Shown here: positions 1 to 64,000 of the stretch, one piece after another
How positions within the stretch are numbered: the first letter of the stretch is position 1
How the letters are laid out: every line of letters starts with the position of its first letter
DNA from: Xanthostigma xanthostigma
Lineage: Eukaryota > Arthropoda > Insecta > Raphidioptera > Raphidiidae
Length of the DNA stretch: 64,000 bases
Direction of reading: 5' to 3'
Assembly (NCBI GenBank): GCA_963575645.1
Contig: OY754471.1
Span: 35,534,401-35,598,400, forward strand
The notes under the pieces: model-generated
The model's input: the letters and a program-made list of their open reading frames with translations, nothing else
Databases searched by the model: none
Told to the model about the DNA's origin: nothing
Position numbers and translations under genes: made by a program

Positions 1-601
1 ACACGCCCGGAATTACATTTACCTAAGAAGAAAAAGTTCAATGTGGCATCTGTGGCGTAAAATGTGAGATGTGGTCGCTAATGTACCGACATTTGTAGAG
101 AATTTCATCCCATTTACGAATATTATATAAAATTTGAAAGGGTTATCTTCAAAAATATTCGAGAGACATATTATCTGGGACATTCTGTATACATTTTAGA
201 TGGATTATTATGCAGTTCGCTACAAGTTTCTGCATAGGCCGATGATTTTTGTTACAGTTAGCGCCATACTCTCTGAACTAAGCACTTTAGTAATAATTAC
301 GTCGTATGTCACTTACTTCGTTCAGAGCTTAACTACTTGTGCAAAAGACCTATAGATGGCACAGTATTTAAATTTGTGCTTTTTTTAAATTTCTGTATTA
401 CCGAACTATCTTTAAATGGCTGCTGTTTGTCAAACATGGTATTTTACTGTCAAAGTTCATATTTTGTTTAAAGTTTTGATTATTTTTGAAAGTAAATAAA
501 CCTAAATGACGTAAAGTCAAGAAATTGAAAGTTATATTCACGTAGTTCTTTTAGACATATTATATGTTGTGTTATTAGTGAACGTGTTTTTAATTTTCAA
601 G
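1..601 (+). other. Upstream region and probable 5' UTR exon end
   Basis: No coding sequence is recognisable here. A donor-like site (TTTCAAG followed by GTAATA) lies at 601/602, and an acceptor (TTGTTCTTTAG) ends at 689, six bases before the ATG at 696. This suggests a short non-coding first exon ending at 601 and a first intron of about 88 bp. The transcription start and core promoter cannot be placed from sequence alone. The intron is an inference from splice-site consensus. Confidence 0.45.
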
Positions 602-695
602 GTAATAGAAAATTGCTAACTGAATTTCCTTGTTATATTTTCCTGGATACTTTTTTGATAAATAATATATGCATTATTTTGTTCTTTAGATAATT

Positions 696-1574
696 ATGAC
701 TTCTCAACCAGAATTAAATGGCAATGCATCATGTTTGGGAAAACGTAAAAAGAACCGTGGGAAGAAAACGACACCAAATTTACATAATTACTTGGATCAA
801 ACAATGCCAATTCACAGCAATGGTGAAGGATTTCCGAACGGCTATGGTGGCTACATGACTCCAAATTTCGGTAATTCACAGTATTGGCAGTCAATGATGC
901 CAAATCAAAGACTATATCCAGCAGTATCTGATCCTTCTGTGTGTACATATCCATTACCAATGCCAGTACGGTATCCCATAGAACCAATGTCACTGCCTGT
1001 ATATACAATGTATCCACCTCAACCAGCATGGCAATCGACAACTGATCTAAATTCTCACAGTGTAAATAACCATCGAAACAAAAAATGGAGATCTCCCAAG
1101 CCGGCTACGTCGACCGACAGTGTATACAGTTCTAAAAATAACGATTCCGTCCAAAATCAAGATTATACGAGCTTGCCACCAATCATCAATCAATTAATTG
1201 CGGAGGATAACGATAATAAAAGAAGATTTAGCGATCCCGGTATCGGTCCATTATCCTCCGAAAGTGAGACCAGTTCTGGTCGCAGTTCTGTTATCACTGT
1301 AGACAACAATGACAATAAATTACTTTACACTCTTGTCGAACAAATAAATTGTCTTAAGGAAAGTAATCGTAGACTGTTTAAAGAATTGCACGAAGTCAGA
1401 GCTGATTTAAGTGTCCTTAAACAACAAACAACTGTTTGGAACAGAAAAGAAAGGGACTATGAACCTGGTGCGTTGGCTGATATTATTCGGGAAGTAAGAG
1501 ACGCTGCCAAAGTAAGAGAGGACGCCCTACTCACTAGAGTGAGACATATGATAGAAGAAAAATCGTTTAATCAG
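696..1574 (+). CDS. Coding exon 1 of an unidentified coiled-coil protein
   Basis: This exon encodes residues 1-293 of a predicted protein of about 482 residues. The ATG at 696 is chosen because it follows a splice acceptor ending at 689 and opens the longest frame here. The open frame runs past the donor CAG/GTTTGT at 1574/1575 into intron sequence, so the last 19 codons of the uninterrupted frame are not coding. Residues 14-25 are rich in Lys and Arg (GKRKKNRGKK). Residues about 30-120 are rich in Pro, Tyr, Met, Asn and Gln. Residues about 150-205 are Ser/Asp-rich. From about residue 208 the pattern becomes heptad-like (LLYTLVEQINCLKESNRRLF), typical of a coiled coil, and continues into later exons. 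The function is unknown to me. The composition suggests a cytoplasmic scaffold or adaptor, but this is inference. Confidence 0.85.
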
Positions 1575-3420
1575 GTTTGTACAAAAAAATCTATTGTATG
1601 TATTTATTTTACTATTTGTTATTGTGAATAGAAATAAATAGTTTAAACATTGATGACTCATAAACTACCTACAATTAATTTAAGTATTACAAAAACTATG
1701 TTTTTAAAACCTTGCGACCGATTTTTTTAATAATAATAATAAATATTTATGAAGAAAGAATATTACAAAATGAACATACAGTTTATTTATTACAAAAATA
1801 ATATGGCTGTCATAAATATAGTAATATATAAATTGTTTATGAGTCAATTATTTTTTAATCTATTTTTTATTGTTTTTTACCTTAAATGAGTAGGTAGTTT
1901 ACTTTGTGTTTGTTCTCAAGCCTATATTAAGCGTATTTTTTATCAGTTTCGTTACTAGTAATAATTTGTGCCAACATATTTTCAATCCTTTTAAAGATTG
2001 GTACATATTTTAAATATGCGCGTAAATTCGTTAAAAAGGTTTTTTAATTTTTATTTTGTACCTATGTAAAGAGCAAAATGTTAAGCAAAGTATCCTTTTT
2101 TGTCAATATATATCTAATATCTACATTTACTTCTGTAAAATTCGAAATACCCGAAAAATGTTATGATTATCCATGGGATTTACCGCCATATCACAATTCA
2201 CAAGATTAACAATTATCTCGCGGTAAAAATTAAAATTCATACGTTAAATCAGGTTTTTCGGAGTTATGAGCGTTTCATTTTGATATTTAAGTAAAGTTTT
2301 ATCTCTAGCTCATGGTAAAAATACTTTTTTCATGCAAAACAGTGAGTAAACCGACAATATTTCATATTTATATAGATAGATAGATTTATTTATTTACAAT
2401 AATATTTACAAACCTTTAGAACAATTTGCTGAGTATATAATTATGTAAATTTTCCGACTGGTTAGGACTAAGCATAAATTTTACAGTACCTAGTAATTAG
2501 ATTTTTAATATAGAATTGAAATGCTGTGATCATATTTATTTCATACTTTAATTAAAAAAATACTATAACATACTATAGTTACAAACAAATTAAATTTCTT
2601 ACTTTTACAACAGTCGCACAGACTAGTAAATGAAATAATTGCAATGTTGAACAAAAATAATCCAAATAAAACAAATTACGAAATTAAACAAAGGAAAACA
2701 AACAAGTCTCGATATGAAACCTCTGACATTTACTGTAGCTCAATGGTAAAGCCTAAATAAGTTCGAAATAAATAATTCCTTTCATAATACATTGGGCCTG
2801 ACAAATTTTAGGTTTTGCCGGTAAATCCTAATATTTTCCGGTATGCGGATCTTTACATGCAAGAAACAACATTACAATTTACATAATAAGCATAGAACTT
2901 GTCATTTCTTTTGATTGTATATTTTTTTGGGAAATTATTATTTTATTTATCACTATATATTTTTTATTATATTATTATTATTTCTTTAGGGTGCGTAGAC
3001 TTCATTTCACTGAGTGTATAAAATTCTGCATTTGAAAAAATACGAAATGTCATAAATAAGTATACCGTTAAAACTAATGCGCCTTCAAATTTTGTGAAAT
3101 TAAAATTACAAAATGTTTTTAGTATGCATTGAAAATGCTAAGATCAATATTGCTAAAAAACTTTGTTCATTAAAATTATTTCTCAGAATTGCTTTTATAA
3201 ATTGTATTAAGAAACCTTAAATGTGACATTTTGTGTCATTTAAATAAATTTACATAATATTATTGATTTATTTACTTTCAAACAACTCCGACTTCGAAAA
3301 TAATGGCCGAAAAAAATTCGAACCCTTAAATTTAGAAGTGAATTATATACCAAGTGATTAGTCATGATGTTTTATAATTATCTTGAGACGTAGAGTATAT
3401 TATCCCATCAAAAATATAAA
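1575..3420. other. Intron sequence, no recognised feature
   Basis: This AT-rich part of the first large intron shows many homopolymer runs and no coding potential. I see no terminal repeats, tRNA-like heads or tandem arrays in it. Confidence 0.6.
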
Positions 3421-3618
3421 TGTGAAAAAAGGAACCAAGTTCAATATTCAATACAAAAAGAATTGAGATCTAAAAGGGTGCCAAGTTTTCATTTGGCAAG
3501 TTTTCGTGTTTTATATTATGTTTTATATTACTTCATGTTTATATGTGTGAAAACTTGGCACCTTTTTAGATCTCAATTCTGTTTGTATTGAATATTGAAC
3601 TAGGGTCCTTTTTTGCAC
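3421..3618. repeat. Fold-back MITE-like hairpin (198 bp)
   Basis: Two arms of about 70 bp face each other, for example AGATCTAAAAGGGTGCCAAG at 3466-3485 against its inverted copy near 3558. They are separated by about 57 bp of AT-rich loop. The outer arms both contain TTCAATATTCAATACAAA. Arm identity is roughly 90 percent, so the element is fairly young. No target-site duplication is clear and no coding sequence is present. Confidence 0.7.
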
Positions 3619-3944
3619 AGCTAAGTAAATAAACCAAATTTCATGTGTTTATGTTAAATAGATTTTGAGTTATTAAGAGGTCAAAAGTGGCTCCAAATGG
3701 TTCGTGTAATATAACACACGGCTGCTAGTTCATTTTTCTTTGTTGAACTTGACTTGACACGCTGCCGCGTGTGTAGATAATAATATAATTGGTTTAGAGT
3801 TTAGACTTTAGAAATACAGATGGCCAAAATAGTCACTTTCCATTTAGCATGTACAACGTCGTCAAAGTTTTTTGGAGCGACTATAAGTTTTTAAGCTTTT
3901 TGTGAGCGAATGTACACCGCCATATAATGTTATATATTGGTATT

Positions 3945-4290
3945 ATATATTTAATAATAACCTATATGAATCATTGCCGATCTACTCAATGTGCGGTGAG
4001 TGTACGCAACAAAGCGTATCGAGAATATATCTGCGTCTCTTTCTTCGATGTAATTCCCTGATTTCTCCGATGATAGGATTGGTTGATGTACGTCTTGCAT
4101 TCAATACGAATAAAGTATCTCTGTTTCAAAAACTTCGTCTTTTTCTATGACGTTAACATGGGCGTACTTAGCTTTTGGCCCAGAAGGGGTCAAATTAGAA
4201 ATTTTTAAGCTGGGTTCTCCGTGCTTGTTTTGCCTTTCTGGATACGCCAGAGCTTACGGCGTAAAAAAAGATAGAAGTATATTTTTGAAC
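3945..4290 (+). repeat. Dispersed repeat, inverted partner at 17740-18065
   Basis: A segment of about 340 bp (landmark CTTCGATGTAATTCCCTGAT near 4040) matches the reverse complement of 17740-18065 at roughly 85-90 percent identity. The 3' part in both copies contains a smaller segment bounded by GGGCGTAC / GGATACGCC-like ends, which resembles a nested hAT-type MITE. The two short open frames in it are not conserved between the copies, so I treat them as chance. Confidence 0.65.
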
Positions 4291-4608
4291 TCTCATAGTT
4301 CGGTTGCGATTTTATCCCTATGCTCGGTATAGAATAAAAGTATATGATTGGTATAGATTTTTTTTAATGGATCAAATGCAATATGAACATTAGTACAGTA
4401 AAAATCTAATAGTCATACTTGCTGAAATAAGGGTGATCACTTTGACCCTCTGTGTTTCTAAAATCCAAAATATTTTTCTGTAATTATTGTCTCATCATTG
4501 ACGACACATAATTTGATTCTTAATTTGGTGGTCTGAAAAGAAGTAAAAAGTACACTAATTTTTCGGTCGTTCTTTGTATGGAATGTCGCTACTTTTCAAT
4601 ATTCTATT

Positions 4609-4752
4609 CAGTGTCGGTCTGGTCTCAGGGAATACCGGGACTGTTCCCGGTGGGTCGCCGGTTCTCCAGTCCGGTCCGGATTTTTTCTTCTTAGTTACGC
4701 AGAGCCGTTTGACAATTTTCTCGGTAATTTTTTAGGTCCCAGACCGACCCTG
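4609..4752. mobile_element. hAT-like MITE (144 bp)
   Basis: The ends are CAGTGTCGGTCTGG at 4609 and CCAGACCGACCCTG at 4752, inverted repeats that begin with the CAG of hAT elements. The interior is GC-rich compared with its surroundings. The 8-bp flanks (ATTCTATT and TCTACATT) agree at only four positions, so the target duplication is decayed or the boundary is slightly off. Confidence 0.55.
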
Positions 4753-5164
4753 TCTACATTACGTTCTTACATTAATAAATGGCCCTATGGAGCATTTATT
4801 AACATACTTATAGTAAATTATTATTTTAAAATACTTACTGCTAGTGTTTATCTGACGCTAAAATCAGTTTTTCCCAGCAGTAATTAATTTTAATAGTAAA
4901 TTGAAAATCCAATTTATATTTTCATCAGTTCTTAGATGAGAACTGGGAAACCGACGACTAGAATGGATTCACTGTCAACTTTTACGACATATTTACAACT
5001 CCGGTTATTCACATTTCTCAGTCCTTTTTTTAAAAAAATTTTAAAATCTTCCCATGAAGACTTGTTTGAATTTACGAAATGCTAAACATATACGAAAATA
5101 TCCTACTTACTTAAGTCTTCCAACCAATTTTAAATGATTTTTATATAGTTCATTTTTTTTTCAG

Positions 5165-5212
5165 ACTTTCTTCCCTCCTGTGGCGCCTGTTCGGGATATT
5201 GATGAATTAAAG
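5165..5212 (+). CDS. Coding exon 2 of the coiled-coil gene
   Basis: This 48-bp micro-exon encodes 16 residues (TFFPPVAPVRDIDELK). A T-rich tract and CAG precede it and GTATGT follows it. It joins exon 1 in phase 0 and leaves in phase 0. The Pro-rich stretch makes a short break before the next coiled-coil segment. Support comes from splice sites, length divisible by three and the continuing helical pattern (DIDELK then CQLKTAIAEK). Confidence 0.75.
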
Positions 5213-7104
5213 GTATGTAGTTTCAGTTTTATATTTTTGTTAGATATTTTTTAAGACCACCAACAGTTAGAGCTATTTGCACTTAGCACCATTTCATACC
5301 CATTACCCATTGATCTACAGCTTTTACCAGTCTTCGAAATAGAACCGGGGAACTGGGGCCTTGTAATAGAGACCCCATTGATACTTATTGTTTGGATATT
5401 TCCAAAATTATTTCTTTGCACAATTTTTCATCGAATTCCGAAAACAAAGTTTAAAGAACTGTCGAAATTCTTTGACTTTGTTTTTATTAAATATTGATCA
5501 GAAATTAACAGAATTGATTGTCAATTTATATTTGAAATTATTATACAAGCTCTTTTGAACCAGAATATTGGGATTTTAATTTGACCATCTACTCAGCATT
5601 TTAGTGAACTCTCCTATGCGAAGCGTCTCATATAGTAAAGCATTTTAAATACACATTTTTTGTATACAGTATTTACACACGTCATTAAAAAATTGAAGAA
5701 GAAGCATGATATGTGTTGTACAGTAGCTAATTGTGTTAGTAGATCGAGTGTAAATGTTGATATCTAATTATTAAATTGAAAAGTGGCAGCTGTCAGCTGA
5801 TTAAGCACCGTTGATTTCATGCGGTTTGTCTTTCAAATTTGATATTTGTATGCAGAAACCAACAAAGTTAACCTAATCATTACAGCTTGCATCAATAATT
5901 CTGCGACATTTCTACAATGTGACTAGCAACCGCGATTTTTTTTCCTTCAATGTAATTACGTTTTAAAGGATAAGAATCACCCCAACGACAATTTTCTTCC
6001 TCGGAAATATACATTTTAAACAAAACATCGAAACCTCGTATTACTGTCAATACAAACGCTTCGTATAGGTCGACCATACTAAATATTTTGAAATGGGCTC
6101 CGCCTACAGGTTAAATCTCAATTGCCGAAAAGAATAAATAATAGATAAATGCATCTAAGTTACATGTTACACCTTTATAGAAAAATTGATACCGCTTAAA
6201 AGTCAATTTAAAACCAAATAATCGCCGTTAATTGTTCAAATTATTAAAACACATAAAAATACAATTGCGAATGAAGTTGAGAACATTTAAAACTTTCACT
6301 ATTATTTTCATTCATTATAATGCAAATAAAGATAGTACAAATAAAATCCAATTTCTAAAACAAAAGCAGATCATTTGTATTCTTATTATAGGTAAACATG
6401 TTATACCGTTTAGGTAAGGGTAATTATTTGGCGTGCGGTTTTAAATAGTTTAATACAAATACACGAGTACAAATTATAGAATTAAATCATAATAAAGTAA
6501 AGCCATCAGTGAGCAAATAATAATATTGGAATATGAAAGTCAACTGTGGCACTGTTAGTGTAGATACAATGCAAACTAGCTGTTTAGAGTCGGTACATGT
6601 GTACATTTTATGTAGTTTAACAAATACAAATAGAGCAGAGCTCGCGTGTATAAAGTGGTTTACATGGCTTATGTCATGAAGTATTATAGTATGGAGTCGT
6701 GTTTTATATGTAAACCGATTTCAGTTGAGCGCAACGAGCGCAGATGGCAGCACGTGGACGAGATTTAACGTTTATCACCGAGCAAGCTGGATGCCTTGTG
6801 TCCTTTAATATAATTTGATGTAGGTCTTTAGACGCAATGTCCGTAGCTGCCGATGGTCTATAATCCACTATATATAAATAAATAAATATTTATTTATGTT
6901 TTTCGACAAATTAAATTATTTTGGTTTTTGAGTTGAAAATCGGAAATTTTGAAATGTCATGTGGTCGATAGAAAAACAACATGACATAGATGTCTAATCG
7001 TTGCGCACAGAATTGCCCCTGATATGATTTAGAACATCATAAATAAAACTGAAAATTGATTGCTTCTCCAGAATGTTTTCAGTCTACTTAATTTATTTTT
7101 AACC
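5213..7104. other. Intron sequence, no recognised feature
   Basis: This is the start of the 18.3-kb intron. It is AT-rich with stop codons in all frames. Short open frames at 5892-6077 (minus) and 6232-6417 (plus) show no recognisable motif. Confidence 0.55.
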
Positions 7105-7200
7105 AGCGGCCCGGTCCGATTTGTAGATTGCCACCATTTTTTCGTAGGTTTAGGTTGTAAAATTGCACTCCACGAAATGCTTTTATTTTAACGCGATAAT
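7105..7200 (+). repeat. Fragment of a dispersed insect repeat (family also at 14750, 30985, 38810)
   Basis: The fragment starts GCGGCCCGGTCCGATT, continues through GTAGATTGCCACCATTTTTT and ends near the phrase about TTTTAACGCGATAATATATA. The same order of phrases occurs on the minus strand at 14750-14992 and on the plus strand at 30985-31090 and 38870-39010. The family identity is uncertain; it resembles a common non-autonomous insect repeat. Confidence 0.6.
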
Positions 7201-7210
7201 ATATAGCCTA

Positions 7211-8284
7211 CTCTCTAAACATGAATCAGTAGTTTTTCACTAATTACAAGTGCATATTCACTATTTGTCAATGCTAGAATTGTACCACGCAGAATTAGTG
7301 AATAGGTACTCACAATATGAATTAATGAATATCAAAATGCACTAATTATATAAGTGATCATTAAATGCAGGGCCCGATCCAGCTATTTCGCCGCTCCGGG
7401 CAAAATAATATTTGCCGCCTTTTTTCCATGCGTTGTTCCATATTCCACATTTTATTTTTGTAATCTACCAAAATATGATGTGAAATTTCAGTGATGTCAA
7501 TAGTATAATATATTCTAACAACTTTTGTGTAGGGTGTGGTTTTTTTTTGTTTAACCATCTTTCAAATTTTCGCCGCCGACGCCGCGCCGCCCTCAATTTT
7601 GCCGCCCCGGGCAATTACCCGGTTTGACCCCCCTAGATCTCTGATTAAATGTCATTTGATATCAACAATTTTTTTATTACAGATTTTTTTTTAATCTTTA
7701 TTCATTCGTTACTTTCAGTAGTACCTATACCTAATTAACTTTTATATTTTTACAAGTCGATTAAAAACTGAATACAAAATAAAGAATCAGAGAATTCGCG
7801 TCAAAAAACATAACTTTAATTAATTGTTAGTTAATATGTCATTGACTATAGTTTAAAATTGGTAAAAAAACAATAGTAGGTAAAGCAATGGTTTACTCCG
7901 AATCTGTGAAAATATAATTATAATCATCTAATTAACTTACCTGATAAATTATTTTACATGTTTTTATTACGATTTACAAGGAACTTGCGATTTACATTCA
8001 ACGTGAATAATAATAAGGATCTATAGTAACTGTATGGAGATGCTATACAAGCGATACATAATAAACAGGGATATCACTATTCTGACAGTGAATTTGACTT
8101 GAATTCACTATTCCGGAAGTGAATCAGAAGTCACTGTTTAAAATAGTGACATTTTTAAAATTTCAGTTTTAGAGAATTTTATTAGTGAAAATTCATTAAT
8201 TTGTTGTGAAAATAACTGATTATCAAGTGAATACAGCTTCAATTACGCAATTAGTGAAAATTTCACTAATTCATGTTTAGAGAG
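7211..8284. mobile_element. TA-flanked MITE carrying a nested hAT element
   Basis: The termini CTCTCTAAACATGAAT at 7211 and its inverted copy ending at 8284 are flanked by TA on both sides (7209-7210 and 8285-8286). This fits a Tc1/mariner-type element. The interior is rich in short forms of TTCACTAATT/AATTAGTGAA, an imperfect palindrome repeated many times. The element was longer than usual for a MITE because of the hAT insertion at 7368-7643. No transposase is recognisable. Confidence 0.65.
7368..7643. mobile_element. hAT-type non-autonomous element (276 bp) with perfect 8-bp TSD
   Basis: The element starts CAGGGCCCGATC and ends ATCTCTG. It is flanked by a perfect 8-bp duplication, ATTAAATG, at 7360-7367 and 7644-7651, the diagnostic length for hAT. 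Subterminal GC-rich blocks (CGCCGCTCCGGGCAAAA on the left, TTTTGCCGCCCCGGGCAA on the right) are inverted copies. The minus-strand open frame across it has no recognisable domain. Confidence 0.85.
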
Positions 8285-8931
8285 TATTCGCTGTGAGAAT
8301 TGATCGACGCGACATCTCTTGCTTTAGGGTTGTAAATAAAGTGACAGAATCAAATGTAAACAAAAGTTTATTTATTAAATTCAAGTTATATAAATATCAT
8401 TATAATGTTGTACTCAGAAGAATATGTACAAATTAAGATTTTTAAATATTTGTCATATTGAAAATATTTGAAAATAAAAAGAATGTTCTAGTATAGTGTG
8501 ACATATTTTGAAGTTAATATTTACCTGGTTTTATAGCAATGCAAAGTTTTTTCTAATTATAAGTATTCTTATTTAGAAATCAGTGGCGTAGCTAGGTAAC
8601 CAAGGGCCCTGGGGCAAATATAAAAATGGGGCCCCACTGCTATCTAAACTGGTTAGGTTTTGTCAAGTAAAAATATTAAATATACAAATACTTTAAAAAT
8701 GCTAAGCTACTTTATCATCGATGATAAAGCTCTTATTGATATGATCAGCTCTTTTTTGTGCATTGCAGGGCAGGTAATAAAAATATTAAACAGTAACAAC
8801 ATAAATTACAATAATAATACTTGGTGTAGATTTGGGCAATAAAACGAAATAGAAAAGTTCAAGGGTTTATTATATAAAGGTCGGACCTACCAACTGACTA
8901 AATAACAATTATATTTACAATCTTTTTCTAG

Positions 8932-9173
8932 AGGACAGCGTGGTGTAATGGTCAGCGTGCTGGCCTTTGGATCGCACTGTCGTGGGTTCGAATCCCACCT
9001 CATGGATATTTTGTGATTGTCGTTTAGACTCAGCTTTACTTACTCAAACATACTGGCCAGATACTAAGAGGTAGTGCTACCCCCCCAAGTGATATTCTCT
9101 TGTATATGTGCATATGCTCTATATATGTGGATATATACAATTGGATACCTATACCTTTTTAAAAAAAAAAAAA
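8932..9173 (+). mobile_element. tRNA-derived SINE (242 bp) with TSD
   Basis: The head has a Pol III A box (TGGTGTAATGGTCAGC at about 8941) and a B box (GGGTTCGAATCCCAC at about 8984), with a possible Gln-like TTG anticodon loop. A tRNA-unrelated body follows, and the tail is a run of A at 9161-9173. It is flanked by a 13-bp duplication with one mismatch (AATCTTTTTCTAG at 8919-8931 and AATCTATTTCTAG at 9174-9186). The insertion therefore postdates the hAT copy it interrupts. Confidence 0.88.
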
Positions 9174-9186
9174 AATCTATTTCTAG

Positions 9187-9470
9187 CTTTAGTTTTTGCA
9201 AAAGTATCAATGACTTCGGTTAAATTCACGCTTGATGCGGACATCAATATAAGTGGTACTAAAATTTTTAGTACCACTCATATTGATGTCCGTCACGTCA
9301 ATAAATCGTGTCAAATCTATACATTTAGAAAACTAAAATTATGGACAAAAAGAACAAAACCCAGTGGTGCATTTAAACGCAAACAAAGCCAAGAAAGAGA
9401 AGATAGTAAACAAAAATTGCCCAAAATTGACAAGTTTTTTAGTCAGCCTTCTGCAAGTATTTCTGGATAA
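9187..9470 (+). pseudogene. hAT transposase N-terminal remnant
   Basis: The plus-strand frame includes the stretch SGAFKRKQSQEREDSKQKLP followed by KIDKFFSQ. This lysine-rich region leading to a KIDKFF motif is typical of hAT transposases of the TTF/ZMYM-like branch, just before the zinc-finger region. The frame ends at a stop at 9470, and only scattered codons follow. A 55-bp perfect-looking palindrome at 9239-9293 falls inside this frame and is not part of a normal transposase. The catalytic region is absent, so this piece could not act. Confidence 0.6.
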
Positions 9471-9944
9471 AATATTTCTATTGATAGTGACTCAAATAAT
9501 GTGGTAAAATCAAATAAAATTGAACCACTATATTGACCAGTACCTACTAAAAAGTTTATTGACATTAGCTTACTTACTCCTGATACAGCATTAATTTCTT
9601 AACCATTCTCAAAAAAAAAATCTTGACTCGAATTCACAATAAAACGCATATCGATGAATAATAAAACGCACATATCGCTATCCGTCAAATTGACAACACT
9701 GCCAACCCACAGAAACAATTTAGGGGAATTCCCTGGGTATAACTTTCGAATTTCTCTCAACTGAGTTGCCATGATTAAAGTCGGGTTACAACCTGTCATA
9801 TTTATTTTGAAAATGGGAGAAATTTTCAAAAGTTCAGTTCGATCGAGATTTTCTGGTAAGGATTCGAGGGCCCCCTGAGCTAAAGGGCCCCGGGGCACTG
9901 CCCCGCCTAGCCCCTGGGTAGCTACGCCACTGTTAGAAATGTTC

Positions 9945-10383
9945 AATTTATTATTAAAATCAATTTTCAGCCTAGATGGATATTTACATACAATCGCCTT
10001 TTCTTCCACCTGCAACTTAAGACTTGAAACTAATAAATCCGGAGGGAGTAATTCCTACGAACAATTTTGCTGTGAAAGTTTTCTTGTAATGCGAGAAACA
10101 AAATACTCTATTTTCAATACTGGCAGGCACTTCCATCCTAAATTCAGTACAGTCAATAATGACTATTGTACTACTGTACAGTGGATGAAAGCACTCTGGC
10201 ATGCATCCTGAACACTGTAGCTTTATCTGGCCAAAATACTAAATTTGCTGTTGCGGCACAAAGTTCTTGCAAAGCGAAATGAAAAATGTTTGACACTGAA
10301 GTTCTATGTATTGAGAACAGAACTAGTTTAGTCAATGAGTGCTCATAAGGGGCATCTAGATGGAAAAGTCGAAAGCAGAACAT
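9945..10383 (-). pseudogene. DDE_Tnp_4 transposase fragment (ISL2EU-type)
   Basis: The minus-strand frame from 10383 reads ...LFSIHRTSVSNIF and ...LVFWPDKATVF. After a one-base frame change near 10200 it continues MPECFHP...TIVIIDCTEF...CFSHYKKTFTAKLFVGITPSG. After an in-frame stop comes VAGGRKGD. This order is that of the THAP/HTH_Tnp_4/DDE_Tnp_4 transposases. IIDCTE carries the first catalytic Asp, YK..T.K..VGI.P.G is the conserved strand region, and GGR.SD follows. The rest of the catalytic domain is missing. The fragment ends next to the hAT copy at 8581-9931. Confidence 0.75.
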
Positions 10384-11523
10384 TTGACTTAGGAACTTTG
10401 TTTGGACTAGTTAGGAGATAAACATACTAAAAGTCCTTGCCCCTCTGAGGTACGCCCGAAGGGGGGGAGCACAAAGAAGGTCCCGTTTTTTGGTTTTTTG
10501 CTTTCATCTCGAAAACGGTACGTCGTACGAAATTTTGTTGTAATACATAATGAAAGCTGATAAAATTCTCTACAACTTTAGCTTTCACACTTTTTATCTA
10601 TCTCAAATCTTTGCCTAGCTATGAGCTCCGAAAAATGGTCGATTTTCAAAAATGTGTTAAATTCTCTGTAGCACATTGTAACAATACGAATTTGTCAAAA
10701 TCATTTCGTATCGCTCATCCAAACTATTAAAAACACCCACACACTATTAAAAAATAACATAAGCTTTAACCTATTGAAGGCCCTGGGCACATTAGGATTA
10801 TGGGGCCCCTATGACCTTAACAGAGCACTATTTTGTTAGAATAGACAAAGAAAATAGATAAACAAGGTTCTAGATTCTAAGTCGAGGAATGTGATATAAA
10901 ATGCATATATTTAAAAGGATCACGTTCCCAATTTTAACATGAAGGACACAAAAAAAAATAAGTATATGAAAAATAGTTCACTGATAATTTTTGTTTAAAA
11001 CAGTTTAGGTACTTAGTATACCATTAAACTAGGGGGTCCCTATCGATCGCGGAGCCCTGGGCACGTGCCAGAGTGCCCAGTGGGAAAGAGGGCCCTGTGT
11101 GGAGGTACTCCCAGCTTATGTTATTTTTTAATAGTGTGTGGGTGTTTTTAATAGTGTGGATGAGCGATACGAAATGATTTTGACAAATTCGTATTGTTAC
11201 AATGTGCTACAGAGAATTTAACACATTTTTGAAAATCGACCATTTTTCGGAGCTCATAGCTAGGCAAAGATTGGAGATAGATAAAAAGTGTGAAAACTAA
11301 AGTTGTAGAGAATTTTATCAGCTTTCATTATGTATTCCAACAAAATTTCGTACGACGTACCGTTTTCGAGATGAAAGCAAAATACCAAAAAACGGGACCT
11401 TCTTTGTGCTCCCCCCCTTCGGGCGTACCTCGGAGTGGTAAGGACTTTTAGTATGTTTATCTCCTAACTAGTCCAAACAAAGTTCCTAAGTCAAATGTTC
11501 TGCTTTCGACTTTTCCATCTAGA
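10355..11523. repeat. Long fold-back: 411-bp inverted arms, 347-bp spacer
   Basis: The left arm (10355-10765) and right arm (11113-11523) are inverted copies of about 97 percent identity. Landmarks are the CTAGATGGAAAAGTCGAAAG start and the ACGGTACGTCGTACG palindrome near 10515. The outermost 30 bp of the left arm lie inside the transposase frame that starts at 10383, so the duplication breakpoint cuts coding sequence. The spacer contains GGCCCTGGGCAC and GTGCCCAGGG-like blocks, which look like degraded hAT ends. The high arm identity implies a recent origin or arm-to-arm conversion. Confidence 0.8.
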
Positions 11524-11590
11524 ATTATTCGTTGCTTAAGCTAAACACTTATGGCAGAAAAAGTTAATCCAGTCTTTAATTTAATTAAAA

Positions 11591-13114
11591 AATTGGTTGT
11601 CTGTAAAGTCGGTTTACGGACGATAGTTTTACGTGATAACGTATTCCGTAATACATAACCTAAATTTATATAATAATTATAATAATTCGAATCTATGATA
11701 TTGCATCTTTCGCTTCAAATTTAGGTAAATTTTATTTATTAAATTACTCACCACCTATAAAAATAATTTTTTTTATTAACTTTCTTTCTTTCGTATTTAT
11801 TTAAGTCTCAAAGATTAACTGTCATACTATTTATAAAACAATTGTTTCACTGTTTATATAAAATTCCAAAACCTACTTACAATATTTAAGTATTTTCATA
11901 CGTCAAAAAATTGATTTTTATAATGATAAAATTTGTAAGAACGATTTTTTCGAGAGATGAGCCCTAGCTAAAACGATTTTTTGCCCCCCAAAATCCCTTT
12001 TCAGTAAATTTCATCCAAATCGTTAGGGCCGTTTTCGAGAAAAGCACGCACAGGGTCAGGCGGAACGTTAGGAACGTTACACTTTTTCGTGCATGCAGCC
12101 GGTGTTTTATCAATTTATAAGATTGGTGATTCATCAATTTATAAGACGTTATCACGTCAAAAAATAAGTAACCTATTTCTCTGATTGATTTTACTCTTAT
12201 CTGACATAGGTTTCATAAATTCTAATAAAATATCAAAATTTTCTCTAGTTATACCTGCCAAGTCTGATAATTGTTCATCATCTTTTATAGACTCGTACCC
12301 TCTAAAAAACAGTTTTTAAGATCACTTTTATTTTCACAAAACTCAGAATTAGGTCCAACAGCTTCATCTGTAAATTCTTTATGCGGCGTATTACACCCTA
12401 TAGTTTTTATCACTTTCTGACTCGGAATAGGTGTACCTTCAAAAATGTCTGTTTGAATTAGATGTTGGAAATTTATAAAACGCAGTCACTATTATACGAT
12501 TTATTTTTACAAGTAACAACGCAACAAGTTGCACTTCTCATTTTTGACGTGATAACGTCTTATAAATTGATGAATCACCAATCTTATAAATTGATAAAAC
12601 ACCGGCTGCATGCACGAAAAAGTGTAACGTTCGTAACGTTCCGCCTGGCCCTGTGCGTGCTTTTCTCGAAAACGGCCCTAACGATTTGGATGAAATTTAC
12701 TGAAAAGGGATTTTGGGGGGCAAAACATCGTTTTAGCTAGGTCTCATCTCTCGAAAAAATCGTTTTCATACAAATTTTATCATTATAAAAATCAATTTTT
12801 TGACGTATGAAAATACTTAAATATTGTAAGTAGGTTTTGGAATTTTATATAAACAGTGAAACAATTGTTTTCAAAATATTATGACAGCTAATCTTTGAGA
12901 CTTAAAATAAATACGAAAGAAAGAAAGTTAAAAAAAAAAAATTATATTATAGGTGGTGAGTAATTTAAATAAATAAAATTAACCTAAATTTGAAGCGAAA
13001 GATGCAATATCATAGATTCGAATTATTATAATTATTATATAAAAGGTTATGTATTACGGAATACGTTATCACGTAAAACTATCGTCCGTAAACCGACTTT
13101 ACAGACAACCAATT
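11591..13114. mobile_element. ISL2EU-like element with 574-bp terminal inverted repeats
   Basis: The arms 11591-12164 and 12541-13114 are inverted copies at about 95 percent identity. The outer ends read AATTGGTTGTCTGTAAAGTC and the inner ends GACGTGATAACGTC. The 376-bp centre holds a transposase fragment on the minus strand (separate entry). The same outer 60 bp and the inner-side block with GTTACACTTTTTCGTGCATG reappear at 43676-45050, so this is a family. Such long inverted repeats could form a very stable hairpin. Target duplication is obscured because both flanks are AATT/A-rich. Confidence 0.7.
12157..12440 (-). pseudogene. HTH_Tnp_4 region of an ISL2EU-type transposase
   Basis: The minus strand encodes IGCNTPHKEFTDEAVG in one frame. 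After a one-base shift it encodes RGYESIKDDEQLSDLAGITR followed by ENFDILLEF and NQRNRLLIF, then a stop at the arm boundary. The LAGITRENFDILLEF and NRLLIF motifs are the helix-turn-helix region that lies just N-terminal to the DDE_Tnp_4 domain in this family. The catalytic part is not here, but a matching DDE fragment occurs about 1.8 kb downstream on the same strand (9945-10383). Whether both came from one insertion is unclear. Confidence 0.72.
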
Positions 13115-14090
13115 TTTTTTATTAATTTACCTATTGATTATTTATTATTAAATTGAAAAATAATAAATGTCAGCAGTGTTTAGCAACGAAACTTTTTTTC
13201 ACTTTATTTCTCGACTCGCTTACTACGGGCGCTGCAAAACTTTTTTGTATCCCCTCCCAACTCATTCTCACAGCCAATATTTCCATTCTAAATTTTGGTG
13301 AAAATTTTTTAACTTACAAACTTTTAATAAACATATCTAGTGCTTATTGAGGAATTTATAATGCTTACGTGCGTTATGCAAGTATTCTAAGCATCGAACG
13401 TCTGTTTTACAAAAGCATTATCAGTATTGCAAGCACTGAGTTCTCAGAACTGCCCAGCTTTATTTGACATTATAACAAAATTGTCTTCTTTGGACCTGTA
13501 GCTATCATCCATCCAAATAAAAAAAAATGTAAACAGAAAGCACTCCATTTCGTATATTGAACTACGAAAATCACGAAAACGCACTTTCCAGACAAAACCA
13601 GATTAAAGTTACTTTGACTCCGTTCATAGCCGCCCCTCCCGCCTTTGTATCTAATCCCAACTGACTTCTATGACGTAACGTATCTTTGTAAATTTATTGA
13701 AAACAGCCCAAATAGCAATGTTGAGATCATTAAATAATAATGTGACATTTTGTGAGTTGAATATTGGTAACACCAACACACCCCCGTAATAATTGTATTG
13801 AAAGAACACAAAGGAAATGAAAAGCCGTAACAGTCAACTGTTATGGTCTGTTATATGCTGTGCTAAACGATTCTTTTGTGGACCTATTTTGACACCGGAA
13901 GCACCGATGCTGTAAACAAATCCCATACATTTTTATTATTGCAATACCTGTAACAATTCAGTTCCTTATACTATACCTATATTATACCTCAGCTTGTAAA
14001 AAAAATTCTTTGCGGAATTTATTTGGTAACAAAGAATGCATTAGAACATGTTTTATGTATAAACATATATGAATAAAATCAGTTTATATG
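13115..14090. other. Intron sequence, no recognised feature
   Basis: No repeat structure or coding signal stands out. Short open frames lack motifs. Confidence 0.5.
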
Positions 14091-14149
14091 AATTTAAATT
14101 GATTATTTTTATTAAAAAAAACGCGTCGTTTTTCAATAGTTTTCTTCGT

Positions 14150-14275
14150 CTTTGCTCGCATTGTCTTATCTTCACGCGTGCGTACCCGGATAAAAAATGG
14201 TACCAGTATACACAGTATATCAAGTTTCATCAAAACCGATTCAGCCGTTATGGTTGTGATGAAAAATCTAGATGT
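14150..14275 (+). repeat. Tail fragment of a dispersed insect retroposon
   Basis: The phrase ATATCAAGTTTCATCAAAAC followed by CGATTCAGCCGTTATGG is typical of the 3' portions of widespread insect RTE-like or non-autonomous repeats. Only this short piece is recognisable. Family assignment is from memory of the phrase. Confidence 0.45.
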
Positions 14276-14514
14276 CATGTAAAATACTCAATTCGTAAAA
14301 ACAAGACCTTGTTGCGGTTACTGAATACTTAAGTGACCAAGGGGAGAGGTGGTCTCCTTGTCCAACCAGTATCAAAAATTGAGTATTATCGTGACGCAAC
14401 TGTATTAGTTGCAAGAAGAATCTTAGTATTTAAAATGGATTAACCATTTGGAACATCCTCAAGTTGTCCGTCATCCTCATTACATTGAGTCCGATTTATC
14501 TATAGATATTAATA

Positions 14515-14747
14515 CTGCCCTAAAAGGGCAAAGGACAGTAAGTGACATTTGTTGAAAAATGAGTTCATACTGAAACCAACGTCAGCAGTAAGTGCTGCAG
14601 CAATAATTTTATTGTCTTTAAAAAATGTTCCCCCATGTTTTGGTTTCCATAATCTAAAATTCTAGACGGTCAATACATTTTTAGTAAATCTTGATTTACT
14701 CAAATTCATAAGTTGGTCACTTACTGCCTTTTGCCTTTTTACGGCAG
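14515..14747. mobile_element. MITE (233 bp) with 32-bp inverted repeats
   Basis: The ends CTGCCCTAAAAGGGCAAAGG at 14515 and its inverted counterpart finishing at 14747 match over about 32 bp with few differences. AATA occurs on both flanks (14511-14514 and 14748-14751) and may be the target duplication. There is no coding content and the superfamily is not assigned. Confidence 0.7.
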
Positions 14748-14749
14748 AA

Positions 14750-14992
14750 TATGTGTGCTAATTATAAAGAGGTAAAGTTTGGATGTAAGAGGTAATCTTC
14801 GAAACTACTTATCTGGTTTCAAAAAAAAATTCTCCAATATTTAAAATGGACCTTCAGGTTGGACATAGGTTATATATTATCGCGTTAAAAAAAAATCACT
14901 TTTCGTGAAAACCAATTGTGCAAAGTAAGTTGACAAAAAAACGGTGGCAATCTACAAATTCGAGCGAAGCCGAACCTATCTTATATAAAATT
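14750..14992 (-). repeat. Dispersed repeat, second copy of the 7105 family
   Basis: Read on the minus strand this begins TTCGGCTTCGCTCGAATTTG and runs through TAACGCGATAATATATAACC to an end near TAAAGAGGTAAAGTTT. It extends further than the 7105 copy and closely matches 38870-39100. Confidence 0.6.
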
Positions 14993-15473
14993 TGTATTTT
15001 TTTTTATCTGCTGCTTAAAACATCGAATTATTTATTATTTTTATGAAAATATTGAATCAAATTTTTGTAACAAATCTCTACACAATATGACAGCAAGTTG
15101 TTTTCTGCTACGGTACATATAATTCGACTTTTCCGTGATCATTATAGTCATCTAACTAATGAATTGTGTGTGGCTAGTATATAATCGTATAGATTGTATA
15201 CCTAGTACTTAATGAGGTATATAATAGGTACTTACGAGGAGCTACGTTATGTGAAAACGAGAAAAACAACGAGCCTTAGCAGTCACATGAGTCAGAATAT
15301 CATTACGCCCGAGATATTTATCATATAACTCCTATAAATTTATTCAAAATTGTATAACATTTTTCTTATAGGCAGTCTTTATATTTGCGCCTTCTTTAGT
15401 TTATCATATAGTTTTCTAATAGTAAGTTATAGGTAGTTTACGGAAATTACTGTTGAATTGATTAGATCGCTTA

Positions 15474-16278
15474 CTTTTACCATTCCAACCCACAAGTAGG
15501 GAATAGTAGGTACTAGTTAAGGTTGTAAAATCACTTTTCAAAAATTTGACCTATTGTTTTTGGGGAAAATTGGCGCATGCGCAGAAAAGATGTATGCTAT
15601 AACGGTGTTTTTTTATATAATAATGGTATACTTTTCATAACGGCTTATTATTCTATTTATTATTTGAAGAAAGTTTCGTTAAATTTTTTTTCTAAACTAT
15701 AGTTTCGGAAATATTTTAAAAATAAAAAATCAGATGTTCTTTTGTTTTGTATATAGGGTAATTCCGGGGGAGATGGCCCTATTAACTTTAAGGAGCTATT
15801 GTGAAGGAACTAAGTTGAATAAAATATTGAATTCTGCGGGAAACGAAATTTTAATTATAATTCTTACAGAACATTAACGAAATATTACTTTTAAATAAAC
15901 AAAAACAAGTAATTTTAAACTTTGAAAAAAAGTAGAATTGGCCATCTCTCCCGGAGTATCCGGGAGTAATATTGAAAATATTGCCATTTGTTTACTCTTA
16001 GTTAGAATTTTTTCTATTGGCCATCTCTCTCGTAAGGCCATCTCCCCCGGAATTACCCTATGTCAGAAATAAACTATATAGTGCATGCTTTCATTAATTT
16101 TTACATGACGTGGAACATATGTAAGTAACCATGACAACGAATAGCAAATATCGTATTGAATATTGGCCATTACCCGCGTCACCTCACGCGATATCAGAAA
16201 TTTTATTTTCTTTATTATACTATATCAAATCAACTGTCAACATTTTGAAGTTGGAATGGTCCCGTCGCCCAATTGGCT
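15474..16278 (+). repeat. Dispersed repeat copy A, inverted partner at 22531-23029
   Basis: About 500 bp, excluding the nested MITE, match the reverse complement of 22531-23029. Landmarks are CGCATGCGCAGAAAAGAT near 15573 and ACCCGCGTCACCTCACGCGA near 16163. Each copy starts with ACCATTCCAACC and ends GTTGGAATGGT, so each looks like a single element with short terminal inverted repeats. I read the pair as two independent, oppositely oriented insertions 6.3 kb apart and not as one giant element. Confidence 0.7.
15756..16058. mobile_element. Tc1/mariner-type MITE (303 bp) with TA TSD
   Basis: The terminal inverted repeat is GGGTAATTCCGGGGGAGATG plus GCC, present at both ends and flanked by TA (15754-15755, 16059-16060). 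Degenerate internal copies (GGCCATCTCTCCCGGAGTA near 15949) give it subterminal repeats. The partner repeat at 22531-23029 lacks this insertion at the matching position and so shows the empty site. Confidence 0.9.
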
Positions 16279-16836
16279 TAAATTTTGTTTTACATTACAG
16301 CACTAGAGACCTATAGATCATTTTACAAACCTGCATACATGCATGTAAAGCAGCTATTTTATAGGGCGTATCAGTACGTCAAAAAAAAAATGTAAAACAC
16401 GCCTTGCAACAGCTCGCGACACAGCTTACAAGGCGCTAACTTGGGGTGTATTGAATTGGCCTGCGCGGGCGCCAGAAATATTAAAGCGCCCCTAACTATT
16501 AAAGTCAATAATGAGAAAGAAGATTTACTATACGTCAGTAATGGGCGGTATATTTGTACAAAATAATTTTGTGAGTGTTCTTGGGCGTATAGGTCGGACG
16601 GACAGTTTGAAAGCCGCTAGTATTTATAGTCTGGTATACCTAAAACGTAAGAGTATTTACATTTGAAAGTTAGTGTCGCATGCTACTCTCCGTTGACTAA
16701 ACAAATAACGAATCATCTTATTGTGAATGCGGTTTCGCGAGTTCACTTTTGAGTGGAGACCTCCCAGGTAGACGGTTAGTGTCACTGTACTATATGTATA
16801 ACACAATATGACAATAATATACAGGTATGGTGTGTA

Positions 16837-18110
16837 CAGTGAAACCTCTTAAAATTGAACTACATATACTTGAGGAGCAACCATGCTTGACCCGATAAAT
16901 ACATTTTTACCAGTTTCGAGTAAATCACGAATATCTGCAGTCACACAAAATCCTTGAGATAATTAGCAAATTTTTTTTACGAATCAGTGTCAAATAGCTC
17001 ATAGATGAGTTTACCCAAATTTAGAAAAAAATGTTAATTATATTAAAAAAAAGAAAAAAAAATTGAAAAGAAGTTTGACCCTGCATGCCATCTCTGAAAC
17101 TTCCCGCTATTTTCGAGTTATAAACGCTCAAAAATATATCACATATAGCAAGAAGTTTATTTTTTAGCTCTTCAAACTTAACTTTATTCATGTGGATAAC
17201 AAAGTTAGAATTATAACCTGTAGTTTTTGTTTAAATGGTACAGAAATTAACTAATAAAATAAAATATGGAAAGTTCAAATATGTTCTATAAAAAGATTAC
17301 TAAAAAATTGTCTTTTTGATTTTGAAGATTTTCCAGAAAAATATAGTGGAAAATTTTCCGTGGATATATTATATCCTATATCTAAACGAAAACAAAGCTA
17401 CAAAACTGATCGAAATAGCTTTTTGACGTTATCTATACTGATCAGGGTGTACCGTGTAAAACAAAATTTGTTGAAACAAATGAATTGCAGTTCAACAATC
17501 TGTCAACCGATCGCTGCGGTTTTCCGAGTTAGTTTCATTTAATTTAATATTTTTATTATGTATGTGTGCGCAAAACATTGTATTTTCCCAAATTTTAAAA
17601 TACTTGAGCCATTTTAGGGCGTAAAATAAATAAAACATTTTATTTTAATAATCACAATCACATAGCATATTTCTGAACTGACATACAACGATGCAACAGT
17701 GTTATGTTCACGTGCCGCCACTGTGTTTAATATACATATACTTCTGTCTTATTTTAAGCCGTAAGCACTGACGTACCCGAGGGCAAAACAAGCACGGGGG
17801 ACCCGGCTTAAAAACTTTCTAATTTGCCCCCTTGGGTCAAAAGCTGGGTACGCTCATGTTAACGTCATAGAAAAAGACAAAGTTTTTGAAACAGAGATAC
17901 ATTATTCAGATTGAATGCAAGTACATCAACCAATCCTATCGTCGGAGAAATCAGGGAATTACATCGAAGAAAGAGACGCAGATATATTTTCGATACGCTT
18001 TGTTGCTTTCACTCACCGCAGATTGAGTAGATAGACAATGATTCATATAGTAAATTATTAAATATATGGAGAGGTCAAAGTAATAATCGTTTACAAAAGA
18101 GGTTTCACTG
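16837..18110. mobile_element. pogo/Tigger-like deletion derivative (1274 bp)
   Basis: The left end CAGTGAAACCTCTTAAAATT and the right end AAAAGAGGTTTCACTG are inverted repeats of the kind seen in Tigger/pogo elements. TA flanks them at 16835-16836 and 18111-18112. The phrase ATATACAGGTA occurs just outside both ends. The interior has no recognisable DDE transposase, but it contains the minus-strand copy of the 3945-4290 repeat at 17740-18065. Confidence 0.65.
17740..18065 (-). repeat. Minus-strand copy of the 3945-4290 repeat
   Basis: The segment reads as the reverse complement of 3945-4290, with small indels. It lies wholly inside the pogo-like element. Either that element carries it as a passenger or it inserted there later. 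Confidence 0.65.
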
Positions 18111-18768
18111 TATACAGGTAGAACGGTCCATACAGTACGTACTTCTTGAAGATGAAGGTTGAGTGGAGACACCGCCTTGCATAAATGTAGTGACTTAATG
18201 CATCGCTATATTTAGTGCATGCATATACATAAATGCATTCGCAGCATCCGCATTTGGGAGGTGCAATATTCGGGCATATACTTGCACTAGAATTTACAGA
18301 ATTGCTAAACAGACGAAATTTTCTTTAAATATTTGCACTGAAAATCCCCGAAATTTTTTAATCAAAAGCCTAGACACTAGACAGACGAGCAACAATTTTG
18401 GAAACGCGTTTTTTTCATGTAGGTTTTACAAAAAATACTAAAAAACAAAGACAATCTGATTATACAATGCATTTCCATTCGCAAGATGTTTTTAAGGGGT
18501 AGTGAAAAAATGAGTATTATTAATAATTTACAGTAATTTAATTTATTTTATAAAGCTAATAAATATAATACAGAGTTATTATATACAGGCCAATATTAAG
18601 TTGATTCTTCTAGCGTGTAGAAATCAAATAAACGAACAAATAAGTATTTCAGGTAACTTTTTGAAGTGAATACTTCTTTAAAAACGGGGGTAAACTCGTT
18701 TCCCTATGTAACGAAATTTGTCACGAAATTGTACTTAGTAACCCTGTATAAACAGTAGTTCTCAGCAA

Positions 18769-18840
18769 GCATCCGTAGCTCAGTGGTAGAATCCCGGGCT
18801 GCCACGCGGCCGGTCCGATTTCGATTAAGCGCCAGATGCG
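18769..18840 (+). pseudogene. Degenerate tRNA-Gly(GCC)-like sequence
   Basis: The stretch GCATCCGTAGCTCAGTGGTA followed by GAATC and CTGCCACGCGG matches the 5' half and anticodon loop of insect tRNA-Gly(GCC). The acceptor arm closes with CAGATGC (six of seven pairs). The T arm is degraded (CCGATTTCGATTAAG). A run of T follows at 18850-18861. This is a pseudogene or the head of an old SINE. Confidence 0.6.
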
Positions 18841-18930
18841 CGTAACAATTTTTTTTTTTTATTTTTTTATAGAGTTTAATATGATTAATTTTTGTTTAAT
18901 AATCCTATTATGTATAATGTATTTATTGTA

Positions 18931-19072
18931 TATGTCGCCGGGATATTGTCAAATCCGTGATTTTGTAATTTCACTAATGAAATTACAATATCACGATTGA
19001 CAAAGATTCGTGATATTATAATTTCACTAAGTGAAATTATAATATCACGGGTTTGACAATATCGCGGCGACA
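18931..19072. repeat. Nested palindrome cluster (142 bp)
   Basis: The outer arms GTCGCCGGGATATTGTCAAA and its inverted counterpart ending at 19072 enclose two smaller near-perfect palindromes built on GAAATTATAATATCAC / GTGATATTATAATTTC. The whole block could fold as one cruciform with branching arms. No coding sequence is present. Confidence 0.65.
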
Positions 19073-19096
19073 TATATATTGTTTGCAGTAAACCTG

Positions 19097-19530
19097 CGAA
19101 AAAAATTAAAAATGTGTTACGAGACCGCATTACAGAAGTGAAACTTTTAGTTTTAAGTCATACGATTGCATTTGGACAACTGAAAAAAAATTAAAAATGT
19201 GTTACGAAAACGCATTACAGAAGTGAAACTTCTAGTTGAAAATCATACGATTGCATTTGGACAAGTGGAAAAAATGTGTTACGAGATAGTTTCACGTAGA
19301 GATATTTCGTCTGTACAAGGTAATCTGAACGTGTAACTATCTCGTAACACGTTTTTTCCACTTGTCCAAATGCAGTCGTATGATTATCAACTAGAAGTTT
19401 CACTTCTGTAATGCGTTCTCGTAACACATTTTTAATTTTTTTCAGTTGTCCAAATGCAATCGTATGACTTGAAACTAAAAGTTTCACTTCATGTAATGCG
19501 TTCTCGTAACACATTTTAATTTTTTTTTTC
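19097..19530. repeat. Hairpin whose arms are tandem repeats (about 430 bp)
   Basis: The left half holds two and a half direct copies of an 86-bp unit (AAAATGTGTTACGA, then GAAGTGAAACTT, then CATACGATTGCATTTGGACA). The right half holds the same units inverted, meeting at about 19305. The internal GAAGTGAAACTTC motif is itself a small palindrome. The minus-strand frame of 105 codons here comes from the repeat and is not a gene. Confidence 0.75.
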
Positions 19531-19719
19531 AAAACTCAAAAGTGAAAGAGAAACTGCGTTTTCAAAGTTTTATTAAATTTTATCAACTTTTGGGATTGGT
19601 CTTGGAGCTATGTTATGTCACTATGGAAATATGTTATGTCATTATCAAATATTCACTGAAATTGTTCGAAGTTGTTCCCGTTTTGTTGGACACAAGGATG
19701 CGTGCATATATTATATTTA

Positions 19720-19954
19720 GCGAGATTTTAGATATATAGGGATATCCATTGAATTCACAAACATGTTGCATGTTCAACTTTTGTGCTTTTTTTTAGAAAT
19801 AGAAAAATTGTAGAAAACTAGGTATTGTTGAAAGGTGTCACCCTGTATAAAATAATAATGATATTCGGATTCAGCGCACTCGAAAACATTTCAAGAGCTT
19901 AGGATTTTTTAAGATTGTGAATTCAATGGGATATCCCTATATCTAAAATCTCGC
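19720..19954. mobile_element. TA-flanked MITE (235 bp)
   Basis: The inverted ends GCGAGATTTTAGATATA (left) and TATATCTAAAATCTCGC (right) are followed inward by GGGATATCC and TTGAATTCACA in mirror order, about 40 bp of arm. TA flanks both ends (19718-19719, 19955-19956). It is mariner-like by target and has no coding content. Confidence 0.72.
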
Positions 19955-20269
19955 TAAGCATATATTATTTAGGTAAAAATCTATCGGTTTGCCTATGGAC
20001 ACTTTTTCTTTATGACCTTTAAACTAGAAAGTAAAACCATTTTTGATCAATTTAACCAGGAACCAAATCCCATAAAGGTTTTGAGGGGCTCTTTATGTTT
20101 CACATCTGCCAGGAGTACCACGACGGCTCACATTTTGTTTTTGATTGAGATATGATCGTAAGGAGTCGACGTTAGTCTTATGTGTTTTATAACTTTGATA
20201 GTTGTGAGTATATCGGCGAAGTCATGAATCGCTGATCCCCCATTATGTAATGTAAATCGTTTGGATAAT

Positions 20270-20410
20270 GCCTGACGACGCTGCAGACGAATGTGGTTCC
20301 GCCGTCGTGTATGTCCGTCACGGCGGTCACCGCCACAGCTTCACGGAGTGGCGTCCGCCGCGACGCGTCCGACGGACATCGGGCGGCCGCGCGCTGCGTC
20401 AATATTAGCT
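20270..20410. other. CpG-rich island in an AT-rich intron
   Basis: This block of about 140 bp is far richer in G, C and CpG than anything within several kilobases (for example GTCCGCCGCGACGCGTCCGA near 20349). Open frames cross it on both strands, but neither has a recognisable motif or good splice sites. It may be a young transposon fragment or an unrecognised exon. Confidence 0.4.
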
Positions 20411-20559
20411 TTCCTAAGTGGATGGATTCATCAGCTATAGTAGACGTATCGGGTTTCCTTATTGAATTGATCGCACGATCAGATCACATCGAGTCGGCTA
20501 TTGCCGGTTTAACTCGTACACAAGACGATTTGTTATTTTCTTAAACTTCGGTTAAATGA

Positions 20560-21168
20560 ACAACAGAAGAAAATTCTACTTATTAATAATTTCAAATATC
20601 TCTATGAAAAGTGTCGCTTTTGATATATGAAAAAAAAATTTAATTGTTTAATGCGAAAAACAAACAAAAATGTGCTTCGACTATGCCATAAGGTCAAAGT
20701 TTTTAAAATTAGGTAAACTAGCTCTAACGTAATGTCGAATTAATATTTTAAATAAGATTATAAGAATAATTGACCTGAACTTATTTGACTTTCAAATCAA
20801 TAATTTTATTACTAATATTTCATACATAATACATGAATATATTGTAGCTAATTAAGGTAATCCTGTGGTAGCTCAAAGATTGTTATACCTAATTATTTTT
20901 CGCAAATGTTATAGCGATTTTGCTTATACTCAAAAAGCGTTGCTTGAATAAGTTGAAGTAGTCCTTACTGCGTCAAGATAGTTCAACAAAAAATAAAATA
21001 CACCTTAAAAGTCCATTAAAAACATAGAACAAATATTCCTTTTATGAAATGTCTCGCTATTTATGTATCAAAATATTATATCAAAAAAAAACTACAAAAA
21101 TTATTGAACCTCCAAAAAAAGCTACTATAAAAAGCATAAAATAATAAAGTGTTGAGGTCGGTTAATGA
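20560..21168. other. Intron sequence, no recognised feature
   Basis: AT-rich sequence without terminal repeats, tandem arrays or coding signal. Confidence 0.5.
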
Positions 21169-21312
21169 TAGGTACCTTCCAAGCAGTCAGAGAACGGAGC
21201 CGTCACTGTCTTGCGCAGTAACTCAAAATGCGATACAAGCAGTTTCGTTTTAGCTACTTTGCAAGGCGTTGACAGTTCTGATCCCGTTCTCTGGCTACTT
21301 GAAACATACCTA
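21169..21312. mobile_element. MITE (about 144 bp), family member at 62713-62878
   Basis: The inverted ends carry ATAGGTACCTTCCAAGCAG on the left and the corresponding inverted phrase on the right. Both lead into CAGAGAACGG and a shared core (TCTTGCGCAGTA and TTTCGTTTTAGCTACT). The same core occurs at 62713-62878, and a partial copy lies at 54700-54763. Confidence 0.7.
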
Positions 21313-21869
21313 TTATAATTGTGTATACATACTTTTATAAATTGGCGCCGACTTGGAAACTTTTTTTTATGCTATTTACTTTTTAGTACGTTTTTGTGAA
21401 GGACGTTCAATTGGTTTTTGACCCTAGTCCCTATTTGCTTACAACAATATTAATAGAACAAAAAACAATTTTTATACTACCCAATAGCTTTTTTGACGAC
21501 CTACTGATCATAGTTGCTTACAAAATAGTATTCGTAAAAAAATAAGTTTGATTTTACGTGATCCTGTTTCATATATAAGCATATTCATTTATAATAGTCA
21601 CAATAATATTATAATAAAAACTCGGGTCGCAGTGCGAAACCCTGCCGACAATATAGTGTATTTGCTTTTATAAGCAGTGTGTGGCTCTATTGTATGAACT
21701 CAACTTTGTTTTTGGACAAAATAAAAAAAATTATCCTCTAATACACCCCTTAAAACAACATTTTTTTACTTAATTTCAATACTACATACCAATTCAACAT
21801 CTGTACCAAATTATATACACCCTTCAGTATGTAAATCCATATCAGTAAACTTGCGTTTTCATAAAATTT

Positions 21870-22140
21870 GTAAGTCCGGTCCTGTCGGGCCGATTTTATT
21901 TAAATTTTAGCAGCACATTTCAATAATTACTAAAGGGTTAAATTTCAAATTTGAAGTGATTCTGAGAATTTTTTCCGTATTTTTGGGCCCAAAAACATTT
22001 TTCAACCCCTAAATACCCCCCTTAAAATGGCCCGATCGGGCCCATTTTAAATAGGCTTCTTGCGATGATGGATTCCAAGATGTGGACCAAATTTCGTTTA
22101 AATCGATTAAGTCTGTCGAGAGTTATCGTGGTCACACATA

Positions 22141-22172
<32 letters not shown>

Positions 22173-22315
22173 AACATTTCCAAAAATGGTGCCAAACTTC
22201 TTAGAAACTTATGAAACGTCGAGAAATTTTGGTCCGACCCCTAGGTCCCGCCATCCGACCGACGCCAATAGTGTAAGTGCCTTATGGCAAATACACTAAT
22301 AATAATAATAACGAG
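21870..22315 (+). repeat. Dispersed retroposon-like tail with TA microsatellite
   Basis: The segment runs from TTTGTAAGTCCGGTCCTGTC to GTGCCTTATGGCAAATACAC and ends in a TAA-type simple repeat, the pattern of an RTE-like 3' end. A TA-rich microsatellite occupies 22138-22174. A minus-strand fragment of the same family is at 32160-32265 (GCGTCGGTCGGATGGTGGGA). Confidence 0.55.
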
Positions 22316-22530
22316 ATATTTGTACACAGTGCGTTCAAAAAAATATTTAGCAACGGATGAGACCTTTTTCTGTATAGATTTCTTAGAAAATTTATTTACT
22401 GTATGATAGTAAAAATATTAAAATTTGCTAATAATATAAAAAATTAATTGTAAATTATATTTTGGTACATATTGGCATCCGTTATAATTATTTGGGGCAC
22501 TGATACGGATTCAAATGTGGAAAAAAATTC

Positions 22531-23029
22531 CAGCCAATTGGGCGACGGGACCATTCCAACTTCAAAAATGTTGACATTTGATTATAATAAAGAAAATAAA
22601 ATTTCTGATATCGCGTGAGGTGACGCGGGTAATGGCTAGTATTCAATGTGATATTAACTATTCGTTGCCATGGTTACCTACATAGTATGTTACACGTCAT
22701 GTAAAAAGTAATCAAAGCATGCCTAACTAGTTTATTTCTGACAGATCCATAAGACAAAAGAGCGGATGATTTTTTTTATTTTCAAAATATTTCCGAAACT
22801 ATAAAGTTTAGAAAAAAATTTTTTTAACAAAACTTTCTTGAAAAAATAAATAGAATAATAAGCCGTTATGAAAAGGATACCATTATTATATAAAAAATAC
22901 CGTTTTAGCATATATCTTTTCTGCGCATGCGCCGATTTTCCCCAAAAACAATATTTGTAAAATTTTTGAAAAGTGATTTTTGACCTAAACTAGTACCTTT
23001 CCCCACTTGTGGGTTGGAATGGTAAAATA
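22531..23029 (-). repeat. Dispersed repeat copy B, inverted partner of 15474-16278
   Basis: This copy is uninterrupted. It has AATTGGGCGACGGGACCATT at the left edge and CACTTGTGGGTTGGAATGGT at the right. It serves as the empty-site reference for the MITE at 15756-16058. Confidence 0.7.
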
Positions 23030-23496
23030 TAAGTTAAAAAACTAATCACTGCAGTAGTCGGGAATTCGAATACCGAAATTTTTTTCTTCATTTCCCGAAC
23101 AAAAACCTATTTATTGCAAATTGTAAAAAATATATATTTTTTTGAAATCGCCACAAAATTCATTTGATACCGGCTACTCGATCGAATTGAACGAAAGAAA
23201 AATTGACCACCTTGTTGCGACTGCCATTTTGAAATCACAAAAATATAACACTCTAGTCACTAGTGATTAAGACAAACCGAATGATACCTGGATTATGAAA
23301 ATGTTTTGGCCCTACGTGGTAGCATTATTACGTAGGTACATAGATAAGATTACAAATAATAACCTTACTTTTTTCGTAGTTGCATAAAAAGTATATGATT
23401 ATCTGTAGTTTCGGAATCGGAATATCCCTAATAAAAATAAATGACACTTTTATTACAATTCGTAATTTATTTCATATTTAGTTTTCTTTGTTTCAG
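23030..23496. other. Intron sequence upstream of exon 3
   Basis: No recognisable feature is seen apart from the polypyrimidine tract and acceptor that end at 23496. Confidence 0.5.
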
Positions 23497-23594
23497 TGCC
23501 AATTAAAAACAGCTATCGCAGAAAAAAACGACACCGTTGAAAGACTGGAAAAAGTTGAAGAACAGTTGCAAAATTTGAAATTAAATTCATCGAG
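23497..23594 (+). CDS. Coding exon 3 of the coiled-coil gene
   Basis: This 98-bp exon encodes about 32 residues starting CQLKTAIAEKNDTVERLEKV, a strong coiled-coil sequence. The acceptor is TTTGTTTCAG and the donor is CGAG/GTGAGT, leaving two bases (AG) that join the T of the next exon to make Ser. An 18.3-kb intron full of transposons precedes it. The exon has no inserted repeat and keeps an open frame in the frame predicted from exons 1-2, so selection has probably preserved it. Confidence 0.75.
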
Positions 23595-24199
23595 GTGAGT
23601 TTTACATTTTACAGAAATTTTGGGTAAAAATGAAATGTATGCACTGCAGTATAATTATACGAATAATTTATGGTCGCGATGTGAATGGATAGGCGTTTTA
23701 CATAATGTTATGTATTATACAGATTTAGACGTTTGTTTCTTAGATGGGGCTAGTAGTAATATTTTTTTAGCTGCATTTCATGTCTACATATCAAAAATTG
23801 TCATTAATAAAAAAGACGGACAAGTGCGAGTCGGACTCGCGCACCGATGGTTCAGTACGAACTTGTGGGTATAACGTAAATAGTTCGTCCATCACGGGAA
23901 TCGAGTCTCGAAGATTTTTCCCGCTTAGCCGTTGGAAAACTGTTGTCCCTATACACCGATAAACGTCGCGGTCTGTTTGCCAACTAAGCGTGTAATTGTT
24001 AAGAGTTTAGATGGACTACTAAACTGTATTGTACCTCGTGGCTATATTTGATAGCCTAGTTGTTGTACCGTGTTGTATGCGAGAGTTCTCATATTGCGCT
24101 GTGTACGTGCGGAGCATGTTGTTACGGTTTAAAAATACTATTTTTGTAATGATGTAACTACAATTTTACGATTTTCGGATTTTTCCCTTTACTTGTGCT

Positions 24200-24445
24200 A
24201 TATAGTTAGGTACGCGGTGACAAAAGTGCCTTGCAACTCCCAAACGGATGATAAGCACGTTTTTGTATAGTTCGAGTGTCGTTCTCGAAATCCGTGTTGT
24301 CGAGTAGGGGTCTGGCGTCCGGCGTTGAGCGGCTATAGTATTTTTTCCGAATTTTGCCCAGCGGTTCCAAAAATCATTTCCCAAACGGATGAAAATTACT
24401 GGAGGGCATCTACGCAAACCCCCAATTACCGGAAAAATATTTTCA
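24200..24445 (-). repeat. Left arm of internal inverted repeat
   Basis: The arm matches the reverse complement of 25305-25547 almost perfectly (landmark GGGGTCTGGCGTCCGGCGTT near 24306). It contains two copies of TCCCAAACGGATGA about 140 bp apart, and further variants of that phrase occur in the spacer (CCAAATGGATGAAAAT at 24659). Confidence 0.8.
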
Positions 24446-25304
24446 TCCGATTTGATATTTGCAAAGAGCTCTTTCAGAAGCTCTAAAAAAAAATGGAAAA
24501 AAGGGGGGGGAAAATTTCTTCATTTGAACTTGAAATTTGGCAGGGAGATATAGTTCGTGTCTGAGAATATGTAAAAAAAATTTTTTTGCTCTATGTATCG
24601 CGATCGCTTTGTAATAATTTTCCAAAATTTAAATGGGCCAAATTTGATAAAGTAATTCCCAAATGGATGAAAATTTGCCCACAGGTTCTTTGACACCTAC
24701 AGAACATCGAAAAATTATTTTATTCCAAATTTGTTGCGGTCAAGTCCAGATCATCCATAATAATGCTCCGATATATTCATTATCACGGGAAACTGCAGGA
24801 TCTGAATGTTCAATCTTTAATGTGGAAAGGCCGATTACAATCAAATTGTGTATTATTGTCCTAAACATTGATGAGACTATTTTCCTCTGATTTGACGATT
24901 ATGAAGGGAACACTCCGACTTTTGGACCGTGTGAACGCTTCAAGCGCATACTTCATCCACAAATTAGCTAGTATCTCTTTACTAGCGTTTGACTCGCTTT
25001 GCTCGTGAATTAAATTTGGTTATTATATAGGCCGATTGATACCAAAGTATATATGTATAGCCACATATTATCAGAAAATTTACGGAGAACTCCGGGATCA
25101 AAATCACGCGCGCTGGCGGGGTTTTTTGTTATTTGGCATAGTTTAGCCAGGCGCATTTTGGATGAAAACTTTTTTTTCTAATAACATAAATAATAACCAT
25201 TCATATCAGTCCGGTTGCATGCATGCGGCTGATGATTTTTTTCATTTCGGAGTCTGGGTCCATTTAATTGTACTGCAGGCTACGGCAAGGATCAAATCGG
25301 ATGA

Positions 25305-25547
25305 AAATATTTTTCCGGTAATTGGGGGTTTGCGTAGATGCCCTCCAGTAATTTTCATCCGTTTGGGAAATGATTTTTGGAACCGCTGGGCAAAATTCGG
25401 AAAAAATACTATAGCCGCTCAACGCCGGACGCCAGACCCCTACTCGACAACACGGATTTCGAGAACGACACTCGAACTATACAAAAACGTGCTTATCATC
25501 CGTTTGGGAGTTGCAAGGCACTTTTGTCACCGCGTACCTAACTAATT
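25305..25547 (+). repeat. Right arm of internal inverted repeat
   Basis: This is the mirror of 24200-24445, and near identity of the arms implies recent formation or conversion. The spacer of about 860 bp contains AT-rich sequence and short open frames without motifs. Confidence 0.8.
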
Positions 25548-25754
25548 ATAAGACATTGCTTCTTGCCAAATTTCATAATTCTAGGTCAACGGGAAGTACC
25601 CTATAGATTTTGATTCCCAGAGTCTTGACAGACAGACAGACAACAAAGTGATCCTATAGAGGGTTCCTTTTGTCCTTTTGAGGTACGCAACCCTAAAAAG
25701 AAAAAAATATTAATATCTAATAATTTGTACACAGACGACGCCTTGTAACTACCA

Positions 25755-25935
25755 TGGTTACCGATTGTCTTTGGTTGATAACTTTAAAACATGAATTCAA
25801 ATTACAGGATTTGAAGCCAAAAAGAAAACAATTTTTATTTGCTTATTTTATTGATCAACGTTTCGACATGAAATTGTGTCGTCTTCAGGCATATACAAAT
25901 TGCAGTTCTAATTTTGACAGCCAGACGTCTCTCAC
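25755..25935 (-). repeat. Retroelement tail with Penelope-like terminal phrase
   Basis: On the minus strand the sequence reads GCCTGAAGACGACACAATTT followed by CATGTCGAAACGTTGATCAA. The order CTGAAGA, a short stem and CGAAACG is known from the ends of Penelope-like elements and some LINEs. No reverse transcriptase is present nearby, so only a terminal fragment is left. The assignment is tentative. Confidence 0.4.
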
Positions 25936-26744
25936 CCCGTCACTGGTAGAATAGAACACAAAAGTATATATAATATCAACGACGTATGTGCGCTTTATTA
26001 CTACGATACTTTTCTTGTCTGAATGATCTGAACACAAATGCGTATGTGCGCCTATGTTACGCGACCGATCTTACATGTCGTTCGCCCATTTTTTCCCAGT
26101 TGACTGCCTGTCCCGAGGCCTGCTCTAAGAACTCCGATAAATAATAGAAAGGGATATACCTTTGCGCACATTTTTTGCTGCCCTAAACTAATCACATTCG
26201 AACTCGGTGAAAATAAATGATATCAATTTTAATTTAATGATGTAGTTAAGGAATGACACATTCGAGTCAGTTGCATTTATTGATGTTATTAGTGATACTA
26301 ATAAAATAAAATAAAATTTGAAATGAGCAGAGCCAGTTTACACCTGACACTTTAGTATTTCTCTCTTTCACTGAGCCCACATTTGGTAATGTTGCGATTT
26401 GTCAATATGTAGCAGCCAAATTACCATGGAAACCACATGAATATTATTTATTTATTTTTTAAGTGACATTTATTTTCGATTTTGTTGTGAATAAATAAAT
26501 ATTTTGTCGGTGCATTTCGAACTGTTCACGATTTTTAAGATCACATAATAATTATCCCAACGTGTCATTTCACCGATAAGTAAATACGACATTTATACCT
26601 TAGTAATTAATTAATAGTCATTAATTGCGATTTTTATATTCTTCAAAAGTGTGCACCTGTATGTAATCGGTATTTAGAAAAAGACGAGCGCTTATCTCTC
26701 GTATTGGATATTGTCATCACACCATTGTATCTTTCTAAGTATAT

Positions 26745-27320
26745 AAAAAGAAACCGTGACTGACTGACTAATTGACTTACTGATCTATCAACGCACAGCT
26801 CAAACCACTGGACAGATTGGGCTGAAATTTGGCACAAAGATAGTTATTATGACGTCGATATCCGCTAAGAACAGATTTTTGAAAATTCAACCCCTAAAAG
26901 AGTGTAACAGGTGTTCAAAATTTACATGGAGTAATTATAGAAGATTTTTTTTAATTTATTTATTTATTCCTCAAAACATGTTACAAAGTTCCAAATTTTA
27001 TAAATACGGATTCCTGCCCAACAATTGATGTATCAATTCGAAAATGCGCAGGATTACTCCTGTCAACAAATAAATAAACACGTGTTCATGCTTTTTCAAA
27101 AACAACCCTTTCAGAGGGGAAAAAGAGGTAAATAGTCTAAAAATCAACATGGGTGTCATTTTCAAGGTTTGTCAGGTCGTTGATCACGTGAACGTCATCA
27201 ATTTTGAAATTTATTAGGGAGGTCTACGCCGAGAAAGGAGTAACTATGCCAAATAATCGGAATGCATCCGTGTTTCGTCTTAATCGCGTGTGACGCCGCG
27301 GGTAACGGCTAGTTAATTAA
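26745..27320 (+). repeat. Dispersed insect repeat (RTE-like 3' region)
   Basis: The segment begins GACTGACTGACTAATTGACT and continues ATCAACGCACAGCTCAAACC, TGGGCTGAAATTTGGCACAA and AAAATTCAACCCCTAAAAG. It ends near GACGCCGCGGGTAACGGCTAG. These phrases in this order belong to a repeat found in many copies in moths and other insects. A low-complexity AT insertion sits near 26945-27000. Confidence 0.6.
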
Positions 27321-27918
27321 TATAGGGTATGTTAGGTCCGTGTATATTTTACGTCTTTGGTCAAGAAGCATAACTTCAAAACTCAATAAACCGCAATGAA
27401 TTTTCAACTTCGTATCCACACCAGAGCAGTACAAATTGTCTCCTCCGAGTATCTATTCGATGCAAGTTACTCATCAATATTTTGTTTCCTTTTTGTGATT
27501 TATAAAAAGTAAAGGAAACAGTGAAATTGTACGTGCATCCAAATGTTGGACGCAAAAATTTTTTAAGTTCGTTGTGGGAATTATCTATCCATCACCTGGT
27601 CTATATGATCGAACCAAAGCCTACATATTCTATATAGTCGCGCAATGTCCGTCCAAATGACCGGTGAACCTTTATCAAAATTGCAGACATATTTTGTTCA
27701 GTGTAAGCGAGCAGGCAGGCGAAGCCCGACGCCACGCCGCACCACGGCAGTCCCGCTGTTTACACAGCGCCACCCTATGTACTATACGCAGCGTACTGAA
27801 AGTCGATAGTTTTCGGGGCTTTGCAATGCGTCAGCCAAAATGAGATACGTGCGAAACACACGACAGATGAATTTTTAAGTATTGCCCGTGGAGACTATAC
27901 AAGGAGTACGAACTCTTA
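27321..27918. other. Intron sequence with a GC-richer block
   Basis: No structure is recognised. The stretch 27700-27790 is GC-richer than its surroundings (CGACGCCACGCCGCACCACG) and could be a degraded mobile element. Confidence 0.4.
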
Positions 27919-28438
27919 GTCTTAACTCGCACGTACCACTTTCCGCCCACAAAACAGTAGTCCTAATGTGGTTGAACTCGACCACTTTCCATCAACAGTT
28001 TTGTGGGCACGCAGACGTTGGTGAAACCACTAATGAACCACACAGAACAGACAGTAAAGCGATGGATTTATTAATAGAATTTATTGTGTTCATCCAATTA
28101 TCGAAGATAGAGACGAGAGTCAATTTCAACAACTTTATCATCGTTTAAAACTGTAAGATGACAATTTTTTTAATTCTTTTCGAATGAGCAAAAGTACTTT
28201 CGATTATTTGTACGTCTGTTCAGTCTGTGGTCGGTTAGTGGTCGGCGAGTTGCGGGGTTTTCATCATCAGCAGGTTTGTTTGTGGACGATATCACCAACA
28301 CACGACGACTGTTGTTGACAACGACCACAATTTGCTGTCCGTGTGAGCGCTATCTCGACATTACATACTAATGCCGTACTCTCGACCAATTTATTGTAGT
28401 TCTAATGTGGGCAGAAAGTGGTACGTGTGAGTTAAGCC
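27919..28438 (+). mobile_element. PIF/Harbinger deletion derivative (520 bp)
   Basis: The inverted ends of about 30 bp share TTAACTCGCACGTACCACTT and GCCCACA. A TTA/TAA-like trinucleotide lies at each edge, as expected for PIF/Harbinger. The plus strand between 28100 and 28209 encodes QFQQLYHRLKL, a stop, then DDNFFNSFRMSKSTFDYL. This is the N-terminal signature of Harbinger transposases, which commonly have a F-R-M-S motif. The catalytic domain is deleted. Confidence 0.75.
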
Positions 28439-28469
28439 TAATGGGAGAATTGACAGAATCAGCCCACCA

Positions 28470-28745
28470 AAGGTCGCTGCACACGAGGCTAGAAACGCTG
28501 CTAGGAGCCCTGCTAGCCTTTAAGCTGGGTACGAAGCTGGAAATGACGTCACGACGGGCTCGCCTGCTAGCTCACAAGATAGGTTTTAAAATTAGAACAG
28601 GGGCTATTTCCCTGCTAGATCCGCTGCTAGGTATGAGCAAGAACCAATCAGGAAGCAATATCTTATCACGTGGGCGACTTGAACAAACGCCCACAAACCA
28701 ACACGGCGTCATTCTGCTCAGAGTCAGACAACAGACACGTTTTTT
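28470..28745. repeat. GC-rich dispersed repeat related to the MITE at 35985-36350
   Basis: This region and 35985-36350 share GCTGCACACGAG near the start and the phrase ATCTTATCACGTGGGCGAC further in. It also contains repeated GCTGCTAGG blocks. A clear right terminal repeat is not seen here, so this copy is probably truncated. The 115-codon frame crossing it has no recognisable domain. Confidence 0.5.
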
Positions 28746-29035
28746 GATTTAGATATAACGATCTAGTCTGCTTTTCAGACTATTAAAAAAAAATGAAAAC
28801 ATAAAAACACATTTGCGTATAAGATAACTTGATAGATAAGTCTATAAAATTCGTTTTATGAAGTTTGTGTTTTTATAACAGAGCGAAAAGCGTTTTGTCC
28901 ATCCCTTGTATAATATCTGCCAACCGCTGGCCTGGCTCACACCTTCAACGATACATGGCAACCGTACTAAACTTGTTCCCTGATCAGCTAAAATCTGCTG
29001 GAAGTTCTTTTAGATGGATTCACACAGAATATATA

Positions 29036-29546
29036 CAGATTGTATCAAATCAAAACGGTCCATAGAACATTCTGTGTGTAAGACAGAGATGATATTATAT
29101 AAAGCACTAAAGCAGTAAGTAAGAATGAGATAAATGATCGCTAATAGTTACTGTGGTTATACAATCTGATAGTATCGTCTTTGTTTTCTACAGTAAAAAT
29201 CACAATTTTATCAAATGTCAGTATTCACTAGTGAAATTATTGATAAAATGGCTATTTATACTGTTCAGGAAAAAATCCAAATAATTAAATAGTTTTATGG
29301 TAGTAATTCAACCGCCAATTTATTTGTAGCTGTCTTTGGAAACATTAATATTACAGTTTAGTTGTTTTTAATTGATAAATTGGTAAAAACATTTACAGTG
29401 TACGTAATTATTTATTTACGTAACCACAGTAACTATATTAGCGATCATTTATCTCATTCTTACTTACTGCTTTAGTGCTTTATATAATATCGTCTCTGTC
29501 TTACACACAGAATGTTCTATGGACCGTTTTGATTTGATACAATCTG
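29036..29546. mobile_element. Young MITE with 127-bp inverted repeats and TA TSD (511 bp)
   Basis: The arms begin CAGATTGTATCAAATCAAAA and continue through CGGTCCATAGAACATTC for about 127 bp at about 98 percent identity. TA flanks both ends (29034-29035, 29547-29548). The CAG start and TA target suit the pogo/mariner group. The AT-rich centre has no coding content. Confidence 0.85.
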
Positions 29547-29699
29547 TATACAAAATGACGACTTAAACAGTCAATTTTCCTGCAAACCTCTTATTTTTTA
29601 TCGGTTTTTACCTTTAAACATTAGCACTAGATATTTATGAAAAACATTCTTACCCTCTTTAGCAAATAAGTAGCATGATTATGATGTAATACTAATATA

Positions 29700-29900
29700 T
29701 ACAGCTGAAGAGTTTGTTTGTTTGTTTGAACGCGCTAATCTCAGGAACTACTGGTTCAAATTGAAATTTTTTTTTGTTGGATAGCCCATTTATCGAGGAA
29801 GGCTATAGGCTATATAAAATCAGGCTACGACCATTAGGAGCGGAGCATTAATGAAAAATGTTGCAAAATGTATCTCAAAAATAAGTTTCTATTCAGGTGA
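29700..29900 (+). repeat. Dispersed insect repeat (tail family, also 63575-63765)
   Basis: The phrases AGCTGAAGAGTTTGTTTGTT, GCGCTAATCTCAGGAACTAC and TATCGAGGAAGGCTATAGGC occur in this order. A diverged copy lies at 63575-63765, and a short inverted piece lies at 61145-61195. This is a widespread insect repeat of uncertain class. Confidence 0.55.
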
Positions 29901-29944
29901 AATGCACTAACTAAATATACTCATATTAGCGTTGTCAGAATACA

Positions 29945-30009
29945 ACGCCGCTCAATCGGTAGAGCACACGACTGTCAATACCAGTGGGTTCGAGCCCTAC
30001 GTTGGGCGA
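29945..30009 (+). pseudogene. tRNA-Lys-derived pseudogene or SINE head
   Basis: The sequence GCTCAATCGGTAGAGCACACGACT supplies a D arm and A box, and GGGTTCGAGCCCTACGTTGG with GCG supplies a T arm and 3' acceptor like those of insect tRNA-Lys. The 5' acceptor strand is incomplete and the anticodon loop is altered. A T-rich tract follows, which would end Pol III transcription. Confidence 0.6.
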
Positions 30010-30329
30010 ATATGTTTTTATTTTTTTTTTATTTTCTTCTAAGGCTTACATTTAAATTTATTTTATTTATTTATTTTATTATTTAATTAATTTAAAAAAA
30101 AATATTAGTTTAAAAAAGTATAAATTTAATACTGCTTTTTATCGACAAAAACTTTTAACTCCGATCATCATGAAATTTGGACACAACATGCATCTCGGTA
30201 AACTAAGATGAATGTGTGTACTCATGTTTCTCCCTTCCCCATTCGTTCTTTTACACCCGGGTGAAACCGGACCGGACCGCTAGTGTAATATAACTTAGTA
30301 TTGCACATACCGCTACACTAACGGCATCT

Positions 30330-30560
30330 GCTCTATTATCGAAATTCACCGACGTATATTGTAAATTTCAATAAATTCGTAAACATTGGCTTATCGAAAT
30401 CTTCTTGGCTGCTCGCAGGTAAGTGTGAGCAGCCTAGAAGGACACTTCGTCCGCTACCATATAGCCTTTGATAATGTCTACCGCAGTTGTAGACGAAACG
30501 TCAGGTAGACATACCAATGGACCACGGCATAAAAGCCTGGAAACGAAGAAGATTTGGATT
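30330..30560 (+). repeat. Retroelement-like tail with CGAAACG motif
   Basis: GTTGTAGACGAAACGTCAGG followed by ACCAATGGACCACGGC resembles the end regions of Penelope-like or related insect retroelements. A perfect 8-bp stem (GGCTGCTC / GAGCAGCC) lies at 30408-30436. No coding region is present. The identity is tentative. Confidence 0.35.
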
Positions 30561-30984
30561 AACACCGGCCGTGAAAGCCTACACACTTGGATTGGCTCGT
30601 CGATTAATTAAAATTATTTAATAGCTTGGTCTGTAAAATTATTGTTCAATAAATTGCCTATTATAATTGGGCATCAATTTATTGAGTAATAATTTTATTT
30701 ATTCATGATGACGTGCTTAAAAATCTGGAACCAAAAATGTTATCTTTTTCTGTTACGATGAAAATACAACCAAAACTCACTGTTTTAATCCATTTGATAA
30801 AACTTTTGCAGTTCGGATAGTAAGGGATCTAATCTATCATTTCTGTTATATGCGCTGATTATTTAAATAGCAGTTCACCAAAAACATTGCGGTCATCCCA
30901 CTTATCAACATTTGATAATTTTGAACAGTGGATGCTACTCCTCATCCATAAACAAATAATGTAAACTAATTTGTTTGTTCTTAT

Positions 30985-31430
30985 AGCGGCCCGGTCCGGA
31001 TTCGCTCGAATTTGTAGATTGCCACCGTTTTTCCGTCGACTTACAAAATTGATAGCGCTTGTCATTAAATTGGGTATAATAAGCTATCCATAAAAAATAG
31101 ACATACGCCATCAAGTACTTTTCTGTAGACATATAGAGGAGGAGCAATTCCACAATACATTGTTTTTTTTATATTATCTCAAAGGGATTTGGCAGCGTTT
31201 TCGTTGAAAGCTCTCAGTCAGCTTGATTATTAACAATCATCGTCACAATATGTCAACCAATTTACACAAAACATTAATGAATTATACACATAAACCTTTC
31301 TCTTGAATCACTTGGTGAATCATTGGTGAAAACCGTATGAAAATCCGTTCAGTATTTTTTAAGTTTATCGCGTTCAGACAGACAGATAGACGCGGCGGGG
31401 GAGCTTTGTTTTATAATATGTAGAGATATC
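30985..31430 (+). repeat. Composite of dispersed repeats ending in an RTE-like tail
   Basis: Positions 30985-31090 match the 7105 family (GCGGCCCGGTCCGGATTCGC). From 31180 to 31430 the order TTTGGCAGCGTTTTCGTTGA, AAACCTTTCTCTTGAATCAC, GAAAATCCGTTCAGTA and GACAGACAGATAGACGCGGC is the 3' end of an RTE-type LINE family common in insects. The tail is ATGTAGAGAT. Only 3' sequence remains. Confidence 0.6.
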
Positions 31431-32329
31431 CATTTTCTTATTATTGCAAACAAGAATAAAAAAAAAAATTACGTTTTAAACGCTGAGCATAAACTGCCGT
31501 ATATGATGTAGAAGATTAGTCACACTTCTTTGGGCACGAAATAGTAACAGGGCATCTACCTGAAAATTTGTTTTTCTGACTGCTTTTATGGGAGTATTGT
31601 AGGATACCGAAACGAAAAAACGTAATCCCAAACTTTCGTTTCTTCTGAATCACGTTTTCCAAACAGCTAGACCAATTTTGGTCAATCAATATACCCGAAC
31701 TTGAAGTTTAGGCTTGACATTGACGTGAACGAATCTAACAGCCTTGGACAAAAGTTATGCCTATACGTGGTGTGTATGTGAATCGCGCTTTATTGCAAGC
31801 GTTGCGGCTACTCAACCATTTGCAGTTACCGTCCGTGCCGCAAACGACAGAAATATTAGCCAACGCGCTCGCTGAGTAGATAAGGCAGGTCCCTACGCTG
31901 CTATCTGGCGTCGCCAGGATATATGCGCCGGCGTTGTCTATTTTTACACACACATACATATAATACTGTTCATACGTGACACGCTATCAAACCCGTCTCT
32001 GTATCTAGAACTGAGGCTTTGTTATTTGATGGCACAAAAAATCACTCCACGGAATAAAAGCTAAAAAGATTTCAATTTGATTTACTCGCTGAAGACAAAT
32101 AACGCAATATGCCAATGAATTCGTAAAATGATGTATTGTTCAATTCTTACTTTGACAGTGTTATTGGTGCATTTGCCATATGACACGTATACCGTGTTGG
32201 CGTCGGTCGGATGGTGGGATCTAGATTTCGGACCAAAATTTCTCTCCTGAACGAAGCATAAAAAATTACAAGGAAAAAAACCGCTTTTATAGCGATGCAC
32301 ACTAAAAAGTAAAAAAATATTTTTGAATA

Positions 32330-32692
32330 CAGTAGAACCTCTCTAAGTCAAACTTCAAGGGAGACACCAAAAAATTCGAGTTATAGAGTTTTTGACTTAT
32401 GGAGGATTTTGTAAGGAAATATTCGACTTGTAGAGATTAAGATTCATTCTAACTAATTTTGAGAATTGCTATGTTGGAGATACGGAGGTTCCAATTTATT
32501 TTTTCAAGTTTTGGAGGGAAAACATGCAGGTACCGAAATGGCTTGTAGGGATTCACTGATTATTTCGTCCTATAGAGGGTTGAGATTTCGAGTAATGGAA
32601 GTTTTGGGTCTTGGAGGGAAGACAATAGAATATTTTTTCGAGTTTTGGAGGTTTTCAACTTATCGAGGCTCGTCTTAAAACGGTTCTGAGAT
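32330..32692. mobile_element. pogo/Tigger-like MITE, copy 1
   Basis: The left end CAGTAGAACCTCTCTAAGTC follows TA at 32328-32329. The body repeats phrases such as TTCGAGTTATAGAG and TCGACTTGTAGAGATTAAGA. The right end is diverged (CGGTTCTGAG). The copy at 36752-37097 shows intact ends. The 70-codon plus frame inside is not a gene. Confidence 0.72.
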
Positions 32693-32767
32693 TTAAGAAG
32701 TTACTTATGAATGCTTAATAATTGATTCTTAAATTTTTAAGCATTTTTGTAAGCGCTCGATGTTTTT

Positions 32768-32997
32768 AAACCATAGATATATTACAATGGAGTACGCGAG
32801 AGAGCAGTAAAAGTGTTTGCAATTAAGAGAGAGAACATTTCCTTATCTCTATCGTAACTAGTGATGGAAAAAAACGCTGATTTGGGTAAGCAAATTTCTG
32901 TATTTCTGCAGCGCCCTCTCTCTTAACTGAGGACACTTTCACGTATGACAAGTATACGCGCTAGCGTACTCTAGTTACTTACATCTCTATGTTTTAA
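32768..32997. mobile_element. MITE, copy 1 of the AGTACGC family
   Basis: The arms pair AAACCATAGATATATTACAA with the inverted phrase near 32975, and GAGTACGCGAGAGAGCAG with CTAGCGTACTC. A second copy lies at 60797-61009 with about 88 percent identity. The likely target sequence is TTTTAAAC-like on both sides. Confidence 0.7.
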
Positions 32998-33141
32998 ACA
33001 TTTTTGAAAATAAAAGTGCTTGTTGCTTGAGTAAATCGAGCATTTTTGAAAGTGATCGTTGCGTCAGGCACTTAGGTTCGATGTTCCGCCCAGCTTTGAA
33101 AATTATGCACCTATAATATTGTTGCTTTTTTTGTTTTTTAG

Positions 33142-33288
33142 TGGCACAGACGTTAATTCAAGCATGGAACGCGGATCAGCGTCCGGCGCTCATCAGGTGT
33201 TCGAACTGGAAAAGGAAACACTTCAACTGCGCAGGGAACTTCAAGAGGCGATGGCGGGTCGCAAGGAAGCCGAATCGAAAAGTAACAA
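33142..33288 (+). CDS. Coding exon 4 of the coiled-coil gene
   Basis: This 147-bp exon encodes about 49 residues. It starts with a Ser/Gly-rich linker (GTDVNSSMERGSASGAHQ) and continues as a coiled coil (VFELEKETLQLRRELQEAMA). The acceptor is a T-rich tract ending TTTTTTAG. The donor is AACAA/GTAAGT, a near-perfect consensus. It enters with one base of a split Ser codon and leaves with AA of a split Lys codon. The third or fourth codon positions are richer in G and C than the flanking introns, as expected for host coding sequence. Confidence 0.8.
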
Positions 33289-33370
33289 GTAAGTAGTGCC
33301 GAATTGAATGTGCATGTTTTTTCAACAGGCGTTCACAGGATCTTGTTGACTGATTGTACCTTCCAAATAG

Positions 33371-33647
33371 GTTGGAACAATACGTCAACATGCTCCAGAA
33401 GAAGATGATCAACACCGAGAATGTCGGCGAGGCGTCTGGAATCGGTCTTCCTCACAACGACTCTCTACTGAGAAATAGAATCAGAACAGCTGACACTGGC
33501 ACGATGTCGTCAAACAAATCCTCGCCGGATCGAAACGGCAGTCCGCTGGTAGCGGAACACGCCACCAACTCCATCAGCAGTTTCGATAGCGTCAACAGTT
33601 CGCCGTCTCACCATGTCATCATGTCAGGACCGGTCACTGATCTTTGA
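33371..33647 (+). CDS. Last coding exon of the coiled-coil gene, with stop
   Basis: This terminal exon follows an 82-bp intron (acceptor CCAAATAG). It completes the split Lys codon and continues LEQYVNMLQKKM, the end of the coiled coil. About 75 residues of Ser/Asn-rich, probably unstructured tail follow (repeated S-S-P-D/S-P-S-H motifs), and the protein ends ...MSGPVTDL at a TGA at 33645-33647. The last residues could in principle be a C-terminal binding motif, but I have no evidence for this. The total predicted length is about 482 residues from the five exons. The assembly rests on splice consensus and phase agreement. A homology search would be needed to name it. Confidence 0.8.
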
Positions 33648-33956
33648 CCGATTATTGTCGGTAGACGACTGAGCTCACTATTAATGATAATTATATTGTT
33701 ATTGACCGTTCTTGTTTTCTGACGATTGATTTTTTGAATTAGATTTTGTTATTTTTGTTGAAACGAATATTTTACACCGTTGTTATTCCAAAGTTTTTTA
33801 TGAAATCGTGATATTGGCCTATTTTTTTGCTTACAATGTATGTGCCCGTTTTTCGTTTCAAATTTTGTTTTTTTCTTGCCACCGTTGCCCACAAGAGTCT
33901 AGGGATCAGACCAATACCTTCTCGCGATAAACTATCTCCCTTTGAAAGGGACTACT

Positions 33957-34670
33957 AGTCTAATTCACATGTCCCTTTTTGATGAATTCCGGTCCTCCTT
34001 CACTGAAAATTATTATCATTGTGTTATTCGATTCGGAATAACATCTAGAAACTTTTTGAAAAAATTGAAGTGAGGGACGAAAAAATTGCAAGTTATAAAC
34101 ATTTTAGGAAAAGAAAAAAGAGGGGTTTGTTTTTTTGCGAATATCTCAAAAACTATTGCAGATATCTAAAATCCCAAAAAATATTTTGAAAGAGCAGGAC
34201 TTTTCCTACAAAAAGTTACATTTCCCGGAACTTTACCATCAATCTTTCTAATTTTAATTTAGAGTTGAAAATAGGGCTAATATTTTATTTTTTATATAAT
34301 TTTCAATAGTTTCGTGCCTTAGCTCGTCTTATAAAATAAAAAAAAATGTTTAGCCCTATTTTCACCTCTAAGTTAAAATTAGAAATATTGGTGGTACAGT
34401 TCCGGGAGATGGGACTTTTTTGTAGGAAATTTCCTGCTTTTTCAGAATATTTTTTGTGATTTCAGATATTTGCAATAGTTTTTAAGATATTCGCAAAAAA
34501 AAACCCTCTTTTTTCTTTTACTAAAATGTTTATCTTTTGCAATTTTTTTGTCCCCCACTTCAATTTTTTCAAAAAGTTTCTAGATGTCATTCCGAATCGA
34601 ATGACACCATGTTCATGATTTTAGGTGAAGGAGGACTGGAATTCATCAAAAAGGGACCTGTGAAAGAGAC
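33957..34670. repeat. 0.7-kb near-perfect hairpin after the stop codon
   Basis: The arms 33957-34299 and 34331-34670 are inverted copies (about 85-90 percent) with a loop of about 30 bp. Landmarks are CCCTTTTTGATGAATTCC on the left and GGAATTCATCAAAAAGGGAC on the right. The hairpin starts 310 bp after the TGA at 33647, and no AATAAA lies between. It may therefore be transcribed in the 3' UTR, where it would form long double-stranded RNA. A candidate poly(A) signal (AAATAAATA) is at about 34768. Confidence 0.75.
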
Positions 34671-34812
34671 TATACCCCTATGAGAAACAACTAATATCGT
34701 TGATTTGGTTAAAGACAATATTTGAATTTTTAAATGAAGACAATGTTACTATTTTTTAAGAATATATAAATAAATATAAGTGTAATATGGAATAGTTGTA
34801 AAAATTAAGTAG

Positions 34813-34890
34813 TGACGCGCACCGGAATCGAACTAACAACCTTCTGTGTGCAAGGCAGACGCTCTACTCACCCAACTACCGTGGTCTACT
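34813..34890 (-). pseudogene. tRNA-Ala(TGC)-like sequence, minus strand
   Basis: On the minus strand GTGAGTAGAGCGTCTGCCTT followed by GCACACAGAAGG gives a D arm and an anticodon loop with TGC. TTAGTTCGATTCCGGTGCGC follows as a T arm. The T-stem pairing is poor and the acceptor arm does not close, so this is a pseudogene or a SINE head and not a working tRNA. Confidence 0.55.
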
Positions 34891-35797
34891 GATATAAAGC
34901 CAATTTTTATGGTATACGCGCCTACGTTATACCGAGTATCGTTTCTATAGAATCATTGTTCGAACTTTTCCAAGAGGTCTTCGTGGTTTGATCCCTGGAC
35001 TGTCTGTTGTTCTGCTTGTTCCTATTTAATTAAACCATGAAAACTTCAAACGTAATTTGTTTATTTGCATTGGAATTTTATGATTCGTGTGTATTGAAGT
35101 GTATTCTTCATTATAAGCAAAATATTACCACTAGCATACTTGCGTTAAAATTTAAATACTTGATGATTATTTTTACGGAAACCACGATTTGACTTTTGTG
35201 ATCAAAGAGCGCCTACCAAATTTGGAAATTGAGCTCTAGTTTTTTTTATACTTCTGTTAATGTTAGAATGTAGCGGAAAACAGTTTATTAATTTTTCGGT
35301 GTTATTTACGGCCTACCATGTAAGTCTAGAAATAAATAGGAAGGAACTCTACACTCAAACCATATGACGGTAATATTATTTCGTTGCCCAGATAAAAATC
35401 ATGACATTTTTTTATTTTTTAGAACTTTCTGTTGTGTGTTCTACAGTCTATTAATTTTTGAAAATACATAATAATTGCTCGAGTATTTTGTCTTTTTGGC
35501 AATAAAATTAACATCTAATGGGGTATCGCTAACGTTTATAACTTTTACTTTGTAAATTAATTTTGTATTTCTTGTGATTAGTTGTAGGTAAAGTGATACT
35601 AGGATCAATATTCCGTAAATAAGGAATTGTGATTTTGATTCAAAACATTCGACTAATCGTATGAATTTTTTATTTTATCTTATACTTACTCTGGAATTTT
35701 AATATATTAAGGCAAATAAATATTTAAAAAAGTATCTATTTCTTTCCTTTAAATTAAAAATAATCACCAGATCAGTAAAAATCAATTGAAATAACGT
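34891..35797. other. Downstream sequence, no recognised feature
   Basis: AT-rich. AATAAA-like hexamers occur at about 35330 and 35500 and are alternative poly(A) signals for the gene ending at 33647. No coding signal is visible. Confidence 0.45.
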
Positions 35798-35892
35798 TAA
35801 CACCTAAATCTAATGAATTCCATAATTTTAATACTGCTTTCTGCGGGAAGCAGTAGTAAAATTATGGAATTCATTAGGTTTAGGTTCGGTTA
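35798..35892. repeat. Short hairpin (95 bp)
   Basis: ATGAATTCCATAATTTTAAT and its inverted copy ATTATGGAATTCAT form a stem of about 40 bp around a 10-base GC-rich loop. It could be a minimal MITE. It is followed by a pogo-like fragment at 35912-35980 (GATAAGTCGAACTTCAAGGG). Confidence 0.6.
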
Positions 35893-35984
35893 TTAAAAAA
35901 AATAAACGTTGATAAGTCGAACTTCAAGGGAAATCCTACAAAATGCTTGTTAAAGATGTTTCAACTTATCAAGGATTTAGATTG

Positions 35985-36350
35985 TAAGCTGCTGCACACG
36001 AGACTGGTTTTGCCGCTCGTGCTGACTGCCGTGCTGGTTGACGTCACTGCGGGTCCGCGTGCATAGTTACGAACTGAATTTCAAAATAAGAACTAAGTTC
36101 TCGTTTCTGTGCTGACTTTTAGTAAGAACCTATTCAGAAAACAGGATCTTATCACGTGGGCGACAATAAATGTTCACTTTTGTTAACTATCACCGCGCGC
36201 GTGCTAAACCCATCTACAAAGCATGCTTCAATACACGCATCGTATGAAACGAACACATGAAAGCCATCACGAAACCCCACGCGACAGCAAGCTTGAAATC
36301 TAGCAGCCAAATTTAGCGGCAAAACCAACCTCGTGTACAACGGCCTTTAC
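35985..36350. mobile_element. MITE with TGCACACGAG ends (about 365 bp)
   Basis: The left arm GCTGCACACGAGACTGGTTT and the inverted right arm ending near 36350 match over about 25 bp, including GGTTTTGCCGC. The interior phrase ATCTTATCACGTGGGCGACA is shared with 28470-28745. The minus-strand 62-codon frame is incidental. Confidence 0.65.
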
Positions 36351-36751
36351 AGGCAAAAAGGGTTTAATATCGTTCGAAATAATTTTTGAAACATTAAAAC
36401 TTCGTTATTTTTATAAAATAAATAAAGTAATACTTTTATTGTATCGATTTATTTGATAAAAAAAATGCATTAATGTTAAATGATATTGTTCTGTAACCTG
36501 CTTTTGCCGCAGCTTTGTTGTATACTAATTTAACCCTACGTGATCAAGTTTATAAGCGTCATTCCTTTAATTGGCTGATCAAAGTCATGAAAATAAGAAA
36601 CTATTAAAATAAATACATATATTCAATTTTTCAACTCTGAAATTGACTTTTACTGTAATGAAAAAATAATTGATATGATTTAAGTGATGTGATTTTAAAA
36701 ATTTGATTATATCAGTTTTTGTAATTACACATTTTATTTTATAATAACATA

Positions 36752-37097
36752 CAGTAAAACCCCTGTATGTCTAACTTCAAGGGAGACGCCAAAAAATTCG
36801 AGTTATAGAATTTTCGACTTAGGCGGATTTTGTAAGGAAATATTCGACTTGTAGAGGTTAAGATTCATTCTAACTAATTTTGAGTTGCTATATGCGAGAT
36901 ACACAGGTCCAATTTATTTTTTCGAGTTATGGGGCGAAAATATGTACCAAAATGGCATGCAGGGACTCACTGATTATTTCGATCTATGTATAGCTATAGA
37001 TGGTTGAGATTTCGAGTAATGGAGAAGAGAACAAACTATTTTTTCGAGTTTTGGAGGTTTTCGACTTATCGAGGTTCGACTTAAAGAGGTTCTACTG
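36752..37097. mobile_element. pogo/Tigger-like MITE, copy 2 (346 bp)
   Basis: The left end CAGTAAAACCCCTGTATGTC and the right end AAAGAGGTTCTACTG are both intact and flanked by TA (36750-36751, 37098-37099). The body matches 32330-32692 at about 85 percent. Confidence 0.82.
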
Positions 37098-37125
37098 TAT
37101 TATAATTCTCTCTCGTATTATTAAT

Positions 37126-37317
37126 AGTGCTAACACACGGTCGAACTTGGTCCGGTCCGACAACGGACATGGTACGGCGGATCTTGCAACAGACGACCGA
37201 ATCTGTTCCCATCGAACCGGGCGGACACGCAGACTACTGTACAGACGAACAGATTTGGTACGGAGCGGACCAGATCCGCTGTCCGCTTTGAACCAAGTTC
37301 GACCGTCTGTTAGTACT
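37126..37317. mobile_element. GC-rich MITE (192 bp)
   Basis: The inverted ends AGTGCTAACACACGGTCGAA and their right-hand counterpart (through ACTTGGT, 26 bp with two differences) enclose a GC-rich core. Target duplication is unclear. It lies only 28 bp after the pogo-like MITE. Confidence 0.72.
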
Positions 37318-37610
37318 TTTAGGCGGAAAACATTTTTTTAATAGAATAATTCTTGGTTTATAAGAAGGTGTATACCTATTCCATAAAAGTTACGTATTAA
37401 AAATTCTTGCATATTGCGTAATTCGTTTAGATATTTTAGAATATCAGTTAATTATATAAGTATTAGTTTTCGGATTTTTTATGCTGAATTATATGCTTGT
37501 TTTTCCCAAAAAAAGGCAGGTTCTCACGAATTCATTTTAGTTGCTCATATCAGTTAAAATTGATCAGAAATTTATTTATGACGAATTCCAGCTCTGGCTT
37601 ATGAAATAAC

Positions 37611-38364
37611 CACACGGAAAGAAAATTTCAGTAAAAATTACCGTTAAGTTCACGGTAATCGTGGGACGCTACGAAATTCTTGTTCATATTACTTTTTTGT
37701 TACAATTATTCACAAGCACAAAGTAAAAATATAAAAAAATTGTCAATAATTTTTACTGGAAGTTAGCCTTAAAATTTGCAATTCCATGGTTCTTCCCTCG
37801 TAAATCCTCTGGTCCACCCATCTTGTATCCCAGTGTTCTGGGTATTAAGATATGTTTGTTTTTAATTTATTTTAATTTATATTAGACCATATTTTATTTA
37901 GTTATAATTAATCGTGTTTGATTAAATAATAATCCGTGGCTAATTATACTAATTAGGAATTGACCCAAAAATTTCAGATACATTTTTCTTTTGTTGCTCA
38001 TTCGAAAGGCTCTTGGATGGAGACCTTTACCCTGAATTTGCGCATTCTCTAAATTGCCCCGCCTGTCGCCATCTTGGATTCAGTTTTTTTCTTCAATTGC
38101 TCATATCTCGCGTTCTATTAATCCCACAGCAATCGTAACCAGTATAATAAAAACGGTAAAAAATAAGGAACGCGAAGAATTAAAATAAAAATGAATATTT
38201 TTAAAAAAATACGAAAAATCGAATGTTTTTGCTGTAGTTAAGAGAATTTACCGAAGTCTCCAGTAATAATATTCATCTTAATAGTGTCCCAGGATTATAG
38301 TCCACTATGGTAATTTTTATGATGAATTTGACGGTAGTTTTTAATGAAAATTTCTTTCCGTGCC
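37611..38364. mobile_element. Long MITE (about 754 bp) with CACGGAAAG ends
   Basis: The left end CACGGAAAGAAAATTTCA and the inverted right end TGAAAATTTCTTTCCGTG continue inward with TAAAAATTACCGT-like matches for about 40 bp. The interior is AT-rich with no transposase, so it is a non-autonomous element of unknown superfamily. Confidence 0.65.
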
Positions 38365-38809
38365 GAGTTTAATTTTATTTTTGTGTCCAGTTTTGTATAT
38401 ACTGTGTATATTTCCCTCGCCCAGTGGCTATATATTTATCTTATTATATTTTTATCAATTTGACTACATCAATGGCCGTTTTCTTTAACCATGGGTTATT
38501 AAACTTATCGCGATAACTTGTAAATTTTCTGAAACGACATTTTGTGCTCCGTTATATAATGAATATTATTCTAAAACAACAAAATCAGAGCAGTTATAGT
38601 ACTTATAATGCAGCATTATCACTACATACTGTGTGTCCTTTAAAAGCACGAAAACTGCTGTACGAATTCGAATTCGATTTTTACCAATCGTTAGCTTATT
38701 TCTTGGGGAAAGTTTAGTTCTATAATAATTGCCCGCCCCCAAAATCGCCTGGTTGCAAATCGGATTGAATCCGTAAAACTTAATATAGGTAGGTATTACA
38801 CACTGCTGT

Positions 38810-39118
38810 ATCTATACTAACCGATACTAATAATATTATAAAGAGGTAGTCTTGTCACTGCACTACATTTATTACAGGCGACCAGGTTCGGCTTTGCCCG
38901 AATTTTATAGATTACCACAATTTTTTTGTCGACTTACGTTGCAAAATTTAACTCCACGAAAAGCACTTTTATTTTAACGCGGTAATATATTATAACCTAT
39001 GTCCATCCTGAAGGTCCATTCTAAATATTGGTGAAAAAGTTTTGAAATATGATGAACTACCTTCTACATTTAAACTTATACAAACTTTATCTCTTTATAC
39101 GTAATATTAGTATAGATT
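38810..39118 (+). repeat. Dispersed repeat, longest copy of the 7105 family
   Basis: The left edge TCTATACTAACCGATACTAA followed by TATTATAAAGAGG and the right edge CTCTTTATACGTAATATTAG are partly inverted, so here the family shows terminal repeats about 250 bp apart. The centre has GCTTTGCCCGAATTTTATAG and AACGCGGTAATATATTATAA. Confidence 0.6.
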
Positions 39119-39475
39119 TGTTAAAAAATAACACGATGGTGGTATCAAAGAGACACCTGAGTTGTATCAGAAAATGGCCATAAATATGTTTAGCATCGCT
39201 CTAGGAATAAACTAATTTGATATGATTGTACCTAATTTTTACCACCGTAAAGTTTTGTAATTTTTTAATAAATAAAATTATCGACCAATTTTTCAGACAA
39301 ATATATTAACAAAAAATTAATACATTTTATTTATTGAAGAGTTATAATCAGACGTTAATCAAAGATTTGAATTTTGTAATTTTTGTTAAATTACAAATTT
39401 AAGGCATTAAATAATTATAATAAAACCAGTTTTTAATTTTCTATAAGACAAGAATAATTAATTTTAATACAGCAC
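39119..39475. other. Left flank of the tandem array
   Basis: AT-rich sequence without coding signal. Its last bases (TTTTAATACAGCACACTAG) resemble the 3' end of an array unit (GTTTTAATATACACC). It may therefore be the worn-out tail of a still earlier unit, or the array's preferred target. Confidence 0.4.
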
Positions 39476-42400
39476 ACTAGTGTACCTGTTCAAAACTTTT
39501 TTGAAGGTGACTTAACACAGTCTTCTAAGATCAATTTTTGGCACAGGCTGTCGCCAAAATTTTTTTTGCCACAGGCTGTCGCCAAAAATTTTTTTGCCAA
39601 CACAAAACTTTTTAACACGTGCTTTTGGGTTAGTTTTCAAATATTCATGTGTTTTGGTACAGGCTCGCGCGACACTAACCATTATTTATTTACACAAAAC
39701 ATTTTTTCATTTGATTTGGCATAGTTTTCAAAGCTTGGTATGTTTTGATGCACGCCTGCCAAATTACCATAACAGGTGTACGCGAAACATTTTTGAATGT
39801 GTTTTTAGAATAATTTTCCAAAATCGATGTGCTTTGATAGTGCATCGGTTCCACCAGCATTTCTCGGCTCTTCGAGCCTCGTAATAACTAATTCAAGTAC
39901 AAAATTCAGGCCTTCGCCCTCACAATTTTCGTATTTCTTAAACAAAACATTTTTGTATGTGTTTTTGGCGTAATTATTTTCAATGGTTAGTGTGTTTTGA
40001 TACACGCCTGCTCAAATACTATAACAGATTTACGCGAAACATTTTTGAATGTGTTTTTAGAATAGTTTTCCAAAATTGATGTGTTTCGATACTGGTCGAG
40101 CGCAAAAGGATAACTATTAGTGTGTCGGTGCAGAGGCGCCGACTTTTAGAAAACCCCGTGGGTGATGATGCTCATTTAATGATTCGTTTAAAAAAACTGG
40201 CAAATTGCGAGGAAAGAAATGCACACCAACCGACGAATTTAGACGCAATTTTCACCATTATGTATAATAATCGTGAAAATCGCATCTAAATTCGTCCAGT
40301 AGAATCAAGTTATATGAGAACAATTCGTCATTCTCATAACAAATCTTATTTGCAACTGTATATATAGGTATATGCTTTATTATAATTAATGTTGAATTAG
40401 TTCATTATGTTATTGTAGTCATCCACCGCGATAGTGGAAGTTCGGGTTTAAGTTCCAAAACACCTTTAGTATTTTGTTGTTTTATTTTACCTACGCCGCC
40501 ACTGGGTATTATGTACGTTTTTGAAGTGAAACTATTTTTATAAGCGTTAGGGGGGTAAATTGGCTTGAATCTGACAAAAAGTTAAACGTTTCCCCTTTTC
40601 CGACTTCAACCGACAGTTGAAAGGAAAGAGTGAGAGAAACGTTTCTACTCTCAGTGTCAAAGCGTCATGCCCACTTCCACGAAATCTAAATTTTTTCTAG
40701 CCACGGTAACAAATTCCACATAAACATTAACTATATAATAAAATCGTCAACAAATATTTGAAACTAAGAAGTTTCACTTCTAACGCGTGAGAGTTTCCAG
40801 CGTATTTTTTTTTTATTTCTAAGTGTGAGGTACCAGATCTGGTTATTTTGGTTACTGTTTTCTTGTAATTGAGTATTTTTTGAAAAGCATAATATGTACT
40901 TTGAAATTATTTTATGTGGGTTGTATATGTAAGTTAAACCGGATAAGTGATTTTAGAAATTGCATCTACAAAAAATGACAAAAACTTGACGTTAAAAAAT
41001 TTGACACAATAGTATTATATCTTACATTGAAAAAAGACAGACTATATTTACAAACCGCTGATTCAGAACTGCTAATAATTTATCAGTAAATATAGGTACA
41101 ATATTTAGTTAAATTCGTATGTCAAATTGCCAGCTTGAAAGCGCGGGGGCCTTTTCGAGATAACACGTACTATAAAAGGCACCTAAAAAGTAAAAATCGA
41201 ACTTACCTAAAATACAATATTTTTATTAGATATCCCGATTTAAAATACAGAAACCCGACTGAGTGTGCAGTACGACACTTAATAATATTATAACCTAATT
41301 TTTAGCTGTCATATCTATACAAAGAAAAAATGTTTAAAATATAATTTTTTATTTATTAATAGGCATAATATGTATATATAGCACGTATTTATAATACATT
41401 TAGAATGATTTAATAACTAACCTGTATTATTTCCCGTTACAAAATGCAGCAAATTTTATGAAATGTATTTTTGATACAAAAAACAATTGTTTTAATTTTA
41501 AACGTCAAATAGTCGACCAAAAAAAATAGAAGTCCGATTAATGTTCTATCTCTGTCATACTCACAACGCAAGCGACGACCCTCTGTCAACATTCAGTTTT
41601 GAATATTTCTCGATTTAAATTGGTTAATTCGCCGTCGGACGTCCGTCAAAAGATTCTATAATTATCAATTTACATAATACTGACAAAAAAATTCAATTCA
41701 AAATCGAAAAAAGTGCCAAATTATGCTTTTAAAGTGCAAAGTGACAGCTACATTTTTAGATTGTCGTTTGTTTTTGTTTATTAACTTCGAACGTCAAAAT
41801 ATTTTCCGACTAAATAATAAATCAAACTATAAATTTTTCATCTCTGTCACACACATTAACTGTCGGCGACGTAAGTTTATTAAAACACAGGATTCGTCGT
41901 CGCATGTTAAATTCGTATTGAAGCTAGACTGTGAGTGTTTTTTTACTTTATCATGCGTTCAGTAAACCGACCGCTTCACCGCCTAAACGCCGAAACACCG
42001 ATTTTTATTTACGAATAAATCGCTACAAAAAAGTCGTTTCGAGTGCAACTTTTGCACTTCGCGGGTAGAGTTTTTTACTCCGCTTCGTTTAAAATGCCTC
42101 CCGAGGTCGTGCGACCAAAATCGAGCGAGATATAAGCAAAAACACGTCCCCGGGTTAAATCCCATAAGGACTTTGCGCGGGTCTCGACTTTTGGCTTCGG
42201 CGGCCGAACCGCACGGTCGACTTTTGCGATCGGAACGGCCTATAAAAATAGAAAAATGAGCGAAAATCGTCCCAAAACCTCGTCGTCGTGCGATTTTTTT
42301 TACTATTTTAGACGACGATCCGCGTTTGGCTCAATGCATTTTAAATGGGGCCGAGGGCCCGTTTGAAAAATCGCCCCGACCACGCCCCTAAAATGCAAGA

Positions 42401-42538
42401 AAAGCCGACCCCCCTATGCAATAGAGAATCTCGAGCTCTATATTTGGCTATTTTCCCGATTTTTTTCGTCGAAAAGCGTAGATTTCTATAGACACATAAA
42501 TTTTTGTGTCGAAATTTTTGCGTTTTAATATACACCGG
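39476..42538 (+). repeat. Composite array unit, copy 0 (3.06 kb, internally deleted)
   Basis: The unit starts ACTAGTGTACCTGTTCAAAA and ends with GCGTTTTAATATACACC. It holds a short 5' monomer block (39476-40105), then jumps directly to the hAT C-terminal zone (40106-40504, ending in the hAT terminus ACCTACGCCGCCACTG) and the 3' domain (41200-42538). The Harbinger and fold-back blocks of copies I and II are missing. Identity to the other copies is clearly lower, so this is the oldest copy. Confidence 0.7.
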
Positions 42539-42629
42539 ACTAGTGGACCTGGTTCAAAACTTTTTTGAAGGTGACTTAACACAGTCTTCTAAGATCAATT
42601 TTTGGCACAGGCTGTCGCCAAAAATTTTT

Positions 42630-43560
42630 TGCCAACACAAAACTTTTTTACACGTGCTTTTGGCTTAGTTTTCAAAGATTGATGTGTTTTAATACAGGCA
42701 ACTAACCGTTATTTATTTACACAAAACATTTTTGCATTTGTTTTTGGCATAGTTTTTAAAGGTTGGCGTTTTTTGATGCACGTCTGCCAAATTACCATAA
42801 CAGGTGTACGCAAAACATTTTTGAATGTGTTTTTAGAATAGTTTTCCAAAATCGATGTGTTTTGATACTGCAATGAGTCTAAAAAAATACTCGGCTCTTC
42901 GAGCCTCGTAATAATAATTCAAGTACAAAATTCGGGCCTGCGGCCCTCATCATTGTCGTATTTCTGAAACAAAACATGTTAGCATGTGTTTTTGGCGTAC
43001 TTTTCAAAGGCTGGTGTGCTTTGATCTACGCCTGCCCAATTGTCATAACTGTTGTAAGCAAACAATTTTTGAATGTGACTGAAGAATAGTTTTCCAAGAT
43101 AGATGTGTTTTGATACAGGCTCGCAGCGCAACTTACTGTTATTTATTTACACAAAACATGTTTGCATTTGATTTGGGCATAGTTTTCAAAGGTTGGTGTG
43201 TTTTGATACACGCCTTCTCAAATACCATAACAGGTTTACGCGAAACATTTTTGAATGTTTTTTCAAAATAGTTTTCCAAAATCGATGTGTTTTGATACTG
43301 ATCGAGCTCAAAAAAATACTCGGCTCTTCGAGCCTCGTACAGGTAAAGGTATAAATTTCGACTTTTCGGCCTTCACTATTTTCATATTTCGTAAACAAAA
43401 CATTCTTGCATGCGTTTTTGGCATATTCTTCCAAAGTTGGTGTGCTTTGATATACGCCTGCCTTATTGCAACAAATGTCGTAGGCAAAAATTCTTTGAAT
43501 GTGTCTTAAGTATAGTTTTCCAAGATAGAAGTGTTTTGAAACTAATTAAAGAAATCTCTC
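42630..43560 (+). repeat. 5' monomer block of copy I with paired mini-hairpins
   Basis: Degenerate direct monomers each contain ACACAAAACATTTTTGCAT, GGCATAGTTTTCAAAGG, TTTTGATACACGCCTGCC, ACGCGAAACATTTTTGAATG and AGTTTTCCAAAATCGATGTG. Two monomers end with the 5-bp hairpin GGCTCTTCGAGCC (42893, 43322), followed about 40 bp later by a GGCC-type hairpin (for example GGGCCTGCGGCCC at 42934). Equivalent blocks are at 39590-40100, 51500-52430 and 56570-56870. The open frames across them are by-products of the repeat. Confidence 0.7.
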
Positions 43561-43675
43561 AAAAGCCTCTCACTTTTTCACTGCGCAAACAGAACACGCC
43601 ATTGCATCGACACGACCCCGTAACTGTATTTAAAAAAATCCCCCAAAAGGCCTTACCATTTTCACTGTGCAAAAA

Positions 43676-45050
43676 ATTGGTTGTCTGTAAAGTCGGTTTA
43701 CGGACGATAGTTTTACGTGATAACGTATTCCGCTCGAATATAATATTTAATAATACATTACTGCGCTCTCGCTTGCACGCACAGGGTCAGGCGGAACGTT
43801 ACGGAACATTACACTTTTTCGTGCGTGCAGCTGGTGTTTCATCAATTTATAAGACGTTGTCACGTCAAAAACTCAGTCTGTCATCTTTAGAAGTCCGCCA
43901 TATTAGATTTAGAGTGACGTCACTTTATTTTTCGAGTTATTTTCAGCAAGCCCTTTCATTTGATACCCATATTGTAGGAAAGCATAATAAAATGTGTCCG
44001 CCATCTTTAGAAGTCCGCCATATTGGTTTTAGAGTGACGTCACTTTATTTGTCGAGTTATTCTCAGCAAGCCCTTATATTTGATACCCATATTGTAGGAA
44101 AGCATAATAAAATTAGTCCGCCATCTTTAGAAGTCCGCCATTTTGGATTTAGAGTGACGTCACTTTATTTTTCGAGTTATTCTCAGCAAGCCCTTTCATT
44201 TGATACCCATATTGTAGGAAAGCATAATAAAATTAGTCCGCCATCTTTAGAAGTCCGCCATATTGGTTTTAGACTGACGTCACTTTATTTTTCGAGTTAT
44301 TCTCAGCAAGTCCTTTCATTTGATACCCATATTGTAGGAAAGCATAATAAAATTAATCCGCCATCTTTAGAAGTCCGCCATATTGGATTTAGAGTGACGT
44401 CACTTTATTTTTTGAGTCATTCTCAGCAAGCCCTTTCATTTGATACCCATATTGTAGGAAAGCATAATAAAATTAGTCCGCCATCTTTAGAAGTCCGCCA
44501 TATTGGATTTAGAATGACGTCACTTTATTTTTTGAGTCATTCTCAGCAAGCCCTTTCATTTGATACCCATATTGTAGGAAAGCATAATAAAATTAGTCCG
44601 CCATCTTTAGAAGTCCGCCATATTGGATTTAGAGTTACGTCACACAGCTAACCATGCATTGTCATTCAAACTAAACGTGTATACAAATTTTCATCTCAAT
44701 CGGTTGATGATATCTGCTTCAAAATTACCGAAGGCATTTCCGCCATCTTTAGAAGTCCACCATATTGGATTTAGAGTGACGTCACACAGCTAACCATGCA
44801 TTGTCATTCAAACTAAACGTGTATACAAATTTTCATCTCAATCGGTTGATGATATCTGCTTCAAAATTACCGAAGGCATTCTAGTCGATCACTTAGTAAC
44901 GTCAGGAACGTTAGGCGTTACACTTTTTCGTGCATGCAGCCGGTGTTTCATCTTTTTTTTTTTTTTTTATTTACATAGTTGGGTCGACAGCTAGGTCATT
45001 CATCTTTTTATTTTGACGTGATTCATCAATTTATAAGACGTTATCACGTC
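43676..45050 (+). mobile_element. ISL2EU-related non-autonomous element, copy I only (1.4 kb)
   Basis: The left end TTGGTTGTCTGTAAAGTCGG and the right end TATAAGACGTTATCACGTC are the outer and inner terminal blocks of the 11591-13114 element. Between them the interior is replaced by a tandem array. Copy II reads straight across the site (TGCAAAAAGAAAACGCC at about 52532), so the insertion is later than the unit duplication or was lost from copy II. Flanking runs of A suggest a short A-rich target duplication. A poly-T-headed fragment at 44950-45020 looks like a minus-strand retroposed tail inserted near the right end. Confidence 0.75.
43882..44885 (+). repeat. Compound minisatellite: six 120-bp units then two 142-bp units
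   Basis: Units start at 43882, 44002, 44122, 44242, 44362 and 44482 (spacing exactly 120 bp), then at 44602 and 44744 (spacing 142 bp). All share CATCTTTAGAAGTCCGCCAT and GATTTAGAGTGACGTCA. The 120-bp units continue with CTCAGCAAGCCCTTTCATTT and the 142-bp units with CATGCATTGTCATTCAAACT. Because 120 is divisible by three and one frame has no stop, a 413-codon open frame arises, with a 40-residue repeat. I regard that frame as an artefact. Confidence 0.9.
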
Positions 45051-45616
45051 AAAAGAAAACGCCAACGCATCGACACGACTCCGTAATTGTTTTTTAAAGA
45101 AATCCCCAAAAGACACTTCCCTTTTCCCTGCGCAAAATGAAAATGCCATCGCATCGACACGGCCTAGTAATTTTTTACAACCCCGGTTTTGATGCTAACA
45201 GTCAACAGACGCGCGCAATGATTTATATGATGTCCTTATACCTCCATAGTCTAAGGTTTGTGTCATCTATTTCAACATCTTGTTCGTGTTGAATAATCTA
45301 TTCTTCTTACAACAAAATCGAACAATAATTTTTTTTCCGATCTGAGACCGAATTTTATGCTTAATACGGTCTTCATCATCATCTCTATTAAAACGCTATA
45401 ATGTAAGCCGGCAGTATACACTCGCCGAGTGATACCGAAACTGCCCGAACTCGAGTGTGTACTGGAAACGCTCGCCTGATCTCGTAGCGCCCTGTCTCGC
45501 CTCGCTAGCGCTCTGTATAAAGTCGATTTTTCAACCGCGAGTCAAAGGAATCGAGCGGTGAGTGCGAGTGCATTTAGTGCACACTCTTCACCTAGTGCGA
45601 ATTTAAATGTACTTAA

Positions 45617-46913
45617 AGGTACGATTCCGATCCACGCGGCAGACGGCAGACCGACAGCAATAGCTGTCAGGCTTCAGTTGCCGTCGTATAGATTCCGAAG
45701 CCGGCAGCAGGCACTGCAGTTACGTCGCAGCATTAGTAATTTGCGATGTGTATTCGATATAGTTATGAATAATCAAATGCTGCAAGTTTTATTGCAAGAA
45801 GAAGAAGACGACGACGATCTATTATTATACTATTGCTTAAGCAGAAAACCTATACTGCCATTGTATTTAAATTGACTGGAAGAAGGCTCTTATGAAACTT
45901 TCATAAAAAAATCAAATACACACGAATGTTTAGACACTAAATTAATAAAATTTATATAAAAAAATTTTTGCAATCAAATAAACACGGATGTTTAGACACT
46001 AAATTAATAAAATTTTTGATTTATTCGTCTGTCAACACGTCCATAATGTCAAACTGCAACGGCAGTACTGTGTTTTGTATGGTAGTGCAGTCTGCCGCTA
46101 CGCGTCAAAAAAAGTCACGACATGTCGCGAGGCATTTGCAGTCGTAAGGCACGTCCAAAATGCAAGCTGGTAGTCAGATTCAGATTTTCGGCGTCTGACT
46201 GCCTGACTCCGAGCGGCGTTGGGTGTGGCCAATATAAAAGCTGGTTATCGGCGCAGACAGAGCATTCATATTAAATAATTATTAATTATGGAGCGAACAG
46301 TACAGATTGCAGCTTTGTTGCTGCTTGGCGACAATGTTACATCTAAATTAAAACCTGTTAAAAGTGAAATACATTCAATTAATAAATGAAGGTCGATTTA
46401 CGGGGAGTACAAACACCTTTTTTCGCAATTACTTGCCGACGAAAACCGATTTTTTTAATATTTCCGAATGAGTCCGGATACTTTTTACTTTATTTTGTCA
46501 AGAATTGAACACAGGCTTACAAAGAACTGGGCGTATTTCCACAAAACCCCCATTTTGCCGATATCCATATTTTATAGCACCTAAAAACGACACTGTCAGA
46601 CGCAGGTTATCTGAAACCAGAATGTACAATTCATACTGGTAAATATCTGAGTCAGAGAGCCGGTGCGCCGTAAAACTGCGCGCTGGTGCATTATGGCCAG
46701 TCCGATTTAGCAACAAAGGATTTTATGCACGCCGACTGTCTGACTCAGAAAACCAGCGTCTGACTACCTGACTACCAGCTTGCATCTTGGACGTACCTTT
46801 ATGTCGGAATCGGCCTCATACAAATGAAAACTACAAAGTAATGCCGTTTGCCGTCGCGGCACATTCACTCGACGTCTGCCGCTGCAGTCTGCCGCGTGGA
46901 TCGGAATCGTACC
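45617..46913 (+). mobile_element. Inner Harbinger-like element with TTAA flanks (copy I)
   Basis: The left end AGGTACGATTCCGATCCACG and the inverted right end GTGGATCGGAATCGTACC share about 30 bp including GCGGCAGACGGCAG. TTAA lies on both sides (45613-45616, 46914-46917). The coding remnant MNNQMLQVLLQEEEDDDDLL followed by LYYCLSRK and RLEEGSYETLIKKS-like sequence suits the acidic N-terminus of Harbinger transposases; in copy I a stop interrupts it. A duplicated segment of about 58 bp lies at 45905-46020. The 652-bp element 46147-46798 is nested in it. Confidence 0.65.
46147..46798 (+). mobile_element. PIF/Harbinger element nested in copy I only (652 bp)
   Basis: The ends AGGCACGTCCAAAATGCAAG and the inverted CTTGCATCTTGGACGTACCT match over about 30 bp, including CTGGTAGTCAG. 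Three-base flanks are GTA (46144-46146) and TTA (46799-46801). Copy II reads GCAGTCGTATGTCTGAATCG at this point, the empty site. The plus strand from 46289 has MERTVQIAALLLLGDNVTSK and then, after stops, YFRMSPDTFYFILSRIEHRL, the Harbinger N-terminal signature. No catalytic domain remains. Confidence 0.82.
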
Positions 46914-47298
46914 TTAAGTTGTCATTTTTGTTAGTTAAACTCAGTTAAAGTGTAAACTAATAGCGTTTTTAATGATAAATAAATTATGGCGGATTTATTT
47001 TTAATAGGTATAGGTATTATGCGCAATAAGCTGAAACAGCAGCAACACAAACAACGTCAGATCCATTTAACTGCGCCGTTAAAATGGCCAGTGAAGCCAA
47101 GTCACGCCAAGTGTGTACAGTGTACACACACACACACATACATTCGTAGACGCTCGCTTTATCAACTCTCTCGGCGAGATCTCACGGCGAGCACGCTCGG
47201 CGAATGCGTACTGCAGGCATTAGCTTTAAGTTAACCCCAACTAACATGTTCGTATGAAATTCGTAAATTCAAATCATATATAGGTACTCTTATTTATA

Positions 47299-47896
47299 TA
47301 GGGCCTGTCATAAATACGGTGGCGGTCAGTTATTTTGAATACTGTACGTTGAATTAAAAAACAAAAAAACACGTGTCCAGTATTTTTAAAAGGCATATTC
47401 AGCGACACAAAACTTGACGCCCCGTCCCCACTCCCGGTGGCGGGGGCGGGGGTAGCTTTGAAATTTGAAATGGGTACCCCCAATATTTATTAGTGATTTG
47501 TATTGTACGTTGAAAAATAAGACACTTTTGTCTGAAACATTTTTTCGAATTCTGAGGAAACATCTTGTCAGATAGGCGACATGAACTAACGCCAGCAAAC
47601 CAACATGAGGCCATTCTGTTCAAACAACAGACATATACATTTCTAGGCACGTATTTTTTCTCCGTTATTAACAGCGCCAATTACTCAGAATTCGAAAAAA
47701 TGTTTCAGACAAAAGTGTCCTATTTTTTACCGTAGAATACAAATCGGTAATAAAAATTGGGGGTACCAATTTAAAATTCCAAAGTTTAGTGTCGCTGAAT
47801 AGATCTTTTAAAAATACCGGACACGTGTTTTTTTATTCAGCGTGCAGCATCGAAATTATTGACCGCCCCGGGGTATTTTAGACACACACCCTGTAT
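47299..47896. mobile_element. Fold-back element (about 0.6 kb) in copy I
   Basis: The left arm starts GGGCCTGTCATAAATACGGT and the right arm is its inverted, diverged copy ending ACCCTGTA, with TA at both edges. Inner arms share AAACATTTTTTCGAATTCTG and its inverse. It looks like a mariner-type fold-back or long-arm MITE. The counterparts in copy II are 54043-54636 and a left-truncated one at 55040-55424. Confidence 0.65.
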
Positions 47897-48089
47897 AGTA
47901 GTCCATACTTATAGCTCCATCACTGTATCTAAAACGAAACTATTTGTATCGGTTTTTGATGAACTGCGCAAAAAAAAAAAACACAGGATAACGTTCCCGA
48001 ATTTTTTCTTATGTTAACGGTTGGCGCCATTCACAGGTTAGATCTGAAAGGCTAACATTTTGTGAGAATTTTTTTAGGTCCAATGCTAA

Positions 48090-48625
48090 AACATTAGCTT
48101 ACAAAAACACCCTATAGCGTGTATACAATCTACATAGCATTTTCTCGAATTTAGGATATTTCGCGTTATTTACGTCGAACGGTGCGTCGGAGCGATTGAA
48201 GCGCCGACTTCGGAAAGACGCCTTTCGACGGGCCGAACGTGACGATATCCTTTTAGATTTGATCAGACGATCCGTCCGACGTCGGCAAATATTTGGAAAT
48301 TTTTCACGTCCACCAGGAGCCTTCGGCCCCGACGGTCGAAACATAGGTTTATAAGAGACCGCCCGAAAAAAATTCCATTAAATTTCTGTAATAAAAATTG
48401 GGGATACCCATTTAAAATTCCAAAATTATCCTCGCCTCCGCCAACAGAAGTGGGTGGGCAGTGGGTTAAGTTTAGTATCGCTAAAAAGAGACGCAGCTAT
48501 ATTTCCTATACACCGCATCTTGAGTAAATGTAGGCAATGCGTGATATAGTAATTTTATTACACATAATATGATAAAAATGCAGTTTTCATTACTTAAAAT
48601 TGATTTTTGAAATTCGCACTATTTA
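48090..48625. other. CpG-rich block and copy-I-specific junction
   Basis: Positions 48090-48350 (GTCGAACGGTGCGTCGGAGC, CGACGTCGGC) are CpG-rich and match 55640-55900. From about 48387 to 48625 the sequence is specific to copy I. I see no gene in it. Confidence 0.5.
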
Positions 48626-48989
48626 CTTACTACATGCTCGACAACGATTACATTTTGTAGTTTTACTGTGTAAAACTATATAATCTAATAGCTGTCAGTA
48701 CACACTACGGCGGTTTTATATCGTTAATTAAAACTGTTAAATAAGAAAGTTATTAAGATGCAACCTTTGACTATTTAAGAACGGACAGGAAGTTGAACTT
48801 TCTTTTCCCATAATAGTGATCGTCCGGCAACGCATTTTTAAACTTCCACGCATGTGCGAGACTGCGCGCGTTTTGAAATTATATTTTTTTGTTTACTTTT
48901 GCGATCTCACAATCTTTACCGCCTTTACCGCCCCTATGTAAGATTAGATTAAGACTTGTTCAGACCCTGTCCCTCCCCAAATCATACGT

Positions 48990-49715
48990 AATAATGTGGC
49001 TATTCTGTGTCTGTTCCGAGTCTAGCACTGTGTCGAAGATATTTTTTTTAACTATTAGTGTGTCGGTGCAGAGACGCCGGCTTTTAAATAACCCTGTGAG
49101 TGCTGATGCTCAATTTAAAGATTCGTTTAAAAAAACTGGCAAATTGCGAGGAAAGAAATACACACCGACCGACGTATTTAGACGCAATTTTCACCATTAT
49201 GTATAATTATCGTGAAAATCGCATCTAAATTCGTCCAGTAGAATCAAGTTATATGAGAACAATTCATCATTCTCATAATAAATCTTATTTGCAGCTGTAT
49301 TTTATACAATATATATAGGTATATCATGCTTTATTATAATTAATGTTGAATTAATCCATTATGTTATTGTAGACTAACTGACTAAGTCATCCGCCGCGAT
49401 AGTGGAAGTTTCGGGTTTAAGTTCCAACAATGACATTGTTGTAAAGTAATTTTTTCTCAAAGCCGATTACTGATCAGTTTTGATGCGTCTATGCTCTATT
49501 TATCACCCGTGGGTGCTAGAGCCCTCGAGCACCCACGGAGTCGGCGCCCCTGTTTCGGTGGCTTCATGTCAAAGAAGCTGTTTTCTAAATTAAAGTTAAT
49601 AAAATCTTACTTAAGGTCCTGCACAATGAGAGCCAATCTTTTCATTTCATCTATTGAAAAGAATGCAGGAAAGATAATGTCGATATGTGATGGAATATTT
49701 TAGCTAAATAAAGTT
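48990..49715 (+). pseudogene. hAT transposase C-terminus split by a MITE (copy I)
   Basis: The plus frame before the MITE ends ...STVSKIFFLTISVSV. Directly after it the sequence reads ASCQRS and, after a one-base shift, FSKLKLIKSYLRSCTM followed by SSIEKN. This is the hAT C-terminal dimerisation region, whose usual form is V-A-S-C-E-R-S-F-S-K-L-K-L-I-K-x-Y-L-R-S. The stop at 49703 is followed by AATAAA at 49707. The piece lacks the catalytic domain and cannot act. The same remnant is at 58361-59045. Confidence 0.75.
49069..49552. mobile_element. hAT MITE (484 bp) with 8-bp TSD, copy I
   Basis: The ends are CAGAGACGCCGGCTTTT on the left and GTCGGCGCCCCTG on the right, with subterminal GTGGGTGCT blocks inverted. 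The flanks are TGTCGGTG (49061-49068) and TTTCGGTG (49553-49560), matching at seven of eight positions. The duplicated bases lie in the hAT transposase sequence (S-V-S-V codons). The matching element in copy II occupies about 58437-58882. Confidence 0.85.
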
Positions 49716-49799
49716 CCGTAAGCACCTTTAGTATTTTGTTGTTTTATTTTGGGAGTGCACTATAGAAAACCGCCCTACAATGTATATAATAATCTATAA

Positions 49800-51381
49800 C
49801 AATATTTGATTACATATCTCGATTTAAAATACAGAAACCCGACTGAGTGTATTTATGACACAGAATAATATTATAACCTAATTTTTAGCTGTCATATTAC
49901 AAAATGTTTAAAATATAATTTTTGATTTATTAATAGGCATAATATGTATTTAGCACGTATTTGTAATACATTTAAAATGATTTGTTAACTTACTAACCTG
50001 TATTATTTCCCGTCATAAAATGCATAAAATTTTATGAAATGTATTTTTGACACAAAAACAATTGTTTTAAATTTAAACGTCAAATAAATGTCCAAAAAAA
50101 AAGAGATTCGAATAATGTTCTGTCTCTGTCGAACTCACAGCTCAAATGCTAGCTCCTCCGAAATTACTATTTTGAATAGATCTCAATTAATATCGATTTA
50201 TCCGGTGTCTGGCGTATATTTGAATATTTTATATGTTTCAATGTACATAATATCGATAACCATTTTCGATTCAAAATCCTTAATAATGCCAAATTTTTCA
50301 TTTAAAATGATAAATGACAGCTCCAAATTTAGACAGTCGTTTGTTTATTAATAATTCAAACGTCAAAGTAAAATGAGAGCGTTCAGTCAATCTTCGGCTC
50401 GGATGAATCGATAATAAATTATATGACACAAAAATATCCGTGCAAAAACCAACAAATAACGATGTATTATCTGAATGATTGCTTTTAAAATTCGATAATT
50501 TATGACATTTTTATTAGATATCTCGATTTTAAGTCTTAATTTCCACGGTTTATAAAAAAAAACCATCTGTCAGAACTCGCTTTCGCTGGAACAGCCGAAA
50601 AATCTTTTGAACGCATACTTTTTTAGAACAAAACGCTATTGCTTAACGAATCAAGTTAAACCATGCTAAAAATGTTTCATCTCAGTCACACTAATGGAGT
50701 GTCGGCGACGTAAATTTAATTAAAAACTCGATTCGTCGTCGCATGTTAAAATCGTATTTAAGTTAGACTGTGATCTTTTGAAAATTTTCCAATGATCCTA
50801 GGCACTTTTACATACTCACCGTCATATGAACCTTGAAAAAAAGCAATTTTGCCGATTTTGTCGGCGCATAAATGACTATAAAAAAGTCGTTTTGAGCGTT
50901 TCTCTTGCACTTTCTAGTTTGACTTTTTTATTCTGCGTCGTTTGAGACGGGTCTCTACGTCGTCCGATTAATATCGGCCGAGTAATGAGCGATTTCCCGC
51001 GCCGGGTTAATCTTATGGAAAATTTTATTTCGACAAAAGTCGGCCGAAATTCGGCCGAAAACCGTCGGCGCTCGCGCTCGCTCGAAAGAGGTGAAAAATG
51101 TCGTCAGTTTCCGATAAAATTGAACCGCGAGCGATTTTTTCTCGATTTTAGCCGAGCGTTTGAAAAGTCGTCTCCGTGTTATCCTTACGTACGCAGGGGT
51201 CGACTTTGAAAAATCACAGGGGCTACGCCCCTCGAATGCAAGAGTCGGCAATGTCGCTACGCATCAAGTTAAACGGTCGTCTCTCGGAATTTTTTTTCGT
51301 GAATTTTTTCCTTGAAAACTGTAAATTTGTATAGCTGCAAAAGTTTTTTTTTTTCAAAATTAAGCCTTTTAATATATACAG
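49800..51381. other. 3' domain of unit I with CpG-rich terminus
   Basis: Non-coding sequence with direct internal similarity (GTCGGCGACGTAAATTTAAT and CGATTCGTCGTCGCATGTTA recur in copy 0). The last 500 bp are CpG-rich and include the near-palindrome TCGGCCGAAATTCGGCCGA at 51040-51058. The 87-codon frame at 50088-50351 is not kept in copy 0, so I do not call it a gene. The counterpart in copy II is 59130-60706. Confidence 0.55.
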
Positions 51382-51499
51382 ACTAGTGGACCTGATTCAA
51401 AACTTTTTTGAAGGTGACTTAACACAGTCTTCTAAGATCAATTTTTGGCACAGGCTGTCGCCAAAAAATTTTTTGCCACAGGCTGTCGCCAAAAATTTT

Positions 51500-52430
51500 T
51501 TTGCCAACACAAAACTTTTTACACGTGCTTTTGGCTTAGTTTTCAAAGATTGGTGTGTTTTAATACAGGCAACTAACCGTTATTTATTTACACAAAACAT
51601 TTTTGCATTTGTTTTTGGCATAGTTTTTAAAGGTTGGCGTTTTTTGATGCACGTCTGCCAAATTACCATAACAGGTGTACGCGAAACATTTTTGAATGTG
51701 TTTTTAGAATAGTTTTCCAAAATCGATGTGTTTTGATACTGCAATGAGTCTAAAAAAATACTCGGCTCTTCGAGCCTCGTAATAATAATTCAAGTACAAA
51801 ATTCGGGCCTGCGGCCCTCATCATTGTCGTATTTCTGAAACAAAACATGTTAGCATGTGTTTTTGGCGTACTTTTCAAAGGCTGGTGTGCTTTGATCTAC
51901 GCCTGCCCAATTGTCATAACTGTTGTAAGCAAACAATTTTTGAATGTGACTGAAGAATAGTTTTCCAAGATAGATGTGTTTTGATACAGGCTCGCAGCGC
52001 AACTTACTGTTATTTATTTACACAAAACATGTTTGCATTTGATTTGGGCATAGTTTTCAAAGGTTGGTGTGTTTTGATACACGCCTTCTCAAATACCATA
52101 ACAGGTTTACGCGAAACATTTTTGAATGTTTTTTCAAAATAGTTTTCCAAAATCGATGTGTTTTGATACTGATCGAGCTCAAAAAAATACTCGGCTCTTC
52201 GAGCCTCGTACAGGTAAAGGTATAAATTTCGACTTTTCGGCCTTCACTATTTTCATATTTCGTAAACAAAACATTCTTGCATGCGTTTTTGGCATATTCT
52301 TCCAAAGTTGGTGTGCTTTGATATACGCCTGCCTTATTGCAACAAATGTCGTAGGCAAAAATTCTTTGAATGTGTCTTAAGTATAGTTTTCCAAGATAGA
52401 AGTGTTTTGAAACTAATTAAAGAAATCTCT
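51500..52430 (+). repeat. 5' monomer block of copy II with paired mini-hairpins
   Basis: This block is almost base-for-base the same as 42630-43560, including the 82- and 84-codon open frames on opposite strands, which are identical in both copies. Identity of non-coding sequence at this level indicates recent duplication, not selection on a protein. Hairpins GGCTCTTCGAGCC occur at 51764 and 52193. Confidence 0.7.
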
Positions 52431-53088
52431 CAAAAGCCTCTCACTTTTTCACTGCGCAAACAGAACACGCCATTGCATCGACACGACCCCGTAATTGTAT
52501 TTAAAAAAAAAGGCCTTACCATTTTCACTGTGCAAAAAGAAAACGCCATCGCATCGACACGACTCCGTAATTGTTTTTTAAAAAAATCCCCAAAAGACAC
52601 TGCCCTCTTCCCTGCGCAAAAAGAAAATGCCATCGCATCGACACGGCCTAGTAATTTTTTACAACCCCGGTTTTGATGCTAACAGTCAACAGACGCGCGC
52701 AATGATTTATATGATGTCCTTATACCTCCATAGTCTAAGGTTTGTGTCATCTATTTCAACATCTTGTTCATGTTGAATAATCTATTCTTCTTACAACAAA
52801 ATCGAACAATATTTTTTTTTTTCGATCTGAGACCGAATTTTATGCTTAATACGGTCTTCATCATCATCTCTATTAAAACGCTATATCGTAAGCCGGCAGT
52901 ATACACGCGCCGAGAGATACCGAAACTGCCCGAACGCGGGTGTGTACTGGAAACGCTCACCTGATCTCTCGCCTCGCTAGCGCTCTTTATAAAGTCGATT
53001 TTTCAACCGCGAGTCAAAGGAATCGAGCGGTGAGTGCGAGTGCATTCAGTACACACTCTTCACCTAGTGCGAATTTAAATGTACTTAA

Positions 53089-53654
53089 AGGTACGATTCC
53101 GATCCACGCGGCAGACGGCAGACCGACAGCAATAGTTGCCATCGTATAGATTCCGAAGCTGGCAGCAGGCACTGCAGTTACGTCGCAGCATTACTAATTT
53201 GCGATGTGTATTCGATATAGTTATGAATAATCAAATGCTGCAAGTTTTATTGCAAGAGGAAGAAGACGACGACGATCTATTATTATACTATTACTTAAGC
53301 AGAAAACCTATACTGCCATTGTATTTAAATAGACTGGAAGAAGGTTCTTATGAAACTTTGATAAAAAAATCAAATAAACACGGATGTTTAGACACTAAAT
53401 TAATACAATTTTTGATTTCTTCGTCTGTCAACACGTCCATAATGTCAAACTGCAACGGCAGTACTGTGTTTTGTATGGTAGTGCAGTCTGCCGCTACGCG
53501 TCAAAAAAAGTCACGACATGTCGCGAGGCATTTGCAGTCGTATGTCTGAATCGGCCTCATACAAATGAAAACTACAAAGTAATGCCGTTTGCCGTCGCAG
53601 CACATTCCGTCGACGTCTGCCGCTGCCGTCTGCCGCGTGGATCGGAATCGTACC
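53089..53654 (+). mobile_element. Inner Harbinger-like element of copy II (566 bp)
   Basis: TTAA lies at 53085-53088 and 53655-53658 with the same 30-bp ends as in copy I, but without the nested 652-bp element. The coding remnant is open here for 137 codons (MNNQMLQVLLQEEEDDDDLL then YYYLSRKPILPLYLNRLEEG), slightly better kept than in copy I. It stops soon after and carries no DDE motif. Confidence 0.68.
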
Positions 53655-54042
53655 TTAAGTTGTCATTTTTGTTAGTTAAACTCAGTTAAAGTGTAAACTA
53701 ATAGCGTTTTTAATGATAAATAAATTATGGCGGATAGGACAAATTTATTTTTAATAGGTATAGGTATTATGCGCAATAAGCTGAAACAGCAGCAACACAA
53801 ACAACGTCCAGATCCATTTAACTGCGCCGTTTAAATGGCCAGTGAAGCCAAGTTACGCCAAGTGTGGACAGTGTACACACACACGCACATACATTCGTAG
53901 ACGCTCGCTTTATCAACTCTCTCGGCGAGATCTCACGGCAAGCACGCTCGGCGAATGCGTACTGCAGGCATTAGCTTTAAGTTAACCCCAATTAACATGT
54001 TCGTATGAATTCGTAAATTGAAATCATATATACTCTTATTTA

Positions 54043-55424
54043 TATAGGGCCTGTCATAAATACGGTGGCGGTCAGTTATTTTGAATACTGCACGTTGAAA
54101 TAAAAAAACAAAAAAACACGTGTCCAGTATATTCAGCGACACAAAACTTGACCCCCCCGTCCCCTCTCCCGGTGGCGGGGGGCGGGGGTAGCTTTGAAAT
54201 TTGAAATGGGTACCCCCAATTTTTATTAGAGATTTGTATTGTACGTTGAAAAATAAGACACTTTTGTCTGAAACATTTTTTCGATTTCTGAGGAAACAGT
54301 ATCTTGTCAGGTAGGCGACATTAACTAACGCCAACAAACCAACATGAGGCCATTCTGTTCAAACAACAGACACATACATTTCTAGACACGTATTTTTTCT
54401 CCGTTATTAACAGCGCCAACTACTCAGAATTCGAATAAATGTTTCAGACAAAAGTGTCCTATTTTTTACCGTAGAATACAAATCGGTAATAAAAATTGGG
54501 GTTACCAATTTAAAATTCCAAAGTTTAGTGTCTCTGAATAGATCTTTTAAAAATACCGGACACGTGTTTTTTTATTCAACGTGCAGCATTCGAAATAATT
54601 GACCGCCCCGGTATTTAAGACACACGCCCTGTATAGTACTCCATACTTATAGCTCCATCACTGTATCTAAAACGAAACTACTTGTATAGGTTTTGGATAT
54701 ACTGCGCAAGACTGTGACGGTTCTGTCACAGTGTTCAGACAGCTTGAAACAGAGGTGTAGTGTTGGAATAACCAGGGTAGTAATTCGAAAAAAGAGACGC
54801 AGATATCATATTTTCGAAATATTATGTTCCCACGGTTAACAAAACTGTTCTTCTCTCTGTTGCCTGAACTTTTTTAGTCCAGTAAATAAGCCGGAAAATC
54901 TGGAAAAGTGGTGGAACATCTCCGATTTCAAAATTTCTTTTTTACTTGATTCCTTAGACCCTCAGGAACATTCATCACCACTAACCTCCGCCTCACTCCG
55001 AAAATTGGAAAAAAGCACCCGCCAGTAAAACAGTGAAAACAAACACTTTTGTCTGAAACATTTTTTCGAATTCTGAGGAAATAGTATCTTGTCAGGTAGG
55101 CGACATGAACTAACGCCAACAAACCAACATGAGGCCATTCTGTTCAAACAACAGACATACATTTCTAGGCACGTATTTTTTCTCCGTCATTAACAGCGCC
55201 AACTACTCAGAATTCGAAAAAATGTTTCAGACAAAAGTATCCTATTTTTCACCGTAGAATACAAATCGGTAATAAAAATTGGGGGTAACAATTTAAAATT
55301 CCAAAGTTTAGTGTCGCTGAATAGATCTTTTAAAAATACTGGACACGTGTTTTTTGTTTTTTTATTCAACGTGCAGCATTCGAAACAATTGACCGCCCCG
55401 GTATTTAACACACACGCCCTGTAT
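54043..55424. repeat. Fold-back element and its partial duplicate in copy II
   Basis: Positions 54043-54636 hold a complete version. A segment of about 780 bp is then partly repeated so that a second right arm ends at 55424 (CGCCCTGTATTATGT). Between them, at 54700-54763, lies a fragment of the 62713 MITE (GCGCAAGACTGTGACGGTTC). This explains part of the length difference between copies I and II. Confidence 0.6.
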
Positions 55425-55928
55425 TATGTATCTCCATACTTATAGCTCTGTCGCTGTATCTAAAACGAAAATATTTGTATCGATTTTTGATGAACTGCGC
55501 AAAAAAAAACACAGGGTAACGTTCCCGAATTTTTTCTCATGTTAACGGTTGGCGCCATTCACAGGTTAGATCTAAAAGGCTAAAATTTTGTGAGAATTTT
55601 TTTAGGTTCAATGCTAAAACATTAGCTTACAAAAACACCCTAGCGTGTATACAATCTACATAGCATTTTCTCGAATTTAGGACATTTCGCGTTATTTATG
55701 TCGAACGGTGCGTCGGAGCGATTCGAGCGTCGACTTCGAAAAGATGCGACGGGTCGAACGTGACGATATCCTTTTAGTTTCGATCAGACGATCCGTCCGG
55801 CATCGGGGATTTTTTTTTGTTTTCGGAAAATATTTAGACATTTTTTACGTCCACCAGGAGCCTTCGGCCCCGACGGTCAAAACATAGGTTTATAAGAGAC
55901 CGCCCAAAAAAAATTCCATTAAATTTTC

Positions 55929-57010
55929 AGATCGATCGGGGGTGCCGTATAGCAGGTGCGTTTGAAAAACCAACTTTCAAAAGGTGTCGCTCTTTTGGAA
56001 TTTTTTTCAACCATAAGGAAACATCCGAGCGTGTCAGCGGGATAGGACGGCACCCAAGCGAAGGTTTAACAAATTTTTTGGTAATTTTTCCGACAGTAAA
56101 AATGTTGCTCCTTCCAGTCGAAAAAGACGTCCGAAAATCGCAAAAACGGTACTTTTTACCCCTTCGAGGGGCCTCCCGCGCTGTGAAATGTTTTCCTCCC
56201 CGTCACCAATTCTAATATGTCCAACAGTCAAAATGTCGAAATTCCCCCAAAAAAAAAATCAAGGTAGCCTATTTTTTTTAAATAGCGAATTTCACATAAA
56301 CATTAATTCCTAATCCTGGAGCCTTAAAATCATCAACAAATATTAGACCCTAAGAAGTTTCACTTCTAGCGCGTTTGAAAATTATGAAAAGTTCTCACGA
56401 ATCAGCATCGAGAGAACGATGCGTAAATAACTGAAATTTGTTCGTCTTAGAGTTTATCGACACATACGACTGACATATTTTTTATCGTATCGATACGTAG
56501 TCTTCGATCGACCTAAGTTATATATTATATAATTGGAAAAGTTGTCGGTTTCGCTATTATATTAGACATAATGAAACATTTTTGAATGTGTTTTTAGAAT
56601 AGTTTTCCAAAATCGATGTGTTTTGATACTTGTCGAGCGCAAAAAAATGAGCCTCGTCCAGGTACAGGTACAAAATTCAGTCCTTCGGCCCTAAATATTT
56701 TCATATTTCGTAAACAAAACATTTTTGCATGTTTTTGGCATATTTTTCAAAGGTTGGTGTGCTTTGATATACGACTACTCAATTGCTAGAACTTTCGTAG
56801 GCAAAAATTCTTTGAATGTGTCTTAAGTATAGTTTTCCAAGATAGAAGTGTTTTGAAACTAATTAAAGAAATCTCTCAAAAGGCTCTCACTTTTTCACTG
56901 CGCAAACAGAACACGCCATTGCGTCGACACAACCCCGTAATTGTATTTTAAAAAATTCCCCAAAAGGCCTTACCATTTTCACTGTGCAAAAAAAAAACGC
57001 CATCGCATCG
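55929..57010. other. Copy-II-specific segment with extra monomer block
   Basis: Positions 55929-56270 are unique in the window. Positions 56275-56370 resemble 40715-40790 of copy 0 (AAGAAGTTTCACTTCTA). Positions 56570-57010 repeat the end of the 5' monomer block (AATGTGTTTTTAGAATAGTT through GCAAACAGAACACGCCATTG). This suggests recombination between units of different age. Confidence 0.55.
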
Positions 57011-57205
57011 ACATGACCACTTACTACATGCTCGACAACGATTACATTTTGTAGTTTTACTGTGTAAAACTATATAATCTAATAGCTGTCAGTACACACT
57101 ACGGCGGTTTTATCTCGTTAATTAAAACTGTTAAATAAGAAAGTTATTAAGATGCAACTTTTGACTATTTAAGAACGGACAGCAAGTTGAACCTTCTTTT
57201 CCCAA

Positions 57206-57998
57206 CTTTTTTGGTACATTGGACGACGCTCAACGTTCCAAAGAAGTGGGCGAAGGGGGGGGGGTGCGCCCCGGGTTTCAAGCACCAAGGGGTGAGGGGC
57301 TGTTTATTTATTACGTAAGACAATTTTAACCACTTTTTGACCTCCGCCCCCACCCTTTTATACTTACATAAAATCTGTATCTACCAATATGCAAAGAAAA
57401 AGTAGCAAAAATATAAAAACCCGTTAGTTTGTGTGCTATAAAAAACAATGTTTTAATATGAATCGGTAACACATGTTTTACTAAAAATGTGAATCAGTTC
57501 AGGGGCTTAACAGCAAGTCAGCTAGTGGATCAGCAACTGGAACATCTCTGCTCTGCGTCGGATTCACTGCCTCATTTAAGAGAATAATTAAGTTCACCCA
57601 TTCAACAATATCAACATTGTTGCGTTTCATGTGGCACATAGCTCCGTACCCCTTCTTAAGTATGCGGCAACAGCGTGTTCTTTTTCAATATTCGAAGCGA
57701 TGCCATGAGCTTTTTTGTGAAGTTGCACAGCTTTCTTAGGTGCAAAGTACTTTGAGGGCGTTTTGGACCGATGGACAGTGGGGCGGGGGTGTATTGTCGT
57801 TGATAGTTTAAGTATGTTGAATACATTGCCGTACGATCCACGCATGTGCGAGACTGCGCGCGTTTTGCAATTATATTTTTTTGTTTACTTTTGCGATCTC
57901 ACAATCTAGACCCTTTACCGCCCCTATGTAAGATAAGAATAAGATTTGTTCAGACCCTGTCCCTCCCCAAATCATCTTACGTAATAAACGAACAGCCC
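57206..57998. mobile_element. TIR element present fully only in copy II (about 0.7 kb)
   Basis: The left end GGGGCTGTTTATTTATTACG (from about 57297) and the inverted right end CGTAATAAACGAACAGCCCC (to 57998) both continue into AAGA/TCTT. They define an element with about 25-bp inverted repeats. Copy I keeps only a right portion (48838-48990). A minus-strand frame near 57627-57845 has no recognisable domain. The superfamily is uncertain. Confidence 0.6.
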
Positions 57999-58360
57999 CC
58001 GACAACGACAACTCACTCGCACAGTCAGTTAATACTTACAGAAGAATCACTCTGCAAAGCCATAATATACCAATAAATAAATGGATTCAGCTACTCTAGT
58101 ATCTATCTACATTTATTTATATTATATCTGAACATGTATCGCAACTTTATTTTCATTTACTGTCGAATATAATTTCCAAAAAGAAGAATGAGTTCAGGTT
58201 GCGCTCGGTCGAGCGATTGAGTAACGCGATGAAAGTAGATACAATATAATATCATACGCGCGACTGAACTGATTCGAGTAAATAATAAATAATTAATAAA
58301 TCGTACCTACTACAGCAGCGGAATGTACCGCGCCATAGAGCCTCTCATATTCATCGTAAA

Positions 58361-59045
58361 ATGTGGCTATTCTGTGTCTGTTCCGAGTCTAGCACTGTGT
58401 CGAAGATATTTTTTTTAACTATTAGTGTGTCGGTGCAGGGACGCCGGCTTTTAAATAACCCTGTGAGTGCTGATGCTCAATTTAATGATTCGTTTAAAAA
58501 AACTGGCAAATTGCGAGGAAAGAAATGCACACCGACCGACGTATTTAGACGCAATTTTCACCATTATGTATAATTATCGTGAAAATCGCATCTAAATTCG
58601 TCCAGTACAATCAAGTTATATGAGAACAATTCATCATTCTCATAATAAATCTTATTTGCTTTATTATAATTAATGTTGAATTAATCCATTATGTTATTGT
58701 AGACTAACTGACTAAGTCATCCGCCGCGATAGTGGAAGTTTCGGGTTTAAGTTCCAACAATGACATTGTTGTAAAGTAATTTTTTCTCAAAGCCGATTAC
58801 TGATCAGTTTTGATGCGTCTATGCTCTATTTATCACCCGTGGGTGCTAGAGCCCTCGAGCACCCACGGAGTCGGCGCCCCTGTTTCGGTGGCTTCATGTC
58901 AAAGAAGCTGTTTTCAAAATTAAAGTTAATAAAATCTTACTTAAGGTCCTGCACAATGAGAGCCAATCTTTTCATTTCATCTATTGAAAAGAATGCAGGA
59001 AAGATAATGTCGATATGTGATGGAATATTTTAGCTAAATAAAGTT
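58361..59045 (+). pseudogene. hAT transposase C-terminus split by a MITE (copy II)
   Basis: This is the same arrangement as in copy I, with a deletion of about 35 bp in the MITE near 58660. The 70-codon frame containing FSKLKLIKSYLRS is identical to that at 49491-49703. The left portion is joined to different upstream sequence (ends TCATCGTAAA before ATGTGGC), showing that the copies have been rearranged just before this point. Confidence 0.72.
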
Positions 59046-60796
59046 CCGTAAGCACCTTTAGTATTTTGTTGTTTTATTTTGGGAGTGCACTATAGAAAAC
59101 CGCCCTACAATGTATATAATAATCTATAACAATATTTGATTACATATCTCGATTTAAAATACAGAAACCCGACTGAGTGTATTTATGACACAGAATAATA
59201 TTATAACCTAATTTTTAGCTGTCATATTACAAAATGTTTAAAATATAATTTTTGATTTATTAATAGGCATAATATGTATTTAGCACGTATTTGTAATACA
59301 TTTAAAATGATTTGTTAACTTACTAACCTGTATTATTTCCCGTCATAAAATGCATAAAATTTTATGAAATGTATTTTTGACACAAAAACAATTGTTTTAA
59401 ATTTAAACGTCAAATAAATGTCCAAAAAAAAAGAGATTCGAATAATGTTCTGTCTCTGTCGAACTCACAGCTCAAATGCTAGCTCCTCCGAAATTACTAT
59501 TTTGAATAGATCTCAATTAATATCGATTTATCCGGTGTCTGGCGTATATTTGAATATTTTATATGTTTCAATGTACATAATATCGATAACCATTTTCGAT
59601 TCAAAATCCTTAATAATGCCAAATTTTTCATTTAAAATGATAAATGACAGCTCCAAATTTAGACAGTCGTTTGTTTATTAATAATTCAAACGTCAAAGTA
59701 AAATGAGAGCGTTCAGTCAATCTTCGGCTCGGATGAATCGATAATAAATTATATGACACAAAAATATCCGTGCAAAAACCAACAAATAACGATGTATTAT
59801 CTGAATGATTGCTTTTAAAATTCGATAATTTATGACATTTTTATTAGATATCTCGATTTTAAGTCTTAATTTCCACGGTTTATAAAAAAAAACCATCTGT
59901 CAGAACTCGCTTTCGCTGGAACAGCCGAAAAATCTTTTGAACGCATACTTTTTTAGAACAAAACGCTATTGCTTAACGAATCAAGTTAAACCATGCTAAA
60001 AATGTTTCATCTCAGTCACACTAATGGAGTGTCGGCGACGTAAATTTAATTAAAAACTCGATTCGTCGTCGCATGTTAAAATCGTATTTAAGTTAGACTG
60101 TGATCTTTTGAAAATTTTCCAATGATCCTAGGCACTTTTACATACTCACCGTCATATGAACCTTGAAAAAAAGCAATTTTGCCGATTTTGTCGGCGCATA
60201 AATGACTATAAAAAAGTCGTTTTGAGCGTTTCTCTTGCACTTTCTAGTTTGACTTTTTTATTCTGCGTCGTTTGAGACGGGTCTCTACGTCGTCCGATTA
60301 ATATCGGCCGAGTAATGAGCGATTTCCCGCGCCGGGTTAATCTTATGGAAAATTTTATTTCGACAAAAGTCGGCCGAAATTCGGCCGAAAACCGTCCGCA
60401 CTCGCGCTCGGTCGAAAGAGGTCAAAAATGTCGTCAGTTTCCGATAAAATTCAACCGCGAGCGATTTTTTCTCGATTTTAGCCGAGCGTTTAAAAAATCG
60501 TCACCGGGTTAAAAGATACGAATGCAGACCCTCGGGCGAAAAATCACCGCCAAGCCCCCTCTGAAATGCAAGAATCGGCAATGCGACGTTGAGACGTAGA
60601 AATATTGCCCCCAGGCGGTGAATTTTTTTCAAAAAAATCCCTCTGAAAATGCACTTTTCTATAAATGTCCCGTTTTGAAAATTTCAAATTTAAGCGTTTT
60701 AATATAAGAGAAGATTGAACAATAAACATCTACTGGTTAATAAGCTTTTTTTTTTTGTTTAATAATTACTTCGGTGCCATAATATCGTCGTGTTCT

Positions 60797-61009
60797 TAAA
60801 GAGTACGCGAGAGAGCAGTGAAAGTGTCTGCAATTAAGGGAGAGAACAGTCCCTTATCTCTATGGCAACTAATGATGCAAAACAATGCTGATTTGAGTAA
60901 ACAAATTTCTGGTTTTCTGCAGCGTTCTCTCTTTTAACTGATGACACTTTCACTTATGGCAAGCATACGCACTAGCGTACTCTAGTTACTTTTATCTCGA
61001 TGGTTTTTA
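60797..61009. mobile_element. MITE, copy 2 of the AGTACGC family
   Basis: GAGTACGCGAGAGAGCAGTG on the left and CTAGCGTACTCTAG on the right form the inverted arms. The core CTGCAGCGTTCTCTC matches 32768-32997. It lies 90 bp beyond the end of the tandem array. Confidence 0.7.
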
Positions 61010-62712
61010 ATAACTCTACGAAGATAACTTTCGTTCGCGTAACCGTAACGTATCCAGGAATCGTCGTCATGATAGGTACGATGTAAGTCCAACTCTTATC
61101 ACTCAAATTCGGTCTCCTAATCAAGGGCGTAGATAGTTTTTGAAGTTTTGTTTAACCAAACAAACAAACTCTTCAGCTTTATATATTAGTATAGATTATT
61201 ATGGTCTTGGGGTCTAATTACCCCCTTCACCCCCATATCTACGCCCTTGCTCCTAATCACTAATCTTCTTGAGAAATAGATTCAGCCTCAAAAGTCGTAC
61301 CAGGAACCGAAAGTAGAGCTAACTTTTGATTACTTTTCTTTTCGCGAAAATTCACCGATATCGATAAGTTGTTGCGAAACATGCATTTGAATAAATTTTA
61401 TTATAATTTAATTGTTTATTATTATTAAGTAATTATCATATTATGCACTTCCTTTGGACGACACGGTGATTCGATGAAATATTACGCAATCACGTGATGT
61501 ACTTATATAATATTTTGCTCACACTCACTCGAAGTGATATTTTACTGAACATATTTTTGACATATCAACACTCTACAAACTTGTTTAACACAGTTTTTAG
61601 TTCTTTACATTGGTAGACTTATTATTATCCGACCAGCTAAATAATGTCTATCAAAAGAATGTGCATACGGTCCCTTATTTAGGGAAAAGGGCATAAAAAA
61701 AACAAACGTACGATTTGTAACTAATACGTGATAAGAGCCTATTCCCATAAGGTTTGAGCGGGGTCGTTGTAAAATCACTCTGATTTATTACGCAATGACA
61801 GTGATTAGAACACAAATGGTAGAATTTGGCTAATTGGCTTGATCGGTGATACGCTGAACTGTGTGAAAAGGGCCTTATAATTGTGCATTTCAAGTGTTGC
61901 CAGTTTGATGGTTATCCAGTCTTGAAAGTACATTATACAAATATTATGATACCTATTACGTATAATAATATTATAAGTCGCACTACTAACGTTTTTTATT
62001 TTTCCAGTGACTTCTGAACGACAGTTTATTTATTGTCTTATACTAATTATTGGAATTGATTCTTTCAGCATTAAAAATATCTTTTATGTATGCAAGAAAT
62101 TATGTATATCATATTTATGAAGATTGTACACTCCGCAAGAATTTATTTAATTTTTCTGTATTTCATAATACTGAAGAAATTCATAATTATTTATGTTGTA
62201 AAATGGTAATAAAACCTCTATAATCAAATAACCACCTATTTAGTGCCTCAGTAAAAATTTTCGTAAAATTGATTTTAAAAAAATATCGAAATTTGAACTC
62301 CAAACTATGTATTTAGAAATGCGGTTTAGTTTTAAAGAAGTTTACATTTCGATAAAATATACCTATGATATTTTAATATTATAATGGCTCTAAATAATTA
62401 CCTATGTTATAAAATATAGTTTTCTAATATAATCAAAAGTTTGGTATTTTTTTTTAATTTCACACCAGGTTTTCTTTTGAGAAAAATACGTTTGATCATT
62501 TTACGTAAAAATAAAATCAAAATATATCAAAATTGCAATATTGCATTATGTGGTTATAACTGCCAAAAATAGATGGTAATGAATATTACATCTTTGCAAA
62601 AAATAAATAAAATACAATGACACTGCTATAATATTTAATTATTATTAAACAATTAAAAATCATCATTTTTATCGTAGCTCGTAGCAACAACAAAATATAA
62701 ATGTGACGACAA
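61010..62712. other. Intergenic sequence
   Basis: A short inverted piece of the 29700 family lies at 61145-61195 (ACCAAACAAACAAACTCTTC). Otherwise the region is AT-rich with no gene, tandem array or clear terminal repeats. Confidence 0.5.
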
Positions 62713-62878
62713 TAGTTCTGTTCCAAGCTGTCTGAGAACCGTAACAGAATCGGCACAGTCTTGCGCAATAGCTCACAGTCTAGCGCAGTATCTCAAAAAC
62801 CGACACAGTTTCGTTTTAGCTACTGCGCAAGACGGCGACGGTTCTGTTACCGTTCTCAGACAGTTTGGAACAGAGCTA
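62713..62878. mobile_element. MITE (166 bp), strong hairpin
   Basis: The arms TAGTTCTGTTCCAAGCTGTC and its inverted copy extend about 55 bp through GAGAAC.GTAACAGAA to the TTGCGCA core. The loop contains TTTCGTTTTAGCTACTGCGC, shared with 21169-21312. Identity of the arms is about 85 percent. Flanks are AA/AT, so the target site is not resolved. Confidence 0.72.
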
Positions 62879-64000
62879 ATGTAACAAAAAACCACAGCAG
62901 TAATTAGAAAAAAACATTAAAATACATTTTAGGACGTAATTTTATAACTTTGCTTCACTAATTTTTTTTTTATTTTCGTAGGTATTCAACTGCCTGTCCG
63001 ACGTTTTTTGTATAACGCCGTATGTATTTTTAACTTTGCTCATTTTCTAAGAATAATTGGAAATTTGTTTTTAACATTATGTTTTTATCAACAAAATCAT
63101 TACTGAATAACCTTTTATGAAATTGTAATTAGATTTTATTGGAGAGTTTAAAAAATCCATACATTTGAGTAATCGTCAATGCATTTATACGATTGTTGAA
63201 TGTTAATTTTAACCAATTATTTGGAACTTTTTCCAAGTCCCTACGTTCATTGGAATATGGTACCACAATTTTCAGTCCTTCTCCATTAAGTTAAAAAGCC
63301 TTATTGGCCCCAGAGCTACATTCAGATTTCCTATGTATCGGATCTATAGAATGAGATGTATAAGAAATATCTTGCTTTCAATTAGACAGATCAATGTAGC
63401 GACATATTTATAATTACATTAAGAAATAAATAGGTACTTTTAAAATTTTCATCATCCCAAAACAATTTTGTAATTTTTAGAACTATGATTAAGAATAAAA
63501 AATATGATTTTTTTTTAAATAGAGTACCTCGTTGCGTTTTTCTATGACATTGTTGTCATAGATTTTCGTACTTCAATAAAGCTGGAGATTTTGTTTGTTT
63601 TGAACGCGATAATATCAGAAAATACTTATCCGACTTGAAAAATTATTTTTGTATTACATAGCCTGTTTATTAAGGAAGGCTCTAGGGCCTAGACTTCATG
63701 CTGTGACCCTAAGGAGCGGCTGGGTCACGTTGAGTCGGAGGCCGGTTAGCGAGGTATCATACCGGGCCCAGTATGGTCGGCTTCTTATGCAACAGTTCTG
63801 CTTCAGCGAACAAGTTTTCGGATAATTTAATTGAATTCCTATGTGTCTCCTTAAGAGTATTCATCCCTGCAAATACCCCCTGCACCCTTCATCAAAAAAT
63901 CTTTTCCCCTCGCCTAAAAACTGTTCGCGCTCTCCCGACGCTATTTTTAAAGCTAGAGGGTTCTGGTAAACGCCAAATGAAAGACAAAGAATCAGACTAC
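62879..64000. other. Intergenic sequence with one repeat tail
   Basis: A diverged copy of the 29700 family lies at 63575-63765 (GGAGATTTTGTTTGTTTTGA, TTAAGGAAGGCTCTAGGGCC). No coding sequence is recognised up to the end of the window. Confidence 0.5.

Follow-up and report, generated by a model that had tools for sequence, protein, structure and literature searches.

Tandem canonical Helitrons in Xanthostigma xanthostigma and a probable growth of their array by insertion at resident 5' ends

Tandem Helitrons are known from bat, silkworm, Drosophila, rice, maize, and fungi, according to the portions of the literature drawn on here (PMC4067079, PMC5876387, PMC5148889). In those portions, the bat, silkworm, and plant arrays are head-to-tail with LTS/RTS junctions, as in the present case, and are ascribed to bypassed termination or likened to rolling-circle concatemers (PMC4067079, PMC5876387). 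In X. xanthostigma, by contrast, the units are mostly unlike one another, and an origin by insertion at a resident copy's 5' end fits the data better. FoHeli of Fusarium and Metarhizium also shows self-insertion and a three-copy tandem, which its authors ascribe either to insertion at the 5' end or to replication by rolling circle; however, its termini and target are non-canonical, and the sections consulted describe single cases, whereas many loci are available here (PMC5148889).

Helibat1/Helraiser from the little brown bat, in the part of its description used, shares with the present elements the 5'-TC and CTAG-3' ends, the 3' palindrome, insertion at A|T, a RepHel protein composed of an HUH nuclease and an SF1/PIF1 helicase, and an AT-rich preference that is strongest at the 3' flank (PMC4778049). 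It differs in length (5,296 bp versus 3-17 kb here) and in the spacing of the two tyrosines (Y727/Y731 versus YxxY here), while the elements described below have a sharper 3'-flank motif, many copies with a transposase gene that is still open, and arrays in which coding and non-coding copies are mixed. The wheat Xuan-Feng Helitrons are an active autonomous/non-autonomous pair with circles and, as a likeness, an AT-dinucleotide preference; unlike here, genomic tandem copies of Xuan1 were not detected in wheat, and the account drawn on mentions no LTS-like target motif (PMC13286980). Tandem Helitron arrays and their explanation by missed termination are therefore already known, contrary to the first-pass annotation of this locus, which knew of no described element with such a build; what is new is the evidence for 5'-end targeting. 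Since this one genome combines numerous arrays with dozens of solitary insertions and with transposase genes that look intact, the two explanations of arrays can be distinguished.

Three Helitrons in the window

The window, i.e. the whole stretch of 64,000 nucleotides analysed, had been annotated as holding three units in the same orientation with a common start, ACTAGTGKACCTG, and these are present at that place. They had been read forward, but their biological orientation is the minus strand. On that strand, positions 39477-60714 consist of three canonical Helitrons of the form 5'-TC...palindrome...CTAG-3' at an A|T target, and the joints between units are CTAG|TC with no spare base. The features are as follows.

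39457..39476, minus strand: host target DNA directly 3' of the array, TGTGCTGTATTAAAATTAAT, with the target motif as T-N6-TATTA
39477..42539, minus strand: U1, a short non-autonomous Helitron of 3,063 bp and the 3'-most copy of the array; ends 5'-TCCGGTG... at 42539 and ...CTAG-3' at 39477
39484..39508, minus strand: U1 3' (RTS) hairpin of the TTCAAAA-AAG-TTTTGAA type, upstream of CTAG; from sequence and a weak predicted fold (-7.6 kcal/mol, z -1.3)
42520..42539, minus strand: U1 5' terminus (LTS); the 3' end of U2 adjoins its TC boundary
42540..51382, minus strand: U2, a non-autonomous Helitron of 8,843 bp, adjoining U1 with zero bases between; ends 5'-TCTGTATATATTAAAAGGC at 51382 and CTAG at 42540
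42547..42572, minus strand: U2 3' (RTS) hairpin; weak predicted fold (-6 kcal/mol, z -1.1)
42969..43298: 182-bp tandem sub-repeat towards the 3' side of U2, with a U3 counterpart at 51840-52169
43875..44880: 120/142-bp tandem array within U2, for which no U3 counterpart is listed
45616..46915: element nested in U2 and bounded by terminal inverted repeats (GGTACGATTCCGATCC...)
46146-46799: second nested element, inside the preceding one and absent from the corresponding place in U3
47360..47837: fold-back (palindromic) segment in U2
51364..51382, minus strand: U2 5' terminus (LTS); the 3' end of U3 adjoins its boundary
51383..60714, minus strand: U3, a non-autonomous Helitron of 9,332 bp, adjoining U2 with zero bases between; ends 5'-TCTTCTCTTATATTAAAACGC at 60714 and CTAG at 51383
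51390..51415, minus strand: U3 3' (RTS) hairpin; weak predicted fold (-6 kcal/mol, z -1.1)
60694..60714, minus strand: U3 5' terminus (LTS), preceded by a host A (T60715 on the plus strand)

A unit length of about 9 kb holds for U2 and U3 but not for U1. The sharp end assigned to the units on the plus strand exists, although TTTTAATAT itself is not the border; the real one lies a few bases further on, where TTTTAATAT is followed by ACACCGGA, ATACAGA, or AAGAGAAGA, and is met directly by host DNA or by the CTAGTG of the next unit. The monomer block was found as tandem sub-repeats, and the nested elements and the fold-back were recovered in U2, the unit scanned for them. The CpG-rich domain is also real (CpG o/e 1.9-2.0 versus 1.2 in the flanks), but what had been called a 3' domain is located at the Helitron 5' end. 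In U2 the palindrome stops 13 nt short of the 3' terminus. The hairpins predicted in all three units have energies just 1.1-1.3 sd below those of shuffled sequences and are thus not clearly stabler.

The three units are different elements. Only 1,831 of the 3,063 bp of U1 can be aligned with U2, and 6,366 of the 8,843 bp of U2 with U3. Over its full length, U1 is 98.9% identical to a solitary copy at C6:5058985, and U3 is 98.4% identical to one at C6:28643467-28652786. All six ends of U1, U2, and U3 have their nearest relative at another locus among the 41 3' and 39 5' ends compared. Therefore, rolling-circle multimerisation, which had been proposed as one possible cause of the array, is unsupported here, and a single-step multimer was rejected for these three unlike units.

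The family and its transposase genes across the genome

The genome searched comprises 623 Mb. A search with the 21-base start pattern, allowing at most 2 mismatches, gave 127 matches, compared with one for the reversed control, and the 155 listed 3' ends fall into 75 loci, 30 of which have at least two ends. Listed ends occur on all of the contigs C1-C13, so the array in the window is no isolated oddity; the longest arrays, on C4 and C8, reach nine listed ends. This genome-wide search of unit ends, which the first-pass annotation had suggested, yielded copies that share these ends, some standing alone and others in stacks. TC...CTAG termini were read in all three window units and at both ends of nine solitary copies; a tenth supposed single copy (C3:54486180), whose 3' end is damaged, was left out of this count.

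It had been noted that no Rep/helicase was visible. This holds for the tested ORFs of the array: Pfam matched no transposase in eight ORFs of the window. Four of these belong to the array, namely the one U2 ORF tested (43410-44651) and the three tested in U3. The gene is nevertheless present elsewhere in the genome, in copies of ~14-17 kb that encode a Rep/PIF1-helicase (RepHel). The 1,557-aa protein matches Helitron_like_N (PF14214, 5.8e-60) and PIF1 (PF05970, 7.1e-62), and no fused endonuclease domain is among the 11 Pfam families listed for it. It contains HCH, YPKY, and Walker A motifs, to which we assign their presumed catalytic roles. Among the RepHel matches, 26 of the 30 scored lack a stop, with identities of 92-100%. 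A 190-aa Rep-like fragment at C2:38M had no match in a Pfam search. Judged by sequence, the open copies are candidates for a canonical Helitron that is naturally active in a non-plant genome; Helraiser reportedly had to be reconstructed.

The coding units have 5' and 3' ends in common with the family and sit in the same arrays. In view of the shared ends, the target rule, and the open transposase genes, the RepHel of these relatives presumably mobilises U1-U3 in trans. The ends, the A|T target, and the Rep/helicase partner in the same genome identify the units as non-autonomous canonical Helitrons. The earlier suggestion of a non-autonomous rolling-circle element therefore fits, whereas its Helentron-like variant was rejected for wrong target and domain content, as the TT (or TTTT-T/C) target of Helentron/Helitron2 elements was not observed.

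Target sites and the motif at resident 5' ends

Where the search pattern did not specify the base after CTAG, that base was T in all 18 host 3' flanks recovered; it was also T in 50 of 50 flanks of a larger set, although most of those copies came from a pattern that included the T. Of the 12 5' ends that face host DNA, 11 have an A before them, and the remaining one belongs to a duplicated locus on C9. In two samples taken together, 52 of 68 host flanks have a one-sided motif, T-N1-10-[A/T]ATTA, immediately 3' of the insertion, against a mean of 6.9 and a maximum of 11 for other windows. In the first sample, [A/T]ATTA occurred at +3..+17 in 38 of 50 host flanks, with a random-T null mean of 4.8 and a maximum of 16 in 20,000 draws; against an AT-matched control, 33 of 42 were observed where 9.4 (sd 2.3) were expected. 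A second sample of 20 ends gave the motif in 14 of 18 host flanks.

The Helitron's own 5' end bears this motif as well, in nine of nine LTS variants checked, but the spacing of the core is not exactly matched: it starts at +8 to +11 in eight of the nine variants, and in host sites the median start is +7, with most starts from +5 to +8. At exact CTAG|TC junctions, the family LTS adjoins 64 of 94 exact 3' ends. Among coding-type ends the share that lies on an LTS is smaller, at least 10 of 48. In the ACTAGTGTACCCG-type family the motif was present in 9 of 20 sampled flanks, and none of six matches of a further search was its LTS. A repeat downstream of C6:5058985 was considered as another Helitron's 5' end and discarded, since most of its 40 scored copies match only from about base 3 on.

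Growth of the arrays

We consider it probable, at roughly 0.72, that 39477-60714 represents three complete, non-autonomous canonical Helitrons, mobilised in trans, in an array grown by serial insertion at the 5' boundary. U1 would have inserted first, into host DNA at A|TGTGCTGTATTAAAA; U2 would have inserted later, exactly at the 5' boundary of U1 (A|TCCGGTGTATATTAAAA), and U3 afterwards at that of U2. In other arrays, local duplication supplies some of the extra units. We infer that the 5' ends of resident copies are favoured targets, because they offer the same kind of one-sided signal as host sites (A|T, with an [A/T]ATTA core following after a few bases) and because transposition cannot begin unless the transposase cuts there anyway. 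More generally, integration sites may be chosen by the same DNA recognition that is used for nicking the element's own 5' end, with resident 5' ends preferred and 5'-growing head-to-tail arrays as the default product; this extension is tentative, at somewhat short of even odds. If it holds, a single biochemical property would account for the A|T rule, for the preference of Helraiser for AT on one side, and for the arrays. Arrays could then be read as ordered records of insertion with the oldest unit at the 3' side, and tandem Helitrons in general would have an alternative to the missed-terminator account.

Serial insertion is favoured by the full-length matches of U1 and U3 to solitary elements, by the rarity of neighbours of equal length, by the varied neighbours of TCCGGTG-LTS units listed below, and by the nearest relatives of all six window ends, which lie at other loci among the ends compared. 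On the other side, the motif is too weak alone to account for the fact that roughly two in three ACTAGTGG-type ends lie on an LTS, and an added affinity for the LTS as a whole, or proximity, would be required. The inexact core spacing, the lower share of coding-type ends on an LTS, the motif frequency in the ACTAGTGTACCCG-type family, and the modest predicted stability of the RTS hairpins also count against it, as does the local amplification that occurs in some arrays. A genome search with the joined host flanks of the window array did not find its empty site.

Rolling-circle concatemers, in which a terminator is missed or a circle is repeatedly replicated and the multimer integrates in one step, appear unlikely. 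Helraiser circles with exact CTAG|TC joints are described (PMC4778049, PMC5876387), in four neighbour pairs here the two lengths match (10183/10183, 10134/10134, 8874/8874, 9111/9109), and some 5' ends within a single array are 100% identical. However, concatemers predict like neighbours, and of the 50 adjacent pairs 4 have lengths that match to within 20 bp, against a mean of 1.6 under the null (p 0.066). Simple concatemers are disfavoured because neighbours are mostly different elements, as in the window, where the six ends are closest to other loci among those compared.

Homologous recombination, by which Helitron circles would enter resident copies or arrays would expand through unequal exchange, is improbable as the source. 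Repeated dimers (9429/9111/9429/9111 on C6 at 27.70M; 16573/10202/16259/10203 on C2 at 24.87M) suggest duplication of larger segments, and at C9:32.48M a U1-type copy has been duplicated together with its 3' flank. Unequal exchange, however, is unable to make the first heterogeneous array, and recombination within a resident copy should exchange the 5' and 3' parts of different unit types, whereas U1 and U3 match solitary types from end to end.

Joint transposition of multi-unit blocks, with the inner terminator skipped, is very improbable. U1-type ends start 8 of 30 multi-end loci, being the 3'-most unit there, which speaks for such blocks. At the six measurable loci of TCCGGTG-LTS units, however, the neighbours are 17,401, 10,183, 10,074, 8,874, 8,843, and 15,945 bp long, i.e. 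of six different lengths and not one moved block, and at C6:5058985 the neighbour is host DNA. The lengths 8,874 and 8,843 could be one type.

A macrosatellite or an assembly artefact, to which the arrays of up to nine ends might point, can practically be dismissed given the unlike units within arrays, the varied host flanks, and the host DNA at both ends of nine of the ten supposed single copies fetched whole, and a special chromosome region, also raised in the first-pass annotation, fails in the same way since listed ends lie on each of C1-C13.

Units of the array and their coding relatives

The first-pass annotation described three like-oriented units, and this arrangement is borne out at 39477-60714, where biologically the units belong to the minus strand. 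On that strand, all three start with TC, then some variable bases, then TATATTAAAA(C/G)GC, and each ends with a short palindrome followed by CTAG.

39477-42539, minus strand, unit U1, 3,063 bp
42540-51382, minus strand, unit U2, 8,843 bp
51383-60714, minus strand, unit U3, 9,332 bp

The U1/U2 and U2/U3 junctions contain zero extra bases, and the whole array is flanked by host A39476 and host T60715 (plus strand), which is the canonical target between A and T. The alignment of U1 with U2 covers 1,831 of U1's 3,063 bp, and U2 has 6,366 of its 8,843 bp in common with U3. The units are canonical Helitrons, an ordinary kind of element in an instructive arrangement. Coding relatives with the same kind of ends are present in the same genome as units of about 14-17 kb (13,785, 15,945, 16,259, and 17,401 bp where measured). 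Their gene contains the domains Helitron_like_N (5.8e-60) and PIF1 (7.1e-62), and the HCH, YPKY, and Walker A motifs of a Rep/PIF1-helicase transposase (RepHel). Thirty RepHel copies were scored out of 840 first-look candidates; all are 92-100% identical to the query, and 26 have no stop, the open frames being 1,547-1,575 aa long, mostly 1,555 or 1,558.

Two other frames were seen in the window. A 413-aa frame at 43410-44651 (plus strand) spans the 120-bp repeats of U2 and barely passes the Pfam cut-off for the FNIP repeat (22.6 bits vs 21), probably as a by-product of the tandem repeats. The 311-aa open frame at 696-1631 (plus strand), with zero Pfam matches over the cut-off, is possibly a host-gene exon.

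Copies and junctions across the assembly

The unit start pattern occurs at 127 places in the genome, compared with one for the control. The 3' ends among the matches listed (94 exact and one one-mismatch G-type, 13 U1-type, and 47 CATCTAG-type, the last being the coding type) were grouped into loci when they lay within 19 kb on one strand, that is by distance, with not all junctions read directly. At least 155 ends fall into at least 75 loci, and at least 30 loci with two or more ends hold together at least 110; these are lower bounds from the best 100 of the 127 start-pattern places and the best 100 of 397 for the second search. One grouped pair is just 217 bp apart, and one unit spans a 303-bp gap. 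The unit ends were sought across the assembly, as the first-pass annotation had proposed, and solitary copies do exist: nine of ten supposed single copies fetched whole have host DNA on both sides, the tenth (C3:54486180), with a damaged 3' end, being left out of the count.

Among the 94 exact G-type ends listed, 66 have a 3' neighbour resembling a Helitron 5' terminus (LTS); 64 of these are family LTSs and two are LTS-like host sites (C4:30881548 and C4:43310953). CATCTAG-type junction matches meet an LTS in 9 of 13 cases, and at least 10 of 48 CATCTAG-type ends lie on one (seven of those nine, together with ends L117, L126, and L133). Arrays are widespread in the genome as assembled.

A second Helitron-like family, with 3' ends of ACTAGTGTACCCG type, is abundant. 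Its 3' end TTTTGCACGGGTACACTAG gave 397 matches at up to two mismatches (control, 6) and accounts for most of the 100 listed; none of six junction-search matches placed a TTTTGCACGGGTACACTAG-type end on an LTS of the window family.

Some copies are unusual. At C6:5058985 and C11:2250877, two different Helitron types entered almost the same position next to copies of one other repeat (446 first-look candidates in the genome), with flanks 94% identical over 235 bp. In a minus-strand copy at C3:54483700-54487300 (L023), the element's first 16 bases are duplicated right before the 5' end (TCTTCTCTTATATTAA directly followed by TCTTCTC...), which could reflect re-initiation or a second insertion that struck a 5' end. 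The 5'-most unit of one array (C2:10966876) is a U1-type copy that ends in CTA directly followed by TCTTCTC, without the last G of CTAG.

Target motif in host flanks and 5' termini

From 63 family 3' flanks, seven LTSs were set aside and near-duplicates were removed from the other 56, leaving 50 host flanks. All 50 begin with T, although the search patterns for most copies already contained it; T is also first in 18 of 18 CATCTAG-type host flanks, for which the pattern left that base free. G and C are absent at positions 9 and 10 of the 50 flanks. The core [A/T]ATTA lies within +3 to +17 in 38 of 50. Fifteen other windows have 1-7 of 50, random T positions gave a mean of 4.8 and maximum of 16 (20,000 draws), and an AT-matched control, for the 42 flanks usable in it, set 33 observed against 9.4 expected (sd 2.3). 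Seven flanks begin with TC and could be the 5' termini of further Helitrons; leaving these out, the motif is found in 31 of 43. Since the motif was picked post hoc, a second set of 20 CATCTAG-type ends was fetched; two lay on an LTS, and 14 of the other 18 flanks (two being copies of one site) carry the motif. Pooling both sets gives 52 of 68, whereas the other windows average 6.9 and reach 11 at most.

The motif is also present in nine of nine LTS variants examined, beginning at +8 to +11 in eight and at +5 in the ninth. Host sites have its start anywhere from +3 to +12, with a median of +7 and most at +5 to +8. Therefore, the likeness is one of kind and rough spacing, and not exact. No statement of a likeness between a Helitron's target motif and its own 5' end was found in the portions of the literature searched, which left subscription titles mostly outside, so that this absence is no proof of novelty. 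For the ACTAGTGTACCCG-type family the result is weaker: of 20 flanks sampled (a pair of them apparently copies of one site), 9 carry the motif, vs 1-4 in eleven other windows.

Formation of the arrays

Tandem Helitrons are noted for plants and bat (PMC5876387) and for bat and silkworm, where a bypassed terminator is thought the cause (PMC4067079), and the authors describing a Metarhizium tandem leave 5'-end insertion and rolling-circle replication both open (PMC5148889). Concatemers made in a single step should have like neighbours. Of 50 adjacent pairs, 4 differ by no more than 20 bp in length (p 0.066 against a null mean of 1.6), and this origin is not favoured, as neighbour lengths are mostly unlike. 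A further unit adjoins short units with a TCCGGTG LTS at seven loci, and at the six measurable ones it is 17,401, 10,183, 10,074, 8,874, 8,843, and 15,945 bp long (the 8,874- and 8,843-bp neighbours could be one type); at C6:5058985 host DNA takes its place. U1 is 98.9% identical to this solitary copy, and U3 is 98.4% identical over its whole length to a solitary C6 copy; therefore, neither is a recombinant mosaic. The closest relatives of all six window-unit ends, among 41 3' and 39 5' ends, are at other loci. Taken together, unlike neighbours, solitary matches, and relatives elsewhere favour growth of the arrays by independent insertion events, each at the 5' boundary of a copy already in place. 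Identical 5' ends within arrays (C4:22.4M, C6:27.7M, and C4:18.2M) and repeated dimers in arrays on C6 and C2 show local duplication too, which counts against a pure insertion model.

Targeting of 5' ends is the best-supported explanation of the arrays here, although still an inference from sequence. What the sequences show directly are the unit ends, the A-to-T rule, junctions without a spare base, RepHel genes with open frames, the motif, and the heterogeneity. For Helraiser, two papers describe circles with exact joints of CTAG to TC, cutting of the LTS between flank and TC, and an AT-rich preference that is strongest at the 3' flank (PMC4778049, PMC5876387). One copy, as a circle or transfer intermediate, may be joined at the nick between A and TC of another, so that the newcomer would lie directly upstream in the same orientation; repeated rounds would build up an array in which the 3'-most copy is the oldest. 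Since the motif is too uninformative on its own to send two thirds of G-type insertions to LTSs, whole-LTS recognition or spatial closeness presumably must assist.

Coding units also occur within arrays (C2:24.91M, C2:38.2M, and C3:21.37M), two of them in exact tandem at C3:21.37M. Small contig C16 has three RepHel matches and four 3' ends among those listed, and C22 has one RepHel match; the coding Helitrons on these contigs are perhaps unplaced array pieces.
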